Part shown: positions 1-64,000 of the stretch, one piece after another
Numbering within the stretch: position 1 is the stretch's first letter
How the letters are laid out: every line of letters starts with the position of its first letter
Assembly (NCBI GenBank): GCA_009746045.1
Contig: RPFO01000667.1
Location: 3,771,273 to 3,835,272 of the forward strand
DNA length: 64,000 nt
Origin: Mesostigma viride
Lineage: Eukaryota > Streptophyta > Mesostigmatophyceae > Mesostigmatales > Mesostigmataceae
Direction: 5' to 3'
Position numbers and translations under genes: made by a program
Notes under the pieces: model-generated
Database searches by the model: none
What the model saw: only the letters and a program-made list of their open reading frames with translations
What the model was told of the DNA's origin: nothing

Positions 1-430
1 GACTTTAGGACTCATTTCATGACTTATTGTCCTTTGGTCAGGACTTTTGTATGGAATTATGATAGTTTGTGTGATTTAGCATCGTGCAAATGAATTACAA
101 GTGAGGTTGATTAATTAATTTATATACATGTGCTCCCGTTGGGGAGTCACGGAGCCCCCCCAATGATGGACAAACATCCTACCGTGATATTGATTAATTA
201 GTTAATTAATAGACACGGGAGAGAAAGAAAAAAAGAACGAACGAAAAAGAAAAGAAGGACTGTGATATTAGCATAGGTTAAATTGTGTGTGTGTGGGGGG
301 GGGGGGTGCCACCTCCCCTAAGGTATACTTAACTATCTTACACGTGTAGACTGCGTCACGTGATCATAAATCCTCAATGTGATGGAAATGGAATGGTGGC
401 TGTCTAGCTACTAGTGGCAGGTTTTGAGGC
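1..430. other. AT-rich intergenic sequence
   Basis: No gene is seen. It holds TTAATTAA runs, a purine-rich stretch around 215-258 and a poly-G run near 294-306. One hairpin repeat (listed separately) lies at 130-156. Confidence 0.6.
130..156 (+). repeat. Short hairpin repeat family H, copy 1
   Basis: An imperfect palindrome with arms GTGCTC and GAGCAC around a TTGGGGAGT-type loop, preceded by TTAATTAATT. Closely similar copies lie at about 35470, 36404, 40834, 40916, 41001 and (decayed) 50753, nearly always next to a (TTAA)n or TTTAATTAA stretch. The function is unknown; it may be the terminal part of a non-autonomous retroelement. Confidence 0.55.
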
Positions 431-433
431 GCC

Positions 434-585
434 ATAGTGATTCGGGCCGTGGTGCCCACAACCCTGTAACTAGGACCTAGATAGCTTACATAATCTATTC
501 CATCCCATGTTCCCCTCCCACTGAGGACTTCTGCTCACGTGACGCAGTCACATGTCTATTAATTAATTAATTAATTAATTAATAG
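434..585 (+). mobile_element. LINE-A 3'-end fragment
   Basis: This 150-bp piece matches the 3' untranslated end of the LINE-A copy that follows (compare 2228-2360): ATTCGGGCC, a CTAGGACCTAGATAGCTTA block, a CCCACTGAGGACTT block, a CACGTGACGCAGTCACATG-like palindrome, then (TTAA)n. It is a severely 5'-truncated insertion. GAGGCGCC at 427-434 precedes it, and GAGGCG recurs at 631, which fits a target duplication shared with the next copy. Confidence 0.7.
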
Positions 586-634
586 ACAAGTGCTGCCTCC
601 ATATTAATTAATTAATTGATTAATTAATTAGAGG

Positions 635-2414
635 CGGTGATTAACCTGACGGCGCTCACGGGGTTCCTGCTTGACGTCTGCAACCGGATCCTGCTTGCCG
701 ACGCGCCGCCGATTCCTGAGTGGCAGCACAGCTACCGTATTATGCTGTACAAAAACAAGGTTCCCCTGACAACCCCGCCAACTACCGAGGAGTCTGCATC
801 CAGAGTGCCGCACTCTCTAAGTTGTTAATTAATGCGCATGATCCTCAACCGCCTTCGTTCTGCTCTCGGCCGTCACATAGGGGAAAGTCAGCAAACGGGC
901 TTTCGTCCTGGGCGCAACACCGTCATGGCCATCTTCGTCGCGCGTCGCCTCTTCGAGGAAATCGCTCTCCTGCAACCTGGTGAGTTTCCCGCAATCCTGA
1001 TCTTCATCGACTTCATCAAGGCTTTTGATTCTGTCCTCTCGGACGCTCTATGGGCTATACTTGCTCGCGCTCGCGTCCCCACTCCCCTGATTACCGTCAT
1101 CCGCACGCTGTATGAGGGGTCGACCACTTCGGTGCGCACTCAATTAACACGGCTTTACCCCGCCATGCCCACTGCAGACCAGCGTCTGGCCGGCAGGGTT
1201 GCGTCCTCAGTGTCGCCGTACCTGTTTATGAATGTAGTGGATTATGTTATGCGCCAGGCACGTGCTCGCTTTGCTAGCATTGCAGGCCGTGCCCCTGGCC
1301 TAGCGATCACGAACGAGCTTGGAGAAGGGGGGCCAACTAACAAGCAGAATTTACTAGCTGACCTCATTTATGCCAACGACATCACGCTCATCGAGAAGCC
1401 GGAGTCTGCCCTGACTTTGGCTGGACTGCCTGGCGCTCGAGGCTCGGGCGGTTGGTCTAGAAATCAGCCCCAAAACGGAGGCCCTGGCCCTCGGCATGGC
1501 AGGGCCCCCACCCACACTCCGCCTCTTAGACGACACCGAGGTCAACTACCCTACTTCAGGCCGCTTCAAGCTGCTCGGCAGTTGGCTTCCCGACTGCGAG
1601 GACGACCTGACGACACGGATCGGCATGGCGTGGGCGCAACTCCATGACCACCGCCGCTGGTGGAGCAACCCCGCCCTACCCCGGATCGTCAAGCGTGACC
1701 TCTTCAAGGTTGTCATTCTGACGATCCTGACCTACGGCGCCGAGACCTGGACACTGACGCAGGAGCTGGAGCAACGACTCGACGGCAACGTCTCCAAGAT
1801 GCTGCGCAAGGCCCTTAACATCCCCTTCGGTTTGCACATTAGTAATGAGGATTTGTACGCTGATTTCCCTTATGTTCCCCACATTATTAGGCACAGGCGC
1901 CTGGGCCTAGCCGGGCACCTGGCCCTCACAGATCAGGTAGACACATCAGATAGACTAGCTGGCACCAAGCCCGCCCAGCCTGGGCGATATGTCCTCACCT
2001 GGCGTGCCCCAGGCCGCGCGCGGCAGGGGCCGCCACCCGTGGACTTTTCGTGATAGACTCGGCATGGACATGTGCTACACTAGACGTGACGGGCTCCCAC
2101 CCGGGCAGCCTCCTGGTTTGTCTGTAATATGGAGGCAGATGGTAAGCAAGGATAGATGGCAAGTAGTGATGAAGGAGACCACCCCCAAGTCTGTGGGGGC
2201 TCCGCTTGTGACCGCGTATGGCATTCATAGCGATTCGGGGTGAGGTGCCCACACCCTAGCTGTAACTAGGACCTAGATAGCTTACACCATCCATTCCATC
2301 CCATTTTCCCCTCCCACTGAGGACTTATGCTCACGTGACGCAGTCACGTGTCTATTAATTAATTAATTAATTAATTAATTAATTAATTAATTAATTAATT
2401 AATTAATTAATTAG
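635..2414 (+). pseudogene. LINE-A non-LTR retrotransposon, 5'-truncated decayed copy
   Basis: The reverse transcriptase and C-terminal region of an APE-type non-LTR retrotransposon, about 90% similar by eye to the minus-strand copy at 24177-27060. The reading frame changes several times: a base is lost near 757, TAATTAA is inserted near 825, there are compensating shifts near 1141-1200, and a shift near 1415. The catalytic YADD motif reads YAND at about 1369-1380. The 3' end carries the conserved untranslated block and a 61-base (TTAA)n tail at 2353-2413. It begins in the RT domain, so it is a 5'-truncated insertion, and it cannot encode active RT. The flanking GAGGCG (631) and GAAGCGCC (2414) look like a target-site duplication. 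Confidence 0.85.
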
Positions 2415-3217
2415 AAGCGCCACAGCCCGGCAGAATCACTATGTTTACCGAATTTGGTCGGACATGCATTACCCCCACCAACGGGTTTAAGGTATATTTC
2501 ATAACCTCCTGCCGATAGCACATGCTTAGGTCTCCTTGACGTTTAGGCCAAGCGCGACAACACAGCCCACCGCTACAATTCAAGCTCGTGACTGTCCAAA
2601 GCCAGGTTCGGTCTTTGAAAAGCCAGATGTGCATCTGTCCTCTGGGGGACCCCCATGCAAAGCCCACTGGCCAGCAGAAGGCTACGCAAGCATCGTACGA
2701 CACGGTCGACACCCAAGTTGGTGGGGGCGCTGCGTGTCATTGGAAACGATAACGTAGAGAGATGGGCCCCAGGGGGGGATTTGTAAGACGAGAAAAAAAA
2801 CACTTCCTGCATTGAAATATGCCATCATCCCCACCATAATCCATTCTACCTTGATATTTTATGCTCCGTTAGCTAATCAGCAACTACTAGCACGTGACCC
2901 TGTAATGTGACTCCATTTCATTACTAGCATGCTCCATTAGCACCGTCACATGATGTAATGACCTCTATCTGCTGTGCTTTTGCGTCAGCCTACCTATTCA
3001 TTGTGTTGCACCCATAGTTGGGCCTGCAGTATGATGCAGAAAGAGTCCTCTTCTGTGGCCTGCCCACTTGTGGCAGTGAGAGAAGCTAGTGCAAGCTAGT
3101 CGAGGGCACCCCCCCTCCTCGTTGTGTATAGGGTTTGAGGGTTCCTTTATTGGCACCGCTGGACGCAGTCATGTGCTTATAATTTATCTGCTGAGCTATT
3201 GCACTGATCGAAGCTGT
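2415..3217. other. Intergenic sequence, no gene seen
   Basis: No convincing exon or repeat array is visible. GGACGCAGTCATGTG near 3163 resembles the last bases of a LINE-A 3' end. Confidence 0.5.
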
Positions 3218-6200
3218 TTAATGGATATATAGAGGGTACCCCTCCCCCAGCAGCTGGTACGCGTAGATGGCGAAGTCAAAAGAATGATGTTCTGTGACAC
3301 CCTGCAACGCAGAAGACCGGGGGAATGCAAGGCAAAAGTGCGCAGGGAGTGCCATTGCAAAACGCCCTTGTGAGTATCCCGCAAACTTTTTTATATACAC
3401 GACGCCGAGCTTCTCTGCAAACAAATGCATCGGATGCATGAGACAAGCGGAATACAACCACCAAGGAGAATGGCTTGTGAAGCGGTAGCATCGCTTGCGT
3501 TCATGCAGCAGGCAAGCTAAGTCAGAAGCAAAAAGTTAATATAGCAGCAAAGTTCTTGCCTGCTGCCTGGCTTGCCTTGTATGTCTGATAGCACATTGAT
3601 TGCTATAGTTGTGTTAGATATGCACATCATATCCATGTTTGAAACCTGACTTCACCCAGACATGCCCAACATTTGATGGGTAAAAAAAGGAATCAGGGGA
3701 GCTCCGGTTAAAACCTTGCGGCAAGTTACAACAAGGGAGCTTTCTGAGCACCCAGTTAGCTAGCTGCATCTATGCCCGAAACGGATGATTGATTTCCCAG
3801 TCAGCCCGTGGTAGGCTTCATTGAAACCCGAAAATGCCAAGTGTGAAACCAACAATCCTCTTAGCGCTGACGTGACGTGCACAGAATGAATGGCAGAACA
3901 TGCCCATTGCCCATTATTGACAAAATATGAACAAGGTAATTACCTTATAGGAAATAGACTTGTCTTACCTATTGTAACGGCAGAGTACAATAAGCACTCC
4001 AGAAAAGTCACAGAAACACGACTACTAGCAATCCCAACCATAGTCATAACAAGCCAGGATTGCACCCTTTGGGTTGCAACACATCGTTTGTATAGATATA
4101 GCCCGGAATCCCTTTGCCACTCGGCTCTAAGGATCCGGATCGCGCATAAACTTAGGTCACCAGCGAGTGGTTATGCTGGATAGGTATTGGTCCAGATCCT
4201 TAGAGCTGAGCGGCAAAAGGATTCTAGGCAACATGTAAACTAACGCATATCCCTTATGACAGTTGTTTACCTGGTCAAGGTTTTAGGCTTTCTGTTTCCA
4301 GACCTCCTCTTTGTCAAAGTAACCACAGGGCCAGCTATGTTTACGCAACCGGACCCTGGCAAAGAAGTGATGGGGATAGTTAAGCTTACCCAACTTGATG
4401 AAATGAAAGCAATTGTAGGGTTACCTACGACCATGCACCTCAGCTTCATGGAATAAAAGATTAAATTTGAGGAAGGTGGGGTAAGTTATGTCCACGCACC
4501 TCCACTTTGTCAAAGTAATGATAGGGAGCCTTTGCCGTCTTCTTTGACACGTAGGCCTCAAAGCCGTAAAGGTGGACCTCGTTGCAAATCTGCGGGGCAC
4601 GCACGCATAGCATGCCACACCATGCCGTGCCATGTCATGCCATGCCGTGCCGTGCCGAACCATGCAAAAGTACGCAAGTATGAATTAGTAGCCCCAAAAC
4701 CGGAAAGGAGGCGGATGGCACGGTGCATTCAGTTGTGTGGATCCTTACTTGTGCATGCGCAAACTTGTCATTTGAAGGCAATTCTAAGAACTGTGGTTGT
4801 AGACGAACAAGCACATCCCAGCAGACAGAATGCCCGCGCACTCTACAGGCACTTTGTGGTACCTGTATTGATGAAAGACACGTGTACATACTAGTTTCAC
4901 ATACTAGTGCACTGTACCGATGATGGACTATACAGTGGGCACTGCGGGGTCACTATACATTCCCGTCGGTGTGTCGGTACAGTGAATCCATCCATTTCCA
5001 GTGCTCCAAACTAATTAGGAGAATTGTGGTATACGCATCGATAAATCACACAGTGCATTAATCCATTTCCAGTGCTCCATTATGCCTAAGTGCTCCATCT
5101 TCAATGCTCCGCGATACATTGTACTGCACGGCTCATAGTGTGCCATATTACAGCCAAAAATACCTAATAAAATCGGTTTCTCTGAATATATATAATTAAC
5201 GCATGCGGGAAAGATAGGGCCGCTATGCCTTGGCCTGCATGTGGGAGGCTGTCTGCGACATGGGCTGACTAATTCGATCTGTACAAAGGGTTTCATGTTC
5301 GCCTGGATTTTCCTTGGGTGACCCGGTTGTTTATAAGGGTCCGTGGCTATTAATTAGTGGTCCGAGAAAATTAATTGTAGGTTTTATACGACTTGCTTGC
5401 AAAGATTCTTGTTTGGTTGCACCAGCTGAGGTTAGCTGGGGACCTGTAGGGTCGGCTGGCTGCTTAACGAATCTTTGACTGATTTTGGCTCTTTAGTGAG
5501 TCGTGATTAATTATTGTATAGTGGATTCGGACCGGCCCAAGGGGTCGATGGGCGAGTTTTATGTTTGTCAGTCTTGGGAACCTTGTACAACTACCTGTAC
5601 GGTTAACGCACTAGCCTGGGGGTGCGTGGCCATGTTGTTTGTAGTGGCGTTTTCACCACTGTTCAGGCCGGCATGTGACGCGTGCCTGTGTTACTTAATT
5701 TAGGATGATGTCAGCTTGTGTGTCGGCGGACCATGCCTTAAGCAAGCTAGGCAGGCAATGATCCACGATTGTTTCTTTCCCCTCCCTCCCACTCTGAAGG
5801 CTTCTTGCTTCCGCGTGCGGATTGAGAAACCACTGTTAACTGCTGCATTTGTGGCAGGGTTCCACTTATTGTATTCAATTAAATGCTGGTCTTCTTGGGA
5901 GCTTAGTGATCGTAAAAGTAGTACACAAATTCCGCCGTCTGCGTATCCTGTACATTGGTGCCCTCGTGCTATGAGCAGCGGGCATGCCACACCCATCTGT
6001 GCTTACTTCACGTACTGTACTGTATCATGCCTAGATTTCACCGCCCCAACAGCCTGTGCCTCCGTATCCTTGGGCAAAATCTTCCTTAATCTATACTTCT
6101 ATGTATTCGGGTGAAGCCTGCTCACAATCTTGCACTAGTACCATAACCAAACACCCCCCCTTATGTACATCTGGTTTCACCCTGTACTGGAAGCCAATTG

Positions 6201-9200
6201 TAGCTGCATAAGAAGACAGGGTCGTGCAGTACCCGCTCGCAGTCTCTCTATCACTCGACGCTTAAAAATGATCAATAGCCACTGATAATTCTATTCCAGG
6301 CACCCACTGAACCTGCATAAGAAACAGGATCACCGCGTAGACCCACACACAGTCTGGTAGTATTACCAGTAGTATTACCAGTAGTGTTACCAGTAGTGTT
6401 ATCAGTAGTGCTACCAGTAGTGTTACCAGACGTATTACCAGTAGTATTACCAGTAGTGTTACCAGACGTATAACCAGACGTATTACCAGTAGTATTACCA
6501 GTAGTATTACCAGTAGTATTACTAGTAGTGTTACCAGTAGTGTTACCAGTAGTGTTACCAGTAGTGTTACCAGTAGTGTTACCAGTAGTATTACTAGTAG
6601 TGTTACCAGTAGTATTACTAGTAGTGTTACCAGTAGTATTACCAGACTCTATCACCAGACACTCTCACACTCTCACAGACCATTACGGGGGCACTCTCAT
6701 ACATTTTCATTGCTTGCATCCTGTACCAGGCCACCAAACATGCACCCGGGAGGGTATCACTGATCGCATTCAACCCGCTCTTAGTCGCTACATTGCCCTC
6801 GCTACCTTCTTTGATCCGGGAGTTCAACATCTACTCTCATCCTATTGCAGTCGCCCTCCGCACCTGCATAAGAAATAAGATCACGTTGAACCCGGTCATA
6901 GTCTCCAGTGCCTTAACCATGATCGCTAATCATTTCCATACTATACCAAGCCCATCCTGAGCCCATCCCACCTGCATAAGAAAAAGAATTGCATAGAACC
7001 CGCTCATCGGCTTGTCGTGGTACTTTGTTGCATGGCGCCGCTCCATCTCGTCCTTAAGCTGGTTCCACAGGTGGAAGCTGCGGGCGACAAAGCCGGGGTG
7101 GAGGAAGTGGATGCGGTTCCCCCCGCTGGCGTACTTCTCCACGAGGGGGGCAAACAGGTTCTGTGGGCGGCAGCCAGACCAGCCAACGACAAAACCGCAG
7201 GCTCGCCACCCACCGCAAATCCGCCACAACGCCAGCCGGACCCGCCAGGTGGCACACCAGAGGGCACCAAAGCGGCAGGCCACCGCAAGCCGCATCGCCA
7301 TGAGGGACAAATGGCACACTATGTGAGGGAATGAAGGGCGGTGTTGTGCAAGGGCGCGTACGTGGAACCGAGCCAGACAGGTAAGGGGACAAAAAGGTTC
7401 TTCCAGGTAAGGCGCGGGGGTGGGCGTGGCACACAACGGTGTCGACAGCGGCAGAGGGTAGTCTCTTTCAAGAAAGATGCCCCATGGCGCAAACCGCAGT
7501 GTGTTGTTCGGGCGGGAAACAAAGGCAGTGCAGCGGGCCAACCTAATCAAAACGTGCTATCAGCTGTATCAACTTGGTCATCTTGCTGCAAACAAACTGT
7601 GGCTGACAGGCTGTGGACAACCGCTCCCAACTTTAATGAAGTTAGATGTGAAAAAAATTATTCAATTAAACTTATTCATTTAATCGAAATTCATGATATG
7701 AGACCGGCCTTAGCCTTTCCTCCCGGTTCGCGGGAGTTTTTTACTAACCCAGATTCCTATTCACAAGATATACGTGAGTTTAATCTGAGACTGGCCTTTG
7801 CGCTCACCTTGCGGTTGGTGGGCGACGAGAACTCGAAGAAGAGCAGCGTGGAGGGCGGACTGCGGAAGCGGAACCCCTTGGACGCATGCAGGATGCGGCG
7901 CGCGTTCTCCCCTGTGCATGCGCACATGATGTGTTTATTGATAAAATAGCAGTAATGAACTGATGGTCAACAAAAGATCTGCTGGACGCAGGTGCTCCAC
8001 ACACATGCTGATAGTCGCACAGACGACATGTGCACCCACCACCCATGAAGATTCTCTCCTGCACGCGCGCAGTTGTGTGTATCGATTAATTAGTTTGTCC
8101 ACATCAGTTGAATTTACTCGCACAGAAGACACTCACGGTTGCAGAAATGACCCGTAGTCATAATGGACTCTCATGGTCGCAAGAGCCACTCCCTGTTGCA
8201 AACACCTCGGTGGCGGTGGCAGAACACAAATGACACTCCCAGTCGCAGGAAACGAGAGCACTACCGGTTGCAAAAGCCGGTCAAGCCACAAGAACTACTC
8301 ACAGATATAAACGCCACTCATGGGTGCGAACGCCACTAACGATTGCAAATGCCGCTCACCATTCCTGACCTTACAGTCCCAGGGAAAACTCACGAACGCA
8401 AAATCGCTAACATTTGCACAGCTGCAAATATTACTCACGGGTGGATGGCTCAAGCTAAGCTCCATGGGAGTGCCTTCCTACCATGAGAAACAAATTTATT
8501 ACAATGAGTGTGTGCAGGCTTTATAGTAGACCCTAGCCACTCTATCAAAATCATTGTACAAATCATTGTCATGGCCCGGCCATTTCACCACGCTGAGGCT
8601 CAGCACATGCCTAGCTTGTCCCTCAAACAGCAGCATGCATTAGCGGGTGGGAACTGCAAAACGGCCTCCATACGTCCACCGCACCACGCGGTACATTCGT
8701 GTGCACAAATATCCACAAAAATAGCTTTAGATATCTGACAGTGCATCCAAGGCGCTGCCCCCCCTTTTGGTACTTGAACTACCACAAAATGGGGGGGGCA
8801 CGTACCACACTGGGGCACTCGGCACTACCAGCACACACAGCCGACCCCTCTACTCATGTCCAACCGTCATCAAGCACCGTACATGGTGTAAGTGACGGAC
8901 GGTAGAGCGACGCTGCAGGCTTCAGATCGGCCCCCTTTGACCCCGCCGCAAGCACCTATAAGTGAGCAGATAGCTCAACAATTGCAAACGCTGCCACCAC
9001 AAAGATAGCTCACGGTTGCAAAACTGATTCATAGGCACAAAAATCACTCGCGGTCACAAAAGTCACTCATGCTTGCAGATGTCGCAGACGCAGGCATGCT
9101 GCAACTCACGGTCACAAACATCGCTGATGGTTGCCAAAGTTGCAATCAGATGGATCACTCGCGATCGCAAAAATCAAAAGCACAGCTGCAAACTGCATCT

Positions 9201-12200
9201 GCAAAGTGAAACAACTCACGGTTGCAGAAGTCAAACGTGGTCTTCCTGCCCACGTCGTCCTCGTAGGGGTGCACGGGCGCGTAGTTAAAACGCAGGACCG
9301 CCTCATGGGCATCGATGGCCTTCTGTTGAGGGTTGAGGGTTGAGGGTGGGGCCCATTCGCCCCGCAACCAGGCACAGGGGAACGAGGGAAAGAATATAGC
9401 GCAGACTGACGAGCCAGAAGAGGCAAGTAGGACCGGTCACAGGATAGTGAGAGGAAACAAATAGCCCATGGGGGGACCCAAGGCAGGTATGTGGGGCCAT
9501 GCAGAAACATAACTACAATCATGGAAATACAACAGACATACAGTAAACGATGAAATCCATACTATGCAGAATATTGGACGTACAATGAGCACACGGCCAT
9601 GGTGGGGATGGGCGGGGGTGGGGATGGGCGGGGGTGGGGATGGTTGGGGGTAGGGATGGTTGGGGGTAGGGATGGGCGGGTGTGGGGATGGGGATGTGGT
9701 GGACACCACCACCGGCGGATAATAAAGCGCCCTTAGGCCATCAGCGCACGCATGCAAGCATCAGCGCACACACGTGGGCATCCTAACGCCTTGGCGGAGC
9801 CATCTCTCAAGTGGCGCTGACGTTCCCTCCCTCCATGGCCCCCTTGATACCTCCTTGCCAGAACCCCCTTCGCAACTGCTTGCGAGCACGCGCGGTGCCC
9901 CCTTGCCATGCGAAATGTGGCCCGCTGGATGCCCCTGCCATTCATGAATCTACCCACCTGTTAGAAACATACCTTGTTGTTTGCAGTTGCCACAGTAGCC
10001 CCTTCTGGCAAACCACTTCATCCCTTTCACTGTTGCACATGCTTATTTCGCGGCACTTGCATGCTATAAATTACAAGCATGCTTTGCTCATAATGCAAAG
10101 AGTAAAAGACACAAAATCAAGTTGCCCCCTCAGATTCCTAAACCGCCAATGAAGGAGGAGATCCGGCTCAGGGGCGAATACTTAATTATTTATAAGTGCA
10201 TGCTTGCTTAGTTAAAGCGAATGCTTGCTTAATCAAAAGCGAATGGTTGCTTATTTACAAGCAAGTTCTCTCTTACTTAGATGGGAGAGCTTGCATAATT
10301 TAAAGCAAATGCTTAATTATTTAAAAGCAAGTGCTTGCTTCATTAAAGTGGATGCTTGCATAATTAAGAGCGAGTGCTTGCACAATTAAAAGCGAATGCT
10401 TGCTTAACTAAGAGCGAGTGCTTGTTAAATTGAAAGAAAGTGCTTGCTTACTTAAAGCGAGTGCTTGCTTACCTAAAAGCGAGTGCTTGCTTACCCCACT
10501 CTTGGAGCGCAGCCAGGTGCCAGAGTTCCCTACTTAAAGCGGGTGCTTGCTTACCCCACTCTTGGAGCGCAGCAAGCTGCCAGAGTTCCCCACGACCGCG
10601 CACGACGCAAAGTGCCGCCGAGGGTGGTCCGCCGCCGGGAGGTGCTTGAGGAACGCCCTGGATGGCGTGGAGGATATCCGTGGCGCATGGTGCAGAGGGA
10701 CATGCCACCCATGCACAATTCGCAGAGAGGCATGTCACCCGTGCACATATGACAACAAGGTGTGCCATCCATGCAGATATAGCATAGTGGCATGTCATCC
10801 ATGCACATAGGGCAGAGAGGTGTGCCATCTATTGCACACAGGGCAAAGAGTTGCAGTGACCATGAGGCCAAATGGTGTCAGATTGCGCATTGAATGTATA
10901 CTATCACAGTAACAATGATTAGTATGCTATGGGCAGGTTGACAACACCCATAGTAATCCCTAGGACATGCACGAGTACACCCATAGTGATCCCTAGAGCC
11001 CGCACGAGTACCCCTGCAGCTGTCCTACCCAGACATTCAATCCATTTAAGTTTTCCTCCATTCACAGGCAAGAGACGGATGGTTGGACGCAGAAATGCTC
11101 AGATACACTCACAATGACACACAGACGCAGAACACAGAAGCCCCCAAGCCCCCAAGCCCCCAAGCCCCCAAGCCCCCAAGCCCCCAAGCCCCCAAGCCCC
11201 CAAGCCCCCAAGCCCCCAAGCCCCCAAGCCCCCAAGCCCCCAAGCCCCCAAGCCCCCAAGCCCCCAAGCCCCCAAGCCCCCAAGCCCCCAAGCCCCCAAG
11301 CCCCCAAGCCCCCAAGCCCCCAAGCCCCCGAGCCCCCGAGCCCCCACGCCCCCACGCCCCCACGCCCCCACGCCCCCGCGCCCCCACGCCCCCACGCCCC
11401 CACGTCCCCAAACCCCCAATCAGATAAACAAGACCAGCAAACGACACAATAACACAAGCACGCGAACACAACATCCTTCAAGGGTATTCCCACGCTGCAA
11501 CATTTTCCTAATCCGAGTGTACTTTTGAAAATGGTAATGGATCACAGCGGAACGTCCCCAAACCCCTGGCTGACCTCTCCAGGGTCATCTGCGAGTGCGA
11601 CGCCCCTGTCATGCTGAGGAAGTGCAGGATGGGCTCCTGGCCGCTGCTGGTGTCCACGGATGCGGACGACAGCACAACGGGGTCCTCATCTGGAACGATG
11701 GCCTGGGCTACGAACCACGCGGCCGTCTCTGGACAAAGGGGGTGCAGGGAGACATGTAGGAGCAGGAGATGGGGGCGCGGAGACTCGTTGGATAAAGATC
11801 CTGTGGCAAAGGATGTGAGGGAAAAGGGTGCTCTTTCGATGCGAAAAACTGGCCAAGGTGGTACGGTTGTAATTGTGAGGAAGGGCGGGTCATGGTGGAT
11901 GAAATCTCAGTGCATGCGCCATCTGGGGGAGGCAAATGTAGGGCTACAAAATTGAAAGGAAGATAATTAAATTTATAGTTGGTCAAGGTAGATGGGCCAA
12001 ATGGTGACGAACCAAGGCACGAGAGTTAAGGTATCAGACTGGTTAATTATTGAGTGAGTAGGTGAGGGAATGGGTGACTGGGGGAAGGGGGAAGAAGAGA
12101 GGAAAGAAAGGAGGGAGGGGGCAGTGGGCTCGTCAGGCAGGCAAGGAGGTTGCGACAACGCAAGTAAAGGAGGGAGGGGGCAGTGGGCTCGTCAGGCAGG

Positions 12201-15200
12201 CAAGGAGGACACGACAACGGAAGGGAAGGAGGGAGGGGGCAGTGGACTCGTCAGGCAGGCAAGGAGGACGTGACAACGAAAGTGATTGAGGGAGGGAGCG
12301 AATCGTCGGGGGGGCTGCGGGAGGGATGACGGGTGGGCAGGCGGCTGGAAGGTCACCTGAGAACCGCAAAACTACCTGACACACATACAGAGACGGAGAG
12401 GGAGGGAGGGAGGGAGGGAGGGAGGGAGGGAGGGAGGGAGGGAGGGAGGGAGGAGGGAGGGAGGGAGGGAGGGAGGGAGGGAGGGAGGGAGGGAGGAGGG
12501 AGGGAGGGAGGGAGGGAGGAGGGAGGGAGGGAGGGAGGGAGGGAGGAGGAGGGAGGGAGGGAGGGAGGGAGGGAGGAGGGAGGGAGGGAGGGAGGGAGGG
12601 AGGGGGAGGAGGGAGGGAGGAGGGAGGGAGGGAGGGAGGGAGGGAGGGAGGGAGGGAGGGAGGGAGGGAGGAGGGAGGGAGGGAGGGAGGGAGGGAGGGA
12701 GGGAGGAGGAGGGAGGGAGGGAGGGAGGGAGGGAGGAGGGAGGGAGGAGGAGGGAGGGAGGGAGGGAGGGAGGAGGGAGGGAGGGAGGAGGAGGGAGGGA
12801 GGGAGGGAGGGAGGGAGGAGGGAGGGAGGGAGGGAGGAGGGAGGGAGGGAGGGAGGGAGGGAGGGAGGGAGGGAGGGAGGAGGAGGGAGGGAGGGAGGGA
12901 GGGAGGGAGGGAGGGAGGGAGGGAGGGAGGGAGGGAGGGAGGGAGGGAGGGAGGGAGGGAGGGAGGGAGGGAGGGAGGGAGGGAGGGAGGGAGGGAGGGA
13001 GGGAGGGAGGGAGGGAGGGAGGGCAACTGCCCTTGGCCAAGGCATGTCACCCCCGTTGCAAGTCAAGGTGACGTCGGCACAGCCTCTGCTGCCCATAGAA
13101 GATGGAAAGGCCCCGCTGCACGATCAGAATCCTGAATCCATTAATCCCAGGAGTAAAGATGAATTGAAAAACAGAATGCGGTAACATGTTACCGGAGTAG
13201 TGCAAATGGGCAGCATGCCGCAGTACCAGCCCACACAGTACTGTATGCCAGCTGGACTCACGCCGCTAACCACGGGGACATGTGCCTGTCCTCGCATTGC
13301 AACAAATGCATTCAGGGGCGAGAAACCACCTCGTGAGGCAAGCTACTATTTCACGTACTTGCACCGCCGATGGCACTGCTGCCACCTCCTCCCGTGCTGC
13401 CACCTGTCACGCTGCCGCCACTGGACGAGCCTACCGTGCCGCCCCGGACAGCACCCTGGGTGGGGCTGCCCCCGCCTGTCGCAGCCATGGCCAGGAGGCC
13501 TTGATTAGAGTCCCCAGCATGTGATGCGGATCCAGCAGGCGTGTCGTCCCATGCTGATGCAGGCGTGTCATCCCATGCTGATGCAGGCGTGTCGTCCCCT
13601 GATGCCGCCCCGGTCACAGCATGCAGCCACGCACGCACATGGGTGAATGGCTATCACACACGTGGAAAGGGCCTGGGCATCAAAAAAGTCTCCACGATGG
13701 TAATTCGGTTCATCTACCCGAAGACTGCGTCACATGAGCATCAGTCCTCAGTGGGATGGGAGCGCGATGAGATGGATGGATCTAGCTGTCTAGCTTCTAG
13801 TTACTGGGGGATTGGATGGCCATCCTTACCACGACAATGTGAGCGTGGGAGGGATACAGGTGGATGCGTGGACATGAACGGGGGAAAGGGTTGCAGACAG
13901 GATGGGGCGGTACTGTAGGGAAGACGGTCGCAGACAGGATGGGGCGTCACAGTAGGGAAGACGGTCGCAGACAGGATGGGGCGTTACAGTAGGGAAGACG
14001 GTCGAGAAAGGATGGGGCATTACAGTAGGGAAGACGGTCGAGAAAGGATGGGGCGTCACAGTAGGGAAGACGGTCGCAGACAGGATGGGGCTGTACAGTA
14101 GGGACGACGGTCGCAGACAGGATGGGGCGTGACAGTAGGGAAGACGGTTGCAGACAGGATGGGGCTGTACAGTAGGGAAGACGGTTGCAGACAGGATGGG
14201 GCGTGACAGTAGGGAAGACGGTTGCAGATAGGATGGGGCTGTACAATAGGGAAGACGGTCGCAGACAGGATGGGGCGTCACAGTAGGGACGACGGTCGCA
14301 GACAGGATGGGGCGTCACAGTAGGGAAGACGGTCGCAGACAGGATGGGGCGTTACAGTAGGGAAGACGGTCGCAGACAGGATGGGGCTGTACAGTAGGGA
14401 AGACGGTCGCAGATAGGAGGGGGCTGTACAGTAGGGAAGACGGTCGCAGACAGGATGGGGCTGTACAGTAGGGAAGACGGTCGCAGACAGGATGGGGCGT
14501 TACAGTAGGGAAGACGGTCGCAGATAGGATGGGGCTGTACAGTAGGGAAGACGGTCGCAGACAGGATGGGGCTGTACAGTAGGGACGACGGTCGCAGACA
14601 GGATGGGGCATTACAATAGGGAAGACGGTCGCAGACAGGATGGGGCTGTACAGTAGGGACGACGGTCGCAGACAGGATGGGGCGTCACAGTAGGGAAGAC
14701 GGTCGCAGACAGGATGGGGCGTCACAGTAGGGAAGACGGTCGCAGACAGGATGGGGCTGTACAGTAGGGAAGACGGTCGCAGACAGGATGGGGCGTTACA
14801 GTAGGGAAGACGGTCGCAGACAGGATGGGGCTGTACAGTAGGGAAGACGGTCGCAGACAGGATGGGGCTGTACAGTAGGGACGACGGTCGCAGACAGGAT
14901 GGGGCATTACAATAGGGAAGACGGTCGCAGACAGGATGGGGCTGTACAGTAGGGACGACGGTCGCAGACAGGATGGGGCATTACAATAGGGAAGACGGTC
15001 GCAGACAGGAGGGGGCTGTACAGTAGGGACGACGGTCGCAGACAGGATGGGGCGTCACAGTAGGGAAGACGGTCGCAGACAGGATGGGGCGTTACAGTAG
15101 GGAAGACGGTCGCAGACAGGATGGGGCGTTACAGTAGGGAAGACGGTCGCAGACAGGATGGGGCTGTACAGTAGGGAAGACGGTCGCAGATAGGAGGGGG

Positions 15201-16689
15201 CTGTACAGTAGGGAAGACGGTCGCAGACAGGATGGGGCGTCACAGTAGGGAAGACGGTCGCAGACAGGATGGGGCGTTACAATAGGGAAGACGGTCGCAG
15301 ACAGGATGGGGCGTCACAGTAGGGAAGACAGTCGCCGACAGGATGGGGCTGTACAGTAGGGAAGACGGTCGCAGACAGGATGGGGCGTTACAGTAGGGAA
15401 GACGGTCGCAGACAGGATGGGGCTGTACAGTAGGGAAGACGGTCGCAGATAGGAGGGGGCTGTACAGTAGGGAAGACGGTCGCAGACAGGATGGGGCGTC
15501 ACAGTAGGGAAGACGGTCGCAGACCGGATGAGGCGTCACAGTAGGGAAGACGGTCGCAGATAGGAGGGGGCTGTACAGTAGGGAAGACGGTCGCAGACAG
15601 GATGGGGCGTCACAGTAGGGAAGACGGTCGCAGATAGGAGGGGGCTGTACAGTAGGGAAGACGGTCGCAGACAGGATGGGGCGGTACAGTTGGGACGACG
15701 GTCGCAGACAGGATGGGGCATTACAATAGGGAAGACGGTCGCAGACAGGATGGGGCGTCACAATAGGGAAGACGGTCACAGACAGGAGGGGGCTGTACAA
15801 TAGGGAAGACATTGTCAGTGGGGGACGCATGACCGCACGCGAAAATGCCCGTGGGATATCACAAATTATGTCTGTGGCCTATTTGCAGCGCGTCCCTCTG
15901 CCATCTGTCACCTTTACGCGCATGCAGGGGCCCCTCACACACCATGATAGATACTACATCGCCATGCCTGGGAGGAAATAGGGGGTTGCTTTGCGAAGCC
16001 GTAGAGCATCATAACTGGAAGGGAATATTACGACTGGAAGGACATACCATCACTGGAAGGAAGTAGGGTGGTTAGGAGGGGATAGTACCATAGGGCGGGA
16101 GAAAAAGAAATTCTAGTACACTGTCAAAAGTATGTGGCTTTCCTAGTATTCTGAGGTGAGTTACCATCGACGAACCATGTAAGGTTGTCGGCACGTTGTA
16201 TACCGAATCAGGAAGACATGCTGCTTTGGGGAGTTCTGAGGGGGCCAAGGGAGCTTAGGATGGCAGTGGTGGTGGCAGGGCAAGGGGCTTCGCCATGCGC
16301 GGTCTCATGCTTTAAAGTCCGGACACCTCCCCTCCAGTGAACATGGACTGGGTTTGTCAGAGGGGGGGAAGGGAATCCCGTACATCCAGCAAGAGCCAGT
16401 GTAGTGCCCCGTTCCAAATAACGCTACTAGCGAGCGATGCTGCTTTTACCAAAACCTCTTTATGAGCAGCAACCACGTCCAGGAACGGAAAAACATCATT
16501 TGTCTTACCGGTTAAGCTGTTCGAAGATGTAGTCGGGCGCAGAGACGAAGGCTGCGAGGTTGGTGTGCTCGGCAGGTATAAGAGTGTGCGTAGTATGACA
16601 ACCACTAGGGCGACAGCGAGGAGTAGGCGCACGGACCGAAGCGGACTGGTCATCTCCTTAGACTGCTGACCATGAATGGAAGCCAGCAT
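3218..16689 (-). CDS. GT29 sialyltransferase-like type II membrane protein (multi-exon)
   Basis: This gene is predicted to encode a Golgi glycosyltransferase. Exons on the minus strand, with GT-AG borders and agreeing phases: 16689-16509, 11728-11575, 10657-10555, 9322-9220, 7911-7808 and 7160-6972, giving 278 codons in frame. Exon 1 has a signal anchor (residues about 20-38, [12 protein letters not shown]) and a Ser/Thr/Pro stem. Exons 3-5 form the sialyl L motif: CAVVGNSG (131-138), [11 protein letters not shown], then [10 protein letters not shown] and NRENARR. Exon 6 ends in the start of the S motif ([14 protein letters not shown]). The last exon starts at 3301 ([17 protein letters not shown], stop 3218) and could extend to 3412. 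The middle of the S motif is not resolved; 5968-5906 is a candidate exon. The family normally transfers sugar from CMP-sialic or Kdo-like donors; the substrate here is unknown. Intron 1 is 4.8 kb and full of satellites. It could be a damaged gene if no S-motif exon exists. Confidence 0.8.
4101..4228. repeat. Long inverted repeat (stem about 37 bp, loop about 53 bp)
   Basis: The left arm 4101-4138 and right arm 4192-4228 are near-complementary (GGATCC/GGATCT core, CTTTGCC against GGCAAAAG). It lies in the last GT29 intron. It could be a small foldback element or MITE; no target duplication was established. Confidence 0.6.
4230..6200. other. GT29 last intron, mostly unremarkable
   Basis: Apart from the candidate exon at 5906-5968 and an imperfect CATGC-type pentamer run at about 4608-4665, no gene or repeat array is recognised. 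Confidence 0.4.
5906..5968 (-). other. Candidate GT29 exon with degenerate 5' splice site
   Basis: After a pyrimidine-rich acceptor (GCTGCTCATAG), 21 codons read [25 protein letters not shown] sequence; the YYFYD string resembles the tyrosine-rich segment that lies between the S motif and the HxxxD/E motif in GT29 enzymes. The phase is 0 at both ends, matching exon 6 and the last exon. The next bases read TAAGCT, one base short of a GTAAGC donor, so the exon is either inactivated, misread or wrongly bounded. Confidence 0.35.
6200..6971 (-). repeat. Degenerate ~110-bp tandem repeat derived from GT29 exon 6 end
   Basis: The exon 6 end and its 5' splice site (minus strand, TTTCTTATGCAG then GTG) recur as decayed copies at about 6862, 6316 and 6206, with a weaker partial copy near 6755. 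Several still spell ILFLMQ or a close relative before CAG. Spacing is about 107-109 bp, with the middle replaced by a 12-bp minisatellite. See the findings on junction-seeded repeats. Confidence 0.6.
6354..6650. repeat. 12-bp minisatellite, about 25 units
   Basis: Units alternate between AGTATTACCAGT and AGTGTTACCAGT. Read on the minus strand, every unit contains CTGGTAA, which resembles a 5' splice site. The open Asn-Thr-Thr-Gly translation is a by-product of the period being a multiple of three. It lies within GT29 intron 6. Confidence 0.85.
8119..9219 (-). repeat. Degenerate ~27-bp minisatellite derived from GT29 exon 4/intron 4 junction
   Basis: Two blocks (about 8119-8440 and 8975-9219) consist of diverged units reading, on the minus strand, TTTTGCAACCGTGAGTG. 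That is the exon 4 end (TTCTGCAACC) plus its donor GTGAGT at 9219. The blocks occupy intron 4 and start directly at the splice site. The stretch between them (8450-8970) shows no clear feature. Confidence 0.65.
9600..9696. repeat. G-rich 16-18-bp minisatellite
   Basis: Repeats of GGGGATGGGCGGGGGTG and the variant GGGATGGTTGGGGGTA, about six units, in GT29 intron 3. Confidence 0.7.
10180..10554 (-). repeat. Minisatellite derived from GT29 exon 3 splice donor
   Basis: On the minus strand, intron 3 opens with GTAAGCAAGCAC followed by CGCTTTAAG. It then repeats this as about 14 diverged units of 22-28 bp (GTAAGCAAGCACTCGCTTT type) down to about 10180. A 60-bp duplication at its start also copies the last 30-35 bases of exon 3 and the donor, with the second donor at about 10494. 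Confidence 0.7.
10690..10855. repeat. 29-bp degenerate tandem repeat, about five units
   Basis: Units of the type GGCATGTCACCCATGCACAT plus GGCAGAGA lie just upstream of the exon 3 acceptor of the GT29 gene (minus strand), inside intron 2. Confidence 0.65.
11137..11419. repeat. 8-bp (AAGCCCCC)n minisatellite, about 35 units
   Basis: A pure array of AAGCCCCC, grading into CGAGCCCC and CACGCCCC variants after 11328. The minus strand carries regularly spaced G5 runs, so G-quadruplex formation is likely. It lies in GT29 intron 2. The long open frames across it (PSPQAPKP and GLGAWGLG) are artefacts. Confidence 0.9.
12122..12298. repeat. 59-bp tandem repeat, three units
   Basis: Units start with CAGTGGGCTCGTCAGGCAGG at 12122, 12181 and 12240 and are about 90% alike. 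They lie in GT29 intron 1 beside the (GGGA)n tract. Confidence 0.85.
12395..13022. repeat. (GGGA)n polypurine tract with GGAGGGA interruptions
   Basis: About 628 bases of almost pure purine on the plus strand. The 3-bp interruptions are spread irregularly through the left two thirds and are absent from the last 130 bases. The tract could form triplex or G-quadruplex structures. It is in GT29 intron 1. The Pro-Pro-Ser-Leu and Gly-Arg-Glu-Gly frames are not genes. Confidence 0.95.
13530..13605. repeat. 24-bp tandem repeat, about three units
   Basis: GCGTGTCGTCCCATGCTGAT-type units at 13537, 13561 and 13585 (the last partial), in GT29 intron 1. A neighbouring Gly/Ser/Thr-rich minus-strand frame (13351-13638) could be a skipped exon, but nothing supports it. 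Confidence 0.75.
13723..13815 (-). mobile_element. LINE-A 3'-end fragment (decayed, no tail)
   Basis: The sequence GACTGCGTCACATGAGCATC, then TCCTCAGTGGGA, then CTAGTTACTGGGG matches the minus-strand form of the LINE-A 3' end seen at 24195-24300. The (TTAA)n tail is absent. Confidence 0.6.
13880..15811. repeat. 37-bp satellite array, about 52 units
   Basis: The unit is GGGAAGACGGTCGCAGACAG followed by GATGGGGC and a variable CGTCACAGTA, CGTTACAGTA, TGTACAGTA or ATTACAATA end. Variant patterns recur at 259 bp (7 units) and 296 bp (8 units), so there is higher-order structure. On the minus strand all three frames are largely open, which gives 37-residue repeats. It sits in GT29 intron 1. Confidence 0.95.
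15812..16508 (-). other. GT29 intron 1, 5' part
   Basis: Three small GGAAGGNNATANCATC-like repeats lie at about 16015-16060. A second acceptor with a good pyrimidine tract at 16348 would join exon 1 in frame to a 46-codon exon ending at 16208. That gives a 106-residue alternative product, which may be chance or an alternative terminal exon. Confidence 0.35.
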
Positions 16690-17884
16690 TTGTAATCATT
16701 GCCCTGTGCGCTGCTCAGGGGTCGCCGCTATCTCGTGGATGCATGTCCCCATTTGCTGATCACGACTCGTGATGCATGCATCTTCGTTTTTGGGTACAGA
16801 AATAGTGCCTGCTTGGAACGCGCTGCAGCGCAAGTAAGAAAGGCGCCGCAAATATAGCAGTTTGTAAACTGTCGCCCTACTTCGTTTCTAGGTGCAACCA
16901 CGCCTGTGTCACAACAATAAGCCACACTCTACTTGCATGCATTACTTCGTTTTTCGAGCCCAATCACGAACGCAGAAACATACAGCATTTGTGGTGAGTC
17001 CTGACCTTTTAATTCACGCTGTGGACATTGGGTATATAAGTGCGGGGCATTTTTTTCCATTCGCAAATCGGGTTAGAGGATAATTAACTGGTGACGCCAT
17101 GGATGGCGAACACTTTTTCGCCCCTTAGCGTCCTGCCACGTGACAAACAGCTGGTTGACCAGCTGTTGTTGTTGTTGTTGGTTAATGGACTGTTAACCCC
17201 TGGTCATGGTTACCAACGCCGCACATGGGCAGAGATTTTGAAACGGCCGAGGGATGACAACTGAAGGGCTCTGATTTTTATTCTGCATGCGCAACCTCCG
17301 AACTCATTACTCATGTTACATAGTAGAAACCACTCACTAGGAAGAATAACTACTATTTTTAGTATAAAAAGTTCACAGCCGGTACCGATGCTAGTAGCTT
17401 TGATGGAGCCAGCACGACGGAGGAATTAGTGCCCACTGTCCTCTGCCCATCGGTGCCATGGCGCCAGTAGCGGTAGGGTAAAAATCCTGTCACCTTCCTG
17501 CTATGGTCGATCATACTGTATGTCACTTCGACTGTTGACATAAATGCTCAGTTTCTCTGGGCGGTCGAAAGGGAAAGCCGGATTTAAGCTCGGATGTTGG
17601 CTTGGGGCATTGCTTTTCTTGAGAGGACTAGGACAGAGAATTAATTAGTTGTTTGAATTGTCTAATTGACGAGACCCACTAGCTAGGGTTTCCTTGGCCC
17701 TGCCAATTGCTGCAATTAGGAGCCAAGTGCAGCGCCAGCATTGAGTTGACTGGTATAGAAGCAGATGTGATATGGCAAAAGACTACAAGTGACGACGTGT
17801 TTTTAGAAAGAGAGCTCTGTGTGGAAAGTTGCAAGAAAAAAAATTGGTACGGGCCCGCCGTCCTCAGTGATACTTATACAGATC
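16690..17884. promoter_or_regulatory. Divergent upstream region between GT29 and peroxiredoxin genes
   Basis: The two start codons face away from each other across 1.2 kb. A TATA-like GGTATATAAG lies at 17030-17039 on the plus strand, and TATA-like AGTATAAAAAG at about 17359-17369. No experimental start is known. A dispersed (GTT)n repeat lies at 17163-17260. Confidence 0.4.
17163..17260 (+). repeat. Dispersed (GTT)n + CGCCGCACATGGGCAG repeat, copy 1
   Basis: A short GTT microsatellite is followed, after about 40 bases, by ACGCCGCACATGGGCAG and a GAAACGGCCGAGGG block. The same order occurs at about 35078, 55757 and (inverted) 48770-48845. Confidence 0.6.
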
Positions 17885-20800
17885 ATGACGATTGATGTCG
17901 GGGACAAGGTGACCGGATTTGGCCACGCAAAATCAACTATCAACCTTGCAGCCATCGAATTTATGGGGGTTATGCGGAGCATCGGTTGTAATTACTAATG
18001 TGGAGTTTCCTCCTCTCGGTAGCTTTTCAAGTTCCTACTCGATCGATCGCTAGCTAAGGTGCTAGTTACAAACGTGCTTATATATATATATATATATATG
18101 CCCCCGCGGCCCCGCCTGCCACAGATTCCTGACGTCACGCTCAATTACTTCGACGCAAATGGCGAAATGCGCTCAATCTCCACAAGCGCCCTGACCGCTG
18201 GAAAGAAAGTTGTGCTTTTCGCCGGTACGTAAGACGCATACGGCGTGATCTCTTCAAAGCCGCCATCTTCCCTACGTGTTGTTCTACGATCGACCAGACG
18301 TGCTTGATTTGCGAGCCCTAACGCGTTATTCTCTTCTTCCTCCTGCCAGTGCCAGGCGCGTTCACCCCCACATGCAGCATGAAGCACCTCCCCGGGTATC
18401 TGGAACTGGCTGGCGAGATCAAAGCGAAAGGTCTGTTTTTGGTTAAGCGCTGCATGGGCCAGCTGAAGCCACTTGGAGTGCGAGGGACATAGGCAGTGGT
18501 AGTATTCCATTCCGTTCCGTTCCATTCCGTTCAATTATATTCCGTTCCATTCCGTTCCATTCCGTTCCATTCCATTCCATTCATGATCCCATGCTCCTTT
18601 GATGTTTTCCACTGCGGCTTCCTTTGAGAACGAGTTCCCGCCATGACGTGTCACAATTATCCCGTGTTCCTCGATGTGTTCCTTTGATGTGGCCCTTGGA
18701 TGACGTATTCCCGCGAGGACCTGCTCCTTTGATGTGGCCCTTATTCGTTCCACGCACCGAGGATGTGTTCCTTTGATTGTGGCCCTTATTCGTTCCCCCG
18801 AGGACGTGTTTCTTTGGCGTGTTTCTTTGATGTGGCCCTTATTCGTTCCACCAAGGACGCGTTTTTTTTTATTACACGTTCCATCACGTGTTGCATACAG
18901 CGTCTCTTCGTTGAAGCATCCCCTCGACGACGCGGCACTCCAGGGGCGTTCTATAGTGGGGTTTGAAAGCCACATGATTCTTGACCCTGCTGCCTTGACC
19001 AGGCCGCGCTGTTGACGAGCCGTAGGGAGTAGTAGGTGGGCAGGGAAGGACAGTTGGTGTAGCAACGAAGTCCGCAAACCCTAGACCTCGTGAAGGCTAC
19101 CTGTATAGCCTCACCAACCATTGTAGTTATACAGTGGTATCGGCCGCATAACCAATGCAAATGAGCCTGTAAGGTGTGCCTTGCTCCCACGGAGTGACAT
19201 GTCATGCCGACTTTGGCAGCGAATGGGCCTGGGAGGTGGCAGTACCGTAGTGGTCAAAATCACTTTGCGACAAACCTCTTTGCGAATCGACCTCGCAAAC
19301 TACATTTCAGGGGCTTCATTTTGGGTCGCAAAGTTCAAAACTTACCGCGTCGCGCCTGCGCCGTGCCGCACGCAGACAGGTAGAACAAACGCGTGGCGCC
19401 AAAACTTTCGCGCCTTTTGTCACTTGTCATGCGAAAGCCAAAGGCTTGTGCAGCCATGCACGTTGTCCTGGCACGATGGCAGAAGAGCGGGGAGGCCGGC
19501 AGGCCAGCAGGCTTGACTGCCTGCTGGCCTATAAATTTACAACATCAGTCGAGTACCTGCCACTGACCATAAACAAGTCGATGGGCTCGCAAACCTAAAA
19601 CTTTGCCTTCATTTTGGGTCGCAAACTATAAATTTCACCCTGTTTTTGGGTCGCAAAGTAGGTTTGTCGCAAAGTGATTTTGACCACTACGGTAGTTATT
19701 GGTCAGTGCACATCACTGGGTGGTGGTGGCCACAATTATTTGCGATGTGGCCCTTTGTCTCACCAGTTATAATATCTTTTATAGCCATCTTGTTCACTTC
19801 TACAGTGATCCTACCTTGCCCTTTTTTATCCCATGTCATCACGCGAATACTCTCGGGTTGGGGCATGATACAGACGATCCTTGTCTGTTGTTGACTTTTG
19901 TGTAGTGTTTTTTTCTAATGCGATTAGCATAGTACTCCATCGCATGCCTCTGCGCATGACACGCAAGTACTTACTTACTTGGTCACGCGAAGCACCACCA
20001 AGCTTCCAGAACACACTGATGAGTACTATTTGAAGTTCGTAGCTCACAGTTATAGCCTGTGGTGGGAAACGGGAGAAGAGAAACCTAGTTGCGCATCCAG
20101 CGGATGCCTTTGTGCCTCACTATGATTGCTTGCGGCAGCAAGGGATGGGTGGCTTCTATTCACAGATAGTTGTTATAAACGATCACTACCCTCAATAAGA
20201 CTCGCTATGATTGCAGATGGCATTGAGGAATGGGTGCTTCCCACAACTCTCCTCTTAAAGTGCCTAATGGGCATAAGAGGGCATAGAATGGGCTTGCTGG
20301 TGCTCCCCGCCCCCACTACGGAGACGTAGGCACGCGGCTAGATACTACCTATATAATATTGGAGTACCCATTAAATAGCACATACCTATAAGTAATAGCA
20401 TAGTCAAGAAGTCTCTACCATCACGCTTCTTAGCCACATGATTAGCCAGTAGAGCGATTACACCTTTGCACTAGTTTCTACTTCGATGGCTAAACGGAGA
20501 CAGTTTACTTTACGGTACGCTTGGCTCCGTTTTGCTTTCTGCCTGCGTCTTTGCGGCCACACCGTGCAGGTGTCGACACCGTGGCGTGTGTGGCCGTAAA
20601 TGATGCGCATGTGATGAACGCGTGGAGCAAGTCTGTGGGGGCGGCGGGCAAGGTGAGCCGCACACACAGGGGCGATATGGCTGTCATGCACATGGACAGG
20701 GCGGCAAACCATTCATTATTCATAACGCATAATTTCTCATGCCGGAAGATTGTGTAAGGACGTTCCTGTGGAAGTTGTGGGGCATTTCCTACCCTGTGGG

Positions 20801-23109
20801 GCTAGAAAAAATTGGGTTGTCTTGCAAAGCTGTAGGGTCGGCTTGGTACGCAAGGTCTATGCAGTCCCTGGGATGTACCCCCTGCAGGTTTGGGATGTAC
20901 ACCAGCTTCTTCACGCGTGCTATCCGAATCCCTTTCGGTGCCGGAGGTCTGGCACACCCTGGGGCCCGGCTGCCTGGGTTGACCCACAAAAATGGCACCT
21001 GTGCGCTATCAAATACGACACCTGTGCGCTATCATTAGATCATGCTGCATCCTGTGCTAGTCTGGCTATCGATATCCTGTTCAATGAGCAAGTCAAGTGT
21101 CAAGTTGGAGGGGCTTCATTATCATTAGGTAGACCATGGTGGCTGCGATGGATGCCTCAGTCAGTGCCTTGTTGGTCCCGCTGGTCCACTGGCATGCCAC
21201 AAAGCAGGGCAAGGCTGCCAGGGCAGTGCAGTCGCCAGAGACAAATGGGGACAGACATGCATGGTAGAGGCTGATGGGGGAGGGCTGGGTGGGGGAGATG
21301 CGGATGCGTTCGTGGTAGTGCAGGGTGACGTCGCATGGGTTCGTCAGTTGTAGTGGCTCGCATGTCCAATAGATTTCTGGACTGTGGCACCCATCAGGAT
21401 TCTCTTCGCTGACAGTGGCTGGGGATCCACTGCTTTGCAACTGGCAAACCCTACCTCAATACGGCTACGGGGGCTGTGAAGGGGCCTGGCTTGCGATATT
21501 GTTGTGGTGGGATCCCACTGCCCTCACTATGGTTACTGTGATGGATTACGGCAGGGATGAGTGGCTTCCCACAACTAAGGGGCCTGGCTTGCGATAATGT
21601 TTTGGTGGGATCCCGGGTCCTCTGGTAGGACTTTCCTGGCTCTGTGAGTCGACCGCCACAGGCTCTCCCTTATTCTCGCCTTCTTATCACCTCTCGTCTT
21701 CGCCTCTCCTTTGATTATCCGCACGCCCGGGGCGCTGTGCGCCCTGTTGTTCGAAGTGGGTAATGTCTCATGGTACATGGTGGGTGCCATTGCATGGGTT
21801 CACCCTGTTCTTCCGGCATGCTGCGCTTGTGGTGCGGCGTGATCACCCGTTGCTGGTGCTGGCGGACGGAGTCTCACCTCCCTGGTCCATGGATGCTGTC
21901 TTCTGAAACATGGTTTGTGCCCCCTTGTCCTCACCAGGTGCTGATGCTGGCCGACGGGAGCGCCCAATTGGCCAAGGCGATGGGGGTGGAGTTGGACCTG
22001 GAAGAGAGAGGTGAGGTCTCCCGGTGCATGGTTACTCAGAGCATGTGCTGCTGCTATAGCTCCAACATACTGTCTTGACGCTTGTTGTGGGGTGGACTAG
22101 GAGGAGGGAGATGGGTGATGGTGAGGGGATGTGGTGGACAAGAGGTGGTGGAGCGGTGCAATGACCAAGGGTTGGGAGGTTGGGTTGACGACGGACAAGC
22201 GACGATGGACGCGGGTTGAGTAATGACCAAGCGGTTTGGGATGGCAGAACAGGGGGTGTAATTGTGTTAAGACCAAGGGGGGGTGACGGACGATTGAGTC
22301 GCTGCATGGTGGCTGGTACCTGCTGCTATATGGTTACGTCGCCCTATGCATGGTCGCTGGTGCCTGCTGTTGTAAGTGTAGCTGTTCAGTGCATACTGTG
22401 GGATATTGCTGGGTGGAGCGAGGTGAGTGATGCTCGCTCGATTAATGCCTTCCTGCATGCATTGGGGCCATTGAGTGGCTACACGTGACGCCATCTGCCC
22501 TACTTACAGTTTGAACTTTTATGGCCTGGACATAATGACGGCAAAGCGTGCGTGGCGAGTATCAGACAGCACCAATTAGGAATTAGCCAGCAAAGGCCAT
22601 TGATACCATTTTATGAAACCACGTCATTGGCAATTATCATGGTAGCATGCTGCCCCTACTGTGGTCCCTTGGCGTCACCCTGTCTGGATGCCATGGAGCA
22701 CGAAATCCTGGGTCCCCACCAGACTGACCTATCACACAAAGCATCCAAAACCTTCTTCCTGGGTGTAAACTATGGCATGTGCTCGTGCATGACTGGTAGC
22801 TGCTGCGCTGTTGCATCATTTCTACGATAGACCTGTCCCTCAACTGCTGACTGCCTGTCACTCAATTGCTACATGGACAACATGTCATGTTGTCCATGTA
22901 AATGTTGTCCATGCATAATTAAGGTTAAGATGGTATCGTTTCATTCTCTGCTGTGGACGTATGCTCATGCGCATGCTGTCGCAGGTCTCGGGCTGCGCTC
23001 GCGTCGCTATTCGATGATACTTGAAGATGGCATCGTGAGCACTCTTTTCTTGGAGGAAGGAGGCAAATTCGAGAAGAGTGGGGCACCGGATATCCTCAGC
23101 GCACTGTGA
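17885..23109 (+). CDS. Type II peroxiredoxin (PRX5/PrxII, cytosolic type)
   Basis: A thiol peroxidase that reduces hydrogen peroxide and alkyl hydroperoxides with thioredoxin or glutaredoxin as donor. Six exons with GT-AG borders and matching phases: 17885-17908, 18125-18224, 18350-18430, 20570-20652, 21938-22010, 22985-23109. They give 486 bases, 161 residues, the usual length of plant cytosolic PrxII. The start MTIDVGDK is short and there is no transit peptide; an in-frame stop at 17804 limits upstream extension. The active site PGAFTPTC places the peroxidatic Cys at 50 (Thr47 also present), the likely resolving Cys is 75 (VACVAVND), and the conserved Arg before Tyr (RSRRYS) is about 128. 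The C-terminus [10 protein letters not shown] is typical. Introns of 125 bp to 2.1 kb hold a MITE and small repeats. A 39-bp satellite begins in the last codons. Confidence 0.97.
18506..18585. repeat. (TTCCR)n pentanucleotide repeat
   Basis: TTCCATTCCGTTCCGTTCCA-type repeats, in peroxiredoxin intron 3. Confidence 0.8.
18590..18870. repeat. Degenerate ~50-bp tandem repeat
   Basis: The phrase CCTTTGATGTGGCCCTTATT with CGTTCC and GAGGACGTGTT recurs about five times with drift, in peroxiredoxin intron 3. Confidence 0.65.
19243..19694. mobile_element. MITE with 34-bp terminal inverted repeats
   Basis: Positions 19243-19276 and 19661-19694 are perfect reverse complements, beginning TACCGTAGTGGTCAAAATCA. 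If the outer TA is a target duplication, the element is 448 bp (19245-19692), which would fit a Tc1/mariner-like non-autonomous transposon. It contains several GGGTCGCAAA boxes and a perfect 12-bp hairpin at 19501-19530. It carries no transposase. It sits in peroxiredoxin intron 3. Confidence 0.8.
20653..21937. other. Peroxiredoxin intron 4, no gene seen
   Basis: It contains a diverged duplication, GGGGCCTGGCTTGCGATA at about 21481 and 21578, each followed by GGTGGGATCCC. Nothing else is recognised. Confidence 0.5.
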
Positions 23110-23950
23110 TTCTTATCATGAAAAGCACGTGACGCAAGCGCGCTATGATTCTTATCATGAAAAGCGCGTGACGCAAGCGCGCTATGATTCTTATCATGAA
23201 AAGCGCGTGACGCAAGGCGCGCTATGATTCTTATCATGAAAAGCGCGTGACGCAAGCGCGCTATGATTCTTATCATGAAAAGCACGTGACGCAAGCGCGC
23301 TATGATTCTTATAATGAAAAGCGCGTGACGCAAGCGCACTGTGATTCTTATCATGAAAAGCACGTGACGCAAGCGCACTATGATTCTTATCATGAAAAGC
23401 GCGTGACGCAAGGCGCGCTATGATTCTTATCATGAAAAGCGCGTGACGCAAGCGCGCTATGATTCTTATCATGAAAAGCACGTGACGCAAGCGCGCTATG
23501 ATTCTTATCATGAAAAGCACGTGACGCAAGCGCACTGTGATTCTTATCATGAAAAGCACGTGACGCAAGCGCACTATGATTCTTATCATGAAAAGCACGT
23601 GACGCAAGCGCGCTGTGATTCTTATCATGAAAAGCACGTGACGCAAGCGCGCTGTGATTCTTATCATGAAAAGCACGTGACGCAAGGCGCGCTATGATTC
23701 TTATCATGAAAAGCACGTGACGCAAGCGCGCTATGATTCTTATCATGAAAAGCACGTGACGCAAGCGCGCTATGATTCTTGTCATGAAAAGCACGTGACG
23801 CAAGCGCGCTATGATTCTTATCATGAAAAGCACGTGACGCAAGCGCACTGTGATTCTTATCATGAAAAGCACGTGACGCAAGCGCGCTATGATTCTTGTC
23901 ATGAAAAGCACGTGACGCAAGCGCGCTGTGATTCTTATCATGAAAAGTAC
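23095..23950. repeat. 39-bp satellite, about 22 units, starting in the peroxiredoxin stop codon
   Basis: The unit GCGCACTGTGATTCTTATCA plus TGAAAAGCACGTGACGCAA starts with the last Ser-Ala-Leu-stop codons of the peroxiredoxin gene. The units are 80-95% alike, and a few are 40 bp (extra G), which shifts the frame. Each unit carries CACGTGAC (or CGCGTGAC), an E-box/G-box-like site. Since 39 is a multiple of three, long open frames arise on both strands but have no family match. Confidence 0.92.
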
Positions 23951-23972
23951 ATCACCGCATCACGTGGGTGCC

Positions 23973-23978
23973 AATAAA
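23973..23978 (+). terminator. Possible polyadenylation signal of peroxiredoxin gene
   Basis: AATAAA lies just after the satellite. If it is used, the whole 39-bp array is in the 3' untranslated region. Confidence 0.35.
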
Positions 23979-24176
23979 GGAAACTTCAACCCTTATTATA
24001 CACAACGAGAAGGAGGGAGGGCGCCCTTAGTAGCTTCTCTTGCTACCTCAAGCGGGCCACAGAGGACTCCACATCAATCCGACGCCGCGCCAAAGTGTTC
24101 GCGGTAATTCCGGGGTGAAATTGGCGAAATTTGGTGCGGGCGGGAGATGTTGAGTGCAAATTTCATTGCGAAGGCT

Positions 24177-27060
24177 ATTAATTAATTAATTAATAGACAC
24201 GTGACTGGGTCACGTGAGCATAAGTCCTCAGTGGGAGGGGAACATGGGATGGAATGGATGGTATAAGCTATCTAGGTCCTAGTTACAGGGGTGTGGGCAC
24301 CGCGGCCCGAATCGCTATGAATGCCATACTTGGTCACACGCGGAGCCCCCACAGGCTTGGGGGTGGTCTCCTTCATTACTACTTGCCATCTATCCTTGCG
24401 CACCATCTGCCTCCATATTACAGACAAACCAGGAGGCTGCCCGGGGGTGAGCCCGTCACGTCTAGTGTAGCACATGTCCATGCCGAGTCTATCACGAAAT
24501 GTCCACGGGTGGCGGCCCTGCCGCGCGCGGCCGGGGGCACGCCAGGTTAGGACATATCGCCCAGGCTGGGCGGGCTTGGTGCCAGCTAGTCTATCTGAGG
24601 TATCTACCTGATCTGTGCGGGCCAGGTGCCCGGCTAGGCCCAGGCGCCTGTGCCTAATAATGTGGGAAACATAGGGCAAATCAGCGTACAAATCCTCATT
24701 ACTAATGTGCAAACCAAAGGGGATGTTAAGGGCCTGGCGCAGCATCTTGGTGACGGCGCCGTCGAGTCGTTGCTCCAGCTCCTGCGTCAGTGCCCAGGTC
24801 TCGGCGCCGTAGGTCAGGATCGTCAGAATGACGACCTTGAAGAGGTCACGCTTGACGATCCGGGGTAGGGCGGGGTTGCTCCACCAGCGGCGGTGGTCAT
24901 GGAGGTGCGCCCACGCCATGCCGATCCGTGTCGTCATGTCGTCCTCGCAGTCGGGAAGCCAACTGCCGAGCAGCTTGAAGCGGCCTGAAGGAGGGTAGTT
25001 GACCTCGGCATCGTCTAAGAGGCGGAGTGTGGGTGGGGGCCCTGCCATGCCGAGGGCCAGGGCCTCCGTTTTGGGGCTGATTTCTAGACCAACCGCCCGA
25101 GCCTCGAGCGCCAGGCAGTCCAGCCAAAGTTGGGCAGACTCCGGCTTCTCGATGAGCGTGATGTCGTCGGCATAAATGAGGTCAGCTAGTAAATTCTGCT
25201 TGTTAGTCGGCCCCCCTTCCCCAAGCTCGTTCGTGATCGCTAGGCCAGGGGCACGGCCTGCAATGCTAGCAAAGCGAGCACGTGCCTGGCGCATAACATA
25301 ATCCACTACAATAATAAACAGGTACGGCGACAGGACGCAACCCTGCCAGACGCCGGTCTGCAGTGGGCATGGCGGGGTAATGCCGTGTTGAGTGCGCACC
25401 GAAGTGGTCGACCCCTCATACAGCGTGCGGATGACGGTAATCAGGGGAGTGGGGACGCGAGCGCGAGCAAGTACAGCCCATAGAGCGTCCCAGAGGACAG
25501 AATCAAAAGCCTTGATGAAGTCGACGAAGATCAGGATGGCGGGAAACTCACCAGGTTGCAGGAGAGCGATTTCCTCGAAGAGGCGACGCGCGACGAAGAT
25601 GGCCATGACGGTGTTGCGCCCAGGACGGAAGCCCATTTGACTTTCCCCAAGGTGACAGTCGAGAGCAGAACGAAGGCGGTTGAGGATCATGCGCATGAAC
25701 AACTTGAGTGCGGCGCTCTGGATGCAGACTCCTCTGTAGTTGGCGGGGTCGTCAGGGGAACCTTTGTTTTTGTACAGCATAATACGGTAGCTGTGCTGCC
25801 ACTCAGGAATCGGCGGCGCGTCGGCAAGCAGGATCCGGTTGCAGACGTCAAGCAGGAACCCCGTGAGCGCCGTCAGCTTAATCACCGGGGCTGGGAGCTG
25901 GTCAGGTCCAACGGCGGCATAGAAGCGGAGTTGCTTGGCGGCGGTGCTCAGCTCGAGCTCGGTGAACGGCGGGAGCTCGTTGGGGTCGGCCAGGGGTTCC
26001 GTCAGGGCTGGGTACGTGTAGTCCTGCTCAGCGGCGGGCGGCGTGGGCGGCGCAGGGACGTCCGCAGGCGCTACTGCCAGGCGTGCGGCCGCCAGAGGGC
26101 CAAGCGGCGGAGGCGGCGGGGGGCGCCGAGCAGCCGGGACTGGGAGGAATACCACTGGTCGAGCTGCTGCTGCGGTGAGCCAGAGAGCGTCCGCGGCGCC
26201 GGCTGCGCGCCGCCGGCGGGCCGTTGGGCGTGACGCAGGCGGGTCCAGGCGTACTTGCCGTGCTGGTCCTTGAGGTGGGCGAAGTACTCGCGGACATGAA
26301 GGTCCTCCTGCTCCTTGGTCGCCTGCCGGATGGCCGAGTGGTAATCGGCTTTGAGGCGGGCGTAGCGGGCGGGGTCGCTGTTGTCGCGCAGGGCTTGCCG
26401 GGCCTGGATGACGGCGGGGAGCCGGTGCAGGCTGGTGAAGCGGGGCGGGCGGCGGGGGGGCAGCAGGGCCCCGGCCGCGGGCAGCTTGTCAGCGAGGTGC
26501 CGAAGGGCCGATGCCGGGCCGGCAGCGAACAGCTGGGCGTGGCTGGCCGGGATGTCCAGCGCGTCGACGAACGCCTCTGCCGCGCGCTAGCTTGTGGGCG
26601 CGTTTTTCAGGGAAGTCCTCCAGAGCGTCGTCAGATTTCTCAAGCAACTGAAGTGTGCGCAAATCAGGTGGTGCCACGTGCTTACGAAAGGGCGAGGGGA
26701 ATCGCAGGCGGATGCGGGCGGTGACGATGCGGTGATCGGAGCGCACCAGGGGGATCACATGCGAGCGAGCAGCTAGTACAGATCCTTGATGACGCTTGCG
26801 CATTACAACATAGTCAATGCAGCGTTCAGTGCTGGCCAGTTGGCGAGGTGTGTGTGACCAAAGCATCTGGACTATGTGGAAAGCGGGTGTTGGCAGTGAC
26901 CAAATCGCATGTCGTAAGCAAATCAGCAAAAAGTTCAGTGTTGGCATTGGAGACCGTACCGTTGGGGGCGTGCTGACATGCGAAGGCTATGGTAGCGTGA
27001 AAATTTACTGTGCACGGATTACGAAGCCATTTTGTACCGGATTTTGCTTGTTCGATCGGC
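24177..27060 (-). pseudogene. LINE-A non-LTR retrotransposon, longest copy (EN-RT)
   Basis: The element runs on the minus strand from the endonuclease C-terminal half to a (TTAA)n tail at 24177-24196. The endonuclease part (27071-26826, then 26947 on in another frame) shows an IDYVVMRKR segment and SDHRIVTARIRLRF, the C-terminal signature of APE-type endonucleases. The RT part is one open frame, 26155-24272 (627 codons, with no ATG at its start), with FVDFIKAFDSV, an intact YADD and a GAETWALT...RRLGLAGH C-terminal domain. The endonuclease and RT frames are separated by shifts near 26150 and 26850. The 5' end is missing. It lies tail-to-tail with the peroxiredoxin gene. Confidence 0.88.
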
Positions 27061-27063
27061 ATT

Positions 27064-27135
27064 GATGTCAAAGAGACAACCAGCGCAGGCCAGAAATCGG
27101 GAGAATCCGGACCATGGTAGCTCGAGCCTGCCGTT
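27064..27135 (+). repeat. Dispersed repeat R, copy 1
   Basis: The block GAGACAACCAGCGCAGGCCA, then GAATCCGGACCATGGTAGCT and CGAGCCT recurs at about 36243-36306, and its first part at 51095-51120. It may be the 5' part of a LINE family. Confidence 0.5.
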
Positions 27136-27329
27136 ATCTTTTCCGCGTTTTCGAGTCGTTCAGGATGATGAAGATGAATGGTGATGGAAATGTGTATCCT
27201 TGTGCATTGAAATTATGGCTGGCTTACGTGTGGAGCGACTAGATGACCTAGACGGTGGGGCCGGAAACAGCATGCTTGATCAGGGCGTGTGTTTCTAGCC
27301 TAGCTGGCCGGGAGTGTCTAGTGGTGAGC

Positions 27330-27655
27330 ACCAGTTGCTGCGATCGCTCTCCCACCATTTGCGAGGAAATACCCGCAAATGGAAAACCACTGAAAAGGTC
27401 TAGCTAGTCAGTCATCACGTTAGCCATGCCATGATTCCAAACGTCCAAGAACTGCACACGGTGCAAAGGCAAAAAGCCGGAGGACAGCACTTTCAAATGT
27501 GCGGCGGGAACCAAAAGCCCGCGGATGCCAGAAAACATCGTGTTGCGGCAGCGACGCGACGATGTGGACAACGAATCCAGTGCCAAGCTCGGAACGGCCG
27601 CAAAGGAGATCTGGCATCACAGGGTTCAGATGTGCGGAGATACTATGCGATCCAG
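27330..27655 (+). repeat. Dispersed repeat D, copy 1
   Basis: About 300 bases are 80-90% similar to the reverse complement of 51000-51330. Shared blocks include TTGGCACTGGATTCGTTGTC, CCTTTGCGGCCG, the Cys-poor GGCATGGCTA segment and the GAAATACCCGCAAATGG end. No protein is recognised in it. Confidence 0.65.
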
Positions 27656-27967
27656 CCGGTCCACGACCTGTTTGTAGAGCTTGTGCCAAGGGGCAGCGCC
27701 GAACAGATGTGGGTGACGTTGCAAAAAACATCGGACTTGACGGAGCATAATGGCTCGGTCGTAGTCTTTGACCAATAAACGCTGCAAGAGCTCAACAAGA
27801 GTCGTGATGAAATCAACACGATAAGAACAAAGACGGGAAAAACGATGTAACTGAGAAAGAACAACACCATATTTTGCTGTGTGGGAAAGGAGGATGTAGG
27901 GAAATTTTTTCTGCAAAAAAAAACGTTCGGAAGTAGTTCTTTTTTGGGAGGGTGCGAGGGCAAACAC
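27626..27967 (-). pseudogene. Reverse-transcriptase-like C-terminal fragment
   Basis: One open frame contains KYGVVLSQLHRFSRLCSYR, DFITTLVELLQRLLVKDY and FLQRHPHLFG. A KxGV..S...RF.R.CS pattern followed by a helical segment is typical of the region after the RT palm in Penelope-like and related retroelements. No catalytic YxDD or GIY-YIG part is present. It overlaps dispersed repeat D. Confidence 0.45.
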
Positions 27968-28235
27968 GCAGCAGTGGCCAGTTTTGCACGCTGGGCGCAG
28001 CTACCCGTGTGTCTTCAAGGAATAACCTCTAGAGCAGATTAAGACGCTAATGGTGGGGGGGCACACTTTCGAACAATTCCTTATATCATTTCGAAGAAAT
28101 TTAATGTAGGAATTCCCTTAATTTTGCGTTTGCATGTTGCACGCAATTTTCCCGTAAAAGTCAGATTTATAGGAGCGCTGACAGGGGCAAAAATGCATGT
28201 CGTGGATTGAATCGCTTTTACCCCATTTCTTGCAG

Positions 28236-28362
28236 CTTTATGACTTCCCTTGGGGGGAGCATCATTGTCCGCTGCATAAACTGTGGGCGGGGCTCGCTGC
28301 CGACGTCGCTGGTGTGCCCGGGGTGCGGCAGAACCAACATCTACTGGTTTCTATCGTCGTAA
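28236..28362 (+). CDS. Candidate zinc-ribbon exon or microprotein (40 aa)
   Basis: After a strong acceptor (ACCCCATTTCTTGCAG at 28220-28235), an ATG at 28240 opens 40 codons ending TAA at 28362. It has two CxxC pairs (RCINCGRG at about residues 12-15 and VCPGCGRTN at about 27-30), the spacing of a zinc ribbon. It may be the last exon of a gene whose other exons were not found, or a stand-alone small protein. No family is assigned. Confidence 0.35.
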
Positions 28363-28735
28363 CCCGCTTTTTCATCGTCATTAACCGGCGTAGTAGTCTA
28401 GTAGTTTAAGCGTCCGGCGACGGACGAAAAGAACTCTTGCCCTGACGCCATGGCCTGAGGAGGCACTCCGAGAAGGACTGGGGCGGGAGGGCAAAATAAA
28501 ACGCGACAGTGCCCGCACCCCGCCGGCGCACCCCGCCGGGCGAACAAGACAAAGCGCACCGTTCCCCCCGCCTGGGCCCATCGCTGCCGTCGCCGGGCGG
28601 CACGTTGGGGAGGCGGCTCCTTCTCCCTTTTTTGGCGTCTGTTGCATCATTTTGAACCCCTGACCAACGGAGGCATGTTAATGAATTTGAGTGGATGCAT
28701 GCATGAATGAACGGATGCATGAAGGATGGCCCGGG

Positions 28736-29376
<641 letters not shown>

Positions 29377-29575
29377 CACCTGAGTAGGTGGGTTGGGAAG
29401 GTGACAGTGCTTTTTATTGTGATGATTAGCTAAGTTACGTGTGTATTATTGATGTACATGTTGACGTTGTATCATGGGCGTGTGCCCCTAAGTCTGCCTT
29501 CCTGCAATTTCACATAATATAAAATCTAGATGTGTTGTTGGGAACCCGACTATATATTCCAAACTGGAATGGTTG

Positions 29576-30095
29576 ACATGCAACTATGTGATGAAACCCT
29601 TGAAAAACAATTAATAGGAACTGCATTTTTTGTGCTATGTTTGCTAGCATTTTTTACCTATTTTTCATGCAAACAGTCTGAATTTCTTGTGGGCAGTTAA
29701 TATCGTTGCTTTTATGAGCTGTGCAAAGTTCTAGGCTTAACTGAGTTCATGGATGTATGCACCCATGTGTTGGAACCCTTGGAAAACCATGAAAAACTGC
29801 ATTTTGGGGGGGATTTTTGCTGGCATCTGTCACCATTTCGTCATCAAACCAGCCTGAAATTTTGTGGGCATGCTGCATATGGGATGTGTTTAGAACATGT
29901 GCAAAGTTCCAGGCCCAACTGACTTTTAGATGTGCATACATGCCAGAAAGTGCTGAAAATACGGTATTTTATGCTAGCAAATGTCACCATGTTATCATGC
30001 TGCCGAGTCCCAAAATTTTTTTTGACCACATGACAAAATAAGATATCTGATAAGAAACCTTAGTTGGTGCCAAATTTGAGGTCAAACTGACCATT
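29576..30095. repeat. Degenerate ~185-bp tandem repeat, three copies
   Basis: Copies starting near 29576, 29770 and 29945 share CCCTTGGAAAAC, ACTGCATTTT, GCTAGCATNTNTCACC and a CAGCCTGAAATTTTGTGGGC block, with about 60-70% similarity. No gene is seen. Confidence 0.5.
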
Positions 30096-30329
30096 ATTCT
30101 ATCTCCTGATAATTTTCAGGGGAAGAACATGGGTTTTCGGATTGATGTGTCTCTCTGCATCACAGTGCACCTGCCCAACTGTGGGTGAAATAAAGCTTCG
30201 ATATAGCTAGCAAGCGCATACAGTACCGGATGTAGTAAGGCTACCCCAGGGTCCAGAGGCTGCCCGCAGACACTGAGGCTTGGAATGCACTTAGGCCGGT
30301 TTGGGAGAATGTACACAGGCCTCTGTTTT

Positions 30330-31022
30330 CATTTATGATCCTTCCTTGCAGATCACAGGTCAAGATCAAGGCTGAGGAAGTGAGAGACTGAGAGACAAAA
30401 TGTTCACGCAGAAAATTGGCAGCTTGATCGAGATGCCCTTGCTGCCTTTGTTCATTTCATTATATAGGCAATTAGGTGGCAAAGGTAGAACTGCCACATG
30501 TCAAGCACGGGTTGCAACACTTCTAGATTCCTAGAATATTTGTTGTGTGATTGCCAGATGGCATTTGCTGAAATACAACATAAGGAATGATTGCCATCTG
30601 TCAACATGCAAATAACCATCATATGGAACTGCCATCTGTCAATAAACTAAGCAATGTGCTCTAGGCATTCGCCACATGTCCATGGAATAAAGTATCTAGA
30701 ATCCTTGTCAGGAATCAAGAAACACTGACGTAAGATCTGACACAACAGTAGTTACTGTTCCATGAATCTACCTCATGAACTAGCAACATGTTCAGGCCAG
30801 TTGGCATGCCAGTTGTCAGCACAATTGTCACGTGATATGCTGACACACTAGTCTACTTGGCAAGACCATAGTGCATATAACTTTGGAAGGCCGTATCTCA
30901 GCCATTCGTAGTCCAAATCGAGTAGGAAAAAGTGCTACAAGTCCAGCTATTAAATCTCTATCAAGCTGACTATATACAAGCACAATGTGGGCAGGGCAGG
31001 TGGATACACTAATATCCAGACA
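30330..31022 (-). mobile_element. Probable 3' LTR of a Copia element
   Basis: On the minus strand a polypurine tract (ACTAAGGGGGG) ends at 31023 and the LTR starts with TGTCTGG at 31022. A TATA-like CCTATATAATG is near 30470, and the outer end is not defined. Five boxes of the TGACAGATGGCA type lie at about 30491-30690 in the would-be U3 region. No second LTR is in the window. Confidence 0.5.
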
Positions 31023-31056
31023 CCCCCCTTAGTCCAATGACGTGCCCACTAGCAGC

Positions 31057-32022
31057 TCAAGTCACACAGGAATGCAGGAGCCGTCCTCGAAGCAGCTCGA
31101 AGCGTGGTCGCGGAAGTGCCTTGGTCAGGATATCCGCCACCATCTCCTCACCGGGGCAATGTTGGACATTGATGTCACCATCCTCCACCTTCTCACGAAT
31201 GAAGTGGAAACGCACGTCAATGTGTTTTGTGCGCTTGGGGTGAACCGGGTCCTTGGAGAGTGCCACAGCACCGGTGTTGTCGCAGTAGACCGGAGTAGGT
31301 GCAGCCGTAGTAGAGCCCGTCAGCTCCATCAAGATCCTCCGCAGGGGGAGCACCGACTGCAGCAAGGTGCCCGCAGCGATGTACTCGGCCTCGCATGAAG
31401 AAAGAGCGGTCACCGTTTGGCGGCGGCTTGCCCAATCAATAGGGGCACCAGCGTACATGACCAGGTTGCCGCTGACAGACCGCCTGGTCTTGACGTCATT
31501 TGCCCAGTCCGCATCTGACCAGCCTTCAAGGCTCCCGCCAGTGAAGCGGAGACCGAGGCCGTGGGTTGCCAGCAGGTAGCGGATGACCCGCTTGGCAGCC
31601 TGCATATCACCTAGCGTGGGTGATTGCATCTGTTGCGCTAGGCGGTTGACAGCGAATGCCACGTCTGGCCGCGTCCATTGGGTGACGTAGATGAGCGCCC
31701 CCACTATTTGCTGGAACACCTCCCGTTGCGATTGGTCACACTGTCCCCCCTCGCTCAACACGGCACCCGGGACAACCGGGGTGGGAACACCACGACTCTC
31801 ACCTAGCCCAAAGCGGGCAGCAATTTCTATGATGTAGGGAGACTGGTGCAGGGCAAGGGAACGGGTGACGCTGTCAATAGAAAGACACACACCTAGAAAC
31901 AAGGAAGGGTGGTCCGATTCGGACAGCTGAAAACGTGTACCAAGGCGAGAAACCCAGGCGGCTACCCAAGGGGCAGAGGGGCTGGCAACGATCATGTCAT
32001 CAACAACGATCATGTCAGAGTA
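31057..32022 (-). pseudogene. Ty1/Copia reverse transcriptase C-terminus and RNase H
   Basis: One open frame of about 318 codons starts exactly at the RT active site (VVDDMIVAS) and continues through FLGV, the RNase H motifs (GWSDADWAND, SSCEAEYIA, CDNTGAVALS, KHIDVRFHFIRE) and ADILTKALP. Gag, protease, integrase and most of RT are missing, so it is a 5'-deleted copy. ATGATCGTTGTTGATGACATG duplicates part of itself at the break. It belongs to a Copia lineage different from the element at 41815-47969. Confidence 0.93.
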
Positions 32023-32029
32023 TGTTTAT

Positions 32030-32763
32030 ACCTGGCTGCCCTACCTAGCTTTTAGGCCCTTGCCTGAATTGAGGGGGGAGAGACTGTTTGCCCTACCTGC
32101 GTAGTGTCTTCACTTTAGGCATTGTGCAAGGGGGGTGTCAGAGGTGAATTTCACCCTGTGTGCCCAACTGCCTGTTTACATTTGTAGTGTCTGGCCATCA
32201 TGTTGTAAACGGAGGTATTAGGGTTGCGTCCCTAACAATCGCACCCGCCTGCCGTCTTTCTGGCCGATAATTAAATAGGCTTGGTAGGGCCCGCCGTAAG
32301 CTTTCCGGCACAACTTATAGCACTGAATATAGTGCAGTATAGCAAAAGTTATGTAGTGCCGAAGTTGTAATTCCGGCACAATACTTTGCGTACCTTAGGT
32401 GCCGACGGTACTATCCTCGGCCGAATATTCCGTGTTGGATATTTCGTATGACTGAATCCAGTTCTAGATGCATTGTTTGCAGTGTTAGTTGCTTGACATC
32501 TGGCGTTCTCCTAATCGTCAATTGTATAATCGACAGCTGGCAACTTGTGCAGAATATTCTAGAACGTGCACCGCTGCCCCAATGTGCCTTGATAAGGAAG
32601 TGACGCACCTACGTTGCACTTACCTTGCAGTCCGAGCCCAGTGTGGCTATGGATGCTATGGTCCCCACCCGGGAACCGCACCATGGCTTTGGTGGTGAAA
32701 CGGTGGCAGTCCGTAACCTAAATATGCAATGAATAAACTGTCTATCAATTGTCTCAATCAGTC
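32030..32763. other. Intergenic sequence with LTR-like debris
   Basis: A polypurine GCAAGGGGGGTGTCAGAGG at about 32127 resembles an LTR border. TTCCGGCACAACTT and its imperfect inverse occur at about 32307-32385. No gene is seen. Confidence 0.35.
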
Positions 32764-32771
32764 TTGACGAC

Positions 32772-34103
32772 CCAGGTTGGCCAATACGTCGGTACGTCAA
32801 ATACGTCGGCCTCAAAATACGAGTATTATACGTGGAGCATGGCAGAATACGTCACCAGAATACGTGGCAGTGTGCAGCATCATTGGTTATGAATGGGCCT
32901 TTAGGGTTTAGGCCTTAGGGGGCATAGTTATGCATGGAGATCAGTAAATTATGGTGGAAGGCATAATTTAATCTGCACCATTCCTTGCACTTATTCCCCA
33001 CCTGAGCGGCTGAGCCTGCCATACATTTTTAATGCAATATGTGCACATTCCTTGCACTTATTCCCTACCAACCTGCCACCATAATTTACCCATTACTGCA
33101 TGTGCACATTCCTTGCAAGGATTCATTGTGCATGCCAAGTCCGGGAGCAGTGATCAGCCCTTTGTACTGACTAAGGCCGGCAATCATCGCCTTGAAAGAG
33201 CGGCTCTGAGCCGCGTGAAAGGAAATAGCATTCTCAACAAAGAAATTCACCACCAGGAGATGGCATTCCTCTTCGTTTATGGGGCTCACAAACCTCGTGA
33301 TTGTCTGCTGCATGCATGGCGAGCATCTCCTGCACCTGCCGACCCCGGCCGAAGCAAGGCCGTGGCCGCTCTCCACCATTGTCCTGAAGCTAATGTGCTG
33401 CTGCTTCCTCGCCTTCAGCCCGGCCTTCTTGCTCAACAACTCCTGGAATTCTGACCTCCGTTTCTCCCCACTCTTTGCGTCAGGGCAAGCATCTATGCCC
33501 TGCCCTGCGATGCCCGCAAAATGTGCGTGCATCCGGGTCGCACTAATCTGCTTGCCATCGCCACTGGTAAAATTGTGGCAGCAAAATGAGCAGCTAAACT
33601 TCAGCTGCGAAACCGTTTCCCCCAGAGCATCCTTCACCAAGACAACTGGTTCTTTTCGTTACAAGATTATGCTCTGGCCCTTTTTCTGGCATGGCTGCAA
33701 AAACGCGATTGCCCTTGGCGACAAAATCCAATGGCACACCGCCATGCAATACAGGCTGATACAGGCTGTGTTACATGCAAGTACCACGTTCCTAGCACAG
33801 CTGGCATTTTCATCGTGCTGGCACTCACTCCGTGTAATTTCAGGCTTCAGCTAGCTTGCCAACTGCCAAGTCATTACTGGACTTGCGAAAAGCTGCCTAG
33901 TTCGTAGTAGAGAATCTTGGTAAAGGTAGGCGCCGCGCCACGGTCCGGTTGGCCTGGCGCCAAGCGCTGCCCCAGCTCGAACCTCAAAAATTTCCAAGTC
34001 CAAATCACGTATTCCTGACAAAATACGCGTATAGTACGTCGGGGCCAAAAAAACGCGTATTGCCGTATTTATTTTGACAATACGCACGTATTTGCCAACC
34101 TGG
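32772..34103. mobile_element. hAT DNA transposon, 1.33 kb, with 8-bp target duplication
   Basis: The element is bounded by TTGACGAC at 32764-32771 and again at 34104-34111, a perfect 8-bp target duplication. The ends are inverted: CCAGGTTGGCCAATACGT at the left, and CCAGGTTGGCAAATACGT read inward at the right, with further similarity over about 40 bases. hAT transposons are known for 8-bp duplications and CAGxGTTGGCAA-like ends. It contains only part of a transposase, so it is non-autonomous. Confidence 0.85.
33086..33666 (-). pseudogene. hAT transposase N-terminal fragment (BED-type zinc finger)
   Basis: An open frame of about 184-193 codons on the minus strand. CSFCCHNFTSGDGK then TRMHAHFAGI and GIDACP give a C2HC/BED-like finger. 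NFFVENAISFHAAQSRSFKA and MIAGLSQYKGLITAPG match the segment that follows the finger in plant-type hAT/DUF659 transposases. The frame stops before the catalytic and dimerisation domains. It lies within the hAT ends. Confidence 0.75.
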
Positions 34104-34358
34104 TTGACGACCAAGGAATTAAATGAAAATTTCTGACAGCCTCTCCTGGAGCCTGAGCGGTTTTAGGGGCATATAGCCAGGGTTCACCCACAACCCCTCT
34201 GATGAATGCGCTATGATGAAGGAATGATTCATTTTCACGAATGACACACGCGTGCCTGTTGGGGAGCCGCTCTGCATGCGGGCGACGTGTAGGACCCAAT
34301 GAATGCTTGTTGCAGCCAATGGGGACTTGCAGGTTGCGCGCGGTAACTAGGAAATCCG

Positions 34359-34592
34359 GCCTATTAATTAATTAATTGATTAATTAATAGACACGTGACT
34401 GCGTCACGTGAGCATAAGTCCTCATTGGGAGGGGAATTACATGGGATGGAGTGGATGGTGTAAGCTATCTAGGTCCTAGTTACAGGATAATGTGGGCACC
34501 ACGGCCCGAATCGCTATGAATGCCATACACGGTCACACACGGAGCCCCCACAGACTTGGGGGTGGTCTCCTTCATCACTACTTGCCATCTAG
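34359..34592 (-). mobile_element. LINE-A 3'-end fragment, 230 bp
   Basis: It matches 24180-24400 at about 90%: (TTAA)n tail at 34361-34389, the CACGTGACTGCGTCACGTG palindrome, CTAGGTCCTAGTTACAGG, and the end of the coding region (CCCCCACAGACTTGGGGGTGG). It breaks at CCATCTAGATATCCGG. Confidence 0.85.
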
Positions 34593-34624
34593 ATATCCGG
34601 CCTATTACCTGCATGCAACTAATG

Positions 34625-34752
34625 CGTATGGAACTAGATAGCTACCATCATCCATTCCATCCCATGTTCCCCTCCCACTGAGGACTTATGCTCACGTGAC
34701 ACAGTCACGTGTATATTAATTATAATTAATTAATTGATTGATTGATTGATGC
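34625..34752 (+). mobile_element. LINE-A 3'-end fragment, plus strand
   Basis: AGATAGCTACCATCATCCAT, CCCACTGAGGACTTATGCTC, the ACGTGACACAGTCACGT palindrome and a mixed TTAA/TTGA tail. It faces the fragment at 34359, so the two point away from each other around 34600. Confidence 0.75.
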
Positions 34753-34959
34753 GTATGCCACATGGACACTAGGTTACATCCAAGATGACCTGGTGGCACC
34801 TGAGCCGGCGCCTGAGCCGGACAGGTGTCAAACAGATGTGAGCGCAGATCGACATAGAATCTGAGATTTTTTAGTAGATCGAGATACATTTCGTTGTTAC
34901 TAGGGTTGCGGTGTGATGTACATCGCGTTGAATTCTGACGTGCAAGTGAATTCAATACT

Positions 34960-35230
34960 AATGCGCACTTGACTGTGTCACATGAGCAGAACTCCTTAAC
35001 AGAGTGGGTGTGGTGCGGGTGGACAGCGTAATGGACGGAATGTACAGTTGGAAAGATGAGATCGAGTGTAGATGTTGTTGTTGTTGTTGTACGTTGTGTC
35101 CCACGCCGCACATGGGCAGCAGAGAATCTATAGTGGCCGAGGGCCGCATATATTTAGTATACCCCGGGCCGACTTTGTCGCGACCCACGCGGTCTAGATT
35201 CCTTCCAGGCCTGCATGGTGGGCCGGCAGC
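34960..35230 (+). repeat. (GTT)n + CGCCGCACATGGGCAG repeat, copy 2
   Basis: Starts with a decayed LINE-A-like tail (GACTGTGTCACATGAGCA), then GTT repeats at 35074-35091 and CACGCCGCACATGGGCAG at 35101-35118, followed by GTGGCCGAGGG. Confidence 0.55.
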
Positions 35231-35439
35231 GCTGTTGCTGCGTGTAGTTTTGTGATGTATAGTTAGTTGTACCTTGTGCCGCTGGCGTGATCCTTGGATG
35301 TCTGTGTCAGATTACTATTAATTTCTTCAGGGTTATTCTCCCAGTCATCGGTTTTTTCCTTATGTTGCATGCCTATCTCACCTTCGTAATCTATCATTCT
35401 CAATGAATATATTTAGTATCGGTGGTACTATCGGGGCAC

Positions 35440-35690
35440 TGGGACATAATTAATTAATTAATTAAACTCGTGCTCCCGTTGGGGAGTCACGGAGCACCGA
35501 AGTGCTTTTAATCCCTGTGTGTGCACTACAGGAGAAAGGGCAGAGACCCCCAGTCTCCTTCATGCCAAAGGCATGCCACAGCTGCAATCGGGCGCGGCTA
35601 GCGAAAAGGACAGGCTAACGATCCGGCAAACTGTGGGTGCAATAAGACCCATGTGAGCATATCATAGCAAGGAGCGTGGGCAAGTAATCT
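35440..35690 (+). repeat. Hairpin repeat family H, copy 2 with flank
   Basis: (TTAA)n at 35447-35464, then the hairpin at 35470-35498. The following 170 bases resemble 36433-36535 (GTGCTTTTAA, CGATCC, GTGGGTGCAATA, TGTGAGCAT), which shows that H belongs to a longer element. Confidence 0.55.
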
Positions 35691-36242
35691 GAACTGGGAC
35701 ATAGACGGTTGCATCATCGGATACCTAGTAACGCGTGAGTTAACAACGAGATGTATCCTATAGCAATCGATCGCACGCCAAGTAGCCTCGATGGAGTGGC
35801 ATAGGCCGGAGGATAGCACATTATACCAGATACGACATGAACCCGGGTGCTCGTCGACGTGGACCCCGCCCCGCGAGTGTAGATGTACCATGCCTAAACT
35901 ACAGACAGCAAACGTACAGCCTGTCATTACACGTAAACTGCCTGTAACTGTTAACCTGCTACTAGCTATATAATAAATTAATGCACAAACGTACCCTAAT
36001 CTACTAGAGTCGGGAGCTATCGACTGAAAAATCGCAACAGTCTGTACAAGTCAAGTGGATAACAATCTTTATAATATCCATGACTAGGGTCCACATGCTG
36101 GGTCTATAGGGACGAAGCACAAGCTAAATAGACCGTTTTTTTTTCTTTTTCATCTGTACATTGGATCGCCATGTGTCCAGGAATAGTTGTCTCACAACAT
36201 TATTATCAAAAGAACTTAATTGCACCGTGATCATCAAAGATC

Positions 36243-36306
36243 GACAACCAGAGCAGCCCATGGCCAGAAATCTTGAAGAATCCGGACCATGGTAGCTCGA
36301 GCCTTA
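36243..36306 (+). repeat. Dispersed repeat R, copy 2
   Basis: Matches 27064-27135, including GAATCCGGACCATGGTAGCT and CGAGCCT. Confidence 0.55.
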
Positions 36307-36309
36307 ATC

Positions 36310-36535
36310 TACACGTAACTGCGTCACACGAGCATAAGTCCTCAGAGAAATGAGTATGGGATGGGGTGGATGGTAGTAATTAATTATTGAATTAATGTAA
36401 CACGTGCTCACGTTGGGGAATCACGGAGCACCAAGCAGAGTGCTTTTAACAGGGCGCACAATCGTACCCGTCGAAACGATCCAGCATCCCCTGTGGATGC
36501 AATATGACCGGTGTGAGCATTAAATTGCTAGGGAA
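36310..36535. repeat. LINE-A tail piece followed by hairpin repeat H, copy 3
   Basis: ACTGCGTCACACGAGCATAA with TCCTCAGAG (LINE-A end, minus orientation) runs into TTAATTATTGAATT, then the H hairpin at 36404-36432 and its flank. Confidence 0.55.
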
Positions 36536-36554
36536 GGGGGGGGCGGGGGGCGGG

Positions 36555-36775
36555 GGGATGTAGCTATGTCTAGAGTTCCTAGCTAGTTACAGGGTTGCGG
36601 GCACCACGGCCCGAATTCGGCTATGCTCATGCCAAACTTAGTCACATATGCATGCGGAGGCCCCGCTGACTGGGTGGTGGTGACCTTAGTTAATCACCGT
36701 CTGCCACCCATCTTTATGCGTCATCTGCCTTCATCCAGCTCGAGCCTGCTGTTACAGTACAGTATCTAATCTGCG
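36555..36775 (-). mobile_element. LINE-A 3'-end fragment
   Basis: Resembles 24265-24420 in the minus orientation: CTAGTTACAGGGTTGCGGGC, GGCCCGAATTCGGCTATG, then the decayed last codons of the ORF (ACCATCTGCC-type end). Confidence 0.65.
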
Positions 36776-36779
36776 TTTG

Positions 36780-37360
36780 TCATGTCCACCGAAATAAAAA
36801 ATTATGGCTGCCTAATGTTCATCGCGATCTGATGGTTGAAATCCAACAATTGACCAAACTATTGAGCCATATCCGTCTGTCCTACCAGCTGCATCCCTAG
36901 AAGCCTTCTCCGACTGTCGGTTGCCACCCTGCACCACGTGTGCGCGATTGTTCGGACTCCTCCCGAACGTTGTCACCCTCAGCCTGACCACCTCAGTTGT
37001 CCATGCCAAGAAAAATGCACGTCTTTAATTGAAGCGTGCAGCTTCAGTCGCGTACATCAAGTATCATAATTATGTGTAACTGTATAGCCCAAACTTGTAC
37101 AATGATAGTATATATTATTCATCGAGAATGAAAAATTACGGAGGTGAGAGTGGCATGCCACCGATAAGGAAGTTAAACCCCGAAAAGAAGAACGTACCCT
37201 ATCAGTAAAGGAAATAATGATAATCTCAGTGACATGGGCATATGCAACATGACCATTCCTAGGAAGCTATAGGCAAACCTGCCATGATGAACTACACCCA
37301 GATGTTGCTGCATGGCTGACCTAGTGGTCCCAGCTCAGCTTTTGAACACCGCATCCACTC
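36780..37360. other. Intergenic sequence, no gene seen
   Basis: No array or recognisable protein. Confidence 0.4.
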
Positions 37361-37374
37361 CCTCTCCCTTCTTT

Positions 37375-37483
37375 GGACTGCCATGCAGAACAAGAAGAGG
37401 TGGCAGAAGACTGTCCAGGCCCACACGCCAGCCCCTGTGGGCAAGCCACCTCCCCCCATGCAAGAGGAAGGGGCGTTTTGCTG
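37375..37483 (+). pseudogene. LINE C-terminal fragment
   Basis: Read in frame it gives MQNKKRWQKTVQ then PVGKPP and a stop. It matches the pattern WRQMVSKDRWQVV...VGAP of LINE-A and KKMMDKAKWAQVI...VGKP of LINE-B, so it is a piece of another LINE family. Confidence 0.4.
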
Positions 37484-37603
37484 AGTAGTGCATGTTACTA
37501 GTTAGGATTTTCTAGACTAGAAAGCTTAGAGTTAGGTTTGTTCGATTCCGCGGCTTCGTCCACCTCCACCCATCCAGCAAGGAATATGTGCTACATGATC
37601 TCC

Positions 37604-37929
37604 CAACGGCTCCAGGCATGTTATAATATAATATAATTTAATAACACAACCTGGATCACGCCAGCACATTAGGTACAACTAACTACAACACAAAACTACA
37701 ACATGCATTTTGTATGAAGTGAGACAACTATGCCTGGACGCATGGCGATCCAAAATTTTGTATCGCCAACGGCTCCAGGCATGTTATAATATAATATAAT
37801 TTAATAACACAACCTGGATCACGCCAGCACATTAGGTACAACTAACTACAACACAAAACTACAACATGCATTTTGTATGAAGTGAGACAACTATGCCTGG
37901 ACGCATGGCGATCCAAAATTTTGTATGTA
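37604..37929 (+). repeat. Perfect 163-bp tandem duplication
   Basis: 37604-37766 and 37767-37929 appear identical, with only the last few bases differing. Each unit has inverted ends CCAGGCAT and ATGCCTGG about 110 bases apart and an ATAATATAAT-rich core. Confidence 0.9.
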
Positions 37930-38534
37930 TGCGAATCATACAAACCATGGCTATAGACATGTGATTAATTGTTGCTAGAAACGTCTCGTTAAGTGCCGGT
38001 CTGCGCCTGTGCTGCACTGACTTGCATGTTGACATTGATGGAGTAACGCAAGGCACGACGACGTCCCTTCTCCATGATTCGCATTTCGACCCATGCATCT
38101 GAACAATCGACTCGTCGGCATGCAATGCACGCGGGTTATATACGTCAGAAGCAGACTTGATGGGATACTTGAGGGACCGCGATTCTTGCGACGCCAATCA
38201 GCTGCCTGTGCTGCCAGATTGTCTCATTGACAGTACAAACTACATGCTTTGTATTACACGGTCAATAACATATGTTCACGATTGCACGTACTCAGACTAG
38301 GTTGGATCAAGAAGTCCCAGTACATATTGTTGAGCGTGTGCAGCACGGCTCTTTGGGATTTCAATCGAGATCTTTGTTTGAATTGCGGCCATTGCGGCAG
38401 CTGCGCAGCTTTTTTTGATTGACAACGCCAGGCAAGAAATATGACTAGAAAGTACAAATGCATGCTGAGATGCATGTATGCCGTTGAGCCACATTTCCCC
38501 AATAAGCTTCAAGCTGAGCCTATTATAAGTGCGC

Positions 38535-38592
38535 ATTGACGCAGTCATGTGTCTATTAATTAATTAATTAATTAATTAATTTGTTAATTAAG
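38535..38592 (+). mobile_element. LINE-A tail fragment
   Basis: GACGCAGTCATGTGTCTATT then (TTAA)n. GTGCGC occurs on both sides (38529 and 38592), which could be a short target duplication. Confidence 0.5.
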
Positions 38593-38904
38593 TGCGCTCT
38601 AGATCCAATTTGGACAGATCACAGCTTCCATCACCGGAGTAGAAACAGCCTGGCCACCTCTTGAAATTTCCTTAACCCCTCATTGGTCTGGCAGCTGATT
38701 TTCTGCCAAAAATCGACTTAGAACTGATGCATCGGCCCCTTCTCGGGGGACCAAATGCCGCGAAAACTATTGAGAATTAGGAAAAGTTTAGCTGAGAAGA
38801 TCGAAAACTTGTTTATAATTTTCCTCACAGCATGGTACTAGGGTTCGCATACTTCTGAAAAAGTTATAGGGGTGTTCTGGCCGGTCAAAATACAGTCATT
38901 CACG

Positions 38905-38963
38905 CCTTAAGTTGGGTTCGAGGGTTTCTTCGGGTCAACCCAACGCGTGAACCCAACTTAAGG
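38905..38963. repeat. 15-bp perfect inverted repeat
   Basis: CCTTAAGTTGGGTTC at 38905-38919 and its complement at 38949-38963. Part of it (CACGCCTTAAGTTGGGTT) recurs at 41221-41238. Confidence 0.75.
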
Positions 38964-39216
38964 TCGTTAAGTTACCATAACTTGCGACCCCCCGCCCTGC
39001 TGATGGACTTTAGAGTGTCTTTTGATAGCTCTCGTCAAGGCCGATCGAACTGCGAGGTGGCACCCCAAAACCCTTTGGCATATGCTAGAATTCACCCCCA
39101 AGGTCGTATTTCGGGTCGAAACTAGGATGCAAGTCATCAAACCGGCTGTAGCCGGCAGGTGAAGCCCCACACAACACGGTAGTGCTACAGTAGCCAAAAC
39201 TGCCTAACTTGGTGTG

Positions 39217-39414
39217 CTACATAGGGCATGCGCGTTCATTTATGAGTAATCGTAAACAGTGCTGTGTTGCTGGTTTGAGAGCTTGCTTGGCCTTGGCACC
39301 CGCCTTCTCGCCTGTGGTGTCTCGTTTCTGCTTTTTGTTGGACGCTGCCCCGTTGCCCGAAAACAGTTCGTTCCATTTGGCCTTATCCGTCATCAGTTTT
39401 AATTTGTCGGCCAT
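39217..39414 (-). CDS. Hypothetical basic protein, 65 aa
   Basis: An ATG at 39414 opens MADKLKLMTDKAKWNELFSG, then a Lys/Ala-rich stretch and a stop at 39217. The composition is protein-like (amphipathic start, KKQKR nuclear-signal-like patch), but no family is recognised and the surroundings are repeat debris. It could be a transposon fragment. Confidence 0.22.
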   Translation of the reverse strand: MADKLKLMTDKAKWNELFSGNGAASNKKQKRDTTGEKAGAKAKQALKPATQHCLRLLINERACPM

Positions 39415-39559
39415 TACTTAGTTGTTGCATGGGTCGCATTTAGGATGGGTTCAAATGTGACGAACGCCTTTGAACCGACTACAGCATGACTGAAGCCGTT
39501 TGCCCATGTATACAATACCGTGTCAAGTTGTTGGGTAGCTTACTCCCCAGCTGCGATCG

Positions 39560-40357
39560 AGCTACATAGGCCGACGTTGACCACCGTATCTCCCTCGCCT
39601 GCCACGCTTTACGCCAATACAGGGCCCTGTGGCGCAAGCGCTTGGGCAAGCTAGAGAGAAACAGGAGTCCCCTTCCTGTTCTTCTTCCTGGTCCTTCGAT
39701 CCTGTTCTCACGTATGGGGCCGAGACGTGGACCCTCACAGCTGACCTTGCCATTTAATTGAAAAGCTGGACGGCACGGTCACCAACATGCCGCGGTCAAT
39801 TTTCCGTGAAAATGTGGGCTATATGCTGCTCACGTCCGCGTGTGGGCTATGCTGCTCACATCCGCAAGGAGAACTTGTACCTATAGGCACACCACCAGTT
39901 AGGCAGCACCATCATGAAGCAGCGGCGCCTGCAGCTAGTAGTAGGGCACTTAGCTCGCACCAACCAGGTACTAGACACATCACGTGCCCCCTCCGCGCAT
40001 GGGCTGCGACCTGCTCAGCCTGGCAGGCACCTCCTCATGCAGTCACGTGGGACGGGCCCGGCAGCAATGCTAGACGCCGCTGCAAGGCCCGCACTTTCAA
40101 AGAGCAGCTAGAAGAGGACATGGGGAGCCTATGAGGCCTCTCCGTGATTTGGAAAAAGATGATGGACAAGGCCAAGTGGGCTCAGGTTATAGAGGACAAC
40201 CGCGACCCCCCTCCAGTGGGGAAGCCGCGTGTTTGCAAACGCGGGAAGCATGCTAGGCAACTGACCCCTACTAGGGTCTGGGGCACAATAGATAGAGTAG
40301 GATTGTTTGTACATACCTAGATAGAACAGACCTAATTAAATTAAATTAAATTAAATT
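39560..40357 (+). pseudogene. LINE-B 3' fragment (RT C-terminal domain)
   Basis: Broken frames give LTYGAETWTLT, then KQRRLQLVVGHLARTNQVLD, then PAQPGRHLL and WKKMMDKAKWAQVIEDN, each the counterpart of LINE-A C-terminal blocks but much diverged. It ends with (AAATT)n at 40332-40357. It has stops and shifts throughout. Confidence 0.7.
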
Positions 40358-40625
40358 GTAACATTATTATCTCCGTTGGGAGTACATATGTAGCACATAT
40401 CCCTGAGAAGGGGCATATGCCTTTTAATACATTCTGGGCTTAGTACTTCCTGCAAGGGTAGGGTGTAAACTACGCCTGCTCTGGGTGCACAAAGTGCACC
40501 TGCACCACTATGTATTCCAGCACCTGAGGTGCGGACAGAGGGTGGAAGATCATCGTGGCTAATCAATGGCTAGGGCATGGCTTCTCAGCGGAGAGTATCT
40601 CTCTGCATAGGCAGAGCTTGGCTAA
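40357..40625. repeat. Dispersed direct repeat E, copy 1
   Basis: Matches 41308-41580 at about 85%: TCCGTTGGGAGTACAT, CCCTGAGAAGGGGC, CTTCCTGCAAGGGTAGGGTG, GGCTAGGGCATGGC. In copy 1 it directly follows the LINE-B tail. Confidence 0.7.
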
Positions 40626-40659
40626 TTTGAAAGACCGGTAAGATTGCATGTACCCATCC

Positions 40660-40800
40660 ATCCATCCAGCAGTGGGGAAGCCGCGCGTTTGCTCACGTGG
40701 GAGGCATGCTAGACAAGACCCCTCGGGTCGCGGGCACCATAGTTATAGGACTGTTTCAGTAGATAGCTTGTAGATAGCTTAGAACGGTAGGATTGCGTGT
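40660..40800 (+). mobile_element. LINE-B 3'-end fragment
   Basis: CAGTGGGGAAGCCGCGCGTT, GGAGGCATGCTAGACAAGAC and TAGGATTGCGTGTACCC match 40215-40315. (CATC)n repeats flank it in place of the A/T tail. Confidence 0.6.
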
Positions 40801-40833
40801 ACCCATGATCCAGCATCCATCCATCGGGGTTAA

Positions 40834-41032
40834 TGCTCCGTGACCGACTTCCAAACGGGAGCACCAGTTTAATTAACTAATGAATTCATCCATCCATCCA
40901 TCCATCGGGGTTAATGCGCTCCGCAGTGACTCCCCAACGGGAGCACAAGTTTAATTAATTAATCCATCCATCCGTCCATTGATCCGGACCGTTGACCCAA
41001 TGCTCCGTGACGGACTCACCCCAACGGGAGCA
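40834..41032 (-). repeat. Three hairpin repeats H in a row, minus orientation
   Basis: Copies at 40834-40865, 40916-40947 and 41001-41032, each followed by TTTAATTAAT-like or TTTACTTAAT sequence and separated by (CATC)n. The spacing is about 83 bp, so this is a small tandem array. Confidence 0.65.
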
Positions 41033-41307
41033 TGAGTTTACTTAATAATGTAATGAGTTAATAGAACACCGACAATGATGATAGACGCAGCAACGAAATG
41101 ACCAAGATCCGCAGTGAATTCTAGGTTTCAAGTGTGGGTGGGCAGGGTGGCGCGGGCTGGCGACCACCCACAAGTCGCGGCAGTCAAAAACAGTGCCACA
41201 CCACACTAGAAGCCAGTTCACGCCTTAAGTTGGGTTTTCGCTAGTACAGCCAGCAGCCTTAGATTAAATTGGAACATACTGGTTGTCTCCTTGATATCTC
41301 CATTGTC

Positions 41308-41580
41308 TCACTTAATTTCTCCGTTGGGAGTACATGCATGTAGCACATTATTATCCCTGAGAAGGGGCGTATGGCTACATTCTGGGCTACTTCCTGCAAG
41401 GGTAGGGTGTAAACTACACCTGCTCTGGGTACTCCACAAAGTGCAAAGTTCTGCACCACCATGATGTATCATACCTAAAAGGCCTAGCATGGGGTGGAAG
41501 ATTATTATGGCTAGGCAATGGCTAGGGCATGGCATCTCAGCAGAGAGCAACTCTCTGCATGCAGTGCAAAGCGTGACTAA
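41308..41580. repeat. Dispersed direct repeat E, copy 2
   Basis: See 40357-40625. A further pair of ATGC(C/T)AATTCATCATCTGGTGTGG-like repeats follows at 41580-41670. Confidence 0.65.
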
Positions 41581-41814
41581 ATAATGCCATGCATCATCTG
41601 GTGTGGAGCCCATCATAGGTGCACACATGTACATATGGCTAAATAATGCTAATTCATCATCTGGTGTGGGGCCCATAACAGGCGTACATGTTCAAGGCCA
41701 CGTCGGCTAGGCCTTACTATTGATGAGACTAGTACACCACTACACTACAGTCCCCTAGGCTGGGGACGTGGGTGAGGGTGCTGGGGCAGCGCTGGGGTCG
41801 CTTGCCAAGGCTTG

Positions 41815-42159
41815 AGTTGAGTAACTCTAGAGCCCTAGGATCTGGCTCTGAGTTCCCCATGTCCGTCCGCACGCCTTCCGCTAGCGTCCGCTCAGCCGCC
41901 GGCTATAATCCGGCGGTCCGATGCGGGCGACCGGTCTAAGGGCGGCGCCTAGGGCCGGCGCCACCTAGGCCCCAGTCCGGGGCCTTATCCGGGTCAGTAC
42001 GGACGGCTAGCTTGTCCCACGGTTACGGCTAACCGGATAGGGTTTGCTGGCTAAGACATAAACCAGTGGTGGGCCAGCTCCGACAGCAGTTCTCTGTGTT
42101 CACCTTATCCCAAGCTCAACGTGACCGACCGCCATAGCTGAGCCGGTCGGGCTTTAACT
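41815..42159 (+). repeat. 5' LTR (345 bp)
   Basis: Begins AGTTGAGTAACT and ends GGGCTTTAACT; the ends are AGTT/AACT inverted instead of the common TG/CA. It contains a perfect 7-bp hairpin CCGCCGG/CCGGCGG around CTATAAT near 41895, which is the probable TATA region. Confidence 0.9.
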
Positions 42160-42178
42160 TGTATTCATAAAAATCCCG
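42160..42178 (+). promoter_or_regulatory. Primer-binding position of the Copia-related element
   Basis: TGTATTCATAAAAATCCCG follows the LTR directly. It does not look like the usual Copia site (complement of initiator Met tRNA), but its first 12 bases are exactly complementary to 47274-47285, just after ORF2. Confidence 0.45.
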
Positions 42179-44962
42179 ATGGCTTCCGGTACACGGAGCC
42201 GCACGGGCGAACACACAGATACGCCAAGTGGCGAGGCCGCAGGGTCCGTCCTGCCACGCTTTAGTGCGGACGAGGCCACGAGGTTGATGCAAACCCTCGT
42301 GGCGCAACCTGAACTGGCCAAGCAGTTCAAGCATCTGATGCTTGCTGCTGACGATGCACTAAATCGCGGCCCTCTCAAGCAAACGGAGGTGCCCGCTGAT
42401 CTACCGGCCGACTATACGGCGGACGACGCAGCAGATTTTCTAGCTGCTCTCAAGCGTCTGCGCGATGGACGCGCAGACAAAGATTCGGAGCTGATTGGCA
42501 AGTTCCGTGCAGTATTCTGCAGTACAACAAAGCACCCAAACATTGCCAATCTAGTTCGCATTGCGGACGACAACAAACAAACCTGGGAAGTTTTTTACAA
42601 CGGTCTAGATGCCCACTTGTCGCGGTCTAAGGAAGAGGCCGACGAGCAAGCCTTCAACGACTTCGAGGGCTATGCAGTTAATAAGGCAAATTTGCCCGGG
42701 GCTGCACGTGATTTCCAGGTCTTCGTGCACAAGCACAAGCTGCTAGATACTCTCAAGCCCATTTTCCTGTGCAATCGATTTCTCAAGAAATGCGACCTGT
42801 CGTCGGATGTGCATCTGACCATAGCGACGGAACTCAAAAAGAAGAGTGCCGTCAGTTTCGACGAGGGCATGCTGTATTTGATCTCATGCTTCAAGAGTGC
42901 GCAGTCCAAGCCGGCTGCCTCGGCTGCTCTGCCATCCCTGCGCAAGGTGGATGCCGGCGCGTCTTCTTCTTCAGGCGCAGAGGCTCCAATTACGCGGTCG
43001 GAGCTTACGGCCATCCTGAAAAAGGTCGTCGGCCACGGCAACAACGGGGGCCAGCGAGGGCGCAAGCGCGGGCATGGTGGCGACGCCAAGCAGGGTGATA
43101 ATCCCCCGGCCAAGCGGCAGCAGGGGGCGTCTACTGACCGCAAGCAACGCTGTGAGCGCTGCTTCGGACGTCGCCATGTCCGGGATGACTGCCGAGTTCG
43201 CCCGGACCTGGAGCTCGAGGACAACCTTTGCCGCAAGTGCCACGACGTTCTGCGTGGTCACAGCGTGGAGGCGTGCAAGGCCAAGCGCATCGTCGTCCAC
43301 GGCACACGCGAGGAGTGGGCAGAGCGACGGGCAGCACGAAAGTCAGGTGAGAGCACGCTCGATACCCCTTCTTTTGCTCAATGCGTCACGCTGAACCGGG
43401 CCGTCGTAGAGCCTGACGTCGTTCCTAAAAGCAACGTGACTGCATCCTCTGTCTCATTCCGTGATGTGCTCACGCAATCCGTTGATGCTGCTCTGGCTCT
43501 GTCGCGCCAGGATCACGTGCTTCCTGAGCACGGGTCTACAATGCGTGACCTAAGCAATGTGGTGTCTTCTAGGTCGGGTGTGTACAACGCCGAGCGACCA
43601 AGCACTACTGCAGCACCCCAGCTAGATACTGGGGCGGTTGGGCCTATGAGGAATGTTGTGACAGTGCAAGAGAATGCTGGGCGGGCAGATGTTCTCGGTA
43701 CACACCACCCTAGTGTGGATCTTCACATTGGCAAGGTGCTCACACGGGCGGCCTTTCGTGCAGCCTCTGAAGCTGCCCAGTTAGCCAATGTCACTACCCC
43801 AGTAGTCACCCCACCTGTTGAGAATCCTGACAATGCCACTGCACCTCAGGCTGTCACCCTGAAACTGTTAGCATACCAGATGCACCGTGCATACGGGCAT
43901 GAGGCCCAAGCCGAGGTAGAGGGGGCACACATGTTAGGGGCACCTTTATACAACGAGCTGAAGAATGTGCGTGCTCAGTGTCCTGCCTGCATCAAGATCA
44001 GGAAGAAGTCGCGTAGGCGGCATGCCAAGACTCCACCCTTGGAGCGAGGGTACCTTGTGGGGGATGTCATGCACATGGAAGGGGGGGACACCTATTTCAT
44101 AGTCAAGGATAGGTTCAGCAAGGCCACCTACATTGAGCCGCTGCCTCACATGTTTGAGGCTGACCTGCACAGGGCTATCAAGATCAGCCTGGCTTTCTTT
44201 CATCCCGTAGTGGAGCTCATGCTAGACCAGCAGTTCCGCTGTGTGCAAGGTTTGCCGGGGATGGAGGCCGTGGTCATCGTGGGGCGTGAGGATCACGGCA
44301 ATATGGGCATGATAGATCGCACTGTAAGCTATGTCAAGACTGTGGCAGCCAAGCGACAGGATAACCCACATGGCAAATCCTACGCGGTCAAGACGGCGTG
44401 GTGCAAGGAGCTCATGCATGTGTGCAACCATAGGCACGTGCTTGATGTCAAGGGCTTTGGGCTAGTCACGCCTCGGGGGCTGTCAGCGGGCACCTACTCA
44501 CCCGAGGTAGTAGAGGCATACCAACAGCATCTACAGGATACCGCCGCCAAGCTGCGGCTCAAGGATGCCACGCTGCCTGATTTGTCTAGCGCTTTTGAGG
44601 TCGGGCAGTTGGTCATGTTCCACAAGGAGAGCTCGCCCAGCGGCAAACGGGGCACCATGCAGGGGCCTGGGGCCATCACAAAGTTAGACTGGCCGCTGCG
44701 GGTCATAGACATAGAGTGGAATGATCGGGTGTATAGGGTACCATGGGCATCGGTGGCAGGCTATAAGCAAGGGGATAGCATGGAGAGTGAGCTGGCAGCC
44801 AACAGGGCACTGGGGTGGGTAGTGAAGGATAATGCGCCTGTCGTAGCATCTGAGGTGGTACCCCACGGGTCGCTCCCAGGGGCAGACACAGCTACACCCC
44901 CCCCTCCCCTGGGCCCCAATATGACCCCGTGGATGGGTGGGATGAGGATGGGGTGGGTTTGA
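42179..44962 (+). CDS. Gag-integrase polyprotein of Copia-related element (ORF1, 927 aa)
   Basis: Residues 1 to about 290 are Gag-like with no clear motif. A CCHC zinc knuckle (CERCFGRRHVRDDC) lies at about 324-337 and a second Cys/His cluster (CRKCHDVLRGHSVEAC) at about 351-366. The integrase zinc-binding HHCC-type part starts near 568 (MHRAYGHE...CPACIKIR). The catalytic core has Asp in GDVMHMEGGD (about 628) and Asp in LMLDQQF (about 682). The place of the usual Glu reads GMIDRT (Asp, about 711). No Copia-type DTG protease lies between Gag and integrase. ORF1 overlaps ORF2 in the -1 frame. Confidence 0.88.
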   Translation: MASGTRSRTGEHTDTPSGEAAGSVLPRFSADEATRLMQTLVAQPELAKQFKHLMLAADDALNRGPLKQTEVPADLPADYTADDAADFLAALKRLRDGRADKDSELIGKFRAVFCSTTKHPNIANLVRIADDNKQTWEVFYNGLDAHLSRSKEEADEQAFNDFEGYAVNKANLPGAARDFQVFVHKHKLLDTLKPIFLCNRFLKKCDLSSDVHLTIATELKKKSAVSFDEGMLYLISCFKSAQSKPAASAALPSLRKVDAGASSSSGAEAPITRSELTAILKKVVGHGNNGGQRGRKRGHGGDAKQGDNPPAKRQQGASTDRKQRCERCFGRRHVRDDCRVRPDLELEDNLCRKCHDVLRGHSVEACKAKRIVVHGTREEWAERRAARKSGESTLDTPSFAQCVTLNRAVVEPDVVPKSNVTASSVSFRDVLTQSVDAALALSRQDHVLPEHGSTMRDLSNVVSSRSGVYNAERPSTTAAPQLDTGAVGPMRNVVTVQENAGRADVLGTHHPSVDLHIGKVLTRAAFRAASEAAQLANVTTPVVTPPVENPDNATAPQAVTLKLLAYQMHRAYGHEAQAEVEGAHMLGAPLYNELKNVRAQCPACIKIRKKSRRRHAKTPPLERGYLVGDVMHMEGGDTYFIVKDRFSKATYIEPLPHMFEADLHRAIKISLAFFHPVVELMLDQQFRCVQGLPGMEAVVIVGREDHGNMGMIDRTVSYVKTVAAKRQDNPHGKSYAVKTAWCKELMHVCNHRHVLDVKGFGLVTPRGLSAGTYSPEVVEAYQQHLQDTAAKLRLKDATLPDLSSAFEVGQLVMFHKESSPSGKRGTMQGPGAITKLDWPLRVIDIEWNDRVYRVPWASVAGYKQGDSMESELAANRALGWVVKDNAPVVASEVVPHGSLPGADTATPPPPLGPNMTPWMGGMRMGWV
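44899..44905 (+). promoter_or_regulatory. Candidate -1 ribosomal frameshift site
   Basis: The heptamer C CCC CCT sits in the ORF1 frame inside the 109-base stretch where both frames are open (44854-44962). ORF2 has no ATG near its beginning, only a GTG at 44929, so frameshifting is the simplest way to make it. Confidence 0.45.
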
Positions 44963-47247
44963 CGGGACCTAGTGCACGTAGTGACTCACCTCCTGTGCTA
45001 GCCACGGATAATGTGGGAGGCCCGCCTAGCGTGGCCTCGCCGGAGGGTCAGGGTCCTGCCCATGCGCCTCGCCCACCTAGGGACCTGGCTTCAACGGTCA
45101 CGGCCTTGTGGCGTGCTCAGGCGCTTAAAGCGAAAGCTGCATCAGGGGTGGCTCAGGTCAAAACTCTCTCACAGGGGGTCAGGCCGGTTAAGTCAGCCTT
45201 GTTTCCTACGTGTAGACCGTGGCAGCTGGTGGCTGTGGACACGCAAGCATCCGTGTCTATTATCTCTCGTCGGGCAGCCACCCTGTATCCAGTGCTAGAG
45301 TCGCCGTACAAATCGGTGACCGACTTTGCAGGCACTTCGGCATATCAAGTTACCGGGATGGTGGTGCTGCCGGTGTTGGGCATTGACACGCCGTTTCACG
45401 TCGTGGATGGCTACGAGGATGTGGCCTTGCTGGGCGAACCTTTCGTATCATACCCGGGGTTCTCAGTGTCCGCTGACTTGCTGTCAGTCGCGGGGGTGGG
45501 CAGCATCCCGCTTCGCGAGTACCACGCTCCATTGGGGGTGGTGGTCGGGCAGCCCGGCGTCGTGCGGCGCTTACCGATGGCGGCGTTTTCCACACCGCCG
45601 CTCGTCCAGTCCATCATTCAGCCTCAGGATTGGCACCCGCGCAGCTTCGGCCTCCACTCACACTCACTGGCGGCGGATAGCCCTGTGACGTGGGAGCAAC
45701 TTGTCCTGGACTGTCAAGATCCTCTCAAGTTTGCTTTGTGGCGCGACGCGTTCATTCGAGCCAAGGAGCAGTGGCGAGAGCGCGAGGTCTACCGAGGATT
45801 GGAGAGTGTGCCAGCCGGGGCCACGCGGTTGCGGTTGAAGTTCGTGCTCACCTACAAGCCGGACGAGACCAACTCTTCGGTGGTGTTCCGGGTAAGGCCC
45901 GTGGTCACGGAGACGAAGGGGTCCTCCCCGCTGGACGCCAAGGATCTTTATACCCCTGGGCTCAACCATGTTTCGCATCGGCTACTGACGGTCATCTACT
46001 TGGGCAAGCGGAACGCGGGCAAGGACTACGGGATGTGGTGCGGTGACTTTCAGCGGGCATTCCTCCACAGCGACGCTGGGGTCGCGCAGCAAACATGGCA
46101 AGGCACCCGCTACGTGGTGAAGGTCCCGGTGGTCTGGCAGGATGGCACCATTGGCAGCGAGTATATCGAGCTGTTGACAGGGGTGGAGGGGCTGCAGAGC
46201 TCTCCCATCATCTTCCGCATTTCCGCGGAGGAGGTCTTGCAGAGCTTAGGGGCCACGTACCATCGCGCGGATCCTAACTTCTTTGTGGTCCCCACCGGCG
46301 TCCCTGGCGAGCCAGCCCTCTTCGTGTGGCATGGCGATGACTTCAAGCTGGTGGCACCTCGCACCTTTGCTACCCAGTTTCTTGCTGCAGTGGCGGCTAA
46401 GTTTCCCCTGGGCAGGGCGGTGGATCATGAGGAGGGTAAACCCGTGGTGTTTTGCGGCGTGCAGTCTACGTTGCAGCGGGATTCGCGTTCTGGCGAATGG
46501 GTCATGCACATGCAGGATAGCCGCAACTATGTGGTTGACCTGCTGGCCGACCTCCCGTCCCCGCTGTTGGCAACCCATGGGCCCTCGGTTAAGGGCAAGC
46601 TCGGGTGGTTGGCGGACACGGTGGCACCTGATTTGGCGGTGCTCGCTCGCCTGCCCGATGATGTGCTGGAAGGACTAGGGTCCATTCATGTTCGGCGGCA
46701 GCTGGCCATGACGCCCGGCATTGTGCTTCGTGGGCTCGATTGCTCACAGCCGGTGCACCTCGAGATAGTGACGGATGCTAATCTAGAGACGCGCACAGTC
46801 AGCCAAGTGCGGGCCCGCATGGGGGCACTGTTCTTTATCAGCAATGAGGGACAGCCTGGCATGTTGTTAGATTGGTACTCGCGCTTGCACAGCCGCATTG
46901 CCACTAGCCCCAACACGGCTGAATGCCGGGGCATTGTTTCAGCTATCTCACATGGCATGTGGCTGCGGTACTTGCTGGGTTGGGTATTTGGCTCGTGTGG
47001 GTTCACTCTTCACTGGACTAGCACGGTGCACACTGACTCACAAAGTTGTTTGGCCTTCCTTGACAATCCCTATGCGCGGTCACAGGACGTTGATTACCTC
47101 GTACTCGCTGAGGCGGCCTCCTGCGTCACGCGTCTCCAGCACATCGCGGATGAACTCAATCCCGCGGATGCACTCACCAAGGAGGCGCGGGAGGCTGCCC
47201 CGCAGTACGCAGTGTTGCGCAAGCGCATGACGATGCAACACCCGTGA
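44929..47247 (+). CDS. Protease-RT-RNase H polyprotein of Copia-related element (ORF2)
   Basis: Open from 44854 in the -1 frame relative to ORF1; the 772 codons counted here start at GTG. Residues about 99-175 look like a retropepsin (LVAVDTQASVSIISRRAA, later ALLGEPFV), but the catalytic DTG/DSG reads DTQ. RT follows (LRLKFVLTYKP at about 300, GDFQRAFLHSD at about 370, catalytic VWHGDDF at about 466 where Copia normally has YVDDM). RNase H motifs are EIVTDAN (about 614), TAECRGI, HTDSQSCLAF (about 702) and NPADALTKEA. The frame is undamaged. Confidence 0.9.
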   Translation: MDGWDEDGVGLTGPSARSDSPPVLATDNVGGPPSVASPEGQGPAHAPRPPRDLASTVTALWRAQALKAKAASGVAQVKTLSQGVRPVKSALFPTCRPWQLVAVDTQASVSIISRRAATLYPVLESPYKSVTDFAGTSAYQVTGMVVLPVLGIDTPFHVVDGYEDVALLGEPFVSYPGFSVSADLLSVAGVGSIPLREYHAPLGVVVGQPGVVRRLPMAAFSTPPLVQSIIQPQDWHPRSFGLHSHSLAADSPVTWEQLVLDCQDPLKFALWRDAFIRAKEQWREREVYRGLESVPAGATRLRLKFVLTYKPDETNSSVVFRVRPVVTETKGSSPLDAKDLYTPGLNHVSHRLLTVIYLGKRNAGKDYGMWCGDFQRAFLHSDAGVAQQTWQGTRYVVKVPVVWQDGTIGSEYIELLTGVEGLQSSPIIFRISAEEVLQSLGATYHRADPNFFVVPTGVPGEPALFVWHGDDFKLVAPRTFATQFLAAVAAKFPLGRAVDHEEGKPVVFCGVQSTLQRDSRSGEWVMHMQDSRNYVVDLLADLPSPLLATHGPSVKGKLGWLADTVAPDLAVLARLPDDVLEGLGSIHVRRQLAMTPGIVLRGLDCSQPVHLEIVTDANLETRTVSQVRARMGALFFISNEGQPGMLLDWYSRLHSRIATSPNTAECRGIVSAISHGMWLRYLLGWVFGSCGFTLHWTSTVHTDSQSCLAFLDNPYARSQDVDYLVLAEAASCVTRLQHIADELNPADALTKEAREAAPQYAVLRKRMTMQHP

Positions 47248-47625
47248 GCCACACAGGGTTACGGCTCGGGCGCTTTATGAATACAGCCATAACTCACCCT
47301 GTGTTGCTAGCATTCACGAATATCATGGTGGTAGTTTTTTTTGCTTGTCCTGACCATACCCTAGCCACGTTGGACGGTGCCTTGGGCCCGTCGGCGGGTC
47401 ACTGGTCCTAATAAATGGGTCACCTTTTGTCTGGTGGCATAGTTGTTTTTTTCTCGATACTTATTACATCACTATTCATGTGTGATCACAAGGGCGCGGG
47501 TCGATACCGTGGTGATTTTGACGGCCTTGAGGCCCCCTTGAGTTCCCTACCTTAGAGGGTTTTGTATGGTCTGCATTTGATGTAATTATTTTGATAATTA
47601 ATCAAAGAACAAAAGAGTATGTCGG

Positions 47626-47969
47626 AGTTGAGTAACTCTAGAGCCCTAGGATCTGGCTCTAAGTTCCCCATGTCCGTCCGCACGCCTTCCGCTAGCGTCC
47701 GCTAAGCCGCCGGCTATAATCCGGCGGTCCGATGCGGCGACCGGTCTAAGGGCGGCGCCTAGGGCCGGCGCCACCTAGGCCCCAGTCCGGGGCCTTATCC
47801 GGGTCAGTACGGACGGCTAGCTTGTCCCACGGTTACGGCTAACCGGATAGGGTTTGCTGGCTAAGACATAAACCAGTGGTGGGCCAGCTCCGACAGCAGT
47901 TCTCCGTGTTCACCTTATCCCAAGCTCAACGTGACCGACCGCCATAGCTGAGCCGGTCGGGCTTTAACT
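47626..47969 (+). repeat. 3' LTR (344 bp)
   Basis: Preceded by a purine-rich AAAGAACAAAAGAG at 47604-47617. Its TATA hairpin and ends match the 5' LTR, with one base missing at GATGCGGCGACC. Confidence 0.9.
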
Positions 47970-48091
47970 GCTTGTGCATGGCCGACGTAGATGACCGGCG
48001 CCCCCTTCCAGTACACGTACCGGCTTTCCCGCCGTTGTCTGCCGGAGATGCATGGAGGTTATAGGTCGGCCATAGCTCCCGTCGCCGTTGT

Positions 48092-48216
48092 TCATATGTC
48101 ATGCTGCGGCAGGGTCAAGTCGTCGTCCAAGGTGTAGTAGTGAGTCCTCTCGAGCCGCTTCATGCGGCCGCGTCTGCGGAACGAAATCTTGTCCGCCGCG
48201 TTCTCAAAGATGAGCA
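48092..48216 (-). CDS. Candidate terminal exon of an unknown gene (40 aa)
   Basis: On the minus strand, after an acceptor GCTGCTGGCTAG, the frame reads LIFENAADKISFRRRGRMKR, LERTHYYTLDDDLTLP and QHDI stop. The mix of charged and hydrophobic residues and the codon use look coding. A preceding exon ending at about 48298 (GGTGGGCCTCATTG then GTGAGA) is possible. The family is not recognised. The Copia-related element inserted 120 bases beyond its stop. Confidence 0.32.
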
Positions 48217-48769
48217 CTAGCCAGCAGCGGAGGCGGTCCCGGCCGCCTTATCCCGCGAGCGGGGAAGGCCGGCGGTGGGCCTCCAGCTTGATCTCACCAA
48301 TGAGGCCCACCGCCGGGTGCTTTCACTCTGATGTAATTAAGTTGTTATAGTATATAATTGTTAATTGTAACGACTAAAAATGATCATCTGCATCATCCAT
48401 AGTCCAAATCATATATAACGACATGATCACGATACATAATATTTACAAATATTAGTACTGTAGGCCAGCCTGTCCGTCTAGCCGTACTGACTGACGTGTT
48501 CGAGGATGCCTGGCCGAACTGGAATGATGTGTGGCACCATTGCCAATTGAATTTCGAGCTCCACTTGACGGAAGTCATCAATCGAACAAGTTGCCCCGAC
48601 TACTGAAAAATTGAATTGACTGACCCAAGGGCCCGCTTGGAATATGCAAAACATCCTACGCAACTAGCGCAACGCGCGCACTACTAGGAAGTGCACACAC
48701 TATAGTGTGCAACCCTTGTCACTACTAATTAGCTGCACGTACACCCTCGCGACGGCTGCACGTCCCCGC

Positions 48770-48845
48770 CCAACGCATATGGCCCTCGGCCGTTTCCACA
48801 TCTCTGCTGCGCATGTGCGGCGGGCAACAACAACAACAACAACAA
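48770..48845 (-). repeat. (GTT)n + CGCCGCACATGGGCAG repeat, copy 3 (inverted)
   Basis: CCCTCGGCCGTTTCC, TGCTGCGCATGTGCGGCG and (CAA)n at 48827-48845 are the reverse complement of the family. Confidence 0.6.
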
Positions 48846-48849
48846 AATA

Positions 48850-49507
48850 ATGGCCAGCAGCAGGCAGTCAGTGACTGCACGGGAAAAGGCCGCAAACCTT
48901 TTGGCGGCAAGTTGTCGTGTCGTTCTGACCAGGTGGCGTTGCATGGGAATCACTGTACTTACGGCCGTGACCCTTGTACCACCGGATTCGGAGCACGAAG
49001 CATTCTGAACAAGCGGTTGGTAACATTCCCCAACCAGACGGATGGCTGATAGCATTAGCATGGATGAATGTGAGGCCCACCCCTCCCGCGCAACCGCGCA
49101 AGGCCATGGGTTCTGTCATCTCTGTTCTCGTGCGGGCGTTTCGTCGATGTCGCGGGCGGGATGCTCTAGAGAAAGTGTACGCTGGCAGAGCCTGACCACG
49201 CTCCACGCATTGAAGAGCCTGTGCGGCTGAACCGGGTTAGAATTTGTGGGAGACGCAAGCAAATTTGCGGTCAAAATGTTTCCTTCCTAATCGGTACTGA
49301 TGGGCGGAAGGGTGCAACTAACTCGGCCTTTTGTCTGTGCCTAGTAACCCAGCAATTCTCAGGCAGGACTGTGTTGTCCCATCAAAGGACACGGAGTAAG
49401 TGATCGTAGGCTCCTAAGGCGGAGTCCTGACGTCCTCGTCGAGATATGCCGGGCAACGCTTAATTCCTAAGTCTCTACTTCCCAGTGCTTTGGCTTTAGC
49501 GTTCACC
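48850..49507. other. Upstream region of TFIIA-gamma, no other gene seen
   Basis: CTTTGGCTTTAG at 49487-49498, ten bases before the start codon, could be a 3' splice site of a 5'-UTR intron. No TATA box is obvious. Confidence 0.35.
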
Positions 49508-49831
49508 ATGGCGCATTACGAGCTTTACCGCAAGTCTGCTATCGGTGCCACGCTCACCGAAGCTTTGGACGAGATGGTAGAAGATGGAAGCATTCCTCCC
49601 CAGCTGGCGCTGCAAGTGATGCTGCAGTTTGATAAATCCATGAACGAAGCCCTGAATACGCAAGTGAAGTCCAAGTGCGTCATCAAGGGCCATCTTCATA
49701 CGTACCGCTTCTGTGACAACGTCTGGACATGGATTCTGGAAGATGCAACGTTTAAGATCGATAACAACATCCACAGCGTGCCCACGGTCAAAATTGTCGC
49801 ATGTGACGCCAAGATGTTACCTGCGGGGTAA
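49508..49831 (+). CDS. TOA2: Transcription initiation factor IIA gamma subunit (TFIIA-gamma)
   Basis: The small subunit of TFIIA, which joins TBP on promoter DNA in the nucleus and stabilises the pre-initiation complex. The frame is 107 codons, the normal length of this family (about 105-110). MAHYELYRKSAIGATLTEAL starts the N-terminal helical part, QFDKSMNEAL ends it, and KGHLHTYRFCDNVWTWIL with KIVACDAKM forms the C-terminal beta barrel. The ATG at 49508 is chosen over the upstream MALAFT because the family begins MAxYELYR. There is no intron in the coding region, unlike the other genes here, which could mean a retrocopy. AATAAA at 49946-49951 may end the transcript. Confidence 0.97.
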   Translation: MAHYELYRKSAIGATLTEALDEMVEDGSIPPQLALQVMLQFDKSMNEALNTQVKSKCVIKGHLHTYRFCDNVWTWILEDATFKIDNNIHSVPTVKIVACDAKMLPAG

Positions 49832-50469
49832 GGTTCCATCTCCGCACAAGTTGGCTGAGGGACAAGACTACCTGCGCCACCTGCGCTGTGGCTGGCAGGC
49901 CTTTGCTCGAACGCAGACAAGCCTCTCAATTGGCAGAAAAAGTTGAATAAAAGACACCCCCAGGTCGGGATAACTGCATCTGCGAGCCAGCTACGCCGCG
50001 GAGACAAGTGGCATCAAACTAGATGGCCTATCACACAGCCAAGTGAATGGCCAGCCATGTTTAAGGTCTGGCCACAGAACGCTTCCCCGCCCTTTTGCCT
50101 GTCTAGAACTACTTGGGGTTTTCTTGGTGCCTCTTTCGAGATGATGATTGCCATCTCGAAGCCTTGGAGACCCTCGAGCCTTCGTGACCCTGACAAGGGA
50201 GGGTTTAGGAGATCATGTGTGTCTTGTAGACGTGCCCGGCAGGGGACTGCGGGTTGTTGTGGCTGTTGGGCAAACTTCCCAATGCGTGCATGGCTACCGA
50301 TCTCTCGTACAGTCGGTATGGTTAAGATAGTCACCATAGGTTAACAAGCAATCAGTTAATTACGCGTGATTGCAACCAGGCAGATGGGTAGCAGCCATGT
50401 AGAAAAGTAAGATTTGCCCCCACCCGCAACTCATGTGAAGATCCCTGCCGTTGATCATGAAGCGGCCCG

Positions 50470-50640
50470 GGTCACGTGCAGAACATGTTCATGCCCGGGG
50501 AGCCCCCTGGCTTGTCTGTGGTCTGGGGGCAGATGACTAACAAAGCGACTTGACTGGAGGTTATGAAGGAACAACCCCCACTCGGTAGGTATGTGAAAAT
50601 TCATTCATTAATCAATTAATTCTCCACTCATTGACGAAAA
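50470..50640 (+). mobile_element. LINE 3'-terminal fragment (LINE-A-like)
   Basis: Frames read PGEPPGLSVVWGQM and LEVMKEQPPLG, counterparts of LINE-A PGQPPGLSVIWRQM and VVMKETTPK, with a stop in between. It ends in ATTAATCAATTAATT. Confidence 0.6.
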
Positions 50641-50999
50641 CTTGTGTGAGATAATATTGTAAACATAGCGGAATTTGGGCCGTGCCCCCGGGAATCCTAC
50701 AGCTAGAGGTTGGATATATGCGCATGACACTCAAGTACTCACTAACTAATTCAACGCAGTCCCGTTGGGGAGCCAAGGATTAATGAGAAGAAGCCTATAC
50801 TAGAGTCTTTAAGTAGTTCCCATTGCATAGTTGTCTCACTTACTAGTCTAGCCTGGGGGGCAGGGCCCCGGTTGGCATGATTGAGGCATGCAGGGTGACA
50901 CGCGCCGCTTCGCTACTGGAGGGGGCGTGTCGGCCTCCACCACCTGATGCCAAACCACTCCAGCTTGTCCCGCATCTTCTTCCATACCACTGAGTATCT

Positions 51000-51330
51000 C
51001 TGAGCATCTGAACCCTGTGATGCCAGATCTCCTTTGCGGCCGCTCCGAGCTTGGCACTGGATTCGTTGTCCCCACCGTCGCGTCACTACAGTATCAAGGA
51101 GACAACCGGCGCAGGCCAGAATGATGTTTTCTGGCCTGCGCTGGCATTCGCGGGCGTTTGGTTCACGCCGCACATTTGAAAGTGATGTCCTCCGCGGATT
51201 TTCGCCTTTGCACCGTGTGCAGTTTTCTTAGACGTTTGGAAACATGGCATGGCTAGCGTAATGACTGGCTTGCTAGACCTTTTCGGTGGATTTCCATTTG
51301 CGGGTATTTCCACGAAAATCGTGGGATCGA
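51000..51330 (-). repeat. Dispersed repeat D, copy 2 (inverted)
   Basis: Reverse complement of 27330-27655 with about 85% similarity. It also contains the GAGACAACCGGCGCAGGCC part of repeat R at 51098. Confidence 0.65.
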
Positions 51331-51501
51331 GTGATCGCATGTACAGTGAAGAAACAGCCACGAGCCACGAGGTAGCCATGGCTGACGGCGGAGCTCATAA
51401 CTTTCACGTTTGGGCACCAAATTCGGCTGTGAACATCACTATCGCTTCGTCTTTCTAAGGCGCACACGCTGATATAATTTTCCGAAGATATTACGCAATA
51501 T

Positions 51502-52115
51502 ATGACGAGCAAACGCTCCTCGACGCAACGCAGCCTGGCGGCTGCGCTAGGCCATGAAAATACGTCTGCAGCTCCGGCTGCACCTCAGTTCGGCCCTCAG
51601 GTCCGGCAGGCAGCGGTGACACTAGTCGCGCAGTGGTGGTCGCTCCGAACCCTCCCGGGCTTAATGCCTCGCCATCGGCATCGCCTGATCCTAAACGCAG
51701 CCGTCCAGCCGACAAAACAGGAGGGTTTTCGCGCCCCACAGAACCGCGCTTTCGACACCAACCTTTCAAGGTCGACCATCACGACTGGACCAACATGTTT
51801 CCGGCAACTGCCCTGCATGGCCTCTTCTACGGGGACTACGCCTCGCTTTACTACGACCTCAGCCTCCATCTCCACGACATCAATCGCCTCGTCACCCCGG
51901 ACGGCAACTGGTACCGACGTTCTGCTCGGGTGCACCCGCCCCCAACTCCAGCACACCATTCTCAACTCCCTTCTCAAGTTCTCATGTGCTCCGGATGGCG
52001 AGATCTGGGCTCCATCCATCTCCGCCCCCACACTCCGTTCCATCCTTACGTAAGCCTTTCAGCAGCACGTGAGGCCCCTCAGCTTCTGAGCGCTGTGATG
52101 CCGCTGCGACGATAG
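51502..52115 (+). pseudogene. Unrecognised coding-like sequence with frameshifts
   Basis: The frame beginning MTSKRSSTQRSLAAALG is plausible to about 51632. The next frame (PNPPGLNASPSASPDPKRSR, then DWTNMFPATALHGLFYGDYA, LYYDLSLHLHDINRLVTPDG) looks coding to about 51915, then the first frame again (LQHTILNSLLKFSCAPDGE). Two opposite single-base shifts would be needed. It could be a retroelement ORF1 or a decayed gene. Confidence 0.35.
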
Positions 52116-52691
52116 GGTGCTTGACTGCGACGATAGGGTGCACACAACCATACCCACATCATCCTTGCCATAACACGTTTTATGAATCCCCTCAAACCTT
52201 TGCGAGAAGGCTGCGACAGCGTCCCCTGTCCACGACATAAACGCATATGCGTTCTCAGCTTCTATATACATTAATAAATAAAGCTTCCATATTCCGTTCA
52301 TGCCGTCTTGTGAGGGGTCCGACGTACCTTTGCTGCCAGAGATTCTTCTGCGAATGCGATTGCCGCTGTATGCTTTGCCACCCAGCGTGCTTCCAAGGCC
52401 CGCGCGTCCTCCATCGATACACGACATAGGCTCCCTGACTGCGAAAGACTTAAGGGGTCCGGACGGACCTGAACCCCCCCAAATTGAATACACATGTTTT
52501 GCACTCAATACCCATTCTGGCAATGCAAATTATGATGGGGGGCCATAAATATGACCCTTGGGCATGCATCTGGCTACTTTTTGAGTTCAAGGTCCATCAC
52601 CATACATGTTCAGCCCGTCTCACGGTGCGAGACTGAACAAGTCTCGCGTGCAGACACGTGTGTAGTACTCCTACACACAGATCTCGAGTGA

Positions 52692-52937
52692 TTTATCTAG
52701 TACCAAATCCGAAAGGCTTGCATCACTCCCCGGACAGGAGAACTTTTGCGGATGACTGTAGGTGTAAGTTGGCGATGCCATGGTAACCGGAGACGTCCGT
52801 CCTATAGTCAGCAAAATTGGTGCGAGAGGTCCCCAGTTCGATTCCGGTCGGATTCATTTGCAGATCGCGTTTTTCCGCGTTTTCCGCGGCCCGGTACTGA
52901 ACGCAAATGGTTTTCACCTTTGCGGAGTGCCTGATCA
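52692..52937 (+). mobile_element. tRNA-derived SINE-like repeat, copy 1
   Basis: About 246 bases, roughly 95% identical to the reverse complement of 60901-61147. It contains TATAGTCAGCAAAATTGGTG (A-box-like) and AGTTCGATTCC (B box) 31 bases apart, inside a TCCGTCC/GGTCGGA near-complementary pair. The tRNA-like part is too short to fold as a functional tRNA. Confidence 0.6.
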
Positions 52938-53159
52938 AATACATGTGCACGGAGCTATTTTTAGCGCGCACACCCCCTAAAAGCACGGATTGCCTAGGAC
53001 AACCCCCCCACACTTGTGGACCAAACACCTCATTTTTGTCAAATCCCCACCCAGACCAAAGAATGGAGCTAATTTGCAGCACCAAAATCGCACGTCTGGG
53101 CATACTTATGCAGTTTACCGAAAAATACGTCTTTTTTGTGACTAAAAAAAAAAAATCAA

Positions 53160-54420
53160 ATCAAATACGCATGGGTTGGGCCCAGGGAGACAAAAATAAC
53201 TTCCACAGGGTGGGAATATCAATGGGACCAATTTTCAGCTCATTCTGACCACGTATGTGAACAGTTATGTTCTGTTGTATGAAAAAAAAAATGCACGAAA
53301 ATACGGTTTTATGCCAAATGGCTGCACCAATCACAACCTTGCCCACCACCAAGTGGGGCAAACAAGGTGCCAGCAAGTTATTTATCATGCAAACTATCTT
53401 GGAATCAAAATTCAGGTCATTCTGAGCTAGACTGATGGCATAAACTAGTGTCCTCAACTGCCACCCCTCAACCCTAGTATAGACTGGCATGAGCTCAAAC
53501 ATAACCCTTTTCATCACCTGCCCACCACAAATCATCAGAATCCTAACATAGACGGCTGCCAATTGAGTTATACAAACAGCCACCAAATGCAGGATCAAGC
53601 TGAGCATGAGCCTTGAGTACTAGAGAGGTCATTCATAGCATGCAGCACCACACTATGGTAGCATAGTTGGCAATCTTCATTGGTAATAACAGAAATGTTT
53701 AGAGGCCCAAGCAACGTTCAATAGCAACAGAAACATGTGGGATTAGATGGGTGACTCGTACATGCTAGCCACACCCCACACCTCACCATGGTTGTAAACC
53801 ATGCTCAACAATAAGGTGCATAAACAGCATGCTCATCTACACGTGCTATGCTGACTTAGAGTAGAGGATGATGCCTCAATCAACCAGCAATAATAACACA
53901 ATGTTCTAACCCTGCAGGTTCACATCACCCCGTTCAAAAACCAACCAACAAAACAGAACTGTAAGCGCAAACACGAAATACAGCAAAGCCATAAGAGAAA
54001 TGGCTTGCAGCCATCCTCATAAGCATGGCTAGCATCCTTGAGAGCACATTGATTGTGAAGCATAGTGGCTGTGATCCACAAATCTAAAGAGGACACACAC
54101 GTAAGCATAGCTTACACATATACAAAGCATGGCCAGCAAGAGAAGTATAGCCACCTTGTTTCCCAGCACGTTGAGACGCACGGTTCATATGCTCGCCAGC
54201 TTGTTGCATGCCGCCCTCGAGGCATGCCGGGGTACGTGTTGAATATGCAATATAAGCACTCTGCCATCCAAATCCTTCCATATATCATTACATTAACGTA
54301 GCAGCTTACCTTGATATTACCCAATCCTAGACAGGATTTCAGAGCTTGCCACGCATAACGTAAGCGAATCGGTTGAAAGCTGCCGGAAAACTAGAGACGT
54401 GCATGCAGCAAGCGGCGAAC
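53160..54420. other. Interior of the TTAA element, no gene recognised
   Basis: Short open frames on both strands without motif. A TTCAGNTCATTCTGA phrase occurs at about 53234 and 53411, which suggests a decayed ~175-bp repeat. Confidence 0.35.
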
Positions 54421-55144
54421 AAAACAACGCACCCTTCCAGGAAACCGTGCTGAAAGCTTAGAATAAAGGGATTTCTAAACGCAATAGACTTCGGGGGTAA
54501 CCACTGGATAATAGACGTACAATGGCATGCTATCTTTCCTGACAAGGCGCGCAAGAAATGCCAGCCACCCATGGACGGGTTGACAGCGCATAAAGCAGGA
54601 CCTGGCGTTTTCTTTCCGAAAATGACGAGGAAAAGTAATAAAATAAAAGGTTCTTTAACATTTTCAATCTCCCCGTTAATGAACGTTGCTTTCTGCATCG
54701 CTAGGGACTAAGAACCTTTGTAATTATCGCTGTAGGCATGTATTGCTGCTTATTCGTTGCGGCAAGATTTCCGGGCCAGACCCCCTCGCAAACGCGGATG
54801 AAAAATGGCATCGATCTCGTCAATAATGCATCTTCGGCTACGCAAGATCATGATGAAACTTTGATTTGACGCATCTGCATAATTTTCTGCGGTCTTATTG
54901 CCATATTACTGCATTTATTACCTAACGCACGTCGCCATGGCCAACTTGGCGCAAGGGTTACGCGCATCGTGCACCACAATTTCACGTGCCGGGTACCGGC
55001 GCGAATTTTTTGGCGCGAAATAATTCCGGTCCGTCCGGACCCCTTAATTACCAATGTCTTCGTCCGCGTCAATTAACGCGTCTTCTACGTCTTGCACAGT
55101 GTGCATGCGTAGCTAGCCAGCAACGTCGCGGTTTACGATCCCGT

Positions 55145-55455
55145 TAAAGATAACGGCTCCGTAACCAGCCCAATACCTAATATTGGGGCAGCTCTGGCGC
55201 CGTACCCACTACCTGACCCGTCCCCGTATACCCCAACGTAACCTAAACCGCCGGAACCCGTTCACGCCCCCGTAAACATAACCGGCCCAGTTACTGGGCC
55301 ATACCGGGTCTCGGGGCCAGTATTCCGAATGGTGCCGTAACCGGTCCGGTAACCCAAACCGCCAACGGCTACGGCGGACCCGTAACCTGGCCCGTCGAAG
55401 TTACCGGGCAGGCTACGGGGGCGTCGAAGTTACCGGACAGGTTACGGGGGCTTCC
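55145..55455. repeat. Degenerate CCGTAACC-type repeat region
   Basis: Many CCGTAACC, CCGTAAAC and GAAGTTACCGG motifs at irregular 10-25-base spacing, followed by a G-rich stretch to about 55600 that reads as proline-rich on the minus strand. Confidence 0.5.
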
Positions 55456-55756
55456 TAGTGAGGGGGGGGGATGAGTAGGAAAGGGCTGGTGTGGCGGCCT
55501 CAACGGGTGGGGAAAGGAGTGGAGGGGGACGCGGAGGGGGTGGGTTGTGGCAGTGGGACGGGTGGTGGGCTGGTAGTGGCGGTTTTGGTGGGGCGGAAGG
55601 AGGGGTGGTGCCCACGTGAGCTTGGGTTTTCCGGGTAAATGGGAATATCGTTAGGTAAAGGGGTACCACGTGAGATTGGGTTTCACCCCAGCAAAGCATG
55701 TTGATACTGCTGACACTGTCATTCATGATGAAATGGATCTCGAGAGCAGTCAGTCA

Positions 55757-55975
55757 TGTTGTTGCTGTTGCTGTTGTTGTTGACACCAACGCCGCACATG
55801 GGCAGTCAGTCGTGATCAGTTTGGATCCCACCGCCCACGCCGGTTGTACTGTTGCCAGACAGATCTCGACAGATACAGTGTAGTTAGCTGTACAGTATCC
55901 CACGCCGCATGATCTCGCCAGCATGATCTCGAGTCTATCGGCAGCAGAGATGAAATTTTTCGCACCCAGAAAGAA
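55757..55975 (+). repeat. (GTT)n + CGCCGCACATGGGCAG repeat, copy 4
   Basis: GTTGTTGCTGTTGCTGTTGTT then CACCAACGCCGCACATGGGC; a second partial unit (CCACGCCGCATGATCTCG with GGCAGCAGAGAT) lies at 55895-55955. Confidence 0.6.
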
Positions 55976-55979
55976 ACCC

Positions 55980-57110
55980 GGGCCCCGGGGAGTCATCAGA
56001 TCGTGACAGTTAGTGCATGGTTAGTGAGTTTAACAATAATGACGGGTGCAAATAGGACCAAGGGGTCTTCTTGTCGAGTTGTTTCTAAGAAGCCTGGCCG
56101 GAATGTGTCATCCAAGTAGAGATTTTCCTGTAGCGATTTTCTTTGACTATGGATATGGCGGGGATTCGAGGACGACCGCAACCCCTTTCAGACGAGGTCC
56201 AATGACATCTAATCGTCCAATGACATCACTTTGATAAGGGAGACTTATAACGCAATTATCGCCCCGTCATCTTACCGACCAAGACGGTGCTACAACCTTG
56301 CCCTCGAACTACGGCGGCCGCCCTCTCATGATAGGCGGTACACTTTTTTGGTCTACCATGATCCTTAATGGCGCCCGGGGGCGTCAGCACAACCAGCGCT
56401 TTTATCCTATGAGATCCGTTGTATCATAATGACGAGGTCGTAAGGAAGCCCACACGCTGGTAACATGGCGAGAAATGGTCGGCCTTCTTAGAAATGCATT
56501 TTGATGGGTACATTCGCTGACCCAGTTTTATGGACCTTCGTTGGGCCGGTGGTTGGTATACATGCCCGAGGTCCCCGCTGCAGAAGGAATGCTTGCTTTC
56601 CCGTTAACGCCTAGTCAGGGGAGCTACCACCTCGCAAATAGCTGCTAGGTGCTTTCTGCCTGGTCGGAGGCGCATGGCCATGGCCTGTAGATTGCCGAAT
56701 GCCGGGGAGGGACAGGACGAGACAGATCCCTGCAGCGCCTCTAACCTGAGCCTAGAAGGAGAATCAACTCGTGACCATGGTAAGCATGGGAATGCGTATT
56801 TCGCTGCATTTTCTCCTCGAGTTGTTGACTAGTATAGCGTCGCAATTTCAACCGGCAAAACATCAGCTAGGATCTGTTGCCGTTTGATCGATTGGTTGTT
56901 TTAGAGAGGTGAACTTGCATCCTACCAATTTCCCTTCATCTGCCACGACTGACCTTCCCTGCAGACGCCAACATACCTAGGCTGGCCAGCAGGTCCGAGC
57001 AAACATCTATAGATAGCATTCTGAGCACTGCATGCTTGAGCCATGATGTAATTTTGTCGAATATGTAAACCTGTCTCATCCCAGTCATGTTCCCTGTCCT
57101 GTTCTCACCT
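55980..57110. other. Intergenic sequence, no gene established
   Basis: A phrase at about 56253 reads NYRPVILPT, like RT block sequences, but too little remains to assign. A pyrimidine-rich acceptor ends at about 56964. Confidence 0.35.
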
Positions 57111-57115
57111 TGCAG

Positions 57116-57345
57116 GGGTGCAATATCTGCCTCTCAACCAGCTCATTGCTGATTACGGCTGCGCTGCCGTCCTGTCAACAACCACCAAGTTGGTAAAAGT
57201 GGACGACATTGCCAATGACGTCAGTCAAATGCCATCGAGCGAGTCTGTTGACAGTGCCCAGGGGTCCCCACAGATACCTGGGCACAGCAGCTCATCCTGG
57301 TCAGGCTCGGTACAACATTCGCCGCGCGAGCAGAAAGCGTCTTGA
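57116..57345 (+). CDS. Candidate terminal exon of an unknown gene
   Basis: A strong acceptor (TCCTGTTCTCACCTTGCAG) precedes a frame VQYLPLNQLIADYGCAAVLS, TTTKLVKVDDIANDV, then a Ser/Gln/Pro-rich tail and a stop at 57345. The first part looks like folded protein and the tail is disordered. The upstream exons and family were not found. Confidence 0.3.
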
Positions 57346-58189
57346 AACCGTGAAGAGAAGGCGAAACAACACATATGCCTACACCCCCCCCCCTGGATGG
57401 GCTTTGCATATGTACCCACTAGAGCCACAAACTGGCTATGCAGCGTGACATATCCCAGTGTGCTCCTCCCTGGGATGGCAATTCACAGCGACTGGCAACT
57501 GGTCTACCAAAGGGTAGCATTGTCGGGCAACAGTGGCTCGCCATGTAGTTGACACTCTTTGGGGCTTAGTCGTAGTTAGTGAAGTAAATAGAAACGCGTG
57601 TCCATGGGGAGGTCTTCCCAAGACCATATTGTTAAGTGAGACAACTATATTCTGATCAGGCACTATATATTCTGATCAGGCACTATATGTTCCAGAAGAT
57701 AAGGGCTGAAACAGTCCTGGCTCTTCCTGTTTTGTGATGAAAATTGGCAGATGACAACAATAACTGGACTGCTTGCAGTTTGGGATTTCCCCCGTGTGGC
57801 CCCTGTTTATAGCGTAGCAAATGTTGCGGCCATTACTTCTGCACCTTGCACGGCAGCTCTGTACCATCAATGGACTTGCGTAACTTTGCGTAACAATTAA
57901 GGACAACTAACACCTTTCTGATTTTATCAACAAATGATCTGCACCTCGGGTTCTCATCACATGGATAGCTCCAGGCGCCGGTTTCAAATGGAAATTCTTC
58001 AGCATGAGGGGGAAATTTTTCAATGGTTGCTTGCTCTCCTGTCCACCAGACGTGGATAGAAACACTGACTGACAGTCTATCCTCCATATGATGAGGACAA
58101 TAGGAAGACAAAGGACATTAGAGTGGAGGTGAGAGGTTGAATGAAGGGTTTGCACATTACGTATAGTTGGACCACAGGACTTGGTCACT

Positions 58190-58795
58190 TTTCGTGGCCC
58201 TAACGGCCGTCAGGCCTGTTTATACTACGTGGTGGTACGGCAGCCCAGGTGCACCTCGGTTCTGGACACCCGAGTGTTTGACACGCCCACGGTGTGCTCT
58301 GACCACCGGTTAATTGGTGCGCGCGACCATTCGGCTTCGGTTCGACGTCCCCGCGCGCCGCGCCCCAGTGGTCCGCCCTGACTGGTCTGCTCTACGCCCG
58401 GTCCGGGGAGATCCTGAGGACTCGACGGACGCCGAGCACGCGCGGAACCGGTGCCGACTGGAGTACCTGTCGGCCCTGGACGCCCGGGCGGACGTCGACG
58501 AGCTGGACAAGGGTGCCCCCAACGCCGCCATTTTTGCGGGCTTTGCGGCCCGTGCCCCGTTGCTGGCGGCCCGGCACCTGCCGGTCATGTCCCGCCGCCG
58601 CCCCGGCCCGCTCTACCGCCAGGACCCCAAGGTCTTGGCCGCCCGGCACCGACTCAAGCGTAACCGGGACCCGCTAGTGCAGAAACCGGTGCTCAAGGCC
58701 GCCCTCGTGGAGGCCTACGAGCATGCTCAGGACGCGGAGGCGGCCCAGTGCATCGCAGATGCCAAGGCCTGCCAAGCTCGCAACCAGGGCCTTCG
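58190..58795 (+). pseudogene. LINE endonuclease C-terminal and linker fragment (LINE-C)
   Basis: A first frame reads TFRGPNGRQACLYYVVVRQP and FDTPTVCSDHRLI; after a shift near 58313 the next frame continues RATIRLRFDVPARRAP. This is the SDHRLI...IRLRF end of an APE endonuclease, as in LINE-A (SDHRIVTARIRLRF), followed by an Arg/Ala-rich linker (RRRPGPLYRQDP). The RT part is missing. Confidence 0.7.
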
Positions 58796-59290
58796 TGGTA
58801 GCCACAGATGCTAGTAAAGTAGCCATAGGTGGTGTTCTCCTTCAGGATCAGGGTCAGGGTTTGTAACCGATAGAGTACATTTCTAGGACTATGCTCCCTG
58901 CGGAGCGCAACTACCCTGTCCACCAGCAAGAATTGCTGGCCGTGGTATATTGTTGTCACGCATGGCAGCATTTCCTTAAGGGTGCTCAGTTCGATGTCTG
59001 CCTTAACGAGCCTTGTGAGTTAGATCCTTATAGGTTGGTTATACAGACGGACCACCGTCCCCTCACCCACCTCCTTTCCCAACCTAACCTTACCCCTCGT
59101 CAAGCGCGCTGGATGGAGTTCTTAGCACAATTTTCCCCTTTTAAACTTCAGTATGTTAAGGGTGTAGATAATATTGTGCCTGATGCCCTCTCCCGCCGTG
59201 CGGATTACTCCTTTTTCGAGGATTTAGATGTTCTCAACACCACCCTAGTGCCTACCACTCTTGGTGTCTCTCCCTTAGGCACGAACTTCA
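58795..59290 (+). pseudogene. Ty3/Gypsy RNase H fragment
   Basis: FVVATDASKVAIGGVLLQ, then a stop at 58864-58866, then PIEYISRTMLPAERNYPVHQ, QELLAVVYC, QTDHRPLTHLL and DNIVPDALSRR are the standard Ty3/Gypsy RNase H blocks with their Asp and Glu residues. RT is absent upstream and integrase downstream. It joins the LINE endonuclease fragment directly. Confidence 0.9.
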
Positions 59291-59304
59291 CAACAGTCCA
59301 CATG

Positions 59305-59344
59305 ACACCTCAGTACCGTATGGAATACCGTACAGTACTGAGGT
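59305..59344. repeat. Hairpin (arms about 19 bp)
   Basis: ACACCTCAGTACCGTATGG faces CCGTACAGTACTGAGGTGT with two mismatches and a 2-4-base loop, right after the Gypsy fragment. Confidence 0.7.
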
Positions 59345-59439
59345 GTCCCGCTCAGCCGCGGTATAGGCAATACGCGGCGGGCAGGCCGGAATCCGTGTGT
59401 CAGCCTAAACATCTCAGCTAACTGGGGCGCCGGCACGGC

Positions 59440-60780
<1,341 letters not shown>

Positions 60781-60900
60781 GCGGACGCTAGTGATTGTTG
60801 GGATGATCTTCGTATTCCGCCATATCGAGCTGAAAAAGATCGATATTTGCTGAGCAGGGCAGTGCCGGTATCTTCGGAAATATAGAAAATTATATATTCT

Positions 60901-61147
60901 GATCAGGCACGCCGCAAAGGTGAAAACCATTTGCGTTCAGTGCCGGGCCGCGGAAAACGCGGAAAAACGCGATCTGCAAATGAATCCGACCGGAATCGAA
61001 CTGGGGACCTCTCGCACCAACTTTCGCTGACTATAGGACGGACGTCTCCGGTTACCATGGCATCGCCAACTTACACCTACAGTCATCCGCAAAAGTTCTC
61101 CTGTCCGGGGAGTGATGCAAGCCTTTCGGATTTGGTACTAGATAAAT
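60901..61147 (-). mobile_element. tRNA-derived SINE-like repeat, copy 2
   Basis: Inverse copy of 52692-52937. The A-box region reads AGTCAGCGAAAGTTGG and the B box GTTCGATTCC (minus strand). It ends at GTGCCTGATCAGAATATA; two more copies of this tail end lie at 57645-57685. Confidence 0.6.
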
Positions 61148-61159
61148 AGATTATATATT

Positions 61160-61948
61160 TTCATATTAACATTTTCATATTAATAGCTGCAGAAAATTAT
61201 ATCAGCGTGTTCATCTTCAAAAGACGAGTCTCATGCAACCAACCCGGTATAATTTCATGGCCGGAGTCAAAAGTTATGAGCATTCTCGTATACTGCATTC
61301 TGTCACCACATTTCCGTGTGGAGTCCTTCAGCTAGTTGGTGAAAAAATTCGGCCAGGTAACAAGGATGCCCCCCAAAGGCAATTTTGGTGACACAAGAGC
61401 ACCCAAATCGTCGCCCGGGCACACTAAAATAAATATTAGTTCAATGGGATATTGGCCTTGGCGACTATTACCTAAGGCATACCATCGCCATGCTTTCGGC
61501 AGGCTGTCGCCGTTTTACACGCCTGGCAAGCTGCTTCACGACTTCACTGCCTTTATACATTGCAGACCAACAAGCTGCCAGTTTCTTGCATCAAAGACCG
61601 GCAGTCAAGCGAATTTCGAACTTGCTTTGCTGAACAGCCGCATTAAGAGCAGCGTCGCATCAGTAACTGACGGAGTGAGACATAATTTAGAAACTCTTTG
61701 TGAGTCTACCAGAGGTCTCCCCAGGGCAACTCATTCATAATGCATGAACTGAAACAAGCTCATCAGCACAGCTGGGCCATAAGGACAAGACCGTGGGCAG
61801 CATTGGGTCGAGCCCAGTCAAGACATCCAGCGCAAACGTCGACTGCATGCCTTGTCAGCAGCCAATTGCCCGCCGCGTGCAGCAGTCAAAGCCCCGCTTT
61901 TCACCCTTGAAAGCAAATCATTCCGTCAAACCTTCCTGTATCATGCCT
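61160..61948. other. Downstream region of the MscS-like gene, no other gene seen
   Basis: No array or recognised protein. Confidence 0.4.
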
Positions 61949-64000
61949 TCACCACCACCGGTCATGACCTTTGTCCTCTCCCCCTTGCCCCCGTAGCCGT
62001 TGCCGCAACCCCTCCCCTTCCGCCTCCTCCCCCCCCACCTCGCCCTTCTGCCCCGTGGGAGCGTTATCCCGCCTCGCACCCCTCTTTCCGCCGTCACCCC
62101 CCTTTAATGACTCCAGGGTGGCCAAGATGCTCCTCAGGGCGGCCGGGTCCGGTGGTATATCTGCCGGCACCGACAGCGTGACAGGTTGCGGTATCTTGCT
62201 AAAGTTGATCCCCAGATCTTCCATCGCGTCCTTGATGACATAAAACAGGGCCATCTTGTGTGTGGATAGCGGGCCCGAGTCCTGGAAGGTGCCCCTGTGG
62301 CTGAACCACAGCTCGTACGTCGCTTTGTGGTTATCCTCCACCCCCGTGAGGACCATGCGGAAGATGGGCCCGAACCACGTCTGGTTCACCGCCATGAAGG
62401 CCTCGACCTTGTCCTGGAGCGTACCGATCGCCTCGATCGACGTGGACCACGGGAGGCAGAAGGTCACGCACTCCCACAGGTCCTTGCTGCGCCGGTGGTT
62501 GACGATGTTCTTGGTCGACAGCAACATGGTGGGCATCGTGACCAGTCGGCCGTCCGTGCCGTGCATCGTGCAGGACCAGATGCCGATTGCCGCCACCTGG
62601 GCGCGGGGGTGGTGACATTGTTTTCGCAATATGGTGATGCAATGCATGAAAATGCAGGAAAGTCAGCTCGATGAAAAAACTGTGCTTGTGCACTTAGGGG
62701 ACCGCTCCCAATATCCTCTTCCCACTATTCCTTTTTATTTTGGGGGGGGAAACCCCCGACGTGCAAAGTGGAGTGGCCAAACCTAGAGGCTGCTGCAGGA
62801 AGCATGCGCATCAACATGTGAGGTGTCTTCAGCCCCCCAAATCCCTCAACGTGAGCAATGTTGCCATCAGCTGCTATGGACTGGATATAGTACAGCCACG
62901 AGGCGCTGTCCAATGAGACATTCGTAGCCATGCACCGGGGGCGCTGTGGCCATATCTGGCACGGCAGGTCCCCCTGCCCTGTCTGCTGTGCACCCCAGAT
63001 ACTTGCACGCCACTGGGTATGCACGGTAGTATTGCTGAGGAATGAAGGGAAAAAAAAAGAGAACAACCCTCGAATGCTTGTACCCAGTCCCGCCCAGAAA
63101 AACAGTGTTTTAACCAGGCAGCCAGACTAGGAATCGGACTATCGGTGATCGAATGTACATGTATGTGCATAATTGCCACCACACGAAGCGGCGAATCACT
63201 CAGCACGCGACATGGGCTTCCCACGGAAGACAGGCACAGGCACCCACATTCCAAAGCAGTGCTTTCCCACTCACACAGTAACACTTGTTCACTCATGCAG
63301 CAGTGCTTGCCATGGCGGTCAAGCACAGGCATCTAACTCACAAAGCGACGATGACACCCAACTGCAACCTAGTACTTCCCACCCATTCAAACTAGGATGC
63401 TTTTCTATCCACCAAAGGGCTCGCCATGGCAGGCAAGCACAGGCATTCCAAGTTATGACAAGATGATAGCCAGCTCACAAACCAATGCCCGCCTGCTCAT
63501 AAAGCCGCACCTGCATCTAACTGACAAAGCAGTGCTAGCACACTCACACAAGAACGCTTACAAAGCAAGCCGTGCCCAGTCGTATCAGGTCAAACCTTTC
63601 CATTACAGACTAATGCTGTCACCCTCTCGCAAAAAAGTGGCACGTACAGTATCCTACTATGCTGGTTGCCCACTCGCAGAGTATTGCCCACTCGCAGAGT
63701 AGTGCTTGCCTATTAATTAAAGCGTAATGCTGCCACCCACTCAAAACGTAGCGCGATTCCTACAGAGCAACTCACAGAGTAGCGCTTGCTCATTCCTACA
63801 GCAACTCGCCTATTGCTACATTAGCTCACAACATAGTGATTGGCATGAGAAACACTATGCTACCGTACCTCAACAATTCAGTGCTTGCCTATTTCTACAG
63901 TGACTCACGATATAGTGCTTATCCTCAATCTCCACGCGATCGCCCACGTCAAACGGGTGCACCAAGAACAGGAACAGGAGCGCCTCAAACAGCATGCGCA
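61949..64000 (-). CDS. MscS-like mechanosensitive channel, 3' part (runs off window)
   Basis: A membrane channel that opens under lateral tension and lets ions and osmolytes pass. Two exons on the minus strand are visible: 64000-63909 (frame RMLFEALLFLFLVHPFDVGD, then RVEIEDKHYI; the HPFDVGDRV stretch is the MscS pore-end/beta-domain signature) and 62596-61949 (VAAIGIWSCTMHGTDGRLVT, MPTMLLSTKNIVN, then the alpha-beta C-terminal domain and a Gly/Glu/Arg-rich tail). GT-AG borders and phase 0 agree on both sides. The N-terminal transmembrane helices lie beyond 64000. The overall pattern resembles plant and algal MSL10-type proteins. The 1.3-kb intron is largely a junction-derived repeat. Confidence 0.9.
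63140..63908 (-). repeat. Degenerate minisatellite derived from MscS exon/intron junction
   Basis: On the minus strand the exon ends AAGCACTATATC then GTGAGTCACTGTAG. The intron continues with units AAGCACTGAATTGTTGAGG, AATCACTATGTTGTGAGC, AAGCGCTACTCTGTGAGT, AAGCACTACTCTGCGAGTGG and so on at 20-55-base spacing, decaying toward 63140. Confidence 0.65.

What the first reader, a model, noticed from the sequence alone, without database searches (positions are those of the whole stretch)
3218..64000. Intronic minisatellites built from the upstream exon end plus 5' splice site, in four introns of two genes
In GT29 introns 3, 4 and 6 and in the MscS intron, the first intronic bases and the last 6-15 exon bases form the unit of a tandem repeat that fills part of the intron. 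The four units are unrelated in sequence, so this is a shared process rather than a shared repeat. The arrays run from the splice site inward and become more diverged with distance. This suggests that introns lengthen by repeated duplication at the donor junction, leaving many decoy 5' splice sites. I know of no standard name for it.
Basis: partly seen in the sequence, partly recalled or inferred. Interest (0 to 1): 0.88.

Follow-up and report, generated by a model that had tools for sequence, protein, structure and literature searches.

The report
Splice-junction minisatellites ("mirages") common in introns
In this large, probably algal genome many introns contain degenerate tandem copies of their own splice junction, each with some 20 bases of the neighbouring exon; such "mirages" were known from a few amphioxus genes and one human gene, and here they occur in about one intron in five of the sample examined.

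Summary
Of 114 homology-defined kinesin introns from 28 other loci, 28 hold an own-donor copy at >=20/28 matches (shuffled pairing: mean 0.42, maximum 5) and 13 an own-acceptor copy (0.21, 3). DEAD helicases agree (3 and 3 of 28); HSP70 has few (1 and 1 of 17). The closest known kind is the amphioxus "mirage", so it has a name. Most likely mechanism: frequent tandem duplication in introns; those spanning a junction survive because the outermost splice site still serves. Most arrays are interior, yet donors carry two to three times more than junction-blind models predict. "More diverged with distance" is not general, and donor-specific lengthening is only partly supported. Added here: a measured frequency, acceptor cases, and, in one paralogue pair, homogenisation of an exon end with its intronic copies. 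No RNA data were available.

The parts
10487..10590 (-). GT29 intron 4 donor (last exon base 10555) with a 60-bp tandem duplication, 36 nt exon + 24 nt intron; second donor copy has its last exon-like base at 10495
   Evidence: TRF 10476-10590, period 60, 94% match; exon reach 36; copy 30/32; use of the second donor would meet a stop
10201..10493 (-). 22-bp array (13.5 copies, 72% match) abutting the duplicated donor of GT29 intron 4, first units beginning GTAAGC
   Evidence: TRF, sequence
9004..9220 (-). GT29 intron 5 donor (last exon base 9220) and proximal copies of the junction, exon-like ends at 9163, 9129, 9110, 9071, 9052, 9014
   Evidence: positions at the loose cut-off 14/22
8127..8405 (-). 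GT29 intron 5 distal copies of the same junction, exon-like ends at 8394, 8341, 8303, 8266, 8194, 8137 (8137 is the best, 18/22)
   Evidence: loose cut-off 14/22; 8137 also 21/28
6202..6991 (-). GT29 intron 7 donor (last exon base 6972) and copies with exon-like ends at 6864, 6313 and 6204; a 12-bp minisatellite (6357-6645) lies between
4296..4519 (-). GT29 intron 8 donor (last exon base 4500) and copies with exon-like ends at 4439 (18/28) and 4304 (21/28)
63766..63928 (-). MscS intron donor (last exon base 63909) and degenerate copies with exon-like ends at 63830 and 63776
21842..21869 (+). acceptor-junction copy in peroxiredoxin intron 3, 88 nt upstream of the true acceptor (first exon base 21938), 23/28
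   Evidence: 18/24
23098..23947 (+). 39-bp array (21.7 copies) that starts three codons before the peroxiredoxin stop codon (TGA at 23107-23109): the same layout at a stop codon instead of a splice site
   Evidence: TRF, sequence, translation of the last exon ending ...DILSAL*, Redoxin match

Best explanation
These are 'mirages': short DNA segments (22-83 bp in the clear arrays) that span an exon/intron border are tandemly duplicated, as intron interiors are duplicated in this genome. The copy falls inside the intron. The protein is unchanged as long as the outermost site (first donor, last acceptor) goes on being used, so such duplications persist while most duplications inside coding exons are removed. 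Unequal exchange or gene conversion then multiplies and homogenises the copies, the exon end included, and substitutions, indels and later intron growth degrade and spread them. Shown here: the copies, their own-intron specificity, both borders, the frequency in the sample, homogenisation in one paralogue pair, and that use of the later donors would almost always break the frame. Inferred: the duplication mechanism (slippage or unequal exchange), removal of exonic duplications by selection, and use of the outermost site. The donor border carries about 2-3 times more than a junction-blind process predicts; the cause of that excess is open.
For: Own-donor copies >=20/28 in 28/114 kinesin introns (permuted mean 0.42, max 5) and own-acceptor in 13/114 (0.21, max 3), in 18 and 12 of 28 loci. 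The 29 held-out introns included there gave 5 donors (0.50 expected) and 2 acceptors (0.33) at >=18/28. DEAD: donors 3/28 (0.02 expected), acceptors 3/28 (0.01) at >=20/28. Antisense at >=17/24: 0/85 for each border. Clear arrays run across the border: L010 70 bp, two units identical; L024 83 bp x3.5; L026 34 bp x5; L014 22 bp x7.2; L028 acceptor 59 bp x2.4. Concerted evolution: at 8 sites both units of L010 agree and differ from both units of its paralogue L011, 0 sites group by slot; 1 of the 8 is exonic. Of 44 donor copies at >=20/28 (39 kinesin, 5 window) 32 keep GT, 29 keep GT and score at or above the 10th percentile of real donors, only 4 would leave an open frame. Sampled interior 20-mers are repeated too: 171/912 in kinesin, 29/224 in DEAD. 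Junction copies are few where interior repeats are few: HSP70 interior 9/136, 1 donor and 1 acceptor of 17 at >=20/28. The peroxiredoxin stop-codon array has the same layout.
Against: Donor-spanning arrays exceed junction-blind placement (10 versus 3.24, P 0.001), and donor copies exceed a junction-blind simulation (observed 0.263 at interior 0.188; simulated 0.106 at interior 0.166, the highest rate tried); acceptor copies exceed it slightly (0.114 versus 0.076), though acceptor-spanning arrays do not exceed placement (1 versus 3.23). So a purely blind process does not account for all. In 20 of 36 copies the likeness runs 8-44 nt into the exon but only 4-17 nt into the intron, not expected of a plain tandem copy without faster intron turnover or continued homogenisation. 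In the held-out set the acceptor count (2/29) equals its antisense control (2/29) at >=18/28. HSP70 gives little. No transcripts were available, so use of the outermost site rests on protein homology. Concerted evolution rests on one paralogue pair.
Confidence: 0.85

Rival explanations
1. A donor-anchored duplication process (for example tied to co-transcriptional R-loops, pausing or spliceosome-bound nascent RNA) makes copies at 5' splice sites and is a main way in which introns lengthen.
For: Donor excess of about 2-3 fold over blind models; exon reach short, 10-36 nt, with copies of [-20,0) in 30/114 introns but of [-40,-20) in only 3/114.
Against: Most arrays are interior (79 of 92; 10 span a donor); array midpoints show no 5' bias (51 of 97 in the first half); acceptors are copied too; in the short-period arrays the exon part is bounded by the unit length anyway; introns with copies are only modestly longer.
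Confidence: 0.25
2. The copies are kept by selection as decoy or alternative splice sites.
For: 32 of 44 copies keep GT and 29 of 44 also score within the range of real donors.
Against: Only 4 of 44 would leave an open frame; GT is not kept better than the rest (7 of 11 copies detected by exon bases alone); units are unrelated between introns.
Confidence: 0.07
3. The introns or repeats are insertions of introner-like mobile elements whose target-site duplications give the exon-end copies.
For: Single copies at about 50-250 nt could look like nested target-site duplications.
Against: No junction sequence shared between introns (own 28/114 versus permuted 0.42); exon end and intron end are not alike (5.53 versus 5.67 of 20 for unrelated pairs); the clear arrays are tandem with one unit. 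A direct search for a shared element body between introns was not made.
Confidence: 0.04
4. Introns were created by tandem duplication of AG|GT-containing exon segments (Rogers-type intron gain) and the copies are relics of that.
For: A known process (PMC4974935, abstract; PMC3087553, passages).
Against: The predicted likeness of exon end to intron end (5.53 versus 5.67 of 20) and of intron start to next exon start (5.29 versus 5.13) is absent in 85 introns; the first donor copy lies at a median 15% of the intron length (30 introns).
Confidence: 0.05
5. Artefact of wrong gene models or assembly.
For: No RNA evidence; one fetched contig stretch, L029, is a near-identical duplicate of L030.
Against: Exon ends come from conserved protein segments in three families; using the later GT29 donor copies tested (5 at >=20/28) would meet stops or shift the frame; antisense control 0/85 at >=17/24; most copies are degenerate, not exact duplicates.
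Confidence: 0.04

Closest known systems
Amphioxus "mirages" (Adh, globin, troponin C, PGBD5 genes)
   Same: Minisatellite-like tandem duplications spanning 5' or 3' exon/intron borders; units from 10-72 bp (Adh3) to 150-160 bp (globin); many copies carry AG/GT signals; concerted evolution inside arrays (PMC3087553, abstract and passages; PMC3902484, one passage).
   Different: Reported there gene by gene in a chordate; here counted over 172 introns (13 window, 159 elsewhere) of a probable alga, with a donor excess and many copies below the 81-100% unit identity given for one globin gene. There the cluster-boundary unit escapes homogenisation; in the one pair seen here the unit at the exon takes part. 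RT-PCR supports normal splicing there; not tested here.
[quoted passage not shown]
   Same: Tandem duplication across an exon/intron border; in 844ins68 the distal site is strongly favoured and the chromosomes are non-pathogenic (PMC2630376, passages; PMC1395315, table passage).
   Different: Polymorphisms of one human gene, not a frequent feature of introns.
[quoted passage not shown]
   Same: Duplication across an intron/exon border (PMC4974935, abstract only).
   Different: There a new intron arises; here no intron-gain signature.

Membership tests
Mirage (amphioxus) | Tandem repeat unit spans an exon/intron border | tested here: met
   of 92 TRF arrays in 104 introns, 10 span a donor and 1 an acceptor; GT_i4 60-bp unit
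Mirage (amphioxus) | Both 5' and 3' borders can be duplicated | tested here: met
   28/114 donors, 13/114 acceptors at >=20/28
Mirage (amphioxus) | Units specific to their own intron (my criterion, not stated in the passages seen) | tested here: met
   own 24/85; same gene 2/318, other genes 40/6822 pairs, >=17/24
Mirage (amphioxus) | Concerted evolution inside arrays | tested here: met
   one paralogue pair only: 8 sites group by locus, 0 by slot
Mirage (amphioxus) | Length instability between alleles | tested here: inconclusive
   the one candidate pair (L029/L030) is 99.955% identical over 4434 aligned bases, 0 mismatches and 2 gaps, probably an assembly duplicate
Mirage (amphioxus) | Regular splicing is not disturbed | not testable with these tools
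   no transcripts; protein homology supports the outermost donor
Introner-like element | Related sequence in many introns | tested here: not met
   junction sequences only: permuted pairing 0.42 of 114; intron bodies were not compared all against all
Tandem-duplication intron gain (AGGT model) | Exon end repeated at the intron's 3' end | tested here: not met
   5.53 versus 5.67 of 20, 85 introns

The most novel reading that the evidence does not exclude
5' splice sites in this lineage are hotspots of a junction-directed duplication process, linked to transcription or splicing, that keeps re-copying the last ~20-30 exon bases with the donor into the intron and exchanges sequence with the exon itself, so that coding exon ends evolve in concert with an intronic reservoir.
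Probability: 0.2. Interest if true: 0.82.

Novelty: new member of a known kind. Interest (0 to 1): 0.55.

Why it matters
It turns a curiosity of a few amphioxus genes into a common, countable feature of another eukaryote. It offers natural experiments on how a spliceosome picks the outermost of several near-identical sites, and suggests that exon ends can take part in minisatellite turnover. It also warns gene finders and splice-variant callers that strong decoy sites, complete with exon context, sit inside such introns.

Tried and rejected
Haplotype comparison for array instability: L029 and L030 are nearly identical (99.955% over 4434 aligned bases, 2 gaps), so it says nothing. Intron-gain signature: absent in 85 introns. 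Introner or mobile-element origin: no shared junction sequence; intron bodies not compared. 5' bias of arrays in introns: none (51 of 97 midpoints in the first half). Decay with distance: ten arrays with 3 or more copies gave rho from -0.97 to +0.93 (6 negative, 3 positive, 1 zero); pooled donor rho -0.26 (P 0.013, 87 copies), acceptor -0.14 (P 0.51, 25 copies). A first simulation with a hand-made list of units up to 120 bp gave too flat a profile; one with measured interior periods fits the fall-off better but under-predicts the donor peak. HSP70 was a weak replicate and is reported as such. A first junction test on unrefined models (58 introns) gave 13 donors (0.30 expected) and 8 acceptors (0.44) at >=17/24, with 2 and 1 for exon-interior controls. 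An early random-placement test (9 donors versus 4.59, P 0.031; 1 acceptor versus 4.55) was replaced by one that limits exon reach to less than one period. Rows dropped before counts (short introns or weak flanks): kinesin 131 introns called, 85 kept; held-out 37 called, 29 kept; HSP70 32 called, 17 kept with a slightly looser filter, from 11 of 15 loci; DEAD 40 called, 28 kept. The 13 window introns include one of 125 bp, under the 150-bp limit used elsewhere. L029 was left out as a duplicate. No introns of the many other GT29 matches were examined. Actin (PF00022) was asked once (not completed) and not repeated.
Full report
What was examined. The window is G000:C2133:3771273-3835272 of an unnamed 440-Mb, 2243-contig genome. 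I mapped splice borders of three window genes by protein homology: GT29 sialyltransferase-like (minus strand), MscS-like channel (minus) and a peroxiredoxin (plus).

Window result. With a 24-mer from -12 to +12 around each donor, 4 of 12 introns hold own copies at >=16/24, against 0.00-0.05 expected per intron from dinucleotide shuffles. With a 28-mer (-20..+8) and 13 introns, 6 of 13 have a donor copy at >=18/28 (two of them, MscS and Px_i4, at exactly 18) and 1 of 13 an acceptor copy (23/28); the chance rates against unrelated introns are 12/1105 and 17/1105. At >=20/28 the window gives 4 donors and 1 acceptor of 13.

Sample beyond the window. Kinesin motor exons were located by PF00225 (129 matches). 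Twenty loci were fetched and introns called with a spliced protein aligner of my own, first with a human kinesin, then with a profile built from the loci themselves: 131 introns called, 85 kept. Eight more loci served as held-out set (37 called, 29 kept). Together 114 introns in 28 loci. Own-donor copies: 35/114 at >=18/28, 28/114 at >=20/28 and 21/114 at >=22/28, against permuted means of 2.40, 0.42 and 0.25 (maxima of 5000 permutations 9, 5 and 3). Own-acceptor copies: 16, 13 and 7 of 114 against 1.71, 0.21 and 0.07 (maxima 8, 3 and 2). In the held-out set alone: 5/29 donors (0.50 expected) and 2/29 acceptors (0.33) at >=18/28, with 0 and 2 of 29 in antisense, so there the acceptor signal at this loose cut-off is not above its antisense control.

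Other families. DEAD helicases (9 loci, 28 introns): donors 6/28 at >=18 (0.44 expected) and 3/28 at >=20 (0.02); acceptors 5/28 (0.52) and 3/28 (0.01); antisense 0. HSP70 (15 loci fetched, 17 introns kept): donors 1/17 at both cut-offs, acceptors 2/17 at >=18 and 1/17 at >=20; antisense 0. HSP70 introns are also poorer in interior repeats (9/136 sampled 20-mers) than kinesin (171/912) and DEAD introns (29/224). Over all sampled introns the >=20/28 counts are 32/159 donors and 17/159 acceptors, or 36/172 and 18/172 with the window.

Controls. In the first 85 introns, the last 24 exon bases are found (>=17/24) in the own intron in 24/85, in antisense in 0/85, in other introns of the same gene in 2/318 pairs and in other genes in 40/6822; the first 24 bases of the next exon in 12/85, antisense 0/85. 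At >=16/24 antisense gives 2/85 and 1/85. Exon interiors are hardly copied: the 20-mer profile is 3/114 at -40, 30/114 at -20, 14/114 at 0 and 13-18/114 further into the intron; on the acceptor side 13/114 at 0 and 1/113 at +40.

Anatomy. Clear arrays run straight across the border: L010 and L011 70-bp units, L024 83 bp, L026 34 bp, L014 22 bp, L019 58 bp; L028 has a 59-bp acceptor unit that reaches 21 bases into the exon and holds the polypyrimidine tract, with older copies up to 811 bases upstream. Exon reach in the ten donor-spanning arrays is 10-36 nt. Of 36 copies extended from the junction, 20 keep likeness for 8-44 nt into the exon but only 4-17 nt into the intron.

Concerted evolution. 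The paralogues L010 and L011 carry the same 70-bp array. At 8 sites both units of one paralogue agree and differ from both units of the other; 0 sites group by position in the array. One of these sites is in the exon, seven in the intron. Units are 70/70 identical inside L010 and 66/70 inside L011, but 61/70 and 59/70 between. So exon end and intronic copy appear to be homogenised. This rests on one pair; separate duplications at the same breakpoints in each paralogue would give the same picture but seem less likely.

Which site is used. Of 44 donor copies at >=20/28, 32 keep GT (5 of the other 12 are GC copies of a GC donor as called), 29 keep GT and score at or above the 10th percentile of real donors, and only 4 would give an open frame if used. 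The homology-supported donor is the outermost one. No transcripts were seen.

Is the donor special? Of 92 tandem arrays (period >=12) in 104 introns (91 kinesin and 13 window), 10 span a donor against 3.24 expected under junction-blind placement (P 0.001; two of the ten are the paralogue pair L010/L011), and 1 spans an acceptor against 3.23. A simple simulation of blind tandem duplication with measured interior periods gives 0.106 for the donor [-20,0) window and 0.076 for the acceptor [0,20) window when interior repetition is 0.166, the highest rate tried; observed are 0.263, 0.114 and 0.188. So there is a donor excess of roughly two to three fold, but most arrays are interior and midpoints are not biased to the 5' half. 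The excess may reflect a process at donors, the slower decay of the constrained exon half, or homogenisation with the exon.

A parallel case at a stop codon. The 39-bp, 21.7-copy array at 23098-23947 begins three codons before the peroxiredoxin stop codon, so the first unit carries the stop and the rest lies 3' of it. It fits the view that arrays may overlap a coding edge wherever the outermost signal stays in use.

Known kinds. Amphioxus 'mirages' match in layout, both borders, unit size and concerted evolution (PMC3087553, abstract and section passages; PMC3902484, one passage; the original Adh paper was not seen). Human CBS offers a donor case (31-bp VNTR, exon 13-intron 13; [quoted passage not shown] PMC2630376, passages; that passage calls the sites donors, while a paper it cites is on 3' splice site choice). 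Intron gain by tandem duplication (PMC4974935, abstract) predicts a likeness that is absent here. My searches of the held library (for only 20 of 79 and 8 of 43 papers were listed) showed no title or abstract start on mirages from an alga or as a measured genome-wide feature; that library lacks most subscription papers.

Verdict. Real, common in the sample, and of a known but little-studied kind; the donor excess and the exon-intron homogenisation are the parts worth following.

Noticed in passing
genome-wide; window GT29 gene about 3220-16680 (-): The GT29 (sialyltransferase) family looks greatly expanded in this genome: 152 exon-level matches, among them long matches in single open frames that look intronless. 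A scale-bearing green alga would fit (PMC3491373 on Bathycoccus, search listing only), but this is inference.
   Followed up: partly
window 23098-23947 (+): A 39-bp minisatellite begins three codons before the peroxiredoxin stop codon, so that the stop lies in the first unit.
   Followed up: partly
window 13535-13598 (-): In-frame 24-bp repeat (DDTPASAW units) in a putative GT29 exon 2.
   Followed up: no
window 41810-47970 (+): Copia-like retrotransposon with a long gag-pol-like stretch between two similar terminal stretches (about 41815-42160 and 47630-47970), seen by eye.
   Followed up: no
window 560-2420 (+) and 24180-26000 (-): Non-LTR reverse-transcriptase-like pieces next to (ATTA)n tracts; the same CACGTGAGCATAAGTCCTCA-type end recurs at several places in the window (by eye).
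   Followed up: no
window 12398-13023 and 28734-29376: Very long tetranucleotide tracts (GAGG, GGGA, TGCG, TGGT).
   Followed up: no
window 37603-37926: 163-bp tandem duplication, 100% match in TRF.
   Followed up: no
L029 (C622) and L030 (C2): Small contig C622 repeats part of C2 at 99.955% identity over 4434 aligned bases, probably an unpurged duplicate in the assembly.
   Followed up: partly
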